64,000 nucleotides of DNA from contig OX387204.1 in assembly GCA_947561715.1 (NCBI GenBank), forward strand, positions 13,087,001 through 13,151,000, written 5' to 3'. The notes under the pieces are model-generated. The model had not been told where the DNA came from and searched no databases. It was given only the letters and a program-made list of their open reading frames with translations. The position numbers and the translations under genes are program-made. The stretch is from Ascidia mentula (lineage: Eukaryota > Chordata > Ascidiacea > Phlebobranchia > Ascidiidae). Positions within the stretch are counted from its first letter, which is position 1; every line of letters begins with the position of its first letter. This document shows, one piece after another, positions 1-64,000 of this stretch.

Positions 1-485
1 TCCAAAGTACGTCGGCACTTTGTGCTAATTGCCTTGGTTCGACCAACGTCTCTTTTGTCAACACGAGCCGAATTTCTTCTGGCAAGGTTCGAAGAAAAAT
101 GTAGTGAAACAAAAAACATGGCTTATGACCGGCCATCAGGGACAACATTTCATCCATGAGCTGCGATGGTGATCGGTCTCCAAGCTCGGTAATGTTAAGC
201 AATCGTGCAGCTCTTTCATACTCCGTAAGTCCAAATGTTCTAAGCAAGCGTTCCTTGATTGCGGCGTATTTGTTCTGCTCAGGCGGACTTTCAAGTAGAT
301 CCAAAAGACGGCTTGCTGTTAGTTGGTCCAATGCTGACATCACATAATTATACTGCAGTATACCGCGTTCTATCGCAAGATATTTTGCGTAGCGCAAATT
401 GTGCTTCGGTTTGTTGAAACCACACTCGGGGTTGTTCAGTCCAGAACGTGGATAGTTTCAAAGAAACTTCTTCTTGATCCTGCAT
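1..485 (-). mobile_element. Ty3/Gypsy gag fossil, running off the left edge
   Basis: Read on the minus strand, this stretch gives a typical Ty3/Gypsy gag start: a Met near 485, then LSTFWTEQPRVWFQQTEAQF, the 'FW...P..WF...EAQF' signature of the family. Further on come a LTEYERAARLL-type stretch and LRTLPEEIRLVL, matching the conserved middle of these capsid-like proteins. The coding region reads off the left edge, so protease, reverse transcriptase and integrase are not visible. It looks like a broken copy with at least one break in the visible part. It lies in opposite orientation to the host gene that starts at 1034. Family assignment rests on motifs only. Confidence 0.75.
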
Positions 486-527
486 TGTCCAAGAAATATC
501 GTTTCTTGACGCTCGGGGTCACCAAAA

Positions 528-664
528 TGTGGCGTGCTTGCTGTTTATTCGTAGTCAATCGAATGTTGCGAACATGGCGTGACACATGACACGTGAGAGA
601 AACGCAAGAAAAAGGTAACAAGCACTGAAACTAACGGAACCCGCGACGGTACATCTTTACAACA
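528..664 (-). repeat. Probable LTR of the Gypsy fossil with adjacent primer-binding site
   Basis: On the minus strand a TG...CA-bounded block of about 137 bp ends just before TTTTGGTGACCCCGA, which looks like the tRNA primer-binding site that follows the 5' LTR in many Ty3/Gypsy elements. The gag start follows about 40 bases later, as expected. The second LTR lies outside the window, so neither the exact ends nor a target-site duplication can be confirmed. Confidence 0.5.
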
Positions 665-1033
665 TATTATGTCGCTACAAGACCAAATTTGGTGTTATTT
701 GATAGAATGAAGGCAAAAGAATATTTCTTTTAAAGGATTTCAACGGCAAGCGTCATTGCTTAGAGTTACGCCATTATACGCATATGATATTCATTACCGA
801 TTATGAATATGTTTTTGTTTTTTTTAATTTATAACCCGCGTTCAAAGTTTTGTTAACTGGCGATTTTTTTTGTCAACTAACATCCCTCTGGTGATTGGAC
901 AGCGGGCAGCGGGAAAGACAAGTTAAAAAATATATTACTGCCAATTTTATTATTGTTGTTTTTTGGCTGGCGAGTGCAAGGGCCCGTTTGTTTTTCGTTG
1001 CATGTTGAGTCGGACAAATCTACTAATGCAGAC
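665..1033 (+). promoter_or_regulatory. Upstream region of gene A (no motif assigned)
   Basis: This AT-rich stretch lies between the Gypsy fossil and the proposed first coding exon of gene A, so it should hold the 5' UTR and proximal promoter. Long T runs and GGCGAGTGC-type GC patches are visible. I could not assign a TATA box or initiator with confidence. The role is inferred from position only. Confidence 0.3.
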
Positions 1034-4000
1034 ATGTGTACCACTCAAGTATTGAAACAGGTAATCTTCTTGTTTTTTTGCGTTGTACCCTTATCGTTGC
1101 TTTTGTCACTCACAACATTGAAAAGTTAGTAATTTGCGCGGATTATTATAATGTTTTTAGTAGGTTAATATGCATTATCTGATGTTTTTTTGTGAAAAAT
1201 GCAAATTTACGGAAAGTGTGTGGAGGATATAATATTTGTTCCGATCTTGGTCACTCGTAAAATAATGATTGTCAACATAGCGATAGCACATACACACTAC
1301 ACGTAACCCAGATTGGAAAGTTTGCAAACTGCGCGGAGGATTTTTTTCTGTCGGTGGTGATTGCGCGGATTGTGCGCGGACTAGCGATTTTTCTGCGCGG
1401 ATTGTAGTAGATTTTTTTGTTGTTTAGTGGACTGTGCCTTTAGTAACAAGCCTATTTTCCCTTTGGCAAAAAATATTGGAATAATGTATTTTTAAGAACC
1501 GATTCATAATACTTTAATGTTATTAGCGTTTACTTAAATAAAATTGCACTTTTCACAGACGATTATATACGCTTTTTAAGCGGCTGTCAGTTACAATGGC
1601 TTGGCGTAGTTGGCACGGGTGGCGAAAGCTAGTTGGAGGGTTGCGAGTTGAAATCCCGTGCTCACAACTTTTTTTCTCCAGGAACTTATTAATGTTTTAT
1701 TGGTGTTCTTCTTTCTGGCACGGAGCTACAACGCATATAACCTAACAAAACCATTTGCCACAAACAACTGTGAAGCAAAAAAAAGTGTTTCAAAACGTTT
1801 TAACTTTATTTACACTTCATTTGTAACTTGCCAGTTGCCATCACGAAAATTTATGCAAGAAAGGGAAAGTTTGGTTCCTAATTTTTTTGTCGTGTATCCA
1901 CTTTAGAAGCAGCGCCATGCCTATGTTTACTCCGACGATCTTTCGATACGGGGATGAGTGCCATCCCATGTTTCTTGCTGCCTTTAACATAAAGTTTGGC
2001 CATCTCGTATAACGCCTCGTCACACTGGATTGCAAGGGGCATAGACCAATCAACGATTGTTCTGTTTTTGAGAACTTCAAAACTTTGTTGCCCATCCGTT
2101 TCTTGTTTTTCCATTACTCGTAGAATGACTCGGCAATTGCTTCAGTGCCTGTTTTTGCATACATAATATGAAAAACCAAGCAAAATTCCTGACCAATTTT
2201 CGTGTATAGCTCGGGGTCGATGTACCTATATGGCGCGGATAAACTTTCTTTCGTTAAATAAGGCAGCAATAAACGATCTTCCATCATTGAAAGAAACTTT
2301 TGGTGAACCTTTTAGAAACAAAGAAGGATAACTCAAGCAACCGAGTTGTAGAAACATCAATTTTAGAAAATGGCTCTTGGCTTGGGTCGCAATCTTCCGT
2401 CTTAATGTGATCAAACATTACGGCAAAGTGAGTTTGAAACATAGGCTAATCCCCAAACTACATCAAGTAAGGTTGACTTTAACCTCCTATATATGCTGGC
2501 AGAAAACTCGGCCCAAGAATTCAAAAACGCATGTTCTTCCAAAATAAGATCAAATGGATTTCCAAATTTTACGAATGTGCGTAATTTCGCCATTATAAAA
2601 TACAGATGGCAAATACTGCATTCACCCCGCTCGACCTTGTCCTTTTTTCGTTGTTCGTGATTTTCGAGAGAAGGAGAGAAAAAAATCAACGCTCAGGTCA
2701 GTGAAGCATATCCAAAGGGCCTTCAAACAGAACATTGGTGCAGAACAGTTGGGGTCTTGGGGAAAAGTCATCCAGTGTTGCAAGACTTGGAGCGATTTGT
2801 GCGCGGATTAATAATTTTTGCGCGGATTGCTAGTAAAATCACGAAAATTGCGCGGATTTTTGACCGATTTTGAAAATTCTGCGCGGAGGATAAATCCTCC
2901 GCGCACGACATATTTTCCAATCTGGCACGTAACCTTGATAGGACAACACATCTGAAACGTATTGTTGAATTGCAAAACTATTGTGATAATCTTCAAATAT
3001 AAAATGTAGTTGTTGATTTTTTTGGTGTGAATTGCTGGTAAACTGTTGGCTAATGTTTTTAGATTAACAAAGATGACCTTAAACATGTTAAACCACTAGG
3101 AAGTGGAACTTATGGTGATGTGTCTCTATGTGAGCATGAAACCTATGACCAAGTTGCTGTGAAAAAAGTAAAAATCTGTGGGTCAGAGGAAAATAAAGCA
3201 AAACTTACCACAGAGTATGCACAGTGTTTTTTTTACTACTTTCTTTATTATTGGATTTAAAAATAAATGTCAGTTTTTAATTATGTGGTAAAACTATCAT
3301 TAATTTGTGAAATATTTGTACATTTGGCAAACAAATCTGCTTTAATTGACAAATAAACTTTACCTGAAAACTACACAATCTTTATGTTTATTTTTGGAAT
3401 CATCAAGTTGTATAGCTATTATGAAACTTTTGTCTTGCAAACATGATTTTTATTGGTTTAGATTCAAAAAGGAATCCAAAATTCTTTCAAAACTTAATCA
3501 CAAAAATATCATAAAAATTTTTGGATTCACTGAATATTGTGATGGTTTTGGGTTGGTCATGGAATATGCTGGGAAGGGAAACTTGCAAGATCTTCTATAT
3601 AATAACAAGAAAAATAAAGTCCACATGAGTTTATCAACCAAATTACAAATTTTGCAGCAGATAACAAATGGATTGGATTATCTGCACTTGAGAGAAGAAC
3701 CTACAGTCCACAGAGATTTAAAACCACAAAATATTTTAATTATGTCAGATGACACAATCAAACTCGGTGATTTTGGCTCATCCAATGTTCTAAAAGCCTG
3801 TGGTGCACCTGTAACCACATTAAGCCACCAGTCAAAACAATTGACCATTTGCTATGCTGCTCCTGAGTTCATGAAAACCTGTCAAACTACCTCCACAAAG
3901 GAAGATGTCTATGGGTAATTTTATTGCACATGTTTTTTACACACGAGCAATCAGATTAACCCGCAAATGTTCTGTTATCCGACTGATTTACATTTTTCAG

Positions 4001-7000
4001 CTTTTCTATGGTAGCTTATGAAGTGCTTACTGGGACTAGCGTGTATGAGGGTGCAACAGCAAATGAATATATTCTACAAAACTTCATTTGTCGTGGTGGT
4101 AGACCTAATGAATCATTACTTGAAGAGTTCGTTAATAATGCATGCAATGCCATTGAAATTGAAATAAACAGAAAACTGGTGCAATTAATAGAAAACTGTT
4201 GGAATGGTGATCCTGAAAATCGTCCAACAATGATTGACGGTAGCAAAAATTCTAGTCTTTAGAGAATTTTTTTTGTACATATAAAGTCTGTTAGATAAAA
4301 ATCCCTGCATTTGAACATATGCTTTGCGTAAAAGATTAATATTTATGTATATATATTTATATATATCCAAAATATCTAATTGAAGATAGCTCATGTTTTT
4401 TTCCATATTGTCGAACTCGTGTTATGTCCATTTATTCCTGTTACTAAACAGTGAAGTTATGATTTGATATTTTTTAAATTTATCTCCCCACACATGAACA
4501 TAACTCTTTAACATTAAATTTGTTTCATTTAGTTGCAAACACTTTGAACCAATTGGCTAAAATGCTGCAACAAAATGGTGGAAATACCTCTGACCAGGTG
4601 TCAAACAAAAACTTAGATACAGACAAAAAAGCAAATGGAAGTCATGAAATGACAGTGGTATGAAAAATATTGTTTACGTAACATACTATGTATTTTTAAC
4701 ACACTGTCATTGGCATAGTAATGTCCCTAAACATGTAACTATTGGAGAGAAATGCCTTCATTCCCATATAATCAACATGTTACAAAGTATTCTTCGACCA
4801 GAATTCTTTATTTCTAAATTTTGTTTGTTTTTAGTACATCATTAAATATCTTATTTGTGTGGAGACGAACCACATAAATTTGTTTTGTTTTTGAATTCGA
4901 ATTTTTATTGTCAAAAAGGCATATTTAGAATTTCTTGTGTTTTATTCTTAGAATGACATGTCCCACAAGCGATTGTCCCATTCAGATTCAGTTTATCCTG
5001 TTGACAGGTTAGTTGATTTCTATGTCCATGTTTAGTTTAATTAATGTGTTACAATTTTGCAGAAAGCAAACCAAATTAACAACTAAAGAGTCAGTAGAAA
5101 GTTTAAATGCTTCGAGTGACTGTGAAAGTAAGAAGGCAGTGGAAGAAGCACATCACAAAAGGCAAGACACACTTGAATTACTACAAAAAAGCCAATTATT
5201 GCTTAGATGTTGCTTATAATATTTGTACTTTTGATGAAAGTCACCTGTGAAAATTTTATGTTTATGAAGTAATTCATGTTATATTTTTGTCAGGCTTAGT
5301 ACCAAATCAACTAATGGAAATTCAAGACAGGATCAGAGCGCGATACGTTAGCTGTGATCGCCAAGCAAGGACCTGCGCAGTGGGGCGATCCTGCCTATCA
5401 TGCCATTGCATGAAATATTACTGCGTCATCTGATACGGTGGTAGAGATCCCCTACGTATATGTGAAGGTTGCCTGGCAAGTTGTGCGCTTGCGCACCAGT
5501 GTACCTTGGCCACAATATACCCCGTGAAACCACTGAGCTCCTGTAGCTCAGTTGGTAGAGCGTTGGGCCTGGTTAGCCCAGGGTCGTGAGTTCAAACCTC
5601 ACCGGGAGCTTGATTTTTCAAATCTTGCTTCGACTTGTCAGGAAAAAGTGGCTGATCCAGCTGGGCTGCATTGCCTGGGCTGCCAAGCCTGAAAACCTCA
5701 TGATCGCGATACGTTAGCTGTGATCGCCAAGCAAGGACCTGCGCAGTGGGGCGATCCTGCCTATCATGCCATTGCATGAAATATTACTACTACTGTTTGA
5801 TTGTGTTTTTTTTTAGTTTGTGCTTAAAGTTCAATTTAAATGCAATATTTCACTGTGCTTTCCTTTTATGTTTTAATCAAGCTCTGTCATTCATAAACAT
5901 TGTTTTTATGAACTAACCAACTAATGATGTAATTGGTGATTTTGAACGTTTTGCAAAATCCAAAAATTTAAGTTATTAAATTGTAAATGCAATAAAATGC
6001 AAGCTGCTGCTTATTGATGCAACTCTCACGCAAATTGTATCGTTTAACAAAAGTGTAGTGTGTTTTATTGCTTTAAATTGTGGCAAGCGTACCATTTAAA
6101 GTCTTTCAGGTAGTATGCAAGCAACTTAAAATCACAAGCAAAATAATAGAACTTTTAGATTAAGCCATATTGGTTGTTACTTTATTCGGGTTACGTAGGT
6201 TTAGGACGCCATACCCGGGTTGTTGAACAAAAATGACAAGCCCAATAAATTTTGACTTTGCAGTCGAGTGTGTAATAAGTGGTATTGTAATCAGGGCCAG
6301 ACTTAGGAAATGGTGGGCACCATTAGTTAAGAACGTACTGGGCCTGGTGGATACCTCTGCTTCACCCCCAAAAAGTTTATCACAATAGTCAAAGCAAAAT
6401 TGAGGGATGCAGTTATGTTGGTCTTTCTGGTAAATTGCTGGGCCCCTTTTGAGTTGATCAAATCTGCCAGAACTGCCCCTGTGTGTAGCCTATTGATAGC
6501 TCTTCCAAATATTTTTGACTAATTTTTATATCCGGTTAATATATTATTTTTTGCGTTATGGGATATGTATTTTGATAAGGGTCGTAGCTACGCGAAGCGA
6601 GTAGAAAAAATTACAATGGGCGATTTGCCTGTGAAGTGGATACGGAAAAAAACCTGAAAGAATGTGTAGGTTCGTGTTTGGGAACTGGAGGTAGTAAACA
6701 ATCAACTTACACGCAGATATAAGAGTGTTGCTCAAAATGGTTCTTATTTATAGTTGCAAAATAGGTTATTCCCCAAGTTATGTTCGCATAGTATGCAAAT
6801 CAAGTTCTTTAAAGAGTTATAAGTTATTTTTAACGTTGAATGCTAAAGCAACGTTTAAAGAAGATAGGCAGAACTATTTAAAAATGGGTTCAACCCTTAT
6901 ACATGAGACCAACGCAACGCACGTTGCACGTGTAAGGTTTGCATGTGCATGCAGCCTAAACAGAAAATAACAGAGAAGCACAAATTGTTTTTGTAACTTT

Positions 7001-10000
7001 AACAAGCATATACTCTAAGATGTTAAAATACATTTGTGGAATTCTTTATGTGGTTCTAAGTCTTTTTTTATACTATAGAAATACATTGCTTTGCTAAAAA
7101 TTAAGTTGCATTCACCGACTTATGCTTTATGTTGTGTAAGTGGCCATGTTACTGTTTACTTTTTCAATGCTCACTTCTGAATTAGTTATCTTTTAGAATT
7201 TTGAAGAGAGCATGAAGATCAGGCTTTGAAATTTGACTGATACGCATAAATATGAAAATGAAACCAAACAAGGAATGGTTTTCTGGCGAGTTTGGTAAGA
7301 TTTGGTAATAAACCAACTGGGAAATAGTTGTTTGGAAATTGTGGACTGTACAATTCATTTTATTTTCACCATTGTCTTCGAAATATACAATACAAGTTGA
7401 GAAATAAGATTTGCAAAGCAATAAGCATGTGAAGCTATTAAATATATTTTTGTGGTATTCACTTATTTATCTGTGACCTAAATAACAACATACCAATTCC
7501 TGCAAATTCTGATGTTTAGAACATTTATCATTTAGTTACTCTTTTGGACTGTTACAATAATGATGACCCAGTCAGCCACTGTCGAAAAACTTTGGTCGAG
7601 TTAATGAAATCCAATGATTTGCTGGACAAGGTTGTTTCATTATACACCATATCAGGCTTGTCAAAGTACAAAAAAGAAATGTACTTTGAATTTATTTTTA
7701 GACATTTGTCAAGCATAGTTGATGAAGAAAAGGTAAGCATCGGTTTACTTTACTTGCTGAATATTTTTTTTTGTTTGGTGAAAGTAATGCTAAAAATGTA
7801 TCTTAGAAATGGATGCTTGATGAAGAGGCCGAAATACGAGATATAACAGAAAAAGTTAATGCTTGCATGTTTGATGGATCATGTGGTCTTGCTATTTGGA
7901 ACAAACCATTTAAAATTGAACATTACCTTTATGGGGTGGTAAGTTTATATTGAAAACCTGACAATGATAAAATGGTAATCGTACGCCAGTGGTTCCCAAA
8001 CTGTAGCCAGGTGGTACCTAAACAACTTGACTCAATTTAACCAAGGGTTTTGAATAATAGAATTGGAGATAACTTTTACAATTGGCAAAAGGCATTATTG
8101 TGTGATAATTACCCTTTTCTGTGTTTCATTTGCTTATAGGGTAATTCTCTGAGCATAATTGTCACATTTAGCAATTGGTGAAGCTAAAAACAATTGAAAA
8201 TGTCTCATTAAAACTTTTTTGGGGGTATATATGTCTCTGTCTTTTAATATTTTATTTTTGGTAAACTTTCTTGGCTTTTATTGTATTTTTTGAGATTTTG
8301 TGGATATTGGTAGTATGTGTATGAAACCTCCTAACAGCATGGGAACATAAAAGTTTGGGAATCACTGGACTAGATGTTTTTAATACTGCACGTTTGCAAT
8401 TTATATTCATATGTTCTCAAATATGCACAGGGATATGTTTTTCTTCTGGTTACAAATGCTGACCTGGAACACAAAGTCTTGCAACAATCTTGCACTGTGT
8501 TTGAGTTTGCTTCACTCATAAGTTCTGTTAATGTTTTGCTTCATTTATACAGCACTGTTGGGTATGAGGCAGAATATTTTGAGGTAACTATAAATTTTAT
8601 ATAATCTTTGAATAGTAGCATGGGAATTTTGCATTAAAAACACTTCCTTGGATGTGGAGGTTAGTTAGAATGTTGATATTAACGGAAGTTATCATTTTAT
8701 TTATTTTTTGTTGACATTTGCTTCTTAAATTAACTAACAGTTACATGAAGACAGTTCTGATTTTGAAAGCTCTTTGTTTTTGCAATAAACTTGATTTTAG
8801 AGATAAGGATCATAGAGATTAATCCTGTGTTGGGTTATCCTTACATAAAAACATTCCCTCATAAAAAAAATCAAAAGTTATTTAATTTTTGAAAATGTAT
8901 AGTTAACTTTCATTTCAGGCCGCCACAAGTTACACGAAAAATCTTCCAAGTCTCTTAAAAGGCTCGTTGTTTGAGGTAAGTAAGCTGGTGGTATAGTGGT
9001 CACAAATCTGTTTCTATCAAAGTTATCATATTTCTGTATTTCAGTCTTTGTTACTTGTTCCATATGATGTTCCGAGTGAAGAGTTTTCCTATTGTTTACC
9101 TGGTGGAAGAGAGTACCTTGAATGCTCCAAGATGAAGCAAAAACATGACCACAGTAACATATCCCACTTTTATCGCAGTTTTAATGCCTTTACCCTGCCC
9201 AGGGGCATCGAAAAGTTTCAAAGACAGCTAGGAAAAAAACAGATCCTTACAATAAAAGGTTTGTTTTCATGTTTTGAGTTTGCTTTTGAAAAGTACATGT
9301 CGCCCATGCATTTGAAAATGTTTCTGCAGATTTTCCAAACATGTTTAGAGATAATATTTCACAGTTATGTGAATTTTTGTTTGTGAAACAATTAGTCGTA
9401 AAAACAAAAATAGGTCACCCATGCACTGGCTTTGATATTGTTAGCTGCATTGAGGAATTTCATTTACAGTCCAAACTTTTTGCAGAGCTTCATGGAGGTA
9501 ATACCAGGTTTTGTAGTATTTTGGGGCATAAGTGTGGCAGGAGTAAATTTTGTAATTATTTTTGCAGGTTATGGTAACACTTCAACAGTCCCATATCATC
9601 CATACTTTGAACCAATAAAGGTATGTTAATTTTGTACAATAGTTTAAAATTTATTGTATTTGTAAAAGTTATTTGTATTTGCAAAATTTATTTGTTTACC
9701 TTGAATTAAAACATTTTAACACAATTGGTTAAACATAGGGAAGTTATGAGTACATCTCTGAAGTTTCCTCCATCATTGGTCCAAAGGGAGGTATGATGCA
9801 TGTTGGAAAATGTTCTGTTGTGTTCCCTAAAGATGCATTGCTCAGGGACACAAGGATTACATTGACATCATACTCAGGAAATCATGATAAATCGGTATGA
9901 AACCACATGTTATCGAACATTTTTTTAAAAATAATGTTTAATTTTTCTAGCGGGAAATAACTCCTATGTTAAAATGTGAACCACACGGAATACAATTTCA

Positions 10001-12344
10001 AAAGCCAGTAACCGTTAATCTTAGTACTTGGTGCTCTGCAGCAGAAGCAGACAATCCGGTTGATGTTTGGGTGAGACTTTTTTTTAAAACTAAGTCAAAA
10101 TAATATGCTATTATTCTACCTCAATTGTTCCAACATGTTTTCAACATAATTGATATAAGAGTTTTATAACCCCTGGTCTATAGTCACACTAAGCTGTACT
10201 AATGACACCTTTTTGGTCAGAACGATGGTGATCTGTATACAGCTCACTAAATATAATTTTTTCATTAAAAGCAAAATTTGGTTAGTATAATTAAAATTAT
10301 CTAAACTGCTGATGTGAAAACAAATTCTGGTTTAGATTTGGTTTGTGTCATTTTTTTGTGTGTGTTTAGATTGAGACCAGTTCTGATGGCGTTCACTGGA
10401 TAAAAAGGCAATCTAGGAGTCTACAACAAAAGAGAGAAAAACAGCTGACGTTTGAAAGCATGCACTTTTGCTTGTAAGACGGTGTTTTCAAAAATAGTGC
10501 AGAGTAACTTCGAAAAGTATTGTAGTTCCACAACAGAAAAACGCAAATAAACAGAACTAATTCTTAAAAAGATAAAGAAGTAGGTTTTTTTTTATATGTG
10601 TCACTTTATTTTTCAGGATAGCATAATATTCATAGTATTCTTGATGAGCGAAACTTTTTGACAATGTTAAATTTATCTTACAATCCATTTTTATCATATG
10701 TACATTTTTGTGGAGACTTTAATTTAAATCTTTTTCTTTTAATCTAAGGTGCTTCTTGTTATTTTAACAACCCAGAAAATCTTTTTTAGTGTTCGTTGGG
10801 TTCTTGACATGTTGAAGTTATGGTGTGGTATTAAAAAGCACAAAAGCATCAACTTTATAAAAAAGCACGAAAATGTGTGGAAATGCACGATACAAAATGT
10901 TGATATGGAAAAGCCAAATGCGGAAAAATATGCTTTGCACAATGACTCAATGACTTTAAAGTATGGATTATGTACTAGAGGTGTAAATGTCACATTATAC
11001 TTAATTTAATGGTCTTGAGTATCCTTGAATTTAAATTTAATTGCCACCAGTGTAGTGTGTATTTAAAACAGATGTTGATATGTGTTATAACCTAATACAC
11101 ATAAAGCAGAATTTAAGTGACTGTAGGTGAACTATAAGTTTATTGAGGTAAACATTATACCTAAATCTTTATAATCAAATAAAATGTAATAAAAATTCTT
11201 GTACAATGATTTTAGTTACACCCACACAACTGTTCAAATGAAGCTGTCAAGTGCAAGTCTAAAGTTTGCTCCAGAGACGCGAATAATCGAGGACCCTTTT
11301 TCCTTGCCCATTGTTAGTGTTGAATTCATTGTGGAGGAAAAGGCAACAGATGACAATATTGTCAAGGAGTTTGAGTTGCATGAAATTGACTTTGATGTTT
11401 CTGAAAATGATGACAGTTTGAAAAACAACAAATTTTTTGTTGACTTTGAAACCATCCAAAGTATGTTTTTTCCCAAAAAAAATTAACTATTACCTCCCAG
11501 ATACATTTTGTGTCATAACAAACATAAAATATGGTAAATAAATTTATATGCCTGATTAACACTGAAAATCACCTTGGTTGATATTTAGATTTCCAACAAA
11601 AATTTTTATTTTTCTATGTAGATATACATGAATTTTACGTGAGGTGTAAACAAATCCAAGATGGTGACTGGGAGCGGTTTGTTCGATTGCAATTGCGCCT
11701 TGATGAACATTGCATTCAACAGGCCCAAACAGATCATCAATCTGACATGAAAAAAAGGCGGATAAAAATGCTAAAAGAGTGGCGCAAGAAACCTGGTAAT
11801 TCAGTATCCACCTAAACAAACTTCTGTTTTAATTTTTATGTTTCCATGTCTGTTCTTACTTGTGATTGAACATAATTGTTGATCCAATGTGAAACAGTAT
11901 AAAACAAGACACAGGCTGCATGACACCAGATATCCCCCGACTAGTTAAAAGCCACTACTTGTAAACCATTCCTCCACTAGAGTTCAGAAGAGACCCTGTA
12001 TTGCACAAAGTTTACTTACCAATAAACATATTTTTGAAAACAGACACAAGTTTACATGCATTGGGAGTACTTGTCGACAAGTTTCTTACTGACTTGGGTA
12101 AGGTTGTTTTTTTTAGTGGGCTAAAGTAATGAGTATGTCACAGGTAATAAATTCTTCTGCCAGATGACCTCTGATTTATTCTTCGTCTTGTTAATATTTA
12201 ATGCCAGGTTGGTTATTTAAACAAAAGTTTTAAATTGGAGCAAATAAATGTTTAGCTGATGGTACACGGACAGTGCATGATGTGGATGATGATGAAAGCC
12301 AACAGCCAACATACCAAGTTTCCTCTCATCGAAGTGAACCCTAA
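1034..12344 (+). CDS. Gene A: protein kinase-ZU5-UPA-Death domain protein (RIPK/PIDD-like)
   Basis: Proposed 22-exon gene, 1067 codons, phases consistent throughout: 1034-1060, 3063-3214, 3462-3914, 4001-4239, 4533-4657, 4952-5007, 5063-5127, 7536-7732, 7807-7938, 8431-8583, 8919-8975, 9045-9258, 9330-9497, 9568-9620, 9739-9894, 9951-10070, 10370-10473, 10790-10960, 11216-11460, 11622-11795, 12044-12097, 12256-12344. Domains in order: kinase, charged linker, N-domain shared with gene B, pre-ZU5 domain shared with gene B, ZU5, UPA, Death domain, acidic tail. The likely role is intracellular Death-domain signalling, as in RIPK1 or PIDD1. The kinase and the ZU5 half are joined through a good donor at 5127 whose phase fits the acceptor at 7536. 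They could instead be two genes. The 9-codon first exon is the least certain part. Introns hold a hAT-like element, a SINE cluster and two degenerate hAT-like pieces. Confidence 0.7.
1308..2925. mobile_element. hAT-like DNA transposon in intron 1 of gene A
   Basis: The element starts CCAGATTGG and ends CCAATCTGG, a perfect short terminal inverted repeat, and is flanked by the 8-bp direct repeat CACGTAAC (1300-1307 and 2926-2933). An 8-bp duplication is the hAT superfamily hallmark. Both ends carry clusters of a TGCGCGGA motif (about 1333-1410 and 2798-2900), which look like subterminal transposase-binding repeats. Near the right end a palindrome around GGAGGATAAATCCTCC is visible. The minus strand holds short broken reading frames (about 1841-2690) that I cannot match to a transposase by eye, so it is either a decayed autonomous copy or a filled non-autonomous one. 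Confidence 0.8.
3063..4239 (+). CDS. Gene A kinase domain (exons 2-4)
   Basis: Three exons encode a complete protein kinase core. Visible motifs: glycine loop GSGTYGDV, ATP-binding lysine in VAVKKV, the alpha-C region FKKESKIL, catalytic loop VHRDLKPQNIL, metal-binding LGDFGS, YAAPEF for APE, DVYGFSMVAYEVLTG in helix F, and PENRPTM near the end. All residues needed for catalysis are present. The VYGFSMVAYE and NRPTM forms resemble the tyrosine-kinase-like/RIPK branch. The domain starts almost at the N terminus, as in RIPKs. Substrates are unknown. Confidence 0.9.
4533..5219 (+). CDS. Gene A post-kinase linker exons and possible kinase-only end
   Basis: Exons 4533-4657, 4952-5007 and 5063-5127 encode a hydrophilic linker rich in Asn, Lys, Ser and Asp with no recognisable fold. 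The last exon has a strong internal donor (GAAA|GTAAGA after 5127) in the phase needed to join the exon at 7536. If that donor is skipped, the frame stays open for 30 more codons through a charged, coiled-coil-like stretch (KKAVEEAHHKRQDTLELL) to a stop at 5217-5219. That would give a kinase-only isoform. Confidence 0.6.
5341..5790 (+). mobile_element. tRNA-derived SINE cluster in gene A intron
   Basis: Positions 5537-5609 form a tRNA-like head: acceptor ends GCTCCTG/CGGGAGC pair, the D arm is GCTC/GAGC, the T arm is GTGAG/CTCAC with TTCAAAC, and A- and B-box promoter sequences are intact. The anticodon arm is off register by one base. Reading the loop as CTGGTTA would give a GGU anticodon, unusual for a eukaryotic gene, so a SINE head is more likely than a tRNA gene. 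A block of about 84 bp beginning GCGATACGTTAGCTGTG occurs twice in direct orientation (5341-5424 and 5705-5788). The second copy ends in a short TACTACTACT run, like a SINE tail. This suggests one SINE inserted next to or into the tail of another. Confidence 0.6.
6292..6481. mobile_element. Possible degenerate hAT-type MITE
   Basis: This intronic piece begins CAGGGCCAGACT and ends in a partial inverted counterpart, AGAACTGCCCCTG, a pattern seen in hAT-type miniature elements. No convincing 8-bp target duplication flanks it, so it is old or misjudged. The rest of the gene A intron from 5791 to 7535 shows nothing else I can name. Confidence 0.3.
7536..8975 (+). CDS. Gene A N-domain shared with gene B (exons 8-11)
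   Basis: Exons 7536-7732, 7807-7938, 8431-8583 and 8919-8975 encode about 180 residues of mixed helix/strand character with no family I recognise. The second exon ends LAIWNKPFKIEHYLYGV and the third begins GYVFLLVTNAD. Gene B has the matching IAVMWNKPIIIGTAADK and SSIFLMVCTMN at the same exon boundary, both in phase 0. The 'WNKP' core plus the following hydrophobic strand is the clearest conserved signature. Gene C lacks it. Function unknown. Position before the pre-ZU5 domain in A and before the NACHT domain in B suggests a protein-interaction module. Confidence 0.65.
7987..8367. mobile_element. hAT-type MITE in gene A intron
   Basis: An insert of about 380 bp starts CAGTGGTTCCCAAACT and ends AGTTTGGGAATCACTG, nearly perfect inverted repeats and the well-known terminal sequence of one hAT subgroup. 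There is no coding capacity. The flanking 8-bp sequences do not match clearly, suggesting an old insertion. It lies in the intron between the two central exons of the gene A N-domain. Confidence 0.65.
9045..9620 (+). CDS. Gene A pre-ZU5 domain shared with gene B (exons 12-14)
   Basis: Exons 9045-9258, 9330-9497 and 9568-9620 encode about 145 residues just before ZU5. They align by eye with gene B 28759-29439: both have a LLLVPYD/LVVLKYN opening, an 'EF...GG..Y' stretch, FNAFTLP versus INAFLLP, a 'GKKQILTIK' versus 'GRKVLTMKT' strand, and a later helical part (LCEFLFVKQ). I do not recognise the family. The terminal small exon (GYGNTSTVPYHPYFEPIK) corresponds to GYNQPLTKYDPIT in gene B and is a spacer into ZU5. 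Confidence 0.65.
9739..10473 (+). CDS. Gene A ZU5 domain with HFC junction (exons 15-17)
   Basis: Exons 9739-9894, 9951-10070 and 10370-10473 give a ZU5 domain: GSYEYISEVSSIIGPKGG, VVFPKDALLRDTRITLTSY, LKCEPHGIQFQKPVTVNL and SSDGVHWIK are classic ZU5 strand motifs as in PIDD1, UNC5 and ankyrins. The domain ends FESMHFC. His-Phe-Cys (codons at 10463-10471) sits where self-cleaving ZU5-UPA proteins have His-Phe|Ser or Ser-Phe|Ser. Cys could act as nucleophile in place of Ser, but that is inference. Intron phases (0,0,2) equal those of genes B and C. Confidence 0.85.
10790..11460 (+). CDS. Gene A UPA domain (exons 18-19)
   Basis: Exons 10790-10960 and 11216-11460 follow ZU5 directly and match the UPA position and size. 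The first starts VRWVLDMLKLW, parallel to WIINWILDGF in gene B and WKVIVKWFVDLY in gene C. The second holds the beta-rich part (VQMKLSSASLKF, KFFVDFETIQ). Exon order and phases 2 and 1 are the same in the three genes. In NLRP1, CARD8, PIDD1 and UNC5 this domain packs against ZU5 and links it to the Death-fold domain. Confidence 0.75.
11622..12344 (+). CDS. Gene A Death domain and acidic tail (exons 20-22)
   Basis: Exons 11622-11795, 12044-12097 and 12256-12344 encode a Death domain. GDWERFVRLQLRL is helix 1-2, the QAQTDHQSD stretch lies between helices, and IKMLKEWRKKPG carries the conserved Trp of helix 5. LHALGVLVDKFLTDLG forms the last helices. The final exon adds an acidic tail (VHDVDDDESQQP) and the stop at 12342-12344. 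Death domains assemble oligomeric platforms, so this is the likely output module. Confidence 0.85.
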
Positions 12345-13368
12345 CCTGTCATGATTTAGTTTTTTCATTTGTTTACAATGTGATTTTTTGTGCTTTTTTG
12401 TATGTCATTTTAACTTAGATACCGTGATAATTTTATAATTGTATGCAACTTTCCTACTTGCACTTGTCAATTTATTACTTGTGCTCAAAATAATACTTTG
12501 CACGAGTTTTGTTTAATGTTTATATTACAACCAGGGTGTCGATTTATGCCTTTTTCGCCATTCTAAGTGTTCGACACGCGATGCCACTGTACGACACAGA
12601 CGGCGTGAATAAATGTTAAGTTACCGGTATGCAGCACTACGAACAGACAAACGCTATTGTTATCTGCAAATGTCCATAAATTGAATTACTATAATAACTT
12701 AATGAAGCCTAACATATCGTCACGCCAATCTTTGCAACTTAATGGCATCATCGTTTGGGATCCCCACCTAAGATAAATTTGACTGTTTAGATGGCTAAAT
12801 AAACGCAACGCAATAAATTTTTGGACAAAAACCAGCCAGCACTTGCTTTCCTTTAACATTGAACGAATGAGCGCGTTAAACTAACCATTGTTACCCAACA
12901 CGTGGCATTGTTACGGTGCTCGCGTACCACCTGGAAAGCCGTCGCGTACCACTGGTTGGTAACACTGCTCTACAAGCTATTAGGACTGATTCTCACTAAT
13001 AATAAACTATTTATTCGGATTAAACTGTTTGGGAGAAACAATCTGGCAATTATTACCCAACAGGCCTTTGGCCTCCCACACACTCAATCAAGGTCATTGC
13101 AGTATAGGGTCTGTTTCTGTTCGGCATACTTAATACTGAGATACGAAATCGACCCGTATTACTGTCTTTTTAATAATTCACATCTTTGTACCTGTTTGTG
13201 ATTTTACTTTAGGGAAAGCACCGATGTAAAAACTGAGGTTTTTGTTTCGCGCGCTTTTTTGCGGTAAACAAATCTTACGAGGCAACTATATGAAAGCTTT
13301 CCCGTTAAGCAAGTTGATGTTCGCTAAGAAAAATTGTCTTTAAGTGCAAATGGACACTAGAGAAACTG
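12345..13368. other. Intergenic region A-B
   Basis: About 1 kb between the stop of gene A and the proposed start of gene B. It must contain the gene A 3' UTR and gene B promoter/5' UTR. A candidate polyadenylation signal lies at 12608-12613. A 99-codon open frame at 12902-13201 has low-complexity, unconserved-looking content and I do not call it a gene. GC-rich dinucleotides (CGCGCGC) near 13245 may mark the gene B start region. Confidence 0.4.
12608..12613 (+). terminator. Candidate polyadenylation signal of gene A
   Basis: AATAAA about 265 bases past the stop codon of gene A, a plausible 3' UTR length. No other evidence of cleavage is available from sequence alone. Confidence 0.4.
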
Positions 13369-14454
13369 ATGGAAATTTCGGTGAGTCAAAAAACAACTTT
13401 GCATTGTTCCAAATTGGATAATAAAGTATCATCCGTCCATGTTTTAGTTACGGTTTGTACACCTGGTGGATGGTCTTTGGACGTTTTGCGTAACGTATTG
13501 TGCAACCAAGAAATAGAAAATTACCCCGTTGCCATCTACACGTTTACTGGCCCATTTATATTTGAGAAAGAATCTGTCTTTGTGGGTTTGTTTCTCAGAT
13601 ACCTACAACATCAGGTGAGTTGAACATCTACATGTAGTTTACAATGGCAATACATATACAATAAAAAGTGAACTTGGGCCATCTTATCAACATTGTCTTG
13701 TTGCCTGACAATCAGTGTGGAGTTTACTATCCATCTAGGTCTTAAACTTAGCATGAAATTAATTTCGAGACCAAATTTTAATTTTTTTTTTATTTTTGGT
13801 TCAGCAATCAAATAGTGACACTTCAATAGATTGGAAGCAGTTTTGTAAAGATGAACCTCTTTCTAAATCTCTGTTCAATGTTTTAAGCACAAATAACCCA
13901 ATTGCTGTTATGTGGAATAAACCAATTATTATAGGCACTGCTGCAGATAAGGTGACTGCTGTAATAATAAACTTGATTTTGTTGTGTTATTTGTGTTTTG
14001 CCTTCAAAGAGTTCAATTTTTTTGATGGTGTGCACGATGAATTCTTCTCCACTTAATAATGTGCTTGCTCTATCCACCGAGCTCTGCAGTTGTGAAATTA
14101 TTTTGGAAGGATTTGTTGACAGTAGCCTTGCTATACTGGAAGTAAGACCTATGGACTAATATTCAGTTTCTTTATAAAAACAGGTAAAAATATGAGTGTG
14201 TTTATTGCAGAAAGAGTTGTTGTGTTCCCAGTCATTATCTATTAAACAGGCAAGTAAAAATCTTCACTTAATGTCTTCTTACACAAAATTTTACTCAAAT
14301 GTATGTAAGAAAATTAAGAGTACAATTAGAGCATGGAGTGTTTGTATGATTTAGCAAATTAAACCTGATGATATCTTTAAACAAATGAAGGAAATTGTCC
14401 CGCCATCAAAAATCTCAACTTTGGAAATCAAGCAGGAACAACATTTTGACCTAG
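13369..14454 (+). CDS. Gene B N-terminal domain (exons 1-5)
   Basis: Five exons, about 220 residues, matching gene A 7536-8975. The first has CTPGGWSLDVLRNVL and IENYPVAIYTFTGPFIFE. The second ends IAVMWNKPIIIGTAADK and the third begins SSIFLMVCTMN, parallel to the 'WNKP' region of gene A with identical phase-0 boundaries. The 39-nt fourth exon is followed by a CAG|GCAAGT donor, a GC-AG intron. The fifth (IKPDDIFKQMKEIVPPSK) leads into the NACHT-like exon. The family is not recognised. Confidence 0.6.
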
Positions 14455-17400
14455 GTTTGTTTAATCTAAATTTGTAAATTAATCTAAATATTTTTTTGTG
14501 TATTTAGTGCATGAATTGGGCAAGAAAGTTTTGCAAAGTATGGTTACTTTTACCACACTGTCTTGTCAAATCAACTTGCCAAAAGATTTTTTCATTTTAA
14601 AAAAAAATGATGGCAAACAAGACACCCTTTCAGCCAATTTGAATAGTTGTTTGGAACACAGCAATCATTCGAGAAATTTAAAGCAGGTTCTTCAAACAGC
14701 AAGACAGGGGAACAAAAAAATATGTTTTGTTGGAAACAATGTATGTGATGAAATAGTGTTCATAAATACATTGGCAAAGCAATATTTGCAAGAGCATTCA
14801 TTTTTGGTGGTTGTTGATGAGAAAACTATAAAAAAACATCATTCCATTCTCAGTTTTCTTTTGTCTACCTGTTGTGAAAAAGGATGGGTAGAAAGCATAT
14901 TAAATAATGCAGGTAAAAGTGATCTTGAAAGACAGAACAATGTTACTATAGTATTGCATGTATTATTGCCCAATGTCTGCAAGTTGATGGAAGAATGTAG
15001 TTGGCTTGATGAAATTGTTAATGATAAACTCTTGCCAAATGCTTTGAAAATTGTGGTTTGTTCACCGAAGAACTTAACAACAAAAGTGTTTGATGGGTAT
15101 TCATGCTACAATATTCTTGGCATAACAACAGAAGCACAACAGCAATTGCTCCAGGATGAATGCGGCAAAAGTGTAGATCTAACAAGAAGAAATCCTGATC
15201 TTCAGGAGTTGTGTTTTAGCCCTACCACTTGTAAAATGGTTGCAAAGCATGTTTCTCAATATGGGGAAGAGCAATTAGGTACATGTCTTTCTGAATTGGC
15301 TGCAAACCTGCTCTGTGTCATGAAACCAATAGAAGAGAGTGATATAAAAGACTTGTCAAGCAATGCCTTGCTTGCTGTGCAAAATGACAGCTTCACTGCA
15401 CCAGGCATGAATAGTTCACCATTTACTGTAAAATATGGTGAGACCCAGATTTATCTCACATTCTGGCGAGATTTTTTGGCAGCGGTGCATGTATGGGGTC
15501 ATCTAGATACAAATTTATTCAAAACAAAATTTGGAGATCTTGTGCAAGGCCAAGATAAAAACAATGTCATTCGATTTTTGTATGGCATGTGCAACCAAGA
15601 TGTTGTAAAAGAATTAAGTGTCGTGTATACAAAAATTGGAAGAAGTAAAAACAAGGCAGAGCAATTAGTAAAGCACATTCGCAAGCTAATAAAATCAAAA
15701 GGCAAATTACTTTTGCTTGGAGTCCAATTTTTAATGCAAGCTAAGAGTTTTTACAAGGCAATTAAGAGTGTGATTGATGCAGATATGCATATATCTAAGG
15801 TGAGCATTATGCCTAGAGACATATATGCCATTACAAACATGCTGAGCAACATTGGAAAAAAGCCCACTGTAAGTTTTGAGAGTTGTTTGTTTCCAGGCAA
15901 TGGGCTGAAAATCCTTGCTGATAATGCAGAAATTATGGAGGTAAGGTTGACTTTATTGCACTGATCTAGTTTATATTGAAACAGAATCATGCATATGGTT
16001 GTGCAGAGTGGTTCGCTGGGACTTAGCACCAAATATGAAGTAAGAAGTAAAACTGAATGGCTACATACCCTGGTTCCTTGGTTGCAAAACTTATCAGTTC
16101 ATATTTCTGTTGCTCCTGAAAGATTTTCTGAGTTACTTGGCCACACAAAGGTAAAAATGTTGAGTAACGAATGTATTAATTGGCGAGCTCATTTTATATA
16201 CCTAAATATATTTTGTTTGCCATGTCTGCTTGCCATTCCAATAATATTTATCTAACTGCATGTATTTTGAGAAAAATAACCATTATTGTGCAACATTTTA
16301 TAGTTGCATAGATTAGATATCAGCTTCAGTAGACTGACAAAACAACATCTATCCGTTGTCACAAACCTGCTTGATCTTAAAGAATTGAAATTAAACAGTT
16401 GTTCTCTTGATGAAGGATGCTTGACATTTATTGCTGATCATTATTCGTGTCAGAAGGTAAGGTTAATGAAAGTAACCCTGATGAAATCTGGCCGTATGGC
16501 AGACAAAATGTTGGAAGAATACTGTACGCTAATTTTATGCCAGAAAATGAGTTTATTCTAAATAAAAATATGCCTGGCAGAAATACTAGTACAATGATTT
16601 TTATTCAGATTAAAGTGCTGGATCTGAGCAAAAACGAGATTGGAAATGTTTTTCATAAATTTGGCAGCAGTAAAGTTGATGATTTAATTGCTACATCATG
16701 TGCCATTAATTCAAATCAGTTGGAACTCTTCATTGAAAATTGCACAAGACATCACACCAGAGTACTCAAATTTTTTTCATAGTTGTTTACTAGTATAAAA
16801 GTTTTTTTAAGCAAAAACACTATTTTTTAATTTTAATTTTTTGGTCCATACCGTTGACCTTTGTATGAATAGAAAGTAGCTCTCAATATGTTTTGTGCTT
16901 AGTTTAATTTATTGGATTTGTCTGCAAACAAAGAACTTCTAAGTGCAACAAACAATGTTTTACGGTTGTCCTCACTTGCATCATCTCTTGTTCTGGGTAA
17001 CTGTAACATTGGTTACAGAAGTTTGATCACTATTCTTCAATCAAGGCCAAATGAGGTACAACAGCCTGCATCATTGTGAAAATTGAACTGAAATGCTTAT
17101 AAATCAAACTTGGCCACCTCAACTAATTCCATTATATTTTACAGGAAATGTCAAGTCTAAGTTTGGAAAATAACAAAATTGATGATTCTTGTGCTGAGTA
17201 TATTGCCCAGTCAATGGCTTTTATATTGGAAATAAATTTAAATCAAAACACAATCACAAAAGATGGTTTGTTAAAAATATTAAATGGTTCACAAAAAATG
17301 GAAAGCATAGTAAGTTGTACAAATTAAAAGTTTAATGTAATATATGCCTTAACAATGTAATATACACCATACTAAAATTTTAAAGAAAAACATTAAGGTG

Positions 17401-20400
17401 AATGCTTTATTACAGAAGCGCAAATTCCGAGTATGCACTGTTCAGCATATTGTGTTGGTATGGAAATAGACAGAAAACATACAACTTAAATTTTTGGTCT
17501 TGTCACAGACAAAGAAGCTTCATCTAAATCGCAACTCCTTGGCAAGTCTAACAACAGAAGATGTAACAAACTTTGGGTCTTTGGAGGAACTTTCATTGAA
17601 AAACTGTGAAATCTTAGACCATGTGGTCAAATATTTGAAAGAAATTGCAGACAAATCAGAGGTTTATTTTCGCAAAAACTTTTTTTAGATTTGAAATTAC
17701 TTTGGCTAATATTACAGATTTTTTGTTTTTAATGCTGTTTACAGAATGTACATGCAATTTGTCGATTGTGGTTTATTGGTGACCTTAATTTTCTTAAACA
17801 ATCCAAGAAAAACAAGTTTAGATTTGCAATCTGTCTTAAATTATTACTATTCAAAGTTTTTCTTTGTTATGACACAGGTTTTAAGGTTTGTTGCATATGG
17901 CACAGTTTTCATTTAAAACAATAAACTTAAAATAAGTTGTGCATTAAATCAACCAAGAGCAAGTGCTTTGAGTGAGCAAAGTTTTTGAAAAATGAACTAA
18001 ATTGTTCAGTTATTTTGAAAAAATAGTTTTCTATTTTTTTCTCTTTTAGAATTTTGGGCTGAACATTAACAAGATACCAAGAAAACGTAAAACACTGTCT
18101 TCACAGAAAACTAAAAAAATACCAGTAAGTAAAGCAGTTTAATACTGTTTGTGCTTCACATAATTTGCATTGATTATGCTAACTATTTTTTTCAGAAACT
18201 TGGTAATGGTGGCTCTCTTCCACTTGAGGTATATATTAATGTTTGTGGTTTAGCATGCTGTATGAAATTAAGTCGTGTGACATAAACAGTTTTAGTCGTG
18301 TTAACGTGTAATAATAGTAAATTTTTTGTGTTAATAAATTAATATCTTATACTGGTGCTCGTCGTCTTTTACTCCTTTTGGTATTCTGATACTGTATGCT
18401 AATATTTGCATGTTTCTTGCCCCAACTGCTTTATAAAAAAATTCCTTAAATTCAAATTTATATTGGGCAAAGTACAATATAAGACAGCATTTTTTTTTTG
18501 TAGAAAGACAAGTTTGTGCAAGGAAAGAAGAAAGAACAAGTCAAAGCAGAGGTAATTTGACATAGTTTGGAAATGTATGCGTCATAATAGTGTCAAAAAT
18601 TGGTGTGCAAATATCATTAACATTTTTACAACAAGCATGGTTGGTAGCCAGCACATCTTGTGTTGTATTTTGTTAACTGACTCACATAAACACTTTTATG
18701 TAGTTTACTGCTGAACCAAATGTGTATCGGTCAAAAGCAGATAAATCTGAAACACAGCAAACTGTTTTATCAAGTATAGAGGTTAGTTGCTTTATTTTAA
18801 TTTAAATTAGTTTTATACTGTTTATGCTTTTTACATAATCTACATTGATAATGCTAACTATGTTCTATAGAAACTTGGTTATCATGATTCCCTTTCAATT
18901 GAGTGAAATATTAATGTTTGTGGCTATGCAGTATGAAATTAAGTGGTGTAGTATAAACCTTTTATTCATGTTATTATTTAATAATGGTACATTTTTTGTT
19001 TACACTATTTTTTAATTGTTGTTTTTTAACAGGAATCAGATTCCCAGAAGCTAGAGGTAAGCTTGGTGTAAATGTTGTACTAAACAACTTAGTCAGAAAC
19101 ATGCTTCTGCGGTACAATAGCATGAAAAATTTGGTCATGTCATTCATTGTTAGTTCTGTGAAAATTTCGATTATATTTAGGTCTAATCTCCACATGTGCA
19201 AGCAGGGAACAATTAATTCAAAAAGGGTTAGCTTTCAACACTAACTGTCATAAATATTTATTTTTTTGTAAAGCTCTGAGCCCATTCAATCCTTGCCTTC
19301 ATTGAATTTTATATCAATGTTTTGCTTTTTATTCACTTTTCCTTCTGACTTAAAAATATTTTATGTCAATAACCCAATGTCTAAATGTTTAACTAAATTA
19401 GTTTCGTTGGACAAACACAAACAAAATAGTATATCGAGACTTACCATAGCTGTACAAATCCTGTGTAACATTACAAATACCTAGTACTCGCATGCTAACT
19501 AAGCTTAATTGTGTGTGAAGAAAGACTTAAAAAGTTTTACAATAAATTCATAATTGTTTTTAGAGTTTCAGCTCAAACTGGGCATTTGACGATGAAAGAA
19601 GCAGTGAGGTAAATGTGAAAAATAACCCTTTGAAGATTCTATTGGATGTTCTCTAGTTAAAATTCTTGTGTTAACAGGGTTTTAAATCTTTTCATTCCCC
19701 CATGGAACAAGAAATGTCAAAAGAGGTAAATTAAGCTTTTTGAAAAAGCTTTTGTTGTATCAGCACAATAATAAATATTTCATGTTAAAAACAGTGCAAA
19801 TTTTATTATAACTAGTAATTGCTAATGTGCAGGTTTTATTAACTTTGCAAGTAAGCCAAATATTTACAATGACAGTATCTCAAATGATATGGTATGCTAA
19901 TATTTGCACATTTCTTGCCCCAACTTCTTTATAAAAAAAAATTTCTTCAAATACAAATTTATATTTATTATGATTCTACAATGGGTGAGATTTGCAATAT
20001 CCTGTTTTTGGAAAAGTACAATATAAGACAGCAAACTTTTTTTATAGAAAGAGGAGTTTGTGCAAGGAAAGGAGCAAGCACAAGCCAAAGCAGAGGTAAT
20101 TTGACACAGTTTGGAAAATGTATGCATCATAATAGTGTAAAAATTGGTGTTCAAAATATCATTTAAATTTTTACAACAAGCATGGTTGGTAGTCAGCACA
20201 TCTTGCATTGTATTTTGTTAACTGACTCACATAAACACTTTTATGTAGTTTACTGCTGAACCAAATGTACATCAGTCAAAAGCAGATGAATCTGAAACAC
20301 AGCAAACTGTTTTATCAAGTTTAGAGGTTACTTGTTTGATTTTATTTTTTTTAGTTTGTGAAGTAGTTTAATACTGTTTATGCTTTCTAACATAATTTGC

Positions 20401-23400
20401 ATTGATAATACTAACTATTTTTTTCAAAAAATTGGTTATTGTGGCTCTCCTTCCACTTGAGGTAAATATTAATGTTTGTGGCTAGGCATGCAGTATGAAA
20501 TTAAGTTGTGTGATATAAACAGTATTATTCGTGTTATCATGTAATAAAAGTACATTTTTAGGTACATTATTTTTAGTTGTTGTGTTTTTAACAGGAATCA
20601 GATTCCCAGAAGCTAGAGGTAAGCTTGGTGTAAATGTAGTCCTAAACAACTTAGTCAGAAACATGCTTCTGCAGTACAATAGCATGAAAAATTTGGTCAT
20701 GTCATTCATTGTTAGTTCTGTGAAAATTTTGATTATATTTAGGTCTAATCTCCTCATGTGCAAGCAGGGAAAAATTAATTCAAAAAGGGTTAGCTTTCAA
20801 TACTAACTTATTTATTTTTTTGTAAAGCTCCGAGCCCATTCAATCCTTGCCTTCATTGAATTTCATATCAATGTTTTGCTTTTTATTTACTTTTCCTTCT
20901 GAACTAAAAAATTTTGTGTCAATAACCCAATGTCTAAATGTTTAACTAAATTAGTTTCGTTGGACAAACACAAACAAAATAGTATATCGAGACTTACCAT
21001 AGCTGTACAAATCCTGTGTAACATTACAAATACCTAGTACTCGCATGCTAACTAAGCTTAATTGTGTGTGAAGAAAGACTTAAAAAGTGTTACAATAAAT
21101 TCATAATTGTTTTTAGAGTTTCAGCTCAAACTGGGCATTTGACGATGAAAGAAGCAGTGAGGTAAAAGTGAAAAATAACCCTTTGAAGATTTTTTGGATG
21201 TTCTCCAGTTAAAATTCTTGTGTTAACAGGGTTTTAAATCTTTTCATTCCCCCATGGAACAAGAAATGTCAAAAGAGGTAAATTAAGCTTTTTGAAAAAG
21301 CTTTTGTTGTATTAACACAATAATAAATATTTTATGTTAAAAACAGTGCAAATTTTATTATAACTAGTAATTGCCGACGTGCAGGTTTTGTTAACTTTGC
21401 AAGTAAGCCAAATATTTACAATCGTAGTATCTCAAATGATATGGTATGCTAATATTTGCTCATTTCTTGCCCCAACTTCTTTATAAAAAAAAATTTCTTC
21501 AAATACAAATTTATATCTATTATGATTCTACAATGGGTGAGATTTGCAATATCCTGTTTTTGGGAAAGTTCAATATAAGACAGCAATCTTTTTTTATAGA
21601 AAGAGGAGTTTGTACAAGGAAAGGAGCAAGCACAAGCCAAAGCAGAGGTAATTTGACACAGTTTGGGAAATGTATGCATCATAATAGTGTAAAAATTGGT
21701 GTGCAAAATATCATTCAAATTTTTACAACAAGCATGGTTGGTGGTCAGCACATCTTGCATTGTATTTTGTTAACTGACTCACATAAACACTTTTATGTAG
21801 TTTACTGCTGAACCAAATGTGCATCAGTCAAAGGCAGATGAATCTGAAACACAGCAAACTGTTTTATCAAGTTTAGAGGTTACTTGTTTGATTTTATTTT
21901 TTTCAGTTTGTGAAGTAGTTTAATACTGTTTATGCTTTCTAACATAATTTACATTAATAATACTAACTATTTTTTTCAAAAAATTGGTTTTTGTGGCTCT
22001 CCTTCCACTTGAGGTAAATATTAATGTTTGTGGCTAGGCATGCAGTATGAAACGAAGTTGTGTGATATAAACAGTATTATTCGTGTTATCATGTAATATT
22101 AGTACATTTTTAGGTACACTATTTTTAGTTGTTGTTTTTTTGACAGGAATCAGATTCCCAGAAGCTAGAGGTAAGCTTGGTGTTAATTTAGTCCTAAACA
22201 ATTTAGTCAGAAACATGCTTCTGCGGTACAACAGCATGAAAAATTTGGTCATGTCATTCATTGTTAGTTCTGTGAAAATTTTGATTATATTTAGGTCTAA
22301 TCTCCTCATGTGCAAGCAGGGAAAAATTAATTCAAAAAGGGTTAGCTTTCAATACTAACTTATTTATTTTTTTGTAAAGCTCTGAGCCCATTCAATCCTT
22401 GCCTTCATTGAATTTCATATCAATGTTTTGCTTTTTTTTACTTTTCCTTCTGAACTAAAAAATTTTGTGTCAATAACCCAATGTCTAAATGTTTAACTAA
22501 ATTAGTTTCGTTGGACAAACACAAACAAAATAGTATATCGAGACTTACCATAGCTGTACAAATCCTGTGTAACATTACAAATACCTAGTACTCGCATGCT
22601 AACTAAGCTTAATTGTGTGTGAAGAAAGACTCAAAAAGTGTTACAATAAATTCATAATTGTTTTTAGAGTTTCAGCTCAAACTGGGCATTTGATGATGAA
22701 AGAAGCAGTGAGGTAAAAGTGAAAAATAACCCTTTGAAGATTTTTTGGATGTTCTCCAGTTAAAATTCTTGTGTTAACAGGGTTTTAAATCTTTTCATTC
22801 CCTCATCGAACAAGAAATGTCAAAAGAGGTAAATTAAGCTTTTTGAAAAAGCTTTTGTTGTATTAACACAATAATAAATATTTTATGTTAAAAACAGTGC
22901 AAATTTTATTATAACTAGTAATTGCCGACGTGCAGGTTTTGTTAACTTTGCAAGTAAGCCAAATATTTACAATCGTAGTATCTCAAATGATATGGTATGC
23001 TAATATTTGCTCATTTCTTGCCCCAACTTCTTTATAAAAAAAAATTTCTTCAAATACAAATTTATATCTATTATGATTCTACAATGGGTGAGATTTGCAA
23101 TATCCTGTTTTTGGAAAAGTTCAATATAAGACAGCAATATTTTTTTATAGAAAGAGGAGTTTGTGCAAGGAAAGGAGCAAGCACAAGCCAAAGCAGAGGT
23201 AATTTGACACAGTTTGGGAAATGTATGCATCATAATAGTGTAAAAATTGGTGTGCAAAATATCATTCAAATTTTTACAACAAGCATGGTTGGTGGTCAGC
23301 ACATCTTGCATTGTATTTTGTTAACTGACTCACATAAACACTTTTATGTAGTTTACTGCTGAACCAAATGTGCATCAGTCAAAAGGAGATGAATCTGAAA

Positions 23401-26400
23401 CACAGCAAACTGTTTTATCAAGTTTAGAGGTTACTTGTTTGATTTAATTTTATTAGTTTGTAAAGTAATTTAATACTGTTTATGCTTTTGACATAATCTA
23501 CATTGATAATACTAACTATTTTTTTCAAAAATTGGTTTTTGTGGCTCTCCTTCCACTTAAGGTAAATATTAACGTTTGTAGATAGGCATGCAGTATGAAA
23601 TTAAGTTGTGTGATATAAACAGTATTATTCATGTTATCATGTAATAAAAGTACATTTTTATGTACATTATTTTTAGTTGTTGTGTTTTTAACAGGAATCA
23701 GATTCCCAGAAGTTAGAGGTAAGCTTGGTGTAAATGTAGTCCTAAACAACTTAGTCAGAAACATGCTTCTGCGGTACAATAGCATGAAAAGTTTGGTCAT
23801 GTCAATCATTGTTAGTTCTGTGAAAATTTTGATTATATTTAGGTCTAATCTCCACATGTGCAAGCAGGGAACAATTAATTCAAAAAAGGGTTAGCTTTCA
23901 ATACTAACTGTTATAAATATGTATTTTTTTGTAAAGCTCTGAGCCCATTCAATCCTTGCCTTCATTGAATTTTATATCAATGTTTTGCTTTTTTTTGCTT
24001 TTCCTTCTGAACTGAAAAATTTTATGTCAATAACCCAATGTCTTAATGTTTAACTAAATTAGTTTGCTGGACAGACACAAAAAAAATAGTACATAGAGAC
24101 TTGCCATAGTTGTACAAATTCTGTGTAATATAACAAATACTTCGTACTTGCATGCTAACTAAGCTTAATTGTGTGTGAAGAAAGACCTAAAAACTGTTAC
24201 AATAAATTCATAATTGTTTTTAGAGTTTCAGCTCAAACTGGGCATTTGACGATGAAAGAAGCAGTGAGGTAAAAGTGAAAAATAACCCTTTTGAAGATTT
24301 TTGGGATCTTCTCTAGTTAAAACTCTTGTGTTAACAGGGTTTTAAATCTTTTCATTCCCCCATGGAACAGGAAATGTCAAAAGAGGTAAATTAAGGTTTT
24401 TTAAAAAGCTTTTGTTGTATTAACACAATAATAAATATTTTATGTCAAAAACAGTGCAAATTTTATTATAACTAGTAATTGCTGACGTGCAGGTTTTATT
24501 AACTTTGCAAGTAAGCCAAATATTTACAATGGTAGTATCTCAACTGATATGGTATGCTAATATTTGCTCATTTCTTGCCCCAACTTCTTAAAATAAAAAA
24601 TCTTCAAATACAAATTTATATCTATTATGATTCTACAATGGGTGAGATTTGCAATATCCTGTTTTTGGAAAAGTTCAATATAAGACAGCAATATTTTTAT
24701 ATAGATAGTTGAGTTTGTGCAAGAAAAAGAGCAAGCACAAGCCAAAGCAGAGGTAATTTGACACATTTTGGAAAATGTATGCATGATAATAGTGTAAAAA
24801 TTGGTGTGCGAAATATAATTCAAATTTTTACAACAAGCATGGTTGGTAGCCACCACATCTTGCATTGTATTTTGTTAACTGACTCACATAAACACTTTTT
24901 ATGTAGTTTACTGCTGAACCAAATGTGCATCAGTCAAAAGGAGATGAATCTGAAACACAGCAAACTGTTTTATCAAGTTTAGAGGTTACTTGTTTGATTT
25001 AATTTTTTCAGTTTGTTAAGTAATTTAATACTGTTTATGCTTTTTAACATAATCTACATTAATAATACTAACTATTCTTTTTCAAAAATTGGTTTTTGTG
25101 GCTCTCCTTCCACTTAAGGTAAATATTAATGTTTGTAGGTAGGCATGCAGTATGAAATTAAGTTGTGTGATATAAACAGTATTATTCGTGTTATCATGTA
25201 ATAAAAGTACATTTTTACGTACATTATTTTTAGTTGTTCTTTTTTTTACAGGAATCAGATTCCCAGAAGTTAGAGGTAAGCTTGGTGTAAATGTAGTCCT
25301 AAACATCTTAGTCAGAAACATGCTTCTGCGGTACAATAGCATGAAAAATTTGGTCATGTCATTCATTGCTAGTTCTGTGAAAATTTCGATTATATTTAGG
25401 TCTAATCTCCACATGTGCAAGCAGGGAACAATTAATTCAAAAAAGGGTTAGCTTTCAATACTAACTGTTGTAAATATTTATTTTTTTGTAAAGCTCTGAG
25501 CCCATTCAATCCTTGCCTTCATTAAATTTTATATCAATGTTTTGCTTTTTATTTACGTTTCCTTCTGAACTGAAAAATTTTATGTCAATAACCCAGTGTC
25601 TAAATGTTTAACTAAATTAGTTTGCTGGACAGACACAAATAAAATAGTATATCGAGACTTGCCATAGCTGTACAAATCCTGTGTAATTTTACAAATACTT
25701 CGTAATTGCATGCTAACTAAGCTTAAGACCGCATATCAGTAATTATATTAAAATAGTTTTGCCCGCGGGGAATGCCCGTCTTGTACTCCTGCGTCATAGA
25801 TAGTCTCAGTTCCGTCACAAGGCAACCGGTGATGCGTTGGGGTCAATTTTCTGGTTGAATGAGCAAGAAGTCACGTGGTGTAGCCAGGGCGATTTTCAGC
25901 GTGTTTAGTGCAGTTTTAGTGCATTTTTTGCTCTTCTCAGTCAGTCAGACGTTTGGTGCAGGGTGCTGTGAAAAGTTTAGTTGAAAAACCACCAAAATGT
26001 TCAAGGGGATGTAGCTCAAAATTGAATCACAGAAGTATACCTTAATTTGTGATTTTATGTTAGGCCCGCCTCTTGGCTACGCAGTAAGGTGAAAATTAGT
26101 TGCAAGATAGTTGCTTAAAGCACCACCTAGGGGTCTTTTAGGCCCCCGATCAGTCATTATTTTAGCTAAATTGGCTGCAAAAAAATGTAAGATGGTTTTG
26201 CGATAAAATGAATCACAAAAACCTCATCCAATTTGCAATTTAATGTTGGCCCTAACCCTTTTCTACGCAATGGCAAAAAAAATTGTCACAGGAAAGTTGC
26301 TTTGGTTGCCCCCTGGGACTGTTTTTGCTATCCTATAGGACAAAAGATCCTCCTGGAGGCTCCTCAGATCCTTGCTGTGTTTTGGCGGATGCAGCTGCAA

Positions 26401-29400
26401 TCAATTTTTTTTCTCTACGAATAGTACCAGTAGATCTTCATGGGTCACTGACCACAGGAATTGTTGTTGTCAAAAAAGCAAATCACTCAGTATGGGTATT
26501 AATGGAGATAGCCTTCAAAACTAGATTTTGGGGATTTAATACTGATATGCGGCCTTAATTGTGTGTGAAGAAAGACTTAAAAAGTGTTACAATAAATTCA
26601 TAATTGTTTTTAGAGTTTCAGCTCAAACTGGGCATTTGACGATGAAAGAAGCAGTGAGGTAAAAGTGAAATATAACCCTTTTGAAGATTTTTGGGATCTT
26701 CTCTAGTTAAAACTCTTGTGTTAACAGGGTTTTAAATCTTTTCATTCCCCCATGGAACAGGAAATGTCAAAAGAGGTAAATTAAGGTTTTTTAAAAAGCT
26801 TTTGTTGTATTAACACAAGAATTAATATTTCATGTTAAAAACAGTGCAAATTTTATTATATTTAGTAATTGTTGAAGTGCAGGTTTTATTAACTTTGCAA
26901 GTAAGCCAAATTTTTACAATGGTAGTATCTCAAATGATATGGTATGCTAATATTTGCACATTTCTTGCCCCAACTTCTTTATAATAAAATTTCTTCAAAT
27001 ACAAATTTATATCTATTACGATTCTACAATGGGTGAGATTTGCAATATCCTGTTTTTGGAAATGTACAATATAAGACAGCAATATTTTTTTTATAGAAAG
27101 TTGAGTTTGTGCAAGAAAAAGAGCAAGCACAAGCCAAAGCAGAGGTAAGTTGACACAGTTCGGAAAATGTATGCATGATAATAGTGAAAAATTGGTGTGC
27201 AAAATGTCATTTAAATTTTTACAACAAGCATGGTTGGTAGCCAGCACATCTTGCGTTGTATTTTGTTAACTGACTCACATAAACACTTTTTTTGTAGTTT
27301 ACTGTTAAACCAAACGTGCATCAGTTAAAAGTAAATGAATCTGAAACACAGCAAACTGTTTTATCAAGTTTAGACGTTAGTTGCTTGATTGTAATTTTTT
27401 TAATATCTGTGTGTGATTATGTTTCTATATTATAAATTTTGAAAAAGCAACAGCAATAGACAAAATTGGTGTTTGTGGTCAATATTCCCTCAGAAAATGA
27501 AAATTTGTGGAACTGAAAAAATGTGACTGTGTAAACTCATTACTATTTGCAAACGCAAAGCCTGTCGTTGCATAATTGTCGAAGCACGTACGTATATTAT
27601 CAACTATGCATAATAACTGTAAATACCAAGAGTTACAATAGATTGGTTCTACAGGAAATAATTAAAACATACATCAGTGTCAGGTGTTTTAATACTTGTA
27701 TCAACAGATCATCGAAACAAATCTTCCCCAATTTCATTCAGTAGAAGTAAAAAAGGAGAAAGATGTTGTACTAACAAAGAGAGTAAGTTTGGTCAAAATT
27801 TAAATCAGGTGCTCTAACTTATTACACTAAAAGACATAATTCATTCCTGGTCATTTTTCTTCAGTTATGAAAACATATTCATAAGATCTATGAAATTTAC
27901 CGATTAAAATTAAAATTGTGCTTGACAATGCAATACCAAATTCAAGAAAATCAAGCTAAATTAAAAAATAAACCAATGATGTACATAACCCATTGATGAT
28001 CATACTTCTGCAATAAATTTAAAACTGTGATTTTATTCTTACAACATCCAAATTACAAAAAATATTATTATAAATGTAAAATATTAAATCATGTAAAAGC
28101 TAAAGCACACATAACAAAAATGTTTCAAGATATGTGAAAATTATTGTACGAATGTGTGTAGGATGTAGATGTTCAGAATGTACAAGTCCCAAATATGGAA
28201 CATTTTTTCTTCATTGACAAGAAAGTGAAGAAGGAAAATGTAAATGTACATGTAAGGCCTATGTAGAGACATAGCCATCAAAAAAACAGAATATAGCTTT
28301 ATTACTTTTTTAAAAAATAAAATAGTTCTTTAATGTTTGATTAAAATGGTAATTTGTTTTAGCTTATTGCAATATTAAACAACATTTGTTTGTTTAAAGA
28401 CTTAAAGTTTAATTTGAAATAGTAACCCCTTTTTTACAGAAAGGGGAGCTTTTGCACGGAAATGAAAGAGCACAAGTGGATCCAAAGGTAATACAACTTA
28501 TTATTTGAACAAATACAACAATTAGTCAAAACACAACAAATGTTTTTATTTGATATAAACATAAAAGTTCTATCGCTAAGGCTTAAAGCTAATCCAGATG
28601 TCACTTAACAAGGTATTAGTCATTGACATCAGTGCCAATGAAAAACATCACTTTTTAAGATTAATAACAGTTTTTTGTGTTGTTATTGTAATGATCTAAA
28701 ATAGCTATACATATTTTACCACTAGAAATATAAAAAATATTACAATTCTTCTTACCAGAACAAAAAAAACCTTGTAGTGTTAAAGTACAACTGGGCTGAT
28801 CCGGACCTAGAATTTGGTGTAGAGGGTGGACAAGTTTACATGTCTGAAAACAAGGATTTGCAACTTTATCCCACAGTGCAGAAAAACTTTGAAAAAATTA
28901 ATGCATTCCTTTTACCTTCCCTTGGAAGGAAAGTTTTAACAATGAAAACAGATCAAGTTTTTGTAAAAGGTTATTGCTCTGCATGCTCAAGTATGCAGGA
29001 TTTACTCATATTCTTACTTTTAGACTGTGGTGAATCATTCCTGAAACACTTCACTGAATTTGCAAGCAACATACTGCAAAATATTGCTTTTAAAAATCTA
29101 CATGGCCAAGTGTCTGTTGGTGCAGATATGCTAAATATTGTTGAAGCTTTTCAACAAATGAATTTTGAATTTTTTGGAAAACAGGTCAATGTTTTATGTG
29201 TATGTTTGTATTAAGTGTGTCTTTATTATTAAAATACACTGAGATTAAAAGTTATTCTTTAAAACATGCCACAAAATGGCAATTTATATATTTGTGTTAT
29301 TGTAGGACCCATTTGAATCAGAAGAACTAGAAGGTGTGTATCAAATACAAATGCATCAGTGTTTATTGAATTTACACAAAAAATTTTCATGCTCATTGCA

Positions 29401-30908
29401 GGTTATAATCAACCTTTAACAAAATATGATCCCATAACGGTATGAGTAAATGTGTGATTGTAGAACGAGGATTTCTTTAAAATTTGTCTTGTGTTTTGTC
29501 AATAAGGGTGCTTATGATTTTATCAATGAGGTATCATTTAAAGTTGGTATTGAGTCAGCAGTACTGCAAGTCTCTGACTGTGTTGTAAATATACCACCCT
29601 ATGCTCTGGATAGAGAAACCACAGTGACTTTAACCTCATATTGTGGAAAAGCTGATCAGGAACAGGATAAGGTAGTTTTATTTTGGTACTTGTGTAAACA
29701 TTGCAAATACAGTGTTTTGTTGCTTAGACTTGCATGCTGCTCAAATGTGATCCACATGGTTTATCATTTAAAAAGCCTGTGGAAATAACACTGGGAAGGA
29801 GTTTAATATCAGACACACCTTGTTCTGTGATTGTAAGCAGAAAATATTACCAGTATGTTTGTTTAACTGCCGGGCAAAAATTAATCGGCATACAAACTTT
29901 TTGCAACAGGTTGAAGAAAGCGCAGATGGGGTGTACTGGAACAGACATGCTATAGTAACATTTAACCCTGACCAGAAGGGAATTACCTTTCAAACCACTC
30001 ACTTCACTTTGTTGGTTTTTTCTGTTAGACAGTATTCATGGATTGAAGTGTTAAAGATTTTGTTTAGTTTCAGATGGATTATTAACTGGATCTTGGATGG
30101 ATTTAATTTCCGCAAAGCGAAATCACTCTACATGATAAAGGAAAGTGTTATTCTGAAATGCATCATTACAGATGAGTTTCTTAAACTCCAAGAGCCCATG
30201 CCAACTAACTGTGTGTTTCATGATACGTTTATGTTGCGGTAAGTGGAAAGTCATCTCAGCTAATTTTATGCAAATTGTGCATAAAAATCAATTTTTTTTT
30301 ATGCAATTAAGACGAAATCAAGAAAATTTAAAGCTGCAGCTGACCAGTGATGAACTTGATATACAACCCAGTGAAGTTAAAATTGGTGATGGATTTTGTA
30401 GACCAAGGGTGGAAAAGCATTTTAATTTTTCCCTAGGTGTTGAAGGATCTATAAAAATTCATTGTAAAGTGTTTTACAATGGAAGTGAACACTATAGTGG
30501 TGTTGTCAGAATAGAATCAGGTAATTTTAATGTAAATAGAAAAGGGAAGTAACAAAAGCTGTGAAAATTTTCTTGTATGTTACATCAAACGAAAGATGTC
30601 ACAAGGATTTTAGGAGAATTCACAGAAGACAGCTGGAAGGAATTTGCAAGAAGATGTTTGCAAATTGATGACACACTCCTAGCTGATGCCAGGCAACATC
30701 ACCAGGAAAGCATGGAGCAAAGACTGCATATCTATAGGAGGTGGCAAGGTGGTATGTTTGAATGATCTTTTTTTACCAACTGTTCATTTAACTTTGTTTT
30801 AATTTGCTAGGGGGAGTGGAAAGTTTTAGGAGTTTGGTGAAAGATTTTTATGCTGAGCAATTGCGTGGTAACAAACCAGAAACAAAGGATAAAAATAAAG
30901 ATAATTAA
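13369..30908 (+). CDS. Gene B: NACHT-LRR-ZU5-UPA-Death protein (NLRP1-like architecture)
   Basis: Proposed 54-exon gene whose exon lengths sum to 6171 nt, 2056 codons plus stop. Order: N-domain (13369-13614, 13805-13951, 14010-14141, 14211-14249, 14355-14454), NACHT-like exon (14508-15940), LRR exons (16007-17661), linker micro-exons with six repeat units (18050-28487), pre-ZU5 domain (28759-29184, 29306-29333, 29402-29439), ZU5 (29507-29671, 29728-29832, 29910-30010), UPA (30074-30238, 30312-30520), Death (30596-30751, 30811-30908). The layout matches NLRP1 (NACHT-LRR-FIIND-CARD) with a Death domain in place of CARD, implying a cytosolic sensor. The intron after 14249 uses a GC donor. The Met at 13369 is the first usable start. 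A BEL element lies just past the stop, apparently in the 3' UTR. Confidence 0.75.
14508..15940 (+). CDS. Gene B NACHT-like domain with degenerate P-loop (single 477-codon exon)
   Basis: One large exon, as is common for NLR NACHT regions. The strand before the P-loop (NKKICFVGNN) is present, but the Gly-x-x-Gly-Lys-Ser/Thr signature is replaced by GNNVCDEI, with no Lys-Ser/Thr. The Walker-B-like strand VTIVLHVLLPNV also lacks the usual acidic run. Downstream NLR landmarks are clear: LKIVVCSPKNL (sensor strand), YNILGITTEAQQQLL (the 'GF.E' helix), CFSPTTCKMV, then the winged-helix/helical part with QIYLTFWRDFLAAVHVW, equal to the 'LTFQEFLAA' motif. It is probably a NACHT fold that no longer binds ATP in the usual way. 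Confidence 0.75.
16007..17661 (+). CDS. Gene B leucine-rich repeats (six exons)
   Basis: Exons 16007-16150, 16304-16456, 16609-16761, 16903-17055, 17145-17309 and 17509-17661 are 144-165 nt, mostly 153 nt, all phase 0, each giving about 50 residues with paired LRR motifs (LHRLDISFSRL, LKELKLNSCSL, IKVLDLSKNEIG, FNLLDLSANKEL, MSSLSLENNKI, KKLHLNRNSLASL, LEELSLKNCEI). Exon-per-repeat-pair with phase 0 is typical of NLR-type ribonuclease-inhibitor LRRs and allows repeat gain or loss without frame change. This would be the ligand-sensing part. Confidence 0.85.
18050..18228 (+). CDS. Gene B linker exons before the array
   Basis: Exon 18050-18124 encodes a basic stretch (INKIPRKRKTLSSQKTKK) that could act as a nuclear-import-like or simple charged linker. 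It joins the last LRR exon in phase 0. The 33-nt micro-exon 18196-18228 (KLGNGGSLPLE) has good splice sites here only. Decayed copies of it are visible in the later repeat units. Confidence 0.55.
18504..19725 (+). CDS. Gene B array unit 1 exons
   Basis: Exons 18504-18551, 18704-18781, 19033-19056, 19564-19608 and 19678-19725. The first exon (KDKFVQGKKKEQVKAE) is the most diverged from the others. A remnant of the 33-nt micro-exon near 18872-18904 keeps an acceptor but has lost its GT donor (GAG followed by TGAAAT), so it should be skipped or would end the frame. Confidence 0.75.
20048..24385 (+). CDS. Gene B array units 2-4 exons
   Basis: Unit 2: 20048-20095, 20249-20326, 20595-20618, 21117-21161, 21230-21277. 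Unit 3: 21600-21647, 21801-21878, 22147-22170, 22668-22712, 22781-22828. Unit 4: 23151-23198, 23352-23429, 23695-23718, 24224-24268, 24338-24385. All exons keep phase 0 and canonical AG/GT borders. Residue changes are few (for example SPMEQ versus SLIEQ in unit 3). Units 2 and 3 are the most alike over their introns as well, pointing to the latest duplication or conversion. Confidence 0.75.
24705..27375 (+). CDS. Gene B array units 5-6 exons
   Basis: Unit 5: 24705-24752 (IVEFVQEKEQ), 24907-24984, 25252-25275, then a 828-bp MITE within the intron, then 26614-26658 and 26728-26775. Unit 6: 27097-27144 (KVEFVQEKEQ) and 27298-27375 (FTVKPNVHQLK); no further exons of the unit follow. All are phase 0, so the MITE should be removed with its intron. 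Confidence 0.7.
25727..26554. mobile_element. TTAA-flanked MITE inside array unit 5
   Basis: Compared with the same intron in units 1-4, an extra 828-bp block begins GACCGCATATCAGTA and ends TACTGATATGCGGCC, a near-perfect inverted repeat, flanked on both sides by TTAA (25723-25726 and 26555-26558) where other units have one TTAA. TTAA duplication is the piggyBac hallmark. Because the inverted repeat could be extended by A/T, a TA duplication (Tc1/mariner-like) cannot be fully excluded. It has no coding capacity. Inside, two diverged copies of a segment around AATCACA...GGCCC are visible. Confidence 0.85.
27708..28487 (+). CDS. Gene B linker exons after the array
   Basis: Exons 27708-27782 (FHSVEVKKEKDVVLTKR), 28162-28251 (MEHFFFIDKKVKKENVNVH) and 28440-28487 (KGELLHGNERAQVDPK), all phase 0. 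The 48-nt exon is the same length as the KEEF exon and resembles it, so it looks like an old diverged copy of the repeat unit. Their inclusion is predicted from splice sites and phase only. Confidence 0.55.
28759..29439 (+). CDS. Gene B pre-ZU5 domain
   Basis: Exons 28759-29184, 29306-29333 and 29402-29439. The 142-codon exon holds in one piece what gene A splits over 9045-9497, with matching stretches (LVVLKYN, EFGVEGGQVYMS, INAFLLPSLGRKVLTMKT, later helical FASNILQNIAF and VEAFQQMNFEFFGKQ). The two small exons are the spacer to ZU5. The domain is not recognised. Its presence before ZU5 in both genes suggests it is part of the signalling core. Confidence 0.65.
29507..30520 (+). CDS. Gene B ZU5-UPA (FIIND-like) with HFT junction
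   Basis: ZU5 exons 29507-29671, 29728-29832 and 29910-30010 show GAYDFINEVSFKVG, VNIPPYALDRETTVTLTSY, LLKCDPHGLSFKKPVEITL and SADGVYWNR. The domain ends FQTTHFTL; His-Phe-Thr codons are at 30000-30008. UPA exons 30074-30238 (WIINWILDGF) and 30312-30520 (LKLQLTSDELDI, IKIHCKVFYNG) follow. The 63-nt intron 30011-30073 between them is itself open and in frame, so its retention would insert 21 residues right after the putative cleavage site. Phases 0,0,2,2,1 equal those of genes A and C. Confidence 0.85.
30596..30908 (+). CDS. Gene B Death domain
   Basis: Exons 30596-30751 and 30811-30908. EDSWKEFARRCLQIDD is Death-domain helix 1-2, LADARQHHQESM the middle, and RLHIYRRWQGG carries the conserved helix-5 Trp. 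SFRSLVKDFYAEQLRG is helix 6, followed by a short charged tail and the stop at 30906-30908. It is closest in pattern to the Death domain of gene C (FYEFARRFLMTDDA). Confidence 0.85.
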
Positions 30909-31006
30909 ATATGTATATTTTTAGGTGAACGGAATCAGCTCTACAATGTCAGTAATCCATAAATTGTAGTAAAAATGACCACAATTCTGAATAATTGTAT
31001 AGAATG

Positions 31007-32140
31007 TGTTACGGACAGTTTACCAATTTATTAACATTTCTATGTTACTTGAACCCTTGTGTGTATATGTGCACATTGGCATTACATCCAGGGTTGCCAT
31101 TTGGCCGTCTTCACGGCCAAATTGTTTGAAAATCGGCCTGGCCGCGAAAAAATCGTTTGGCCGTAAGGCAGATATTTGGCCGAATTTCACTTGGTACTAT
31201 GTAAATCCACAAAAGGCATTGCTGGTTTCAGGTTATCAATAGATTTGTGGACGATTGTGTTGTCATAAATATGTCTCCGAAAAATTGTTACGTCATAAAC
31301 TAATCTTGACTGAGTTGGTAAAGAATTATGCTGCAATCGTAATGTTTTAGCAACATAACCGGTTTTGAAACCACTGATAAGCATATAGATAACAGTGTTT
31401 TAAACATACAATTTACGAATTTATCATCAAACTTTTACGTGATTTGGCCGAATTTTGGCCGTAAGAAAAAAAAAAATCAAAAAAGGTGATTTGGCCGAAT
31501 TTTGGCCGTAAGAGAAAAAAAATTGGCCGTCAAGTGTTTTGACCATCTGGCAGCCCTGATTACATCATCGCATTCCTTTGTCTCAATAAAGCGTGCTCGC
31601 ATGGTTTCCTGGCGGGAAATAGCCACAGTAATCGTTAACATTAATGTAGATTAGACCTTGTCGAGATTCTAGTGGTACTTCCATATTTGTGACAAGTGTT
31701 ATGTAGACTTAAAGGCCTGTCATGTGCCTCTTTCAGTGTTTTGTAAGCCAGTTGACTATGTAGCAAATTTGTGACTTTGTTTGTATGTTTTAGACGCTAA
31801 GATAACTCCACAGTGCCTTTAGAAACGTGGTACTGTGACCTTCAGAAATCTCAATCATGCCCTGTTTGTACTGTTTACCCCGATGCTGTCCCGTTGCTGA
31901 TGTATTGTGTTGTGTCTCACCCATTCTACACTGCTGTCATCCCGAATCTGTGAACGATTTAGCGTACTGATTCGTCGTTCTTTCACTGCACAATATATTC
32001 ACTAAAAACCAAGAGACTGGGGTGCGATTGCGAATTTCTGACTCATCGTACCTGACGTTGGTACCTACGAAGACCGGTATAGGCAGACCGATAGCGTAGG
32101 CCTATGCGTGACATTCAACCAATAAATTTTGGCCGTCACA
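31007..32140 (+). repeat. 5' LTR of the BEL/Pao element (with nested MITE)
   Basis: TGTTACGGACAG to GGCCGTCACA. Without the nested 470-bp MITE and its 8-bp duplication it is 656 bp, matching the 3' LTR. It contains an AATAAA at 31585-31590 that could act as a polyadenylation signal for the element or, by position, for gene B transcripts. Confidence 0.9.
31089..31558. mobile_element. hAT-type MITE nested in the 5' LTR
   Basis: 470 bp beginning CAGGGTTGCCA and ending TGGCAGCCCTG (inverted repeats with one mismatch), flanked by the 8-bp direct repeat ATTACATC (31081-31088 and 31559-31566). The intact 3' LTR has a single ATTACATC at the same place, so the insertion point is certain. Inside, TTTGGCCGAATTTTGGCCGT-like subterminal repeats recur. 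It is younger than the host element. Confidence 0.92.
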
Positions 32141-32187
32141 TTATTTCTGAAGAAGCCAGATATTGCTGACCCGTCAGCATATCTGAA

Positions 32188-35100
32188 TTGTTCCACCAAG
32201 GCACCTGTGGAGTTGACAAAAGGACAATGTCTGAGACTACAGATGAAGAACCTGTATTATCAGAAACTGATGATGATGACAAAAGGGCGCTGGCTGCGCT
32301 GCAATGGTTCTGTGCCGGACACCAGAGTCCTGTGGTTGCCAACCGGTATAGAGACTATGTTGTATCTGAACATGCTGTATCGATTGGATCACATCGTCAA
32401 AGCAGATCGTTGCGGTCTAGCAGATCATCCTGCAGCAGTGCTTCCGCAAGACGGAAAATTGAACTGAAGGCCCTACAAGCCTACAGACAAGCCCAACTGA
32501 AAAAAGCAAAATCAGATCTTCAGTATCAAGATGACATATGGCATGCTGACAAGTTGGTACTGCAGGCCAAAAGAGCTGCCGAAGAGGCAGATGCTGAGGC
32601 CAAAAGAGTTATCGAAAGGGCAAATGCTGAGGTTCAAGAAGCAAAGGAAGAATCAGAGCGACTCAAGAAAAGGGCTGGCCTGGAATTGCAGAAGAAGTCC
32701 TTTGAGATGCATAGGGAACATACACAGACGAAACACGGGATGAATATGGCTGCCATGGAGGCTGAAGGATTGGTGTGCCCACTGTCAGGCCGCGAAGAGC
32801 TGCTTCGCCCGGTGTTCAGGATGTCCATGTCTGCGTCTGGGGATGCTGTGGGTTTGCAGCATGCCCCTCCCATCTCTCCGGCTGTGTTGTCAGTTCCTAC
32901 CATACTCAATGCTGCTGCTATTCCAGAGGTCCAGTGCCTGTCTGAGAAACCCTGTTTGATGCTTCAAAATGTCCCACTGCTGCAAGCCACATCCAAACCG
33001 TTTGTTCCAATAACGGATCCTCCGATGCAACCTGTGCATCGTGATGTTGAACCCTCTGCTGGCCTGTCACTGGGGCCGGTTGCCAATGAGGCATCCAATG
33101 ATGATACTTTATGCAATGCTGTAGCAAATGTGGTGGAGAACAACACGAGTCTTGTTTCGTCCACTGAAATGACACTGATTGTCAATGAAGTTGAGTGCTC
33201 CAGGGAGTTTACTGGAGTTGATACCTGTGAGGTTGTCCACAATGCTGAAGTGGAAATCTCTGTGCCAGAAGGCAAGGAAGTCAACACTCAACACCTGTTA
33301 TGTGTTCCTACACTGACTGTGGATGCTCTTCCCAAGTTGTCGGAGAGTACTCCAACCAAGGATGAAAATAGTCATCCTCAAGGACTGGACGTTTCATGCA
33401 CACCTGATGGAGAAGTGAATGCTCTCATCGGGGCCGGCGCTGGCGCCAAAGAAGCTGGCCTGGCGTTTGATGAACTACCCCAGACTGAGGATCACACTCT
33501 GGTTAGGTCAGATGCTGTTGAAGGATCTGACGATGATGGTTTTGTGAGTCACATTGCAACTGGCGATGATGATCCACATGGACTGTTGATGAAGGCAAAT
33601 GACAAATGCACTGTTGAGCAAAAACTGAATTGCCTGCAAACAGCCAGGGATTCTGAAGAACCTCAAGCGGACGTCGAGGCTGACATTGTTGTGTTGTCTC
33701 GTTCACATGACCGCAACTTTAAAGGTGCTGGACTGTCATTAATGTTAGAATGTTGTCCTATCTTTTCTGTTGGTTCGCCATCATTGTGTGAATCCATTCC
33801 CAAGGCTGATATACCCAAGTCTGACGAAGAAGACCATGCACCATTCACTGCAATTGATCACTTTGAGGTAAACGTCAAGTTGAAGCCAAAGCCTTGCACC
33901 CGTCGTGGAATTCTGTCCACAATTAGTCAGTTGTTCGACCCGATGGGGTTTGTGCAGCCATTTATCCTGCCCATCAAGAAACTAATGCAGGATCTTTGCA
34001 AGAGGAATATTGGATGGGATGATCCTATCCCAACGGAGCATGAAGAAAACTGGAAGAAATGGTTGGAAGCTCTTCCATGTCTGGAATCTGTTGCTGTACC
34101 TAGGTGCTTCAAGGACTTTGACTACACACATGCTGAACTGCACTGTTTCTGTGATGCGGTGAGACAGGATATGGCGCTGTCTGCTACTTGCGATTGACTG
34201 ATGGTAGACAATACCATTGTGCCTTTGTGATGGGCAAGTCACGTGTATCACCAGCGAAAGTGGTGACTATCCCACGCCTGGAACTGACAGCCGCAGTTGT
34301 AGGTGTGAAACTAGCTAGATTTGTTCTGCGTGAACTGGAAATGGATATCCAACAAGTTGTGTATTGGACAGACTCTACATCAGTGCTACAGTACATTACC
34401 AATACATCTCGGCGATTTCCCACATTTGTTGCCAATCGTCTGGCTGTCATACATGAAGCTTCTGATCCGGAGCAGTGGAGACATGTTGACACCAAGCAAA
34501 ACCCAGCTGATCTTGCCTCTAGAGGAACATTTCCAGATAATGTGAAGAAATGCCAGTCATGGTTTGGTGGACCTGAATTTCTGATGAAAGAAGAAAGCTG
34601 TTGGCCAGTGCGCCCAGCTGTACTGCCACCATTACAGGAAGGTGACCCAGATGCTGGTTCCCCCAAAGTGAACACCATAGTCGTCGAAGTAATTGAAGAC
34701 TATGGACTGAATCGTTTGTTGAATCGATACTCGTCATACAGCAGACTGCAACAAGCAACCGCATGGTTGCTGCGTTTCAAGATGTACATGATGTGGAAGT
34801 ATTCAAACCGACCAAACAAGCAACCCCCACCTGATGGACCTCTGACTGCCGGAGATGTGAAGGAAGCCTCCCTACAAGTGGTGAAGCTCGTGCAACAGCA
34901 GGCCTTTCCAGATGTGATGTCAAGTCTGCAAGATTATGCTGACTTCTCCGAGTTCATGGAATCCCAACATTCAAATGGCGGTAAGGTTCAAAATAGATCA
35001 TTGCAGAAACTGAGCCCATTCAAGGTGAATGGAATCCTGAGGGTTGGTGGGCGTTTACAGCATGCCTGCCTACCAAATGAAACAAAGCACCCGATGATAC

Positions 35101-36231
35101 TGCCCAGTCGACATCATGTGACTGGACTTGTCATCCACCATTATCACCAGAAGGAAGGACACAGCGGAACTCAACATGTTCTAGCTTCAACTCGTGACCT
35201 GTTTTGGATTTTGAAAGGTCAATCATCTGTTCGCCGTTACCTGAAGGACTGTAGAAAATGTCGCCTTTGGAATGCAAAGGCTGGTAAACAAATAATGGCA
35301 CCATTGCCATTTTTTCGTGTGATTCCTGGACAGCCTGTTTTCACTCATACAGGTGTGGACTATTTTGGTCCCCTGCTGATAAAATCTGGACGCAGTCATG
35401 CGAAACGCTATGTTTTTTCTTTTTACCTGCATGGCTACTAGAGCTGTACATTTGGAATTAGCTGACTCACTGGAAACAAGCTCATTTATTCTGGTGCTGA
35501 GAAGATTTCTGCGGAGGAGAGGATCCACCACAAAACAGATGTACAGTGACAATGGATGTAATTTCGTTGGTGCTGACCGAGAGCTTCGAAAAGGAATCGA
35601 AGACTGGAATAAGGAACAGATATGTGTAGAGCTCAAGCAAAAGGGGATTGAGTGGCATTTCAATCCGCCTGCTGCCAGTCATCAAGGTGGTGTCTGGGAG
35701 CGAATGATCCGCACTGCACGAACGATACTGCGCTCACTAACTGGAGACAAAATTCTGGATGAACATTCACTCCACACATTCCTGGTAGAGGTGGAGTCGA
35801 TTTTGAATTGTCGTCCCTTGACAACTGTAAGTGATGATCCAAAGGATGGCCCAACATTGAAGCCAATTACCTTGCTAACTGGCAGCCTTGATGAATCTAT
35901 GGCACCGGGCATCTTCAACAAAGCTGATGGCTATCGAAAGTCATGGAAAGCGGTGCAATGGCTGGCTGACCAGTTCTGGAGACGATGGATGAAGGAGTGT
36001 CTACCCCTACTTCAACAACGCCACAAATGGCTACACCCAGTTCGCAACTACCAGGTTGGAGATGTGGTCCTGGTAGTGGACACTAATACCAAGCGGGGTG
36101 TATGGCCAAAGGGTGTGGTAGATGAGACCTATCCAGACAATGATGGCATTGTTCGGAGAGTTCGTGTGCGAATGACTGGTTCTACACTGATGAGAGATGT
36201 TCGAAAACTATGCCTTCTCGAACCCATATGA
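32188..36231 (+). mobile_element. BEL/Pao internal coding region (fossil)
   Basis: The first part (about 32190-32800) is a charged, Ala/Lys/Glu-rich coiled coil like BEL gag N termini (AKRVIERANAEVQEAKEE). Around 33850-34560 is Pao-family sequence: RRGILSTISQLFDPMGF, the hallmark at the end of the Pao reverse transcriptase, followed by an RNase H region (VSPAKVVTIPRLELTAAV, VVYWTDSTSVL). From about 34950 comes an H2C2-type zinc-binding integrase region (HHYHQKEGHSG, CRKCRLWNA), then the integrase core (FTHTGVDYFGPL, YSDNGCNFVGADREL, GGVWERMIRTARTIL). Broken as noted for the whole element. Confidence 0.85.
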
Positions 36232-36764
36232 CAACTTGTCATTCTGTCCATGCATGTATTTATATATACCTTGCTTTCTTCACAAGCATTTCATATGGTA
36301 CTCTCTATTCTGCCTTCACTGTCATCCTGCTTTAGACTTCCATTGTGCACTGCCTCATTGTGTAATTTCCATTGTGTAAAACCTGACAACTTGTGTGAAA
36401 GTCACCTGTTTCTTTTCTTGCCATTCCTGTCATCATATGATTGTCTGAAACTTGTAAACCTTTTGATACACCATTGTATTGCAGTATTGAACAACCATTA
36501 CCTGTTGTAGTTTCTCAGTTATATGTACCTCATTCATGTAAACCATTACATGGTGCAAATATGTAGTCTTTTGGTACTGAAGCATTTGTTCCTATTGTGC
36601 AGCCAAAGTGTTTACCATGACCTCATGTGCCAACATTTCTAGACATTGCCAATGTGTTGCCTTTCTATGTCACCATTGACTCTTCACTTGTGTGTATGTG
36701 TTCACTGTCCGTCCTTGTTATTAGAAAAATCTTTCACTATGGTTCAATATTTTTGGGGCCGGTA

Positions 36765-37421
36765 TGTTACGGACAGTTTAACAATTTATTAACATTTCTA
36801 TGTTACTTGAACCCTTGTGTGTATATGTGCACATTGGCATTACATCATCGCATTCCTTTGTCTCAATAAAGCGTGCTCGCATGGTTTCCTGGCGGGAAAT
36901 AGCCACAGTAATCGTTAACATTAATGTAGATTAGACCTTGTCGAGATTCTAGTGGTACTTCCATATTTGTGACAAGTGTTATGTAGACTTAAAGGCCTGT
37001 CATGTGCCTCTTTCAGTGTTTTGTAAGCCAGTTGACTATGTAGCAAATTTGTGACTTTGTTTGTATGTTTTAGACGCTAAGATAGCTCCACAGTGCCTTT
37101 AGAAACGTGGTACTGTGACCTTCAGAAATCTCAATCGTGCCCTGTTTGTACTGTTTACCCCGATGCTGTCCCATTGCTGATGTATTGTGTTGTGTCTCAC
37201 CCATTCTACACTGCTGTCATCCCGAATCTGTGAACGATTTAGCGTACTGATTCGTCGTTCTTTCACTGCACAATATATTCACTAAAAACCAAGAGACTGG
37301 GGTGCGATTGCGAATTTCTGACTCATCGTACCTGACGTTGGTACCTACGAAGACCCGGTATAGGCAGACCGATAGCGTAGGCCTATGCGTGACATTCAAC
37401 CAATAAATTTTGGCCGTCACA
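36765..37421 (+). repeat. 3' LTR of the BEL/Pao element
   Basis: 657 bp, TGTTACGGACAG to GGCCGTCACA, nearly identical to the 5' LTR and followed by the GAATG target duplication. Confidence 0.95.
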
Positions 37422-38118
37422 GAATGATTATTGAAATGTGAAGTTTGCAGTTGTTCATATCTGCCTTTGTTATTCAGTGTTATTTATCTTGTTAAACTGT
37501 GAATAAAGACATAATGGCAAAAGCTCTCCGCATGAGGCATTTAATTTATAACATTATATTTTTCCACGTAGACAGTAATGAAATGTGTATTACTGTGTGA
37601 CTATGAAATTATCCAAAAGTCATAAATCATGTTTGAGCTGCCACCATCATTCTTCTGTCTTATTCTTGTAAACACTGCCCCAGTTATATGACGAACATGA
37701 CTAAAGGTAATATTTTACCAGTGTGTACATGTAATCTCATTTAATTTAGGATTAGTTTGCTTTACAATCATGTTTTGTATTTTACACCTCCAATTGTGTT
37801 GTTTTGTTCTATTTTAAATAGACTTAAATTTTATGGTAATTGCGCTACATGTGCAAGTGTGTGAATTTATCACTGCAAATAAAATTACTTATGGAATTGT
37901 GCAAAATTACTTTTGTGTGACATTTAAATTCCTTTAAGGCATGCAACCATGACCTCAGGTTTAAATTACTTCCTCTTTTGAAGTGGTTCCTCTTTTTCCG
38001 GTCGGGATATAATTCTTTGTGTTGTTGTAACCTACATAATGCAAATACACTAGTTTGATGTTTTATCCTGATAACAGCACTTTATTGCTGTTTGGATATT
38101 CAGTTAACTTGGGTAGAA
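37422..38118. other. Displaced 3' UTR end of gene B and gene C upstream region
   Basis: Sequence right after the BEL element continues what appears to be the gene B 3' UTR, with AATAAA at 37502-37507. The remaining 600 bases to the proposed first exon of gene C are AT-rich with no open frame or repeat I can name, and should hold the gene C promoter. Confidence 0.4.
37502..37507 (+). terminator. Likely original polyadenylation signal of gene B
   Basis: If the BEL element and one GAATG copy are removed, this AATAAA lies about 175 bases past the gene B stop codon, a normal 3' UTR distance. That suggests the element inserted into the 3' UTR. This is inference from spacing. Confidence 0.5.
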
Positions 38119-41100
38119 ATGAATGAGGTAAGTCTTTATGGTAGACTATGGTTTGTTTTTTGGATTTTATTGTACTGCCAAGAGAATTTTTTGTACACCA
38201 AGCAATTTTTAGTTTAAGGTTGTAAAATATCATGGACGTTGATAAACCCATAGGGGTTATGAAGTCTGCTGACATACTAAATTACTGCCATGTGACAGTA
38301 GCATGCTACTTTGTAATAAAGTGCTGTAAAAAAATAATGCACCATAAATTGATCAGTGCATATTACTTACACTTTCCAAACATTTGACAGATAGAAGTTA
38401 CAGACCTAATCACATGCAGAACAGAGCATGATGTTCTATTTATAACAACAGCAGCAGTCTGCCGTTGGTGTAGGCACAGTCATATTGGGGATGTTCTTGC
38501 AAAATGTTACCGAGCTGATCAAAAGGCCATGTAAGTTACTGTTAAGTGTAAAAATATTAGGCAAACAATGTAATTCGTGGAGATAGTTATTTATATCCTT
38601 TTTAGATTTGAGGAAGAAGCTAAGACCTTAATCCAACTGAATCATGAGAACATTCTGAAGGTTTATGGAAAAACAAGTTGGGAGAAAAGTAGTGCATTCA
38701 TACTTGAGTTTCCAGAATGTGGCAATTTGCACATACTTCAACATGAGGAAAAAATAAAGTTACCTTGGAAAATAAAACTGAATCTTTTCCATCAGTTGAT
38801 ATGTGCTATTTACTACTTGCATTGTGAGTTGAGTTCTCCATACACACATGGACTCATCAAACCAGAAAATATTTTACTTGGAAAAAAAATGCAAGTTAAG
38901 TTAACTGGCTTTGAAGGATGCAAAGACAGAAGCAATCCTTTATATTCTGCTCCAGAATTGCAAAGACGTATGTCACCACCAGACCCTGCAATGGACATGT
39001 ATAGGTAAAGCAGTTGAATATTTCTTTTAAATTTATTTATTCGATATTATTGAAAGAATTTTATGCTTTTGCAGTTTGGCAATGGTGCTTTATGAACTTT
39101 TAATTGATCAGAAGGTTTATTATGATTCACCCATGCCCCTGGAATTATTGCAATTTCATATTTTCTCTGGTGTACGCCCAAATCTCCAAAGGGTCAAAGA
39201 AGTCATAGAAATTGAGAAAAACAAGGGAAAACACCTAAAGTTTGTTGAAGTTGCAAATGAAGTCATAACGACATGCTGGGATGGATCAGCTATGAAACGG
39301 ATGACAATTAAAGAAGGTATTACTAATTTTTTCAATTATGTTTTTAATAATTTCTTGCTTTTAAATGTAGTTAGATCCAGAATTGAGTCACTCGTTTCAT
39401 TTGCTATTAAGAAGACTTCTTTAAATATCATAGAGCAAAAATTGCACAAAAGGCAAAAAAAGGGCAAACATCAAAATGACACAGAAATAAGTTTGAATAA
39501 TTTTACTGGATCATTTTTGGAGGTTAAAAGTAAGTAATTTGTACACAAACATTTATTTTATCAAACTTTTGAAAATAGTTTGAGTTACTGAGCAGTAAGT
39601 TAGCACTAACTTCTATTAATTTATTTGTTAGAAACATTTGTTCATGACCAACCAACCACAGATCAAGAAGACACAGAAATTGCTGCAAAAAATGAAAATC
39701 TAGGTGAACAAGATAGCAAAGTGCAGTTTTCAAATGAAAGTTATTGCTAACTATTATTTATTTTGTTTGTTAGAAATATTTGTTCATGACCAACCAACCA
39801 CAGATCAAGCAGACACAGAAATTGCTGCAAAAAATGAACATCCAGGTGAACAAGATAGCAAAGTGCAGTTTTCAAATGAAAGTTCCCGCCAACATTTATT
39901 TATTTTGTTTGTTAGAAATATTTGTTGATGACCAACCAACCACAGATCAAGCAGATACAAAAATTGCTGCAAAAAATGAACATCTAGGTGAACAAGATAG
40001 CAAAGTGCGGTTTTCAAATGAAAGTTATTGCTAACTATTATTTATTTTGTTTGTTAGAAATATTTGTTCATGGCCAACCAACCACAGATGAAGCAGACAC
40101 AGAAATTGTTGCAAAAAATGAACATCTAGGTGAGCAAGATAGCAAAGTGCAGTTTTCAAATGAAAATGCAGTAAGTTATTTTTTGCTTGACCCTGTTTCT
40201 GTTTATTGACTTGTGTTTTGTAGACTCATCAACTTGAGGAGCCACATATTCAAAATGTATCGGTAAGATGTTTAAGTTTGTGATAAGAGGTAATTGGTTT
40301 TGAAAAAGTTTTGCTACATCCATTGCAGGGAGTTTATGAGTTCATTGATGAAACATCAGCAGTGGTTGGCCCAAATGGAGCAAAGTTGTTTGCCGGTGGA
40401 TGCTCTGTTGATGTACCAGCTGGTGCTTTACTACAAAGCACAAAAATCACAATAAATGCCTATTATGGAAATAGGAATGAAACAGTTTAGTGTTGTTACA
40501 GCTTTTTTAGCAGTTTTTAGCTGCGTATATCACCATTTATATAATTAGACTGGAATCACACCTCTACTAAAGTGCTCCCCACAAGGATTGCTGTTCAACA
40601 TACCCATTACAATAACATTGGGTTCCAGTTGGATTGCAGAGAAACGTTCACCAACTAACTGCTGGGTTGAATCATTCATTTAATATTCACTTTACGTCTA
40701 AACTAACTCATAATATTGCATGATATCGTCTAGATTGAAACAAGTGAAAATGGTTGGATTTGGAGTCAATATCAGCCAGCTGAATTTGATGAAAACGGCT
40801 GTATTACCTTTAAAGCAAGACACTTTACATGGTATTTAAAAATACGATTGTTTGTAAACGTAAATTGTCGTTTTAACTAAACAGTATTTTTTTAAAATGT
40901 AGCCATTCAGCATTTTTGGCAACTATTTGTGTTAATTTTGATACGAAATACATTATATTTGCTGCATAACAAAATACTCCTTGGTACAGGTGGAAGGTCA
41001 TTGTAAAATGGTTTGTTGATTTGTATCACTGGAAGAAAAGGAAAACTCTACAATTTATGAGAAAAAATGCAAAAAGCTTTGAATGCGTTTTTACAGAAAA

Positions 41101-42438
41101 TCTGCTGTCATTAAAAGAAGCTGAAAGTTGCCCAAACTCGATGCATGTTGATGTGCTTGATTTGTGGTAATGTGCGATGTTTTGTTTCTGTCAATTAATG
41201 AGCATAGGACTGTGTTACAGGTCTTCCCAGAGCACCATAATCCTGAAAATAGAATGCCCTAATGTTACATTTCAAACTGCATCTAAGCCAATTGAAGATG
41301 CATTTTTTGAAATAAAGGATTCTGTGTATTTCGACATCGCTGATTTTACCCCACCAGATACAGATACATGTGAAATTACTTACACTGTTTTGCATAATGA
41401 TGAAAAGTTGAGGAGAAAGACATTTCGAGTTGACTGGGATACATTTAATGGTGAAGTTACAAACCTTTCGTATTTTATAGCTACTATTGTAACATCGTAT
41501 TTAATAGTTGCAAACACAACAATTTGTTGTAGCATGCTACTGTTGTAACACATAACACAATAATTTAACCCGTTCCCTTTTATCCCAGTCTCTGAAAAAC
41601 TGGTAAATGCAACACGCAGTGTTTCGAACCAACATTTCTATGAGTTTGCGCGCCGTTTTTTGATGACTGATGACGCATGCATTGATGACGCCTCAGCTAA
41701 TTTTCGTAATGATTTCGCCCAGCAAAGACGCCACGTACTTATTGCTTGGAAGAAAAGTCATGGTAAATATGTCTAATCAAAATGATGTGTATCATTGACA
41801 AATGTAATCTTTTAACCTTTGTGGCAGGAAGAAATATGTCCGTGGAAGATCTCCGCAAAAAGGGCTTTGAGTTTCATGCTGCCAAAGGTAACACACGTGA
41901 TCATTTTGAGATTGCATAATACAAACAATAAACATAGCGGATGATAATAAATCTTTTAGTCAACAAACCCCTTATCACCCCCACTGTGCAAAAAGAAGTG
42001 GTGCAAAAACCTGCGAACACCTCAGGTAAGCAAAAAAATATTTTATTATGTCAGTATATGTTTTATATTTAATACATGCAAAAAAAGTAGCCACGAGACG
42101 CAATTTTCCTGGCTTTCGTGTAAATTGCTTGTGTGTTCAGTTTGAGTGGTATGACTCAGCCTTGACCGAGACAACGTATTTCAAATGCATTAACATTTCT
42201 AGCGTTGTTTTACTCTGCAGGCCCTTCGAGAATGGTGAATGCAAACTTGGCGACCATTGAAGGAGCAATTGTTGGACAGGAAAGTCTAACTATGAGCAAT
42301 TCTCCCATTAACAATAACTGTACTATACACTACCACTACTACAACGTGGTTTCTGATAAAACACACAAACCAGTAAAACCTGATGAAGTAAGAAAGAAAA
42401 ATGGCGAAGCCTCCCAACAAACGGGAGAACATCAATAA
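38119..42438 (+). CDS. Gene C: pseudokinase-ZU5-UPA-Death domain protein
   Basis: Proposed 19-exon gene, 870 codons plus stop, phases consistent: 38119-38127, 38391-38530, 38606-39004, 39075-39316, 39371-39529, 39632-39703, 39774-39845, 39916-39987, 40058-40170, 40224-40262, 40329-40484, 40549-40665, 40734-40831, 40990-41166, 41221-41450, 41589-41762, 41828-41887, 41960-42025, 42221-42438. The start is a 9-nt exon (Met-Asn-Glu) with a GTAAGT donor; gene A also opens with a tiny phase-0 exon. Domains: pseudokinase, basic linker, four tandem 24-residue repeats, ZU5, UPA, Death, Pro/Thr-rich tail and an Asn-rich end. It lacks the shared N-domain and pre-ZU5 domain of A and B. It may act as a regulator or decoy of gene A signalling (inference). 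Confidence 0.75.
38391..39316 (+). CDS. Gene C pseudokinase domain
   Basis: Exons 38391-38530, 38606-39004 and 39075-39316 follow the same exon order as the gene A kinase. FEEEAKTLIQLNHENILKVY matches the alpha-C region of A (FKKESKILSKLNHKNI) and keeps the Glu. The glycine loop is not recognisable. The catalytic loop reads YTHGLIKPENIL, so the HRD Asp is gone, and the DFG position reads TGFEG. YSAPEL, MDMYSLAMVLYELL and TTCWDGSAMKRMTI keep the C-lobe frame. Phosphotransfer is therefore unlikely; a scaffold or allosteric role, as for other pseudokinases, is plausible. Confidence 0.85.
39632..40170 (+). repeat. Four-copy 142-bp exon+intron tandem repeat in gene C
   Basis: Acceptor-to-acceptor spacing is exactly 142 bp (starts 39632, 39774, 39916, 40058). 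Copies 1-3 use a donor after CATCTAG|GTGAAC or its equivalent, giving 72-nt phase 1-1 exons (EIFVHDQPTTDQADTEIAAK-type). The last copy can read on through GEQDSKVQFSNENA to a strong GCA|GTAAGT donor, giving 113 nt in phase 0, which is what the next exon needs. In copies 1-3 that same stretch is followed by TATTGCTAA, so it behaves as intron. Repeat gain has thus turned coding sequence into intron. Confidence 0.8.
40329..41450 (+). CDS. Gene C ZU5-UPA (FIIND-like) with HFT junction
   Basis: ZU5 exons 40329-40484, 40549-40665 and 40734-40831: GVYEFIDETSAVVGPNGAKL, SVDVPAGALLQSTKITI, LLKCSPQGLLFNIPITITL and IETSENGWIWSQ. The domain ends FKARHFTW; His-Phe-Thr codons are at 40821-40829. UPA exons 40990-41166 (WKVIVKWFVDLYHW) and 41221-41450 (STIILKIECPNVTF, KTFRVDWDTFN). 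The donor after 40665 (TGG|GTTGAA) is weak, but the matching gene A exon ends the same way. Exon lengths 156/117/98/177/230 track gene A 156/120/104/171/245. Confidence 0.85.
41589..42438 (+). CDS. Gene C Death domain and tail
   Basis: Exon 41589-41762 holds most of the Death domain (NQHFYEFARRFLMTDDACID, RHVLIAWKKSHG with the helix-5 Trp). 41828-41887 adds the last helix (SVEDLRKKGFEFHAAK). 41960-42025 is a Pro/Val/Lys spacer. The last exon, 42221-42438, encodes GAIVGQESLTM, an Asn-rich stretch (SNSPINNNCTIHYHYYN) and a Lys-rich end. The Asn-rich alternating stretch is reminiscent of short amyloid-type interaction motifs, but it does not fit the RHIM consensus. Confidence 0.75.
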
Positions 42439-42651
42439 TTTCTGGAAGTAAATCAGTTAAATATCTATTGAAACAATATTTTTTTATTTGTTTTGTTTGT
42501 GATGATTTATGTGTCAAATATGCAACTGTTTTTACAAAGCATTATAATACGTTTTGTATAATAGGTGCACAGTCACGCGTAGCTTTTACGAAAGCAATTT
42601 TAGAAGAATTGCGTATCTACATTACCGCTGGGTGGCACTCGTGAACAATTA

Positions 42652-42717
42652 AATAATTTAAGTTTCAAGACTGGAAAAGTGGGTTTTGTATCCATCAGTT
42701 TTGAAACTTAAATTATT
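42652..42717. other. Hairpin: 22-bp inverted repeat with about 20-nt loop
   Basis: AATAATTTAAGTTTCAAGACTG pairs with CAGTTTTGAAACTTAAATTATT at full length with one G-U wobble, separated by about 20 bases. It sits about 215 bases past the gene C stop. It could be a 3' UTR structure, a small RNA precursor, or the end of a foldback element. The right arm runs into a repeated TTATT. Confidence 0.5.
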
Positions 42718-45700
42718 ATTAACTTCAAAAAAACTGGCTTTTAGGCGATTTCTTGCCTGTTCGATGATAGCAGACACATCGCAATTGTTGACATTTGTAC
42801 GGAATTAGTATTGATGCTGTTTTCATATCTTTTCAAAAACAAAATTGGCATTTTTTAGTTTTCCAGTAAAGCCTCACCGTTTATAAAACTCTCATGTAAC
42901 CGTTTTTTACATCCACCCCCCTGTCGTGTTTTTTTTATATTGTGAATTATCGTATTTTGGTCGTCCGCACTTTTAGGCCAACTCTTTTTCAAGTTAAACA
43001 CCAGTTGTATGTGCAGCTGCGTTGCTATAAAATTGCCCTAGTGTGATTATAAAAACAGAAGCATAGTCAACTCCTCAATAAACAAAACAACGTCAAAACG
43101 AAGAAATAAAAATTGTTTTCTTGTGTGGAAGAAGAGTAAAGTCTGGTGACAACGACAATACAAACGATGATAACAGTATCCCGCCTCAAAATGGACCAAA
43201 CTTGTTCCGTTCGTAGTTTAATCAATATTATTATAACATTGTGACAAGACAATGCTGCCACCGCGCTCCCCGCTCGGCACAAAACGCCGTGCCTCTGTTT
43301 GCTTTTGTGATGACACAAACAAGGTTGCGAAGAGATAAGGGTGCGGGAGACTTGTTTTCCTCATGTTTTAGCCCAATTCGATTGTTTGGTGGGAATAACA
43401 AACAAGACATTGTTGGCTTTTGTTATATACGTGCTGTTGACAAAATTAACGTTGGCACTATGGCACATATTGCTTTGCTAGTTTCTTTCAATTTTTACAC
43501 AATTTGTTGTGTTTTTTTGGCACCCGTTTGCCAGTGTACTGTGTAATTTTCTATTTTTATTCATACCCATCTTTTCGACTGAATTGTCTCGCTACCGAAT
43601 TCCGGAAAGTAAAACTACTCAGTGTGTTGGTTAGCAATAAATTCGGCGAAAGTATTACTTTAGTGTAATTAAAACGTTTTGCCATAAACTTTCCAAATTT
43701 AATATTAGTTACTCGTTTTACTTTTTCTGTGGACATCGTGTTCATGTTGGTTGCACACACAATAAATACAAACCATTTCGTTGGTTTATGAAGTGTGGCC
43801 TGGGACAACAGGAAAGGGTCAAACGTGGACAACCAACAGCCTTTCCTGGATTATGACACAACAGGATGGCCTGTGACGTCAAGCAGCGGTATAGCATTTC
43901 CGTTCAGTACCATTTGATGTCGACATCTTCTCGGCCAAAGTTCCTTACAAGGAATAAGTTCTAAAGATCAGGAATCATAAAACGACAATCGGAAACACCG
44001 GGCGTAAGCTATATCGCAGGAAGTCATATCCTTTTAGGTCATACGGGCACATACATTCAGCAATAACCTGCAGTACCACAACTATTGAATCGAAAATTCA
44101 CTAGGTAGTAGCAATGTACAGGACTTGAAAGTCGAGAAAGTGTTGCGTCGCGTTTTGAACCGGAGGTTAACGAATGTGAATTTGGCGTATTTACTTGATC
44201 CGCGTTTGTAGGTGGTATTTTTTTTTCAGGAAATCCACAACCCCTTTACATTCACGCCCCGGCCAGGATGATACATTTCAACCAATTGGTTTTTGAGAAT
44301 CGTACTCGGTAAGTATAAAGCGCAACCGGTATTTTGGGTTATGATTTAGTCCAGGAGCTGCAACTTGTTTGCTTTTAACGTTATAAGTTGCCTTTTGTTA
44401 CAAGCGCGGGCTGCAAGCGTGTAGGACGGATATGCCCCATTTGTTTGCTATTTAATGTCTATCAATAAATCCTAATCCACGGATTTTCTACAGACACATT
44501 TAGTTTTTATAGGCTACACACTCAAGTATAAACGTACAGTTAACAAGTATATCGACACAAAATACCGTATTCCTCTTTTCTATTTCAGATGGCTGTATTT
44601 TGTCACATTGGTGTACCGTTATACGCGGCGGTGCTTCAACGTGGGTGAGCTTTTGGTGCTTGGCATATCAACCACATTACATTGGAGTCATATTGGTAAA
44701 AGCAACCTACCTGCTTTATAACTTTCACCTGCGGAAGCCAGGAAGCGCTCGCTATCAACTAACGACCTAATACCCCGTATCAATCACGGTTAAATAAAGG
44801 TTGTAGTGCGTTTTACTGTATATTCAATGCTATTGTCTGCGATCTTCAAACAGCGTTCACATGATCAATCACCACAGCTTAAGAAATAAAATACATCTAA
44901 AAGATTATTGTAACGCGAGTACAAGAACGGTAAGTAGCGAGCAGTGAATTGATGGGTCTACAGCACAGGGTTGCCTTGGCACTTCAACCACATACGCTCC
45001 CAGTGAACACCACAAAAATATTTCATCGTAATTCACTTGGGTGGAGTCAGTTGGTTGCAGGGCGATCTATTGCACGAAATGATCACTAATGTATGAATTG
45101 CGGAATGATACAACAACACTTGGATAGGACGCGCAGTACTATCCTCGTTCGTGAGTACGATGGTGAAAACAATGCCTTATGTAAGACAAATAGGTTTGTG
45201 AAGAAGTACGAAAACTACACTAGTAACACATGAGGGCGCGACGATAAAAACCAGTAAAGTAAACAGATATACATATAAAAAAACACAAACTTAAACAAAA
45301 AAAGCCACCACTTCGCCGTTTCCGATGTGCGTCGTCTTTACTCGGACGTGTTACAAAAATTCGCAAAATTTGTGATGACATCGTGGTTGCAGCTCGGCGA
45401 AGGCGGAAGGCGTCCATCGGTTGAAACACTGAACTGATTGTTTGTCTTCGAAAATGTCCTTTCACTCACCGTTGTACGTGATCATATACACCGTCCTCAT
45501 TCGCTTCCTGGTATCTGTTACAACACGCGCGCGTCAGATTCTATGCAAACCATACGCGAGTCATCGAGGTTTTAAATCCACTTCCGAAAAGAACTTTCGA
45601 GAGTGTGCTGGGCTAGACGACATGCGACGTATACTTAAGCCGCATAAACAGTGGAAATGAGGTATGTCATTTTTGTTTTCTTCAACTTTAAACAGGCAGT

Positions 45701-45847
45701 TAACGTATTTGGATTTGTCATTAAATTCGTCGGCGCGCCAACAACATATATCAGGCGTCATGCAACCTTTAGGTCAACTTTTTTATACGCATTAAGTACA
45801 GTCGCAATGATGTTGTTTTGATAAATATTGCAACAAATAAAAGCTAT

Positions 45848-45853
45848 TTTATT
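45848..45853 (-). terminator. Candidate polyadenylation signal of the Dok gene
   Basis: TTTATT on the plus strand is AATAAA on the minus strand, 33-38 bases past the stop codon of the Dok gene, a typical compact 3' UTR arrangement. Confidence 0.5.
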
Positions 45854-45885
45854 CCAACCAAACCAACGAAAACACAACATCCCCC

Positions 45886-46791
45886 CTACCCTCCATTGAA
45901 GGTGTCAGTAGTGGCGTAAGTTGGATCTGCGGGTGGTTTTTTGGCTCCTGTCCAAGATATGGAATCATATTCTCCGTCTTGTTCGCCTTGTCCGCCTTGT
46001 CCAATGTTCAACGAGCTGTAATCCGACGACACGCCTTCCTGTTCCCAAGTTGTGTCCACAGTCTCAGCGTAAGTTGCTTCCTCCACCATTTCAGGGGTTG
46101 CCATGGCGCTGTGTTGTCGTGGGGGTTTCTTTGGGGGATCTCCGGGGGGTGGAGGGCCTTTCTTTTTACCAAAAATGCCTGTTTTCGGTTTGTCTTTGGT
46201 TGGCTGTGGCTTATCTTTTCCTGTCATGCAAGCATTAATGTTAGTTGCTTTAAGCTTAATTTTGTGGCTCGGAGTCTTTGCATGTCTTAGCGACTTATGG
46301 TGACTTGTTGGACAAAATTAACACCATCGAAGTCGATGTAGAAACGTTTCTCTTAAAAGCTCCCGAAACTCCTGCATTAAACCTCTGGCCTCCAAATCTG
46401 GGGCCTTTCTACTTTCAGTTCTTGTTTCGAGCATTCAGTTCTTCCAAAATATTTTAAAACTACTTTCTTCACATGGTAAATTCAGTTGCAAACTACAACA
46501 AGAACACATATGGAGTAGGACACTTATATAGGACACATAATACAACAACCAAAAGTGTTCAAAACATACCTGGCTTTTTAACACTTTTTGGTGCAGTTTT
46601 TAGGTTAATTGGCTCACTGTAGACTCCCTCTGACCCACCAATCCCGGAGGATATTTCTCTTCTAAAATCCAATGGATCAGCATACATTGATGATGCAGGC
46701 AAAATGCTGGGAGAGGCAGGAGCCAGCATGTCTGGAGAATGTGGTGCTTTAGGCGCTGACTTACTTTTTGTATGTCCAACACTAGAGGTAC
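45886..46791 (-). CDS. Dok tail with SH2/SH3 docking motifs
   Basis: Exons 46791-46570 and 46220-45886. Tyrosine motifs: YADP, YSEP, YAET, YSSL, YDSI and YATT. YADP and YSEP fit the YxxP docking class (Crk/Nck/RasGAP-type). A proline-rich stretch (GPPPPGDPPKKPPR) is a candidate SH3 ligand. The rest is low-complexity Gly/Gln/Glu sequence. Confidence 0.8.
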
Positions 46792-49116
46792 CTTTGAAAA
46801 CAATGAGTGGTTTTCAACAGTAAATTTTTGTTGTTCATGGTGAAAAATGTAAAATTAAAACGCATCATTTATTCAGCAAAAAAATGTGCTAGGGTCAATA
46901 AAAAAAGGACTTTTAAATGTAGAATTCTTTAACTTACTTTGTGCACGCCCACGGGAGGCAATAGTTTTAACATTTTTTTCAACTTCTTGAAAGATGGCAT
47001 TATAACTGTCAGTAACAAAGTAGAACATTCCTGGAAAACAAACTTGTGTTGTTTTTGGATTCGGAATCTCGGAATTAATCCGATTAAATTTTACTTTACA
47101 TGAATGACTGAACACATTTTGTTGATATGGAACACAAGATAATAAACATGATATTTCAAACCATAATACAAACCAACAACTATTTTTATTTGTAGACAAA
47201 GCAATGTTTTCCTTAAATTTATGGCGTGAGCCCACAGAGACATGTTGGGAAATAATTCGATTCACAGTGAAATCAAACACAACATTAACAGTTTTGTGTG
47301 TTAACTACCTGTTAATGTTTGGTTTTGGAATAAATAATAATTAACACAAATATGACATAAAAGGTGTGCCACTGGATTACATGTTCAACAGTTAATGTTG
47401 CCTGGTGTCATATTACCATGTGAAATGTATCAATGTTTTTATTGCAAACAAACCAGCGGTATATTCACAAATGGTTACGCTGTTGTATAAATCATATGTG
47501 GCACTAGTGTTTTATAGCTGTACCTTCGCCTGTGGGGCATCGCCTTCCAGCCTCAAGTGAAAATTCTTGTTTGTCCCTGCCATATCTACAAAACAAGGAC
47601 GTGGACACCTAAGTTTTGTATGCACAAGCCACTTAAACTACTTTCACTATGGTATTTATAGAAATCAAATATTGGATCACTCAGCACACCAGTAAAGACC
47701 ATATTGTTTCACTTTTAAAGTGGAAGAGGGCAACCTTTCACGATTTGGTTGCTTTCATTTTCAAAATCCACTTAAACCGTAAAATGAAAGCCTTTGTGTG
47801 ACTGTCAAGATTGTTTAAACACACAAACCCACCAATTTGTTATATTGTACTCACAGTGTTCACTAAGAACATGTTTTACATAGAGGAAAAATTCATAACA
47901 TGCAATAGTCTGAACAGCACCCCACAAGGAAAAAAAATGTTTCTTACTTTCGCAGTAGATGAAGGGGCCATTTTATAACTACTTGTTTTGTATCCCTTTC
48001 ATGCAGTGAAATGTCATCAGCTGACACATTCAGGAAATACTTTCCCTTCAGCTTAAGATTGTCTGTAATCTCTGTTGACTTGATTTCCACATCAAAAAAT
48101 ACTAAAATAATTTTCAAACTGTTAAATGTCAATGTTTTTTGTTACAAATTGCATCTACATGTTTCTTCATGTTTGTATGACTTTCTTGATTAACAATATA
48201 TGCAATATTACGAAGCCTATTAACAGCACTGCTTACATTATTACTATATCCAATGTAATTTTAACTAATTGGTAATACCATCTCTAAGGGAATTTTCATC
48301 ACTTGATTCAGCAAAGAGAGTAGACTTTAAGGCATTTAACCACCTTTCCAGTTCTGTTTCATTTGCAGCAGAGAGTATCTTAAACAATAAATATTATGTA
48401 ACATTTTTGATGTGATTATGTGAAAGAGGAAATCTACCTGTGGCTTGTCATCACCAAAGTACAACTCAATACAAGGGCCTTTGCCATCTTTTTGGTCAAT
48501 CTTGTGAATTTTTATACATCTGTCCAACTTTACACAGCTCTGTGCAACAAGAAAAAGCAATAACGTTGATAGTGAATTCTTGTAAGGAGTGAACAACACA
48601 TCAGTTTAACTATTTTTTTGGATCAACATGTGGGAAAAATGTTACTTTTTGTGCCAATGAGTACTTTTAAAGTTGGTCTCCAAATAGCTTAAAAAGGAAC
48701 TAAAAATAATAAAAAAAACTGTTCTAAGTGTAGAAACTGTTGTGACCATTTTACAATCATCAACTTAGTTGGATTACTACACAGAATTAACTTCATTTCT
48801 ACCTTCATCGACTGAGTTTTGCTATCATGGAACTCAATCCGAGTCACACTTGTCGGTGTTTTTCTGTACAGGACTGCCCATTTCTTGTTTGATTTCTAGT
48901 GTAGTTAAAAGAAGTGTAATTATTTAGATGTAATCAGAATATCATCAGTTTCAATCGAATGGTAAAGCATAAATTTCACAAGAATCTATCATTTAACCCA
49001 ATTGTAGTGCAGCTAATTTTATAACTAATTACAAGAACAAAATGCAAAAATAAACTGGAGCTTACTTTTGTGCCCTTGCTGTAAGTTATTGTTCCAGATA
49101 TTACTTCATCACCCAT
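45886..49116 (-). CDS. Dok-family adaptor protein (PH-PTB-tyrosine tail)
   Basis: Nine minus-strand exons summing to 1212 nt, 403 codons plus stop, phases consistent: 49116-49066, 48895-48803, 48539-48438, 48378-48279, 48101-47948, 47585-47524, 47030-46938, 46791-46570, 46220-45886. The start ATG is at 49116. The PH domain opens MGDEVISGTITYSKGTK and KKWAVLYRKTPTSVTRIEF, as in Dok1-3. The PTB (IRS-type) domain has LKGKYFLNVSADDISL, IKWPLHLLRK and YGRDKQEFSLEAGRRCPTGE with the Arg pair that binds phosphotyrosine. The tail carries tyrosine motifs. Dok proteins are membrane-recruited substrates of receptor and Src-type kinases that recruit RasGAP, Nck or Crk. It is a single intact gene of the usual family length. 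Confidence 0.92.
46938..48101 (-). CDS. Dok PTB domain exons
   Basis: Exons 48101-47948, 47585-47524 and 47030-46938. FFDVEIKSTEITDNLKLKG starts the fold, the 62-nt exon gives YGRDKQEFSLEAGRRCPTGE, and MFYFVTDSYNAIFQEVEK is the C-terminal helix that closes the peptide groove. It would bind NPxpY-type sites on receptors. Confidence 0.88.
48279..49116 (-). CDS. Dok PH domain exons
   Basis: Exons 49116-49066, 48895-48803, 48539-48438 and 48378-48279. The end of the domain has the conserved Trp in ELERWLNALKSTLF. The middle exon SCVKLDRCIKIHKIDQ and IELYFGDDKPQ gives the central beta strands. This domain would bind membrane phosphoinositides. Confidence 0.85.
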
Positions 49117-52100
49117 TGTAGCAACAGAGACATTTACAAAAAAACTTAATCGTATTTACTTTAACAGAACAACATCATTCAGAATACTACCTTTAAAAAG
49201 AGACAAATAAATTATGTGCACCTTTGGTATCACAACACACTTTGCAAAGCACAAGCAAAAATACAATTGATCTAATTACATCAAGAACCCTTACGATGGT
49301 ATCTAAATTGCAGAGACACTAATCTTAATACTAACCACAATGTGATATGAATCATTCTGGCCTACAGGTCATCTGCTATTAGAATTTGGTTGTATGCGTT
49401 ACATGAGTACTCCAGCATGTTCATATTTTATGTAGGCCCCAAACCCACTTATTTCCAGTGTTTGCCCTGTTCTCCCGAATATGTGCGTCACAACCGTTTA
49501 ATCAAGCTAAGCAAACTTTATTGTGAAACTCTGTTCAATTGTATTTGTACAATGTATATATGCCTAAACACACACCAAGAAAGTTTAACTGTCTTTGTAA
49601 ATTTCCTTAAATTTTCAAAATTGAAATAGAGCTTTTCAAGCAGCTACACAATCTGTTTGATTTTATCTTTTGGATATCATCATATGAAATGGTCGTTGGT
49701 AAAGCCTAATCCTTTACATCAAATATCAGTATGACCCAGCACTGAGTGGTAGAGGTCAATAACTTGTAATGCTTAAGACTGACTCCTTAATTTTGCCAGA
49801 ATTTAGCCTTCTATTGGGCATTGTCTTACTACCAGCACGACAATTTATGGGGATAAGTTATTAAATTAAAACAGACTGTTTCCGATTGAAGTCAGTCTGG
49901 TTTATAACAAATGATAGAAGCTTTTCTGTTTGTAGTTTATTTTGTATTTGCAGAATCTGATGCATGTGCATGCAAAAAATATTTTTCTATGATTTGTAAT
50001 AAAGACGGACTTCAATTGGGAACATTCTGTTTCAAATCATTAACACGATTCTTATTATTTATATATTCTTATATTTTATATATATATATATATATTACAT
50101 TACAATATTACTGCAGCATCTAACCATGGACCATAATATAGAACAACTATAAAATAGTAGTACTGTACACGATTAAACACACAATTAGTAAAATTACTGT
50201 CAAGTCTTAGATAATATAAAACAAAGTGTAACACCAACCATGTAAACACTTTATTGCTACAAAATCTAATAATTTAGGTTATTTTATGATCTAAAAGTTT
50301 GAAATAAATTGTCCACATTAAAATGAGGAATACATGACAAGTAACAAAACAAAACATCGCTCATCTACTGATATGTGGTACTAGCCTTCTATTGCCTACT
50401 AATTTTTTTATCAACTTCACAAAATACCTTGGTATACCAAACTTTTATTCTAGTATAAGATTGTGTGCACCTTTAAAAATCGTCACAGAAAACCCCAGAT
50501 TGGGTTAGCCTAATATATTCTGGTGGTGAACAAAATAAAACATACTTCACGTACCTAAGGTAAAGAAAGGAAATGAACCTGAACAGTTTCTCTTTATCCT
50601 GTATTAACATATAACGCAAACCAACTCACAAAACAACTGCAGGGTAGCAAAACTACGTTAAATTTTGCGATTATCAAACAGGTATGTTGAGCGCAAGCTT
50701 TGCGTTGTGGGAAGCAAACACGGAAGTTACCAGAGATCGAAGGACAAAAATAGAACTGAAATTTCCGCCAGCAAGTAGGGGTCCCTACTGGCTAAAATAT
50801 TACGTAACAACCACTTTAACAAAAAAATTATGAAAATCCAGGAAACTGCCACAATTTGATCACAAACAGTTTGTAGTATTGCGTCATTAATTAATTTTGT
50901 TGCACTTGACTGCAGAAACGTCACGGTTGGATACCCATTGGTTTACCAAAAGGGGAGTTTTTGTGATGCAAAATCCAAGGTCAGCAAAAACGAAAAACGC
51001 TTGTTTCTCGGATTTATCTGCACAACAAAGTTCAAAATAACAAAATTCTTACCGGGGCATTGGGAATCACCAGCCGTTGAATTCTCACCGGAACGGCGCA
51101 CTGCTGCACAATCAGATATCCGAGGCAGATCAACTCGCTTCGAAATGTTTACATCAAATCTGCTAGAAGAGGCAGTTATGAAGAGAAATATAGTCAACTA
51201 AAATCCCTTTGGTGTTGGGTTTTGAATTTTATATTGCTTTGTAAAAGCAAAATGTAATTACATTGGTGGCTTATTTGACACACTTTGCCGTACTAAAACC
51301 GGTTGCTACCTCTGGGTAGGGGTAATTTCAATTAGCTTATCATTGAGCAAAGGCCAAGCCGGATCGGACTGTAATCAACGCTTGAGGAACCGCTACATCC
51401 ATCGAAATACACAACTTAGCTGAAATAGTTAATGATTGACTTAAGAACGTTCGCACGAAAATAACGGCCTATTCACGGCGTAAAATAGCGGTTACATCAA
51501 TTCGGACTACCACCACCTTTCAAAAAGTGTTTCCAAGAAACAACTTCTTTCTCTCTTACAATTTTTACAACAAGATTTTTACACACACTGGTGCATTTAT
51601 CCTTGAAATAGTAAAGCATTTTTGAATGAAGGTAGTGGATACACGTAATAGAAGAATTGGCAAACTTCAAACTTATTTTTTTTTATTAGTTTTATATAAC
51701 GCAGTTTAATTGTATCCAATGTTCAACTGGCACAAAGGTTTTTCTGTGAACATTTGGATTGTGCAAGACTGTTTAGTTTTCACAACCGCCCACAGCAACT
51801 TAAACGAAGGAAATATAGGCAAGCCCGTGCTTGAAGAAAATTAAAGGGTCCTTGACACAGTGTACACTGGCGATTCGGGGCTGCCCAAGTGCAATATAAG
51901 GCCGTGAAAACAAGTTATATTGCCTTCGTCGCTCTGGAGCCGCACACAAACTGGGTTACGCACAATGCTGTGTTTACTCTCACAGCGCATCTCTCCTTGC
52001 TCCCGATGAGATAAAAAAGAAACAAAAAACGAGTAGGTATTTTTTTCTTTCTTGTAACGTCAAGCCGTAGCAACACAGAGCTCGAAGGCGCTGGTAAACG

Positions 52101-53456
52101 AACAGTTCGTAGTAAGAAGCTGTTCCTTGCAGGGTGTCTTGCTGCGCTGATTGACTGCTGATATCGATTATATTGCAAACGAAAACATAATTTGAATTAT
52201 GTAGCAATAAATGCGGTGACAGTTTTGGCGTATATATGCAAATACGCTTGATCACATCCCAGGTAGCATTGCAAGTCTTTTAGAATATCAATGTTGGAAT
52301 ACCCTTGTACTGCACAGTTTTACGATGAACAGAAATAAGGCAGTTTAAAAGTCACGGAAAGACTCTGGCAGGGAGTTTTACGATTTAAGAAGGAAGCGAA
52401 AAGTTTCGGAAGGTGCGGGAATCATCACTTTCCAGCTTCGCCTACGCAGCTGGGTGCTTCCTATGAAGTAAAGAGAACTGCCCAGCGTATAACGGGCGAG
52501 AGCAGAAAAAGTTTGCGGCCCTCTGCGGGTCAATGACCAGAATCGGCGACAGTTATACTTCGCTCAGTGCTCCGATATCGTTAGTCTAATCAAGAGCAGC
52601 AGCTACCCAAGTTATTGCTAATGTTTGGCTTATTCAGTACAACACTGTAACGGCACAAAAATGTCTTTTGCTGATTTTAAGCCACAGTGAAGGAAAGTAA
52701 GTGATGCAAACGACTGAGCGCTGTAACATGCGTAATGCATCATTGAAAAATATTTACAAAGTACTTTGAGCAAGCAGGCAGTAGCGCGCCATGGTTAGTT
52801 GCATTGAAACTAAAGGCAGCGGCAGCAGATTTCTAAAAGGCTCAATACATTGGCATGGCGCATATTTGCGTGCAAGTTGCGGATAATCCCGTATCTTGTT
52901 GCGCGAATGCGACGCTCGGGATTAATATCATCTCTGTTCTAAAACAAACAAACAAAGCTTTTGTAAAGCGCGTGATTCTTGTGCACAGGATTAGCAAAAC
53001 TTGTTTCGCAATATATTTAATCCGAGAGCGTGAGGGACAACCAACTCGATTGGACGCTATCTGTGTGTGTGTAATTTTCTTGCCGCGGATAATTTTTACA
53101 TGGCGAAGAAACTTCACTGAAACCGACCCCGAAGCAAGAGCCGACTGCCCAACTTCTAAACATGGATCCCTGTATTTTGATACTGTGAGTAAGAGCTTGG
53201 TTGGTTGACCCAGTATTGAAATACGCGAAGCAAGTCGTGAGAAAATACGGGCCCCTGTCCCGGCTATTATATGGCCTAGTTCGAACAACTGTCTCGTATG
53301 CCTTTGTTATGACCTAAGAGAAGTGTGTGTCTGTGTATTATTGTTTTATGTCTGTTGTTTTGGATACATTTTGGCTACAGTTCCCACCCTTGTCATGACG
53401 CTACGTCTGTGCTATTTGCGTACCAATAGATATGATTGAATGTCCTTCTGTTTCAG
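49117..53456. promoter_or_regulatory. Divergent intergenic region, Dok to semaphorin
   Basis: About 4.3 kb between the start of the minus-strand Dok gene and the first supported plus-strand semaphorin exon, so it should hold both upstream regions and non-coding first exons. GC content rises from about 50600 onward. A (TA)n tract lies near 50076. Several short open frames (for example 52855-53208 plus) lack recognisable domains. No promoter motif is assigned. Confidence 0.35.
50076..50095. repeat. (TA)n microsatellite
   Basis: A run of about ten TA dinucleotides in otherwise AT-rich sequence upstream of the Dok gene. Confidence 0.8.
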
Positions 53457-56400
53457 ATGTCTGGTGGCAAATCAAATCTTTATGGCCTCGTCGTCTTTTC
53501 CTGATAATATTTCCCCGCTGAAGGAGTTCAAACTTGAAGGTACGTTGGGCAAAGTTTTATCGGGAATTTTTGTGGGAGCCACCAGTTGGCAATTACCATT
53601 CGCGCGGTTAGAGGCCGGCACCAGAAAATGTGCGTTTGATAATTCTTACCTAATTGTCGCGAACAATGATGAATTAGCGCAATAATTGTAGGGACTGTGG
53701 ACTATGTCGCCTAAAACACTTAAAGACGTCCTTGTTGGTTGGGCATTATGTCCAATGGCCGGCCTCTATTCTTCCGTAGTTGACCAACGGTTTGACAAAG
53801 GCGCGGCCGATTATGACGTCTACATTGCGATTGTTTAATCACGGGTTTTGGCACAACGGTCGAACCGCTATACATTTGTGGTGGTTTTCATCGCTTCAGT
53901 GCAGTGTTTGGCCGTATAAGCAAACAAAAAGCGTTGGGCTTCGCGAAGCGGATTGTTTGTGTAGTTGTGAAAACACAATCCACTTTGCACGCGACCCGGT
54001 TTCATTGTGACGCCACAAACGACCCACTGTGACGGGATAAGGCCCTCCAACAGTCTTTGCTTGGGTCTGGACTTTCGCCGTTATCAAACGTAGTTTGGCT
54101 GAAAGATAACATTTGATAAGCGGGGCCCCTGTGCCTTAAATCTGTTTTGGGTGTAAACAAAAACTACGCAACTGTAACAAACGGAAATCCACCATGGTTG
54201 TTCGTTTTTAACGCAAATAGATTTTCCCGAATTGCTTGTTTCCTGCGTTTAAATGGCGGCCCCGAATATGGTCCTCAGCGGTGATGCCGTTCACCCGTAA
54301 CCTACGTCATAAAGCCAACTCTTTCACGCGGCGCAACGTCACAATGATTACGAGTCAACCCTAGCCGCCAAAGTCAGACTCACTTCAGGCTACGTTTTCC
54401 TGCCCATAAGCCTGCGGGTTCCGTTTTAACGCTCTACCAAGCAAAATTAACGCTCCATTGACCGCTCCATGTTTATATTCGAGCTCTATAGGTGTTTATT
54501 ATTGCAAATAATAGGCAAGGAAACCGTGATTTGGGACCAGCGCCACCGGGCCGTCTGGGCTCGTTTGCGACTCGTATTGTTTACACAGAGCAGACTTACT
54601 GGGGTTGGCGGTGCCTGCCCCCGTCGACGGACGAGCAATAGAAAACCAGTGGTGCTGAACGAATCTGACGGCAAAAGAAAAGCGCACGCGGTTGAAATAA
54701 CACAAAATTTGCTTGACCGGGTCTTTTCTTTCGGCGCTTTTGCAAAGCGGAGGCTTTCGCACGGGATTAAATTACAATTAAACACCAACTTGGCGTTTGG
54801 GTTTCATGGCGTGATATCGAAAAGGTTGATGATGTATCTTTGTTGGGGGGGGGGGATTCCTCATTCACCGACGCGATATTGTGTCCTTTGACAATTCTAC
54901 CGCAAAATATCGAGAGAATGACGGTTACATTAATTTAAATATATGGCATCTTATACCTTGCGATTTTGAGCGATACATTTCGATGTCATAAAACATTCAA
55001 ACGTTGTTTTTGAATGCAAAGTCGCTTTAGTTTGTCACACACCTACATCGTAAAAATGCTCAAGCAAATGGGGAAACTCTGTGTCAGTCCGCGAACCGGG
55101 AAAGTTGCTTTTACAGTTGAGTAATGCTGCTTAAAGCACTTGAGTGCCGCCTCCTCAAGTCGCTGTGCTTATGCGTCACACAAAGCAACTGGCCACTTCA
55201 CTGACGGCAAGGGGTCAGAGCTCGGTGCGGACACTTCGTAACAGCTGAGACGCCATTTGCAAACCCTTGGGCGACTTCAGGAGCTCGCAAGGAGTCCTGA
55301 CGCTGTTCTCGAGCTGTCGATAACGCGCTGCGTCAACGCTCGACAAAACAACAACAGCACACGTCGAGCCTTTGCCCGCGGGCGCGCAAGATAGCTACAA
55401 TTTGGAGCCCGACAACTGTTATTTTGACCGAGCTTGTATTGTTGGCCACTCCACTGACGCCGCGATGAACAGATTGCGAACTGGAAGGTGGCGGTTAATG
55501 TGGAAAGCACCTTCTAAACACTTGGCCACAACCACCGCCAAGCTGGGATGTGGCAAAAGGCGTAATCGTCCCCTTATTAGCCAATTATTCCAAATCATCG
55601 CAGGCACAAAGGCGCTCGTTGTTGGCTAATTAATTGCTTCGCCCTCTGCTAATCGTTCCTAAAAAGTAGCCATGGGCGTGTTTTAGCATCAGGGTTGGAA
55701 AGCTGTGAAACGAGCTTCCTGATTACGGGGTTATCGTTGATCTGTTTAACGGATCTGGCAGCAAGGCGTCGCAACAGACGTTTGAGCGCGGTTGCATCTT
55801 CGCCAGGCGCCGTTTGTTCGCTGCGTTTCTAATTTCAAGGAGAGTGCTCGTGTTGTTTACATGTTGCTGACAAGCTGCGTCACTTAATCCCGTTAACAAA
55901 CTTTCTCCGATACCTCTGTTCTAGTGTTATGTTTACAGCCGTGATTTTTCGTGCAGATCTGCCAAGCAAAGTTTTTTCTGGTACTCATGTTGCTGACGGG
56001 CACCGACTCCGTCACATCCAGCTGATGAAACGGGTGAAGGTGATGGGAATGGACAAGATTGTTATTTGTGCAAGGTAAATGTGTGAACAGTACGTCGAAA
56101 CATAATAGAGTCAATCCTATGAACGTTTTTTTGCAAGTCCCCTGTTATAGTTCAACTATAGCAAAAAAATCCTTTTTTAACCAAATTACCAAAATCTCTC
56201 ATTGAATTCCTTTCCTGTTTTCGCAATTCACCAAGTAAATTTTGCGCAACCGGTAACGAAAATCAATTAGCCTTTTCGTAACCCATCGAAAATAGGCTTT
56301 GTTTGCGCAAAGACGTAGCCCTTATTGGCGATCGCGCGTTTTGTATACTCAGCAGTCTATGAGGACATAGACGGGGAGGGCGAAACGTTATCCTGATGCA

Positions 56401-59400
56401 AACAAAATCCCCGCATCTGGACTGTGATGTGATTTTACCCAAACTGAGGTCTGGATCTCGCTCCCGGATCGAGTGGGCGGCTGAGCTTTGGGTTCTTCGT
56501 GACAGTAAGGGGATCTTGGAGCTCTAGGGGAGAGAAAGGCCATCCGTTGAGTGGGTTAACAACCGAACACCTGCACAAAGGGAGCGCTAACGAAGCGGGA
56601 GCGCAAACAAAAGTCGTAGCGGCGCCTGGCAAGAGTTCACCAATTGACTGTCGACCTGTTTTTGTGGCCGATTGCTCGCTCGTGCCTATTGTGGTGGTTC
56701 CAGGCGGGAAGAGGTGAACAATGGTTATCGAACCGGTCATTGTTTCGATAAGATTGCGCGCAGTGATCAGGTGTTTCGGTAGGATACTGATACGACAGTT
56801 GCTCTGCTCCCGCCAACTGTTTTTGGAACATGCAATTGTTGCAGTTGCAAACAACACCATACAAGAACTTCTCAAAAATTCGTATGTCACGCATACACTC
56901 TCTTATCATGAACCAATTGTTCCTGTGTTAAAGGGGTGTGTCAAATCAAATTGAAAAAAACGTAATTCTATGTGATAAATGTCAACAACTAGCGGGTGCG
57001 CTATTTAAAAAAGCGCTTACCGCGGGTGCGAGTTTCTCCACAAGGTCACGTGTTAAATACACAGCAGCTGGTATTGTGAACAAAAATGTGTTATAAATAC
57101 ATATGGGGGTTCGCACTGTTGTTGTCGCCACGGAGCGACCGAGCAAGAATAAAAATAAGACTTTTGTTGCCACGGGCGTTGTACGCGGCTTGTCTGCTAG
57201 CGTGAATTTGATTTTCGTCGCTGGTAAACTTGCCACTCCTCAATATTCACGACTTTGTTCAGACACGTACACAATAACCTAATAAGGTTAATCAAACTGG
57301 GAGGCGATAGGGACTCAACAGTGCGGGTTTGGTGCCAGAGAAACCCAGTCAACCCAAATCAACATCGGCTTGGCTTAATCAGTAACATGTGACCGCTTGT
57401 GTTTGTTAACAATGGTAGCTTGACGTTGTAAGGATAACAAAAGTTGCCAAGGAACTCGTGTGGCCCCTTGACACATCTGGAAAACCCGTTTGTGAAGTCC
57501 CTCACATTAGACGCAAAGCACGTTGCTGCACTCCAATCTTCAAGATGTTCCTTTTAACATCACCACACAGACTAAGTCAAATTACTCGCTCTACGTCACG
57601 ATGACGTAGGCAGGAGTAGGGGGCACACTGTTGACCAACGCGATAAATGCCTAGAATTGAAAAACTAAACGAAGACGCACCTGGGAAATTAGTCACTATA
57701 CGACCACACGTGCCGGCCTGATTGAAATCGTATCCTTCGCGTGTCAGTTGGCTGCGTTAATAACACTCTTGTCTTGTATTGATGCTAACCACAGACTAAG
57801 TGTGGCTTTTACCATTTGAAAATTAGCTTCAATGAAATGACCAAGCCTTGGTCACCAAGGTAATAATTTTTCAATCCCAGTGTAACGAAAAGGTAACAAA
57901 ACCTGATCGCTAACAGACTAGAGTCTACGCGTTTATACTGAATCGGCGTAGTCTCTAATAGACATCTGCTTTGTTGTTGTAATTTGGCAAGTTGTCGTTC
58001 ATTCGATGTATATGACTAAGATAATGCTATGACGTATAGACAAAACCACTTCGGGGGTCTTTGTTAATCGTGAATGAGCGGTTTAAAATGTCTCCCTACA
58101 TCGGAAAGCTCGCATCTGCGGCCACTCAATTACCGGTAATCCATTATTTAATCCTTTATTTTGAACGTCGTCGGTATCCGGTTTACCGCCGAATACACTG
58201 GGTATTCACCGTTGTCGCAGCGCCCGTCGCTTTCCTTTATGTGCAGTGCCGCCCACCTGCTACACAGTAACCGTTGTAGCCTGGACGCTCCTAATGTTAC
58301 AATCGTTGTACTCAGCGATTGGCTCTGTTGGGTAATTAACGGATGCCTGAAAAATTTGTGTGGTGACTACACGGATACGGAAGCAAATGACTGGAAGCTG
58401 CTTTGTGTTTGTAGGGGCTTTGTGCAGTGCTTTAAGAACTTTTAAGAGGCGTTGGCGCCTGTTAAAGCATGAATAACTTTTTTAGATTGGCGTCTCCATG
58501 GGGTTACATAATTTTGTTTTAATGGAGCCAGTCTTTGTTTGTGTGCGAAGATAAAGTATGCACAATATCATGTTGATGGACTCAATAATTGTCTGTGTGG
58601 CACAGTGGCACTGGAAAACTTGGGGAAAACTGCCAATCGACTTTTGATTGCGTCTTTACGAGTGGCCTGGGATTAATTTGGCTCTGCGCCAATGCCAGCG
58701 CTAAGAACGGCCTTTGACATTTGACCCCTAGCCAGTCACCTTAAGCGCTCGTTGCCGTCAATTAGGCCCGGTCCTCATTACTATTAATACGATGACGATA
58801 CGCTGCCAACGGTCTGTCACAACCGAATGGGGAGAAGAGAAAAAACGACTGGACATTAAATCGAAATAAAATCGATGTAACGCACGCGTACGACCCCGAT
58901 TAGCTTACATCAGCTCGTAATACTAAAAATCGATAAAGGCCGTATCCCGTTTGCGACATCGGCGTGCTGTAAATAAATTAAGAAAGGGCAGGTGGTTGAC
59001 TGTTAGAAGACGCCTTCCAAGGACGCAAGCCAACTTCTATCGCGATTTGACGCCCGAGTGAGCTGGCATGCATCAATTGACCACCAGCGTGGTGCGTAAT
59101 ACAATTAACATCGAGGCCAGAATCAATGAAAATGCCAAAGTAAAAAGTTTGGGTAAACTTTGTACGTGTAACGCAAGATGGATTTGTGTTTGTCATCCTA
59201 CAGCTTTCAATATAAACCGTTTCCATTAGCACGCCAACATTAGTCAAAATCGTGGTTTCCTCTTCATGTGGTGGGCGAATTGGCAGCGCCGATGTTGTCC
59301 CAATCTTTGCCTCTTATCGCGAAACAGGCCTGTGGCGCACAAGGGAGGGGATCTGGCATAGTCATCGAAAAGTGGAAGAACGCTTTCCAGACTTTCCAAC

Positions 59401-62050
59401 TAAAAACTTCGCGATGATTCATCAATTGCTTCTGTGCCGTCATAAAACTTTCGTGCCATTAATCGTAAAACTCGGTTCTTTGTCCAGCTGACTTCCTCCC
59501 CGTGTATTTGCTGAGAGAAAAATCGACGCCATCTCGTCCTCTCCTGAAGTCCGACCATTTTCAGCGCTAGCGATATTAAAACGCGATAAATATAAAAATC
59601 ATTATGCTCCGCCCCTCAGGAGCTTTATGTGACGTCACAATGCCGCTACCATCGCGCTGAGGGTTTGCAAACAAAGGTGCGCTCACCAGCGTCGCAACGG
59701 CGAGCACACTTAACCCTCTCCGTCACTTAACGGGGGGTTAACAAGGAGGCGGGAAGGTAGACAAGAGGGGGGTGCGAGGATTAGTTTGTCCTATCCGCCG
59801 TCTCTCCGTCACTTGTCCATCAGTCCGAGTTCTCCGTGTCTGACTCCCCGTTATTTAGCAGGGAATCTATACATATAGTAATCGTGACCTGTAACACGCT
59901 TGGTCAAGTGTTGTATAAACGAACAAAAAATCTAATAAACATATGGAAGCACGATCTTACACTTTCATCCTGTTATTTTAGCACCAAAAGTAAAATGTTA
60001 TGTTTTTTTATTACAGAGAGGATGTGTTCGTCATCAACCCAGACCAGTTTTCTCCCACTAGTTCGGAAGATATCGCCTACGATTCGGTAAGCACACATCA
60101 CCAGTAGTTTAATGTTTCACCTACAACTCGACAATGGCTGTTGACCTTCGTTTTCTCGTTTCTAGATTGTAACCTGGAGGTCGGAAAAACAGACTCGCGA
60201 TCTTTGCACTATGAAAGGACAACCTGACGTGAGTGTGGTTTAATTTGTTGTCACAAGCCGTCCGGGCTTGTTTTTATTGCCTCGGGTTTGGATTGTCTAG
60301 TCACGCTTGTGCGAAACTTTCTCGCTGTGAAACCAATTTCAATGTTGACCTACGTGAAATCCAATATTATGCTTTCCGAGAAAGGAAGCGACATAAAAGT
60401 TGTTTCCCTCGAAATTGGCGAATAACGTTGAATACATGATTGGGGCGTATTACAAAGAAAGGGGAATTCAAAAATCGGACAATAAGGACTGTTTCTCATT
60501 CTGTGTAGCTAAACTGCTTGACGCGTCCGCCCTCTCAATTACATGACACTGCAACTTGTACTAGTTTGCATATCTACCTTCATGTAAATATCCAACGTTT
60601 AATGACGATGTTAACACTTCGGGATTTTGTTCGGGTTTATGTTATTACGCAACCGCATTTTAACAAACCCTCTAGCAATTACGTGACATTGCAGCTTTTG
60701 CAGCCTTCCGTGCACAAACAAAGGCGTTGTAATAAGTGTAGCTTCGAGAGTTAATTAACGTGTCCGGTTTGTTCTATCCTTTGCGATATTGGAACAATAG
60801 AGCGACCCCTTGTTCTGCCCTTGAGCTACAAGAGCGTGTGCACTTCTGTTAAGTGAATAATCGATTTGCTCCACTACACGAACCACGGTCATGGCTCTTT
60901 ACCCTTGTTAACACAACACGGTGACGTGGATCTTTTGCGTACATGAGTGTTGTGATGCGGAAAGCAGTTGGTTGATGCATTGGCGGAGGCCAGAGTGCGG
61001 GTTTCCGGACGAAGGAAAAGTACACGGGTAGATCATGAGTACAACGCAGTTAAACACCGACAGTCCTTAGCCCAAATTAGGAAGCCCCGTCGATCGCTGG
61101 TAGCTGAAAAACAACTTTCGGAGCTAAAGAAACCGCAAGTCCTAGTTCTTCTCATGAGCTCGTTTCGGAGCATGACTTACGATGTTGACGTAATAAACAT
61201 GGCGGCCTCGGAGACGCTGTGTTCGCTTGAACGTCCTGTATATAAGTATATGCTTTCACCATCGATAAGCCCTTACTGCTGTGTTGTTTAAATTATTCAT
61301 GTCGATCGTATACAACTGGTGCACACCGGTGTTAATCAGCGGTGTAACCAACGACCTTACATACAGCTGCATTATATCTTGTCGACCAGGCCGTTCTACG
61401 AAGAGCTAAAGATGTTTTACGGCCATGTTTAGTCATTTGTCGCTCACAGGTTGACACCTAGGCGCCTGGCTGTATACACGTCTTAGTTTACAATACAACC
61501 ACCTGCTTGGCGCGCTCGAGGCTCAGGCGGTCGGTGTAATAAGCCCTTGCAGATTGTAATTCTACTCGATAATGGTTCCTCGGGTGCTGTATTAGGGCGT
61601 GATTAAGCGCGTAATCCGGTGGTTTGGTTTGATATCTGACCGGGGCCGTTATATTGCAGGAGCTCTGCTACAATTACAACAGCGTGTTCGAGGCGCTGAA
61701 TGAGCGTGGCAGCGAGTTCCTGGTGTGTGGCACCGACTCCTACAACCCAAACTGCACCAAGTACCAGGTAATCTTGTCGGCTGTCTATATGAGTTTTCGA
61801 TATATAGTAAAAGTTGTATTACATTTCAAAACACGCAGTTTACAAACATTGGTGGCAAATGTCCCCAATAATAATAAAACTGCGGTTTTGGTTTATGTTT
61901 CATGACTTAAACATCACAATTTGTGTGTGTTTCAGGCGGTGGTTGCAAGAAACGGTCGCGTTGAACTGATCAACTCCGGAACCGGTTATTTCAGTGGCAA
62001 GCAGAGGTGTCCGTTTGGCCCGAACCAGCCCAGCACAAATCTCTTCACCG
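53457..62050 (+). CDS. Semaphorin, N-terminal part (partial, continues to the right)
   Basis: Six phase-compatible exons: 53457-53539 (tentative), 55957-56074, 60017-60086, 60166-60228, 61660-61767, 61936-62050. Together they give the start of a Sema beta-propeller: GMDKIVICAREDVFVINPDQ (compare 'LYVGARDxVF'), IVTWRSEKQTRDLCTMKGQP (the 'W......C..KGK' motif), ELCYNYNSVFEALNE with FLVCGTDSYNPNC ('C.NYI.VL...LLVCGTNAF.P.C'), and KQRCPFGPNQPSTNLF ('CPYDP..NST'). Semaphorins are secreted or membrane guidance ligands for plexins. The signal peptide exon is not identified; it may lie upstream of 53457 or be part of that exon (a Met codon at 53440 is in frame). The class cannot be told from this part. 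Long introns suggest embedded regulation. Confidence 0.85.
53540..55956 (+). promoter_or_regulatory. Semaphorin intron (2.4 kb)
   Basis: No gene or repeat recognised. An 11-base G run is at 54845-54855. GC content is higher than in the left half of the window, and open frames on both strands (for example 54469-54891) look like by-products of that composition. It could hold enhancers, but nothing specific is visible. Confidence 0.3.
56075..60016 (+). promoter_or_regulatory. Semaphorin intron (3.9 kb)
   Basis: The longest intron in the window. Purine-rich and G-rich tracts occur near 59730-59790, including GGGGGG runs, and palindromic TGACGT-like sites near 59630. No coding exon, tRNA or mobile element could be supported. 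Confidence 0.3.
60229..61659 (+). other. Semaphorin intron (1.4 kb)
   Basis: A 107-codon open frame at 60968-61291 has no recognisable domain and no flanking sema-like splice logic. Nothing else is identified. Confidence 0.35.
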
Positions 62051-64000
62051 GTAAATCATTTACCACATTCGATTTACAAGCGCTCTACCACGGGCGTTAA
62101 CGGCACTTAAAACGGGCCGAATTAAACCTACTCCCAACACTGTTACGGCACTCAATGCCCAACACTCTGTGAGGAAAATGATGCATGAAGGTGCGGCTGA
62201 GGTTTGAAATCCGAGATAAAACCCAGCATTACAACTCCCCTCATCACATGCGCTTTTCTTTCGTTGCCAATATCCGGTTGTTTAAAACACGGCCTAAAAC
62301 CGCACAGCGAGGCACACCCGCTTGTTAGTAGCCGATCTTGTGCTTGTGTGGCTTGCTCTCATGCTGGGTGGAGCTCAGTTGGCAGCCAAAATTGCCTCAT
62401 CAGCGATGTTTGCTTACTATGTTAACATGATGCCGATCTCGTTGTTAAGTTGCTTTCGCGAGTAGTTTTACCGAGTTAGTCGCCAACATTTTCCCGCTGT
62501 GGCCCAAATGGTGTTTTTAAATTGTTCGGCCTCCAGATCACGATCGGTATTAACTTGATTCAACCCAATCACTGTTTCAAACCCGACTCCTTTATTGGCA
62601 ATATCAAACGAAAGGCTATCGATCACTTCCAACACCTCTCGTTTGGAAATGTATATCTTGCTGTGATTCAAAATGAAATGCCGGTTAAACGGGTCACCCA
62701 ATCCTCCTCTCTTCTCAGACAAATATAAAATCGTCGCGTGACAATTCGAATCGTCAGCTCGCGCTGTAAAGTGGTGCGCTGTGTCGTCATAATAGGTATT
62801 ATTACGTTTTCTTCTGAATATATTGGGCGGCCTGCGGCGATTCGTTTTGGGAACGAAATTGCCGTTGATGAGTAAAATAGGAAATCGGCGATTCGGTCCG
62901 GTTTGCTTAACGTCTCTCGCTGACGTGGTTTATTGCAAAAACAACATCCTGTTTTAGTAAAATATTAACTAAAGAGTTGCTGGCCTCTTGTTCAATGAAT
63001 TCCGATTTCAATTTTTTGCTTATTGGAATATATATCAGTCACTCTTGAAACTTGATAAAAACAACAAACAATTAACATCCAAAAACTCGCACCTAAATAT
63101 TTTTGCATTAACTTACCACTATGATATTTTGTTGCCATGTGGTGATAACGACAAATGATATGAACCAGTTTGTAGATGGTGTTTCCTTATTTTGTTGGTT
63201 TCTGGACTTAGATAAGATCAATAGTTTTGTTCACGTACACACCTACCTAAATTTAAACCTACATCTAGTTTACCCTGCTCCGAGCGAGTCATCGGCGCCT
63301 GTGGTATCTAAACAAACATGCGCCGAATGAGAACAGGATGGGCCGTGTCTATATTAACTCGTTTATCTCGAGTGGCAAGAGATTAGCCCCACTCTTGACC
63401 CCGGCCGAATATGATTTGATCGGCTGCTGCAATCGTTTTGCTTGCTCCGTGAGTTTGCTTTTCGCTGCGATAACAAGTCAAGCGTTACTAATCGCTTCGC
63501 TTCGCCTCGCTGCACATCGCCGCGGGGATCCCTGTGACGACTTCAACAAGTGGATGACGCAGTCGTATATTGCTGTCGTTTAAATGTAAATACTTCTTGC
63601 GACTTTCGATGCGAACGAAGTTCACGCGGATAATGATTTACGACTCGGCTGATTACGTACTGCCCAAGCTGCTTTCCCTTTAGCTATTTTACCATGTTAA
63701 AAGCTTTACATATGCGGAGCCTGTGAACTTTGCCCGTGGTGCAGACTCAGCATGTCTTGGCCCAGTAACCAAAAATAGTTCTCCATGTAACAATGTAGCT
63801 TATATATAGTTTCTTTAAAATGCACATCATTGGGCAATCGTTTCTATACTTCGGTTTCATTGGGGTTTTATGCCTTGGTAAAAATTACGACCGGTTGCCC
63901 AGGGTAAAAAGCGATCAAGTCTATTTAAGACCTGACGACGGCACTGATCATTTAAATAAGCTTTTGGAAAACTTGGCAACAGGGAATTCTTTGTTAAACG
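62051..64000 (+). other. Semaphorin intron to the right edge
   Basis: The last supported exon ends in phase 1 after NLFT, where Sema domains continue with an '(L/I)YxGT..DF' strand. I looked for such an exon up to 64000 and did not find one, so it probably lies outside the window. Short open frames on both strands (for example minus 62468-62722) are unassigned. Confidence 0.4.

Follow-up and report, generated by a model that had tools for sequence, protein, structure and literature searches.

NLRP1, CARD8 and PIDD1 undergo autoproteolysis at the junction between ZU5 and UPA, at (His/Ser)-Phe followed by Ser, and these few proteins are the best-known examples of ZU5-UPA receptors that cleave themselves. 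In the available portion of PMC9573974, human PIDD1 is composed of LRR, two ZU5 domains, UPA and Death, and the amphioxus protein XP_035662392.1 is an LRR-ZU5-kinase protein. The CARD8 motif is SFS (PMC3210808, in part). NACHT is combined with ZU5 in sponges, ctenophores and cnidarians (PMC12909245, PMC8260672); the available portions of these papers mention neither cut sites nor front ends of the kinase type, nor Death domains in the same chain. TRADD-N proteins with FIIND or UPA-ZU5, for which autoproteolysis was predicted, appear in the accessible part of PMC8195603, and ascidian NLRs are given as NACHT-LRR or NACHT only in that of PMC11508797. In the literature searched, no description of such a ZU5-UPA receptor family in tunicates was found.

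Three genes (A, B and C; Table 1) in the window (the whole 64,000-nucleotide stretch of Ascidia mentula DNA that was analyzed) were compared with these systems. They are probably members of a large, putatively self-cutting PIDD1-type ZU5-UPA family with differing front ends. The order ZU5-UPA-Death (UPA placed by position, Death putative in A and B) is common to PIDD1 and these genes, as is a candidate site of cleavage where ZU5 ends; however, A, B and C have one ZU5, Thr or Cys replaces Ser, and their front ends are of the kinase, pseudokinase and NACHT types, whereas that of PIDD1 is LRR alone. As in NLRP1 and CARD8, the candidate self-cleavage falls between ZU5 and the putative UPA, and in B ZU5 is preceded by parts of NACHT type and LRR-like parts, but a Death-like domain stands in place of their CARD, B lacks a P-loop, and the motif is HF(T/C) instead of SFS. 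RIPK1 likewise joins kinase and Death in one protein, although in A and C ZU5-UPA would be inserted between the two. The amphioxus protein also has kinase and ZU5 together, but its ZU5 precedes the kinase, which comes first here. UNC5 and ankyrin are related through ZU5 homology and the ZU5-UPA-Death order (PMC3210808, in part), but do not have the Phe-nucleophile site. Because of the Death output and because this genome also contains a gene whose two ZU5 domains end in HFS and HFT, these comparisons point to PIDD1, rather than NLRP1, as the closest kin of the module, and the FIIND/NLRP1 label of the initial annotation was dropped. The Death domain of this PIDD1-like locus was detected using our own three-sequence profile (2.1e-8); Pfam and PDB gave no match to it. 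A retrotransposon and repeats sit within the gene cluster.

Table 1. Features of genes A, B and C (positions in the window)
Gene	Feature	Positions	Strand	Basis
A	Kinase exons	3063-3214, 3462-3914, 4001-4239	+	Pfam Pkinase 1.9e-50; VAVK, HRD, DFG present
A	Linker exon	4533-4657	+	Follows kinase exons (part 3063..4657)
A	Candidate linker exons	4952-5007, 5063-5127	+	Splice/codon scores; also open in upstream kinase copy (L047)
A	Domain X	7520-7732, 7807-7938 (7520..7938)	+	Common to B, shuffle test
A	Domain Y and short pre-ZU5 exon	9045-9258, 9294-9497, 9568-9620	+	Y common to B; chain open
A	ZU5 exons	9739-9894, 9951-10070, 10370-10473	+	Pfam ZU5 5.7e-5
A	Candidate cut site, His-Phe-Cys (HFC)	10463..10471	+	Sequence, 28-domain alignment
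A	UPA-position exons	10790-10960, 11216-11460	+	Alignment with B and C; Pfam UPA none
A	Death exons	11622-11795, 12044-12097	+	Alignment with C; phase and reading frame
B	Domain X from Met codon	13369-13614, 13805-13951	+	Comparison with A, shuffle test
B	Exon ahead of NACHT exon	14355-14454	+	Precedes 14508..15940
B	Degenerate NACHT exon, no P-loop	14508..15940	+	E 7e-8 to intact NACHT exon elsewhere in genome
B	LRR-like exons, weak	16307..17661	+	LRR_6 3.4e-4 on 17145-17309, under cut-off; exon candidates
B	Domain Y	28823-28969, 29024-29190	+	Shuffle test with A
B	ZU5 exons	29507-29671, 29728-29832, 29910-30010	+	Pfam 0.011 (weakest of the three; under curated cut-off in long model); homology; chain open
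B	Candidate cut site, His-Phe-Thr (HFT)	30000..30008	+	Sequence, 28-domain alignment
B	UPA-position exons	30074-30238, 30312-30520	+	Alignment
B	Death exons	30614-30748, 30811-30867	+	Alignment with C; Pfam Death none
C	Pseudokinase exons	38606-39004, 39075-39316	+	Pfam Pkinase 1.3e-19; first N-lobe exon not placed
C	Linker, four tandem exon copies 142 bp apart	39632-39739, 39774-39881, 39916-40023, 40058-40170	+
C	Further linker exon	40224-40262	+	Linker part 39632..40262
C	ZU5 exons	40329-40484, 40549-40665, 40734-40831	+	Pfam 0.0022 in long model (under curated cut-off), 3.1e-4 in module
C	Candidate cut site, His-Phe-Thr (HFT)	40821..40829	+	Sequence, 28-domain alignment
C	UPA-position exons	40990-41166, 41221-41450	+	Alignment
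C	Death exons	41589-41762, 41828-41887	+	Pfam Death 7e-4 alone, 0.027 in long model; Fas Death domain 0.05
C	Tail exons with stop codon	41960-42025, 42221-42438	+	Chain open to one terminal stop

The module common to the three genes

The initial annotation held that ZU5, UPA and Death exons are common to the three genes. This was partly confirmed, and the core of the observation holds: the exons at these positions follow in the same order and with the same intron phases (0-0, 0-0, 0-2, 2-2 and 2-1, then 1-1 for the Death exons), and all have GT-AG borders. They are homologous, the first ZU5 exon being 45% identical between A and C (E 1e-15) and 43% between A and B (E 4e-11). All 14 modules scanned gave a Pfam ZU5 match within an E limit of 10, the best of them 8.1e-7, and PDB profile searches with the domain returned ankyrin-2 (8.6e-5) and UNC5B (0.5). 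The UPA and Death assignments stood less well. Exons are present after ZU5 in the alignment of A, B and C, and UPA was placed by this position only; Pfam UPA matched 0/14 of the modules scanned, a PDB search with the UPA-position exons gave no match, and a genome profile search with the UPA family was silent everywhere, controls included. Death was recognized by profile in C and by alignment with C in A and B. No CARD was matched in Pfam scans of the three modules, which are Death-like there instead. The Pfam domain searches proposed in the initial annotation thus returned ZU5 in A, B and C, Pkinase in A and C, and Death in C, but neither UPA, nor NACHT in B, nor Death in A and B.

In A and B the module is accompanied by domains X and Y, both common to the two genes in shuffle tests (X, p 0.002; Y, 0/2000 with both exons together, p 0.07 with the second exon alone). 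No Pfam family exceeded its cut-off for either domain.

The candidate cut site

The His-Phe-(Thr/Cys) triplets were located exactly at the codons given by the initial annotation, and the phase-2 donor two bases beyond them was read from the sequence in A, B and C. A GT donor occupies this place in 16/16 of the modules listed, although phases were imposed by the paralogue search. The nucleophile may be Ser, Thr or Cys, and Phe is required, in the available part of PMC3210808; A, B and C have the Phe and nucleophile at the ZU5-UPA border that mark autoproteolytic PIDD1-type proteins, and their products are predicted to cleave themselves. An alignment of 28 ZU5 domains was examined, leaving out one ZU5 of locus L033 (ending HFS) that has stops in its exon. 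Phe is present in 27/28, Ser, Thr or Cys follows in 27/28 (16 Ser, 9 Thr, 2 Cys; background, 19%), and His is found in 24/28. Among the 115 columns, Phe ranks 4th in conservation and His 6th. The domains form 16 clusters at 60% identity, in each of which at least one member has Phe and a nucleophile. One of the four domains without His (NTA) also lacks the other two residues.

The triplet could instead be a structural remnant, kept since Phe packs in the ZU5 core of uncut scaffolds such as UNC5 or ankyrin. A Phe lying buried within the fold is described in PMC3210808 (in part), junction variants occur naturally among the 28 domains (NTA, EFS, RFC), and in the window most positions neighboring the triplet are variable. 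However, uncut relatives do not retain Phe and nucleophile: ankyrin of the same genome has DLP at the aligned place, with the cut site absent, and UNC5b carries Leu at the Phe place (PMC3210808, in part). Moreover, the interchange of Ser, Thr and Cys in 27/28 domains fits chemistry rather than packing, and the remnant explanation was judged unlikely.

Front ends and gene boundaries

Gene C is the only clean chain of the three (16 GT-AG exons, one open frame, 803 residues), and its pseudokinase is continuous with the module. Its kinase motifs are degenerate (HGL for HRD, GFE for DFG). A RHIM-like stretch in the C tail was seen by eye only, and Pfam gave no match to it. In A, the chain is open over 12 exons from X to Death; about 2.4 kb separate the last kinase-linker exon (5127) from the next exon (7520). 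In the PDB search, the A kinase matched JAK best (1.8e-36), followed by CTR1 (1.5e-27) and RIPK1 (1.8e-27). JAK-family chains scoring equal or better, this kinase appears not to be specifically RIPK; C has a pseudokinase. The likeness of A and C to a RIPK with an inserted FIIND, suggested in the initial annotation, did not find clear support.

In B, the chain is open from ZU5 to Death, and about 11 kb with a 1.55-kb tandem repeat separate its LRR-like exons from the ZU5 side. Pfam NACHT gave no match on the large exon (best match, NLRC4_HD2, 0.014), nor did any Pfam family on another LRR-like exon. Membership in NLRP1 was ruled out, the P-loop being missing and a Death-like domain standing in place of CARD. 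The LRR part of B is weak.

It is plausible that A is a single kinase-to-Death gene, with the kinase in the module transcript, and that the NACHT-LRR part of B shares a transcript with its module. A rival arrangement, somewhat doubtful but to be taken seriously, is that A comprises a kinase gene and a separate X-Y-ZU5-UPA-Death gene, that B comprises an X-NACHT-LRR gene and a separate Y-ZU5-UPA-Death gene, and that C is the sole true fusion; the swappable front end in the window would then rest on C. The A kinase may be a separate gene because a copy upstream of the window, 84% identical to it and open in six compared exons, has no module or X match nearby. A weak match to the C tail lies 2.6 kb downstream of this copy (E 0.04); a tail like it was sought inside A and not found. 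The gaps in A and B and the Met codon that begins X of B also fit separate genes. On the other side stand the sharing of X and Y around the module by A and B, the open chain of A, the continuity of C, and the arrangement of NACHT exons elsewhere: in all six cases adjoining ZU5 (nearest within 12 kb; one is the query itself; 6 of 83 rows dropped as second fragments), NACHT is upstream on the same strand, as in a fusion. Kinases adjoining ZU5 are also in fusion order (2/2; 5/135 rows dropped, three from the window and two second exons), but carry little weight since, by our own estimate, about one such neighbor is expected by chance.

That the cluster holds decaying or decoy copies of a family active elsewhere was considered quite improbable. 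Catalytic motifs are lost in the B NACHT and C kinase, repeats and a retrotransposon are present, and the A kinase and its upstream copy differ with dN 0.083 and dS 0.126, a ratio (0.66) that implies weak constraint; yet the long chains of A and C and the ZU5-to-Death chain of B are open, and none of the three genes has lost the junction.

Related loci and the proposed family

A genome search with the A module gave 127 exon matches, which were merged by hand to 92 ZU5 loci (window and Death-only rows left out; the weakest, with E up to 0.7, are candidates). At other loci the front ends range from NACHT and kinase-TPR to LRR and membrane types. The LRR of L033 scored 2.5e-8; the kinase (0.0011) and TPR (7e-4) parts of L044 are both under Pfam cut-offs, and Pfam matched nothing in the LRR-like exon of L035. 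The nearest TPR copy is upstream of ZU5 in four cases and downstream in two. ZU5 exons 1 and 2 are in one open frame at L027 and L031, and the whole module lies within one exon at L026, L032 and L039; intron phases in paralogues were imposed by the exon search. Death is not the general output: of 19 regions with ZU5 that were retrieved from outside the window, only one (L038) showed a significant Death-like exon. Pfam found no RHIM in five tails tested, where RHIM-like stretches were seen by eye only.

These results suggest that the loci encode a large family of modular receptors acting in cell death or immunity. The idea of self-cleaving receptors with swappable sensors, raised in the initial annotation, gains from the module behind exchanged front ends, the retained site and the spread far beyond the window; its cleavage step is a prediction. 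In the proposed mechanism, the folded ZU5 would strain the bond after the buried Phe, and Ser, Thr or Cys would attack it (N-O or N-S acyl shift), so that the chain would split in two, with the sensor-ZU5 half and the UPA-output half staying bound to each other. By analogy, engagement, alteration or degradation of the front end would set free the UPA-Death half, which could nucleate a Death-domain complex with a cell-death or immune role. The C pseudokinase may serve as a bait or ligand platform.

Quite possibly, although this is tentative, the PIDD1/NLRP1 switch is a general chassis: dozens of receptors built on one exon cassette with a selected cut site, around whose fixed intron phases shuffling exchanges the sensors as well as the output, be it Death or a RHIM-like amyloid. 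If so, the sensors would comprise kinase, pseudokinase, NACHT-LRR, kinase-TPR, LRR and membrane types, and copies without Phe or nucleophile would stay uncut and act as natural decoys or regulators. Dozens of such loci would reveal the range of sensors that can be coupled to cut-and-release, and such a genome would tell whether Ser, Thr and Cys all serve as nucleophile and whether degradation release predates the vertebrate inflammasome. Coupled to this switch, a pseudokinase would represent a bait of a new kind.

Exon structure of the shared module

The His-Phe-(Thr/Cys) triplets that form the candidate cut sites at the ZU5-UPA border of genes A, B and C were found in the window sequence exactly where the initial annotation had put them, and the exons common to the three genes were recovered when the window's forward reading frames were compared among themselves. 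When the sequence was read with splice signals, the claimed identity of exon order and intron phases was borne out: the same series, all GT-AG, was present in each gene (see table). The third ZU5 exon ends with the triplet in all three, and the phase-2 donor lies two bases further on. Gene C was followed from its pseudokinase to the stop codon, where 16 exons join without interruption to encode 803 residues, with the first N-lobe exon unplaced.

The proposed ZU5-UPA-Death composition was upheld in part. ZU5 was supported by Pfam in A and C and weakly in B, and Death was supported in C. The Pfam UPA profile matched none of 14 modules, a PIDD1-like module among them; UPA is therefore named by position. 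A profile of the 14 modules matched the ZU5 parts of ZO-1 (3e-6), ankyrin-2 (8.6e-5) and UNC5B (0.5) in the PDB.

Positions and exon phases of the features (window coordinates unless a contig or region is named)
Feature	Position	Description
Gene A triplet	10463	
Gene B triplet	30000	
Gene C triplet	40821	
ZU5 exons, each gene		three; phases 0-0, 0-0, 0-2
UPA-position exons, each gene		two; phases 2-2, 2-1
Death exons, each gene		phase 1-1
Repeated exon	39632-40170	one 108 nt exon in four tandem copies, 142 bp apart, separated by 34 nt introns; last copy longer
Tandem repeat	18469-25726	1552 bp unit, 4.7 copies, 94% matches; within putative large intron of gene B
Retrotransposon between B and C	31559-37421	assigned to BEL/Pao by eye; contains long open frames at 32170-36231
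Tandem copy of gene A kinase and linkers	G000:C72:13079574-13083034	upstream of the window; 84% identical
Region L047	13078074-13081532	overlaps the upstream kinase copy
L028 exon	C1:1125611-1125793	46% identical to gene A Death exon

Front ends and gene boundaries

Genes A and C had been likened to a RIPK. A kinase domain was supported by Pfam in both; gene A retains VAVK, HRD and DFG, and HGL and GFE occupy the HRD and DFG places in gene C. Against the PDB, the gene A kinase was closest to JAK chains (1.8e-36), followed by CTR1 (1.5e-27) and RIPK1 (1.8e-27). The RIPK-specific part of the claim was thus not sustained for gene A: with JAK and CTR1 ranking above RIPK1, its kinase is only a possible RIPK member. 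The NACHT assignment of gene B also held only partly: its large exon is without a P-loop and has no Pfam NACHT match, but it matches (E 7e-8) an exon on contig C1 that is recognised as NACHT (Pfam 1.7e-14) and has a ZU5 exon downstream of it.

All six compared exons of the upstream kinase copy are open (dN 0.083, dS 0.126 relative to A). Near this copy no match was found to the module or to X, one of two further domains shared by A and B (shuffle p 0.002 for X, 0/2000 for Y); the gene C tail matched weakly (E 0.04) 2.6 kb downstream of it. The kinase can therefore exist without the module, and gene A may be two genes. In gene B, the LRR and ZU5 are approximately 11 kb apart, with the 1.55 kb tandem repeat in between. 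The retrotransposon between B and C is flanked by 583 bp repeats that are 99.3% identical, and its insertion is therefore recent.

Elsewhere in the genome, NACHT exons of the L035 type adjoin ZU5 loci in six cases (the query itself being one), all upstream and on the same strand; kinases do so twice, again upstream and on the ZU5 strand each time, against a chance expectation of about one. The nearest TPR exon is upstream of ZU5 in four cases and downstream in two. Kinase, TPR and ZU5 are successive on one strand at C2:2.25 Mb, and LRR exons (2.5e-8) precede ZU5 in L033. On C1, C2, C69, C70 and C71, NACHT exons, kinases and TPR exons occur in large clusters; of the candidates, 95 of 317 were scored for NACHT, 134 of 444 for kinases and 144 of 292 for TPR.

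The family and its candidate cut site

The genome examined comprised 196 Mb in 79 contigs. With the gene A module as query, 127 exons were matched at an E value of 1 or below; after hand merging, approximately 92 ZU5 loci lay outside the window, many of them clustered (C70, C71, C69, C52, C1, C2). Twenty regions were fetched, and ZU5 was present in 19. The donor GT lies two bases past the triplet in 16 of 16 modules inspected, whose intron phases were imposed by the exon search. ZU5 exons 1 and 2 fall within one frame in L027 and L031, and the whole module occupies a single exon in L026, L032 and L039 (C71). The proteins of these last combine ZU5-UPA and HFS with a hydrophobic segment, and some have VQIG or VQVG ends; all six ZU5 proteins that are encoded by a single exon and include such a segment have HFS. 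Glycoside hydrolase family 6, known among animals as a tunicate marker, gave two matches above the curated cut-off in this genome, compared to none in 14 control genomes, as would fit a tunicate.

In an alignment of 28 ZU5 domains, those of A, B and C among them, Phe was conserved in 27 and His in 24; the residue after the Phe position was Ser (16), Thr (9), Cys (2) or Ala (1). Phe ranked fourth and His sixth in information among 115 columns. Clustering at 60% identity gave 16 groups, each with Phe plus nucleophile in at least one member. The loci were mostly found via ZU5 exons 1 and 2 and therefore were not selected by the junction; the end of the third exon was picked by phase and by eye. 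An ankyrin of the same genome (PDB match 3.9e-16) has DLP at the aligned place. Altered triplets were observed in L036 (NTA), L034 (RFC), and L040 and L044 (EFS), which may be naturally occurring variants that stay uncut or are cut slowly.

Relation to PIDD1 and predicted self-cleavage

The initial label of FIIND, after NLRP1, was replaced. Region L038 (C67) has two ZU5 domains (1.7e-13) ending in HFS and HFT, and a Death-like exon detected only by the profile built in this analysis. It thereby resembles human PIDD1, described in the portion of PMC9573974 consulted as having a Death domain and a pair of ZU5 domains separated by a peptidase S68 site. The module of A, B and C accordingly appears closest to PIDD1 rather than to NLRP1. 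Among the 19 ZU5 regions, Death was significant only in L038, and Death is therefore the output of only part of the family; no ZU5 was found within the 9 kb fetched around the Death-like exon of L028. Other paralogues, and gene C past its Death domain, have RHIM-like ends by eye (e.g. VQIG, VQVG), with no Pfam confirmation.

NACHT-ZU5 proteins have been published for sponges, ctenophores and cnidarians (excerpts of PMC12909245 and PMC8260672), as has an amphioxus LRR-ZU5-kinase protein (excerpts of PMC9573974). The literature search turned up no description of kinase or pseudokinase front ends joined to ZU5-UPA-Death, and none of a comparable tunicate expansion.

According to the excerpted text of PMC3210808, the bond after a buried Phe can be opened by Ser, Thr or Cys, as judged from PIDD, Nup98, CARD8 and NLRP1, the cut fragments remain together, and the His is of little importance in Nup98. 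Given the conservation of the triplet, predicted self-cleavage is its most economical reading. By analogy to the NLRP1/CARD8 model, loss of the front end would release the UPA-output half.
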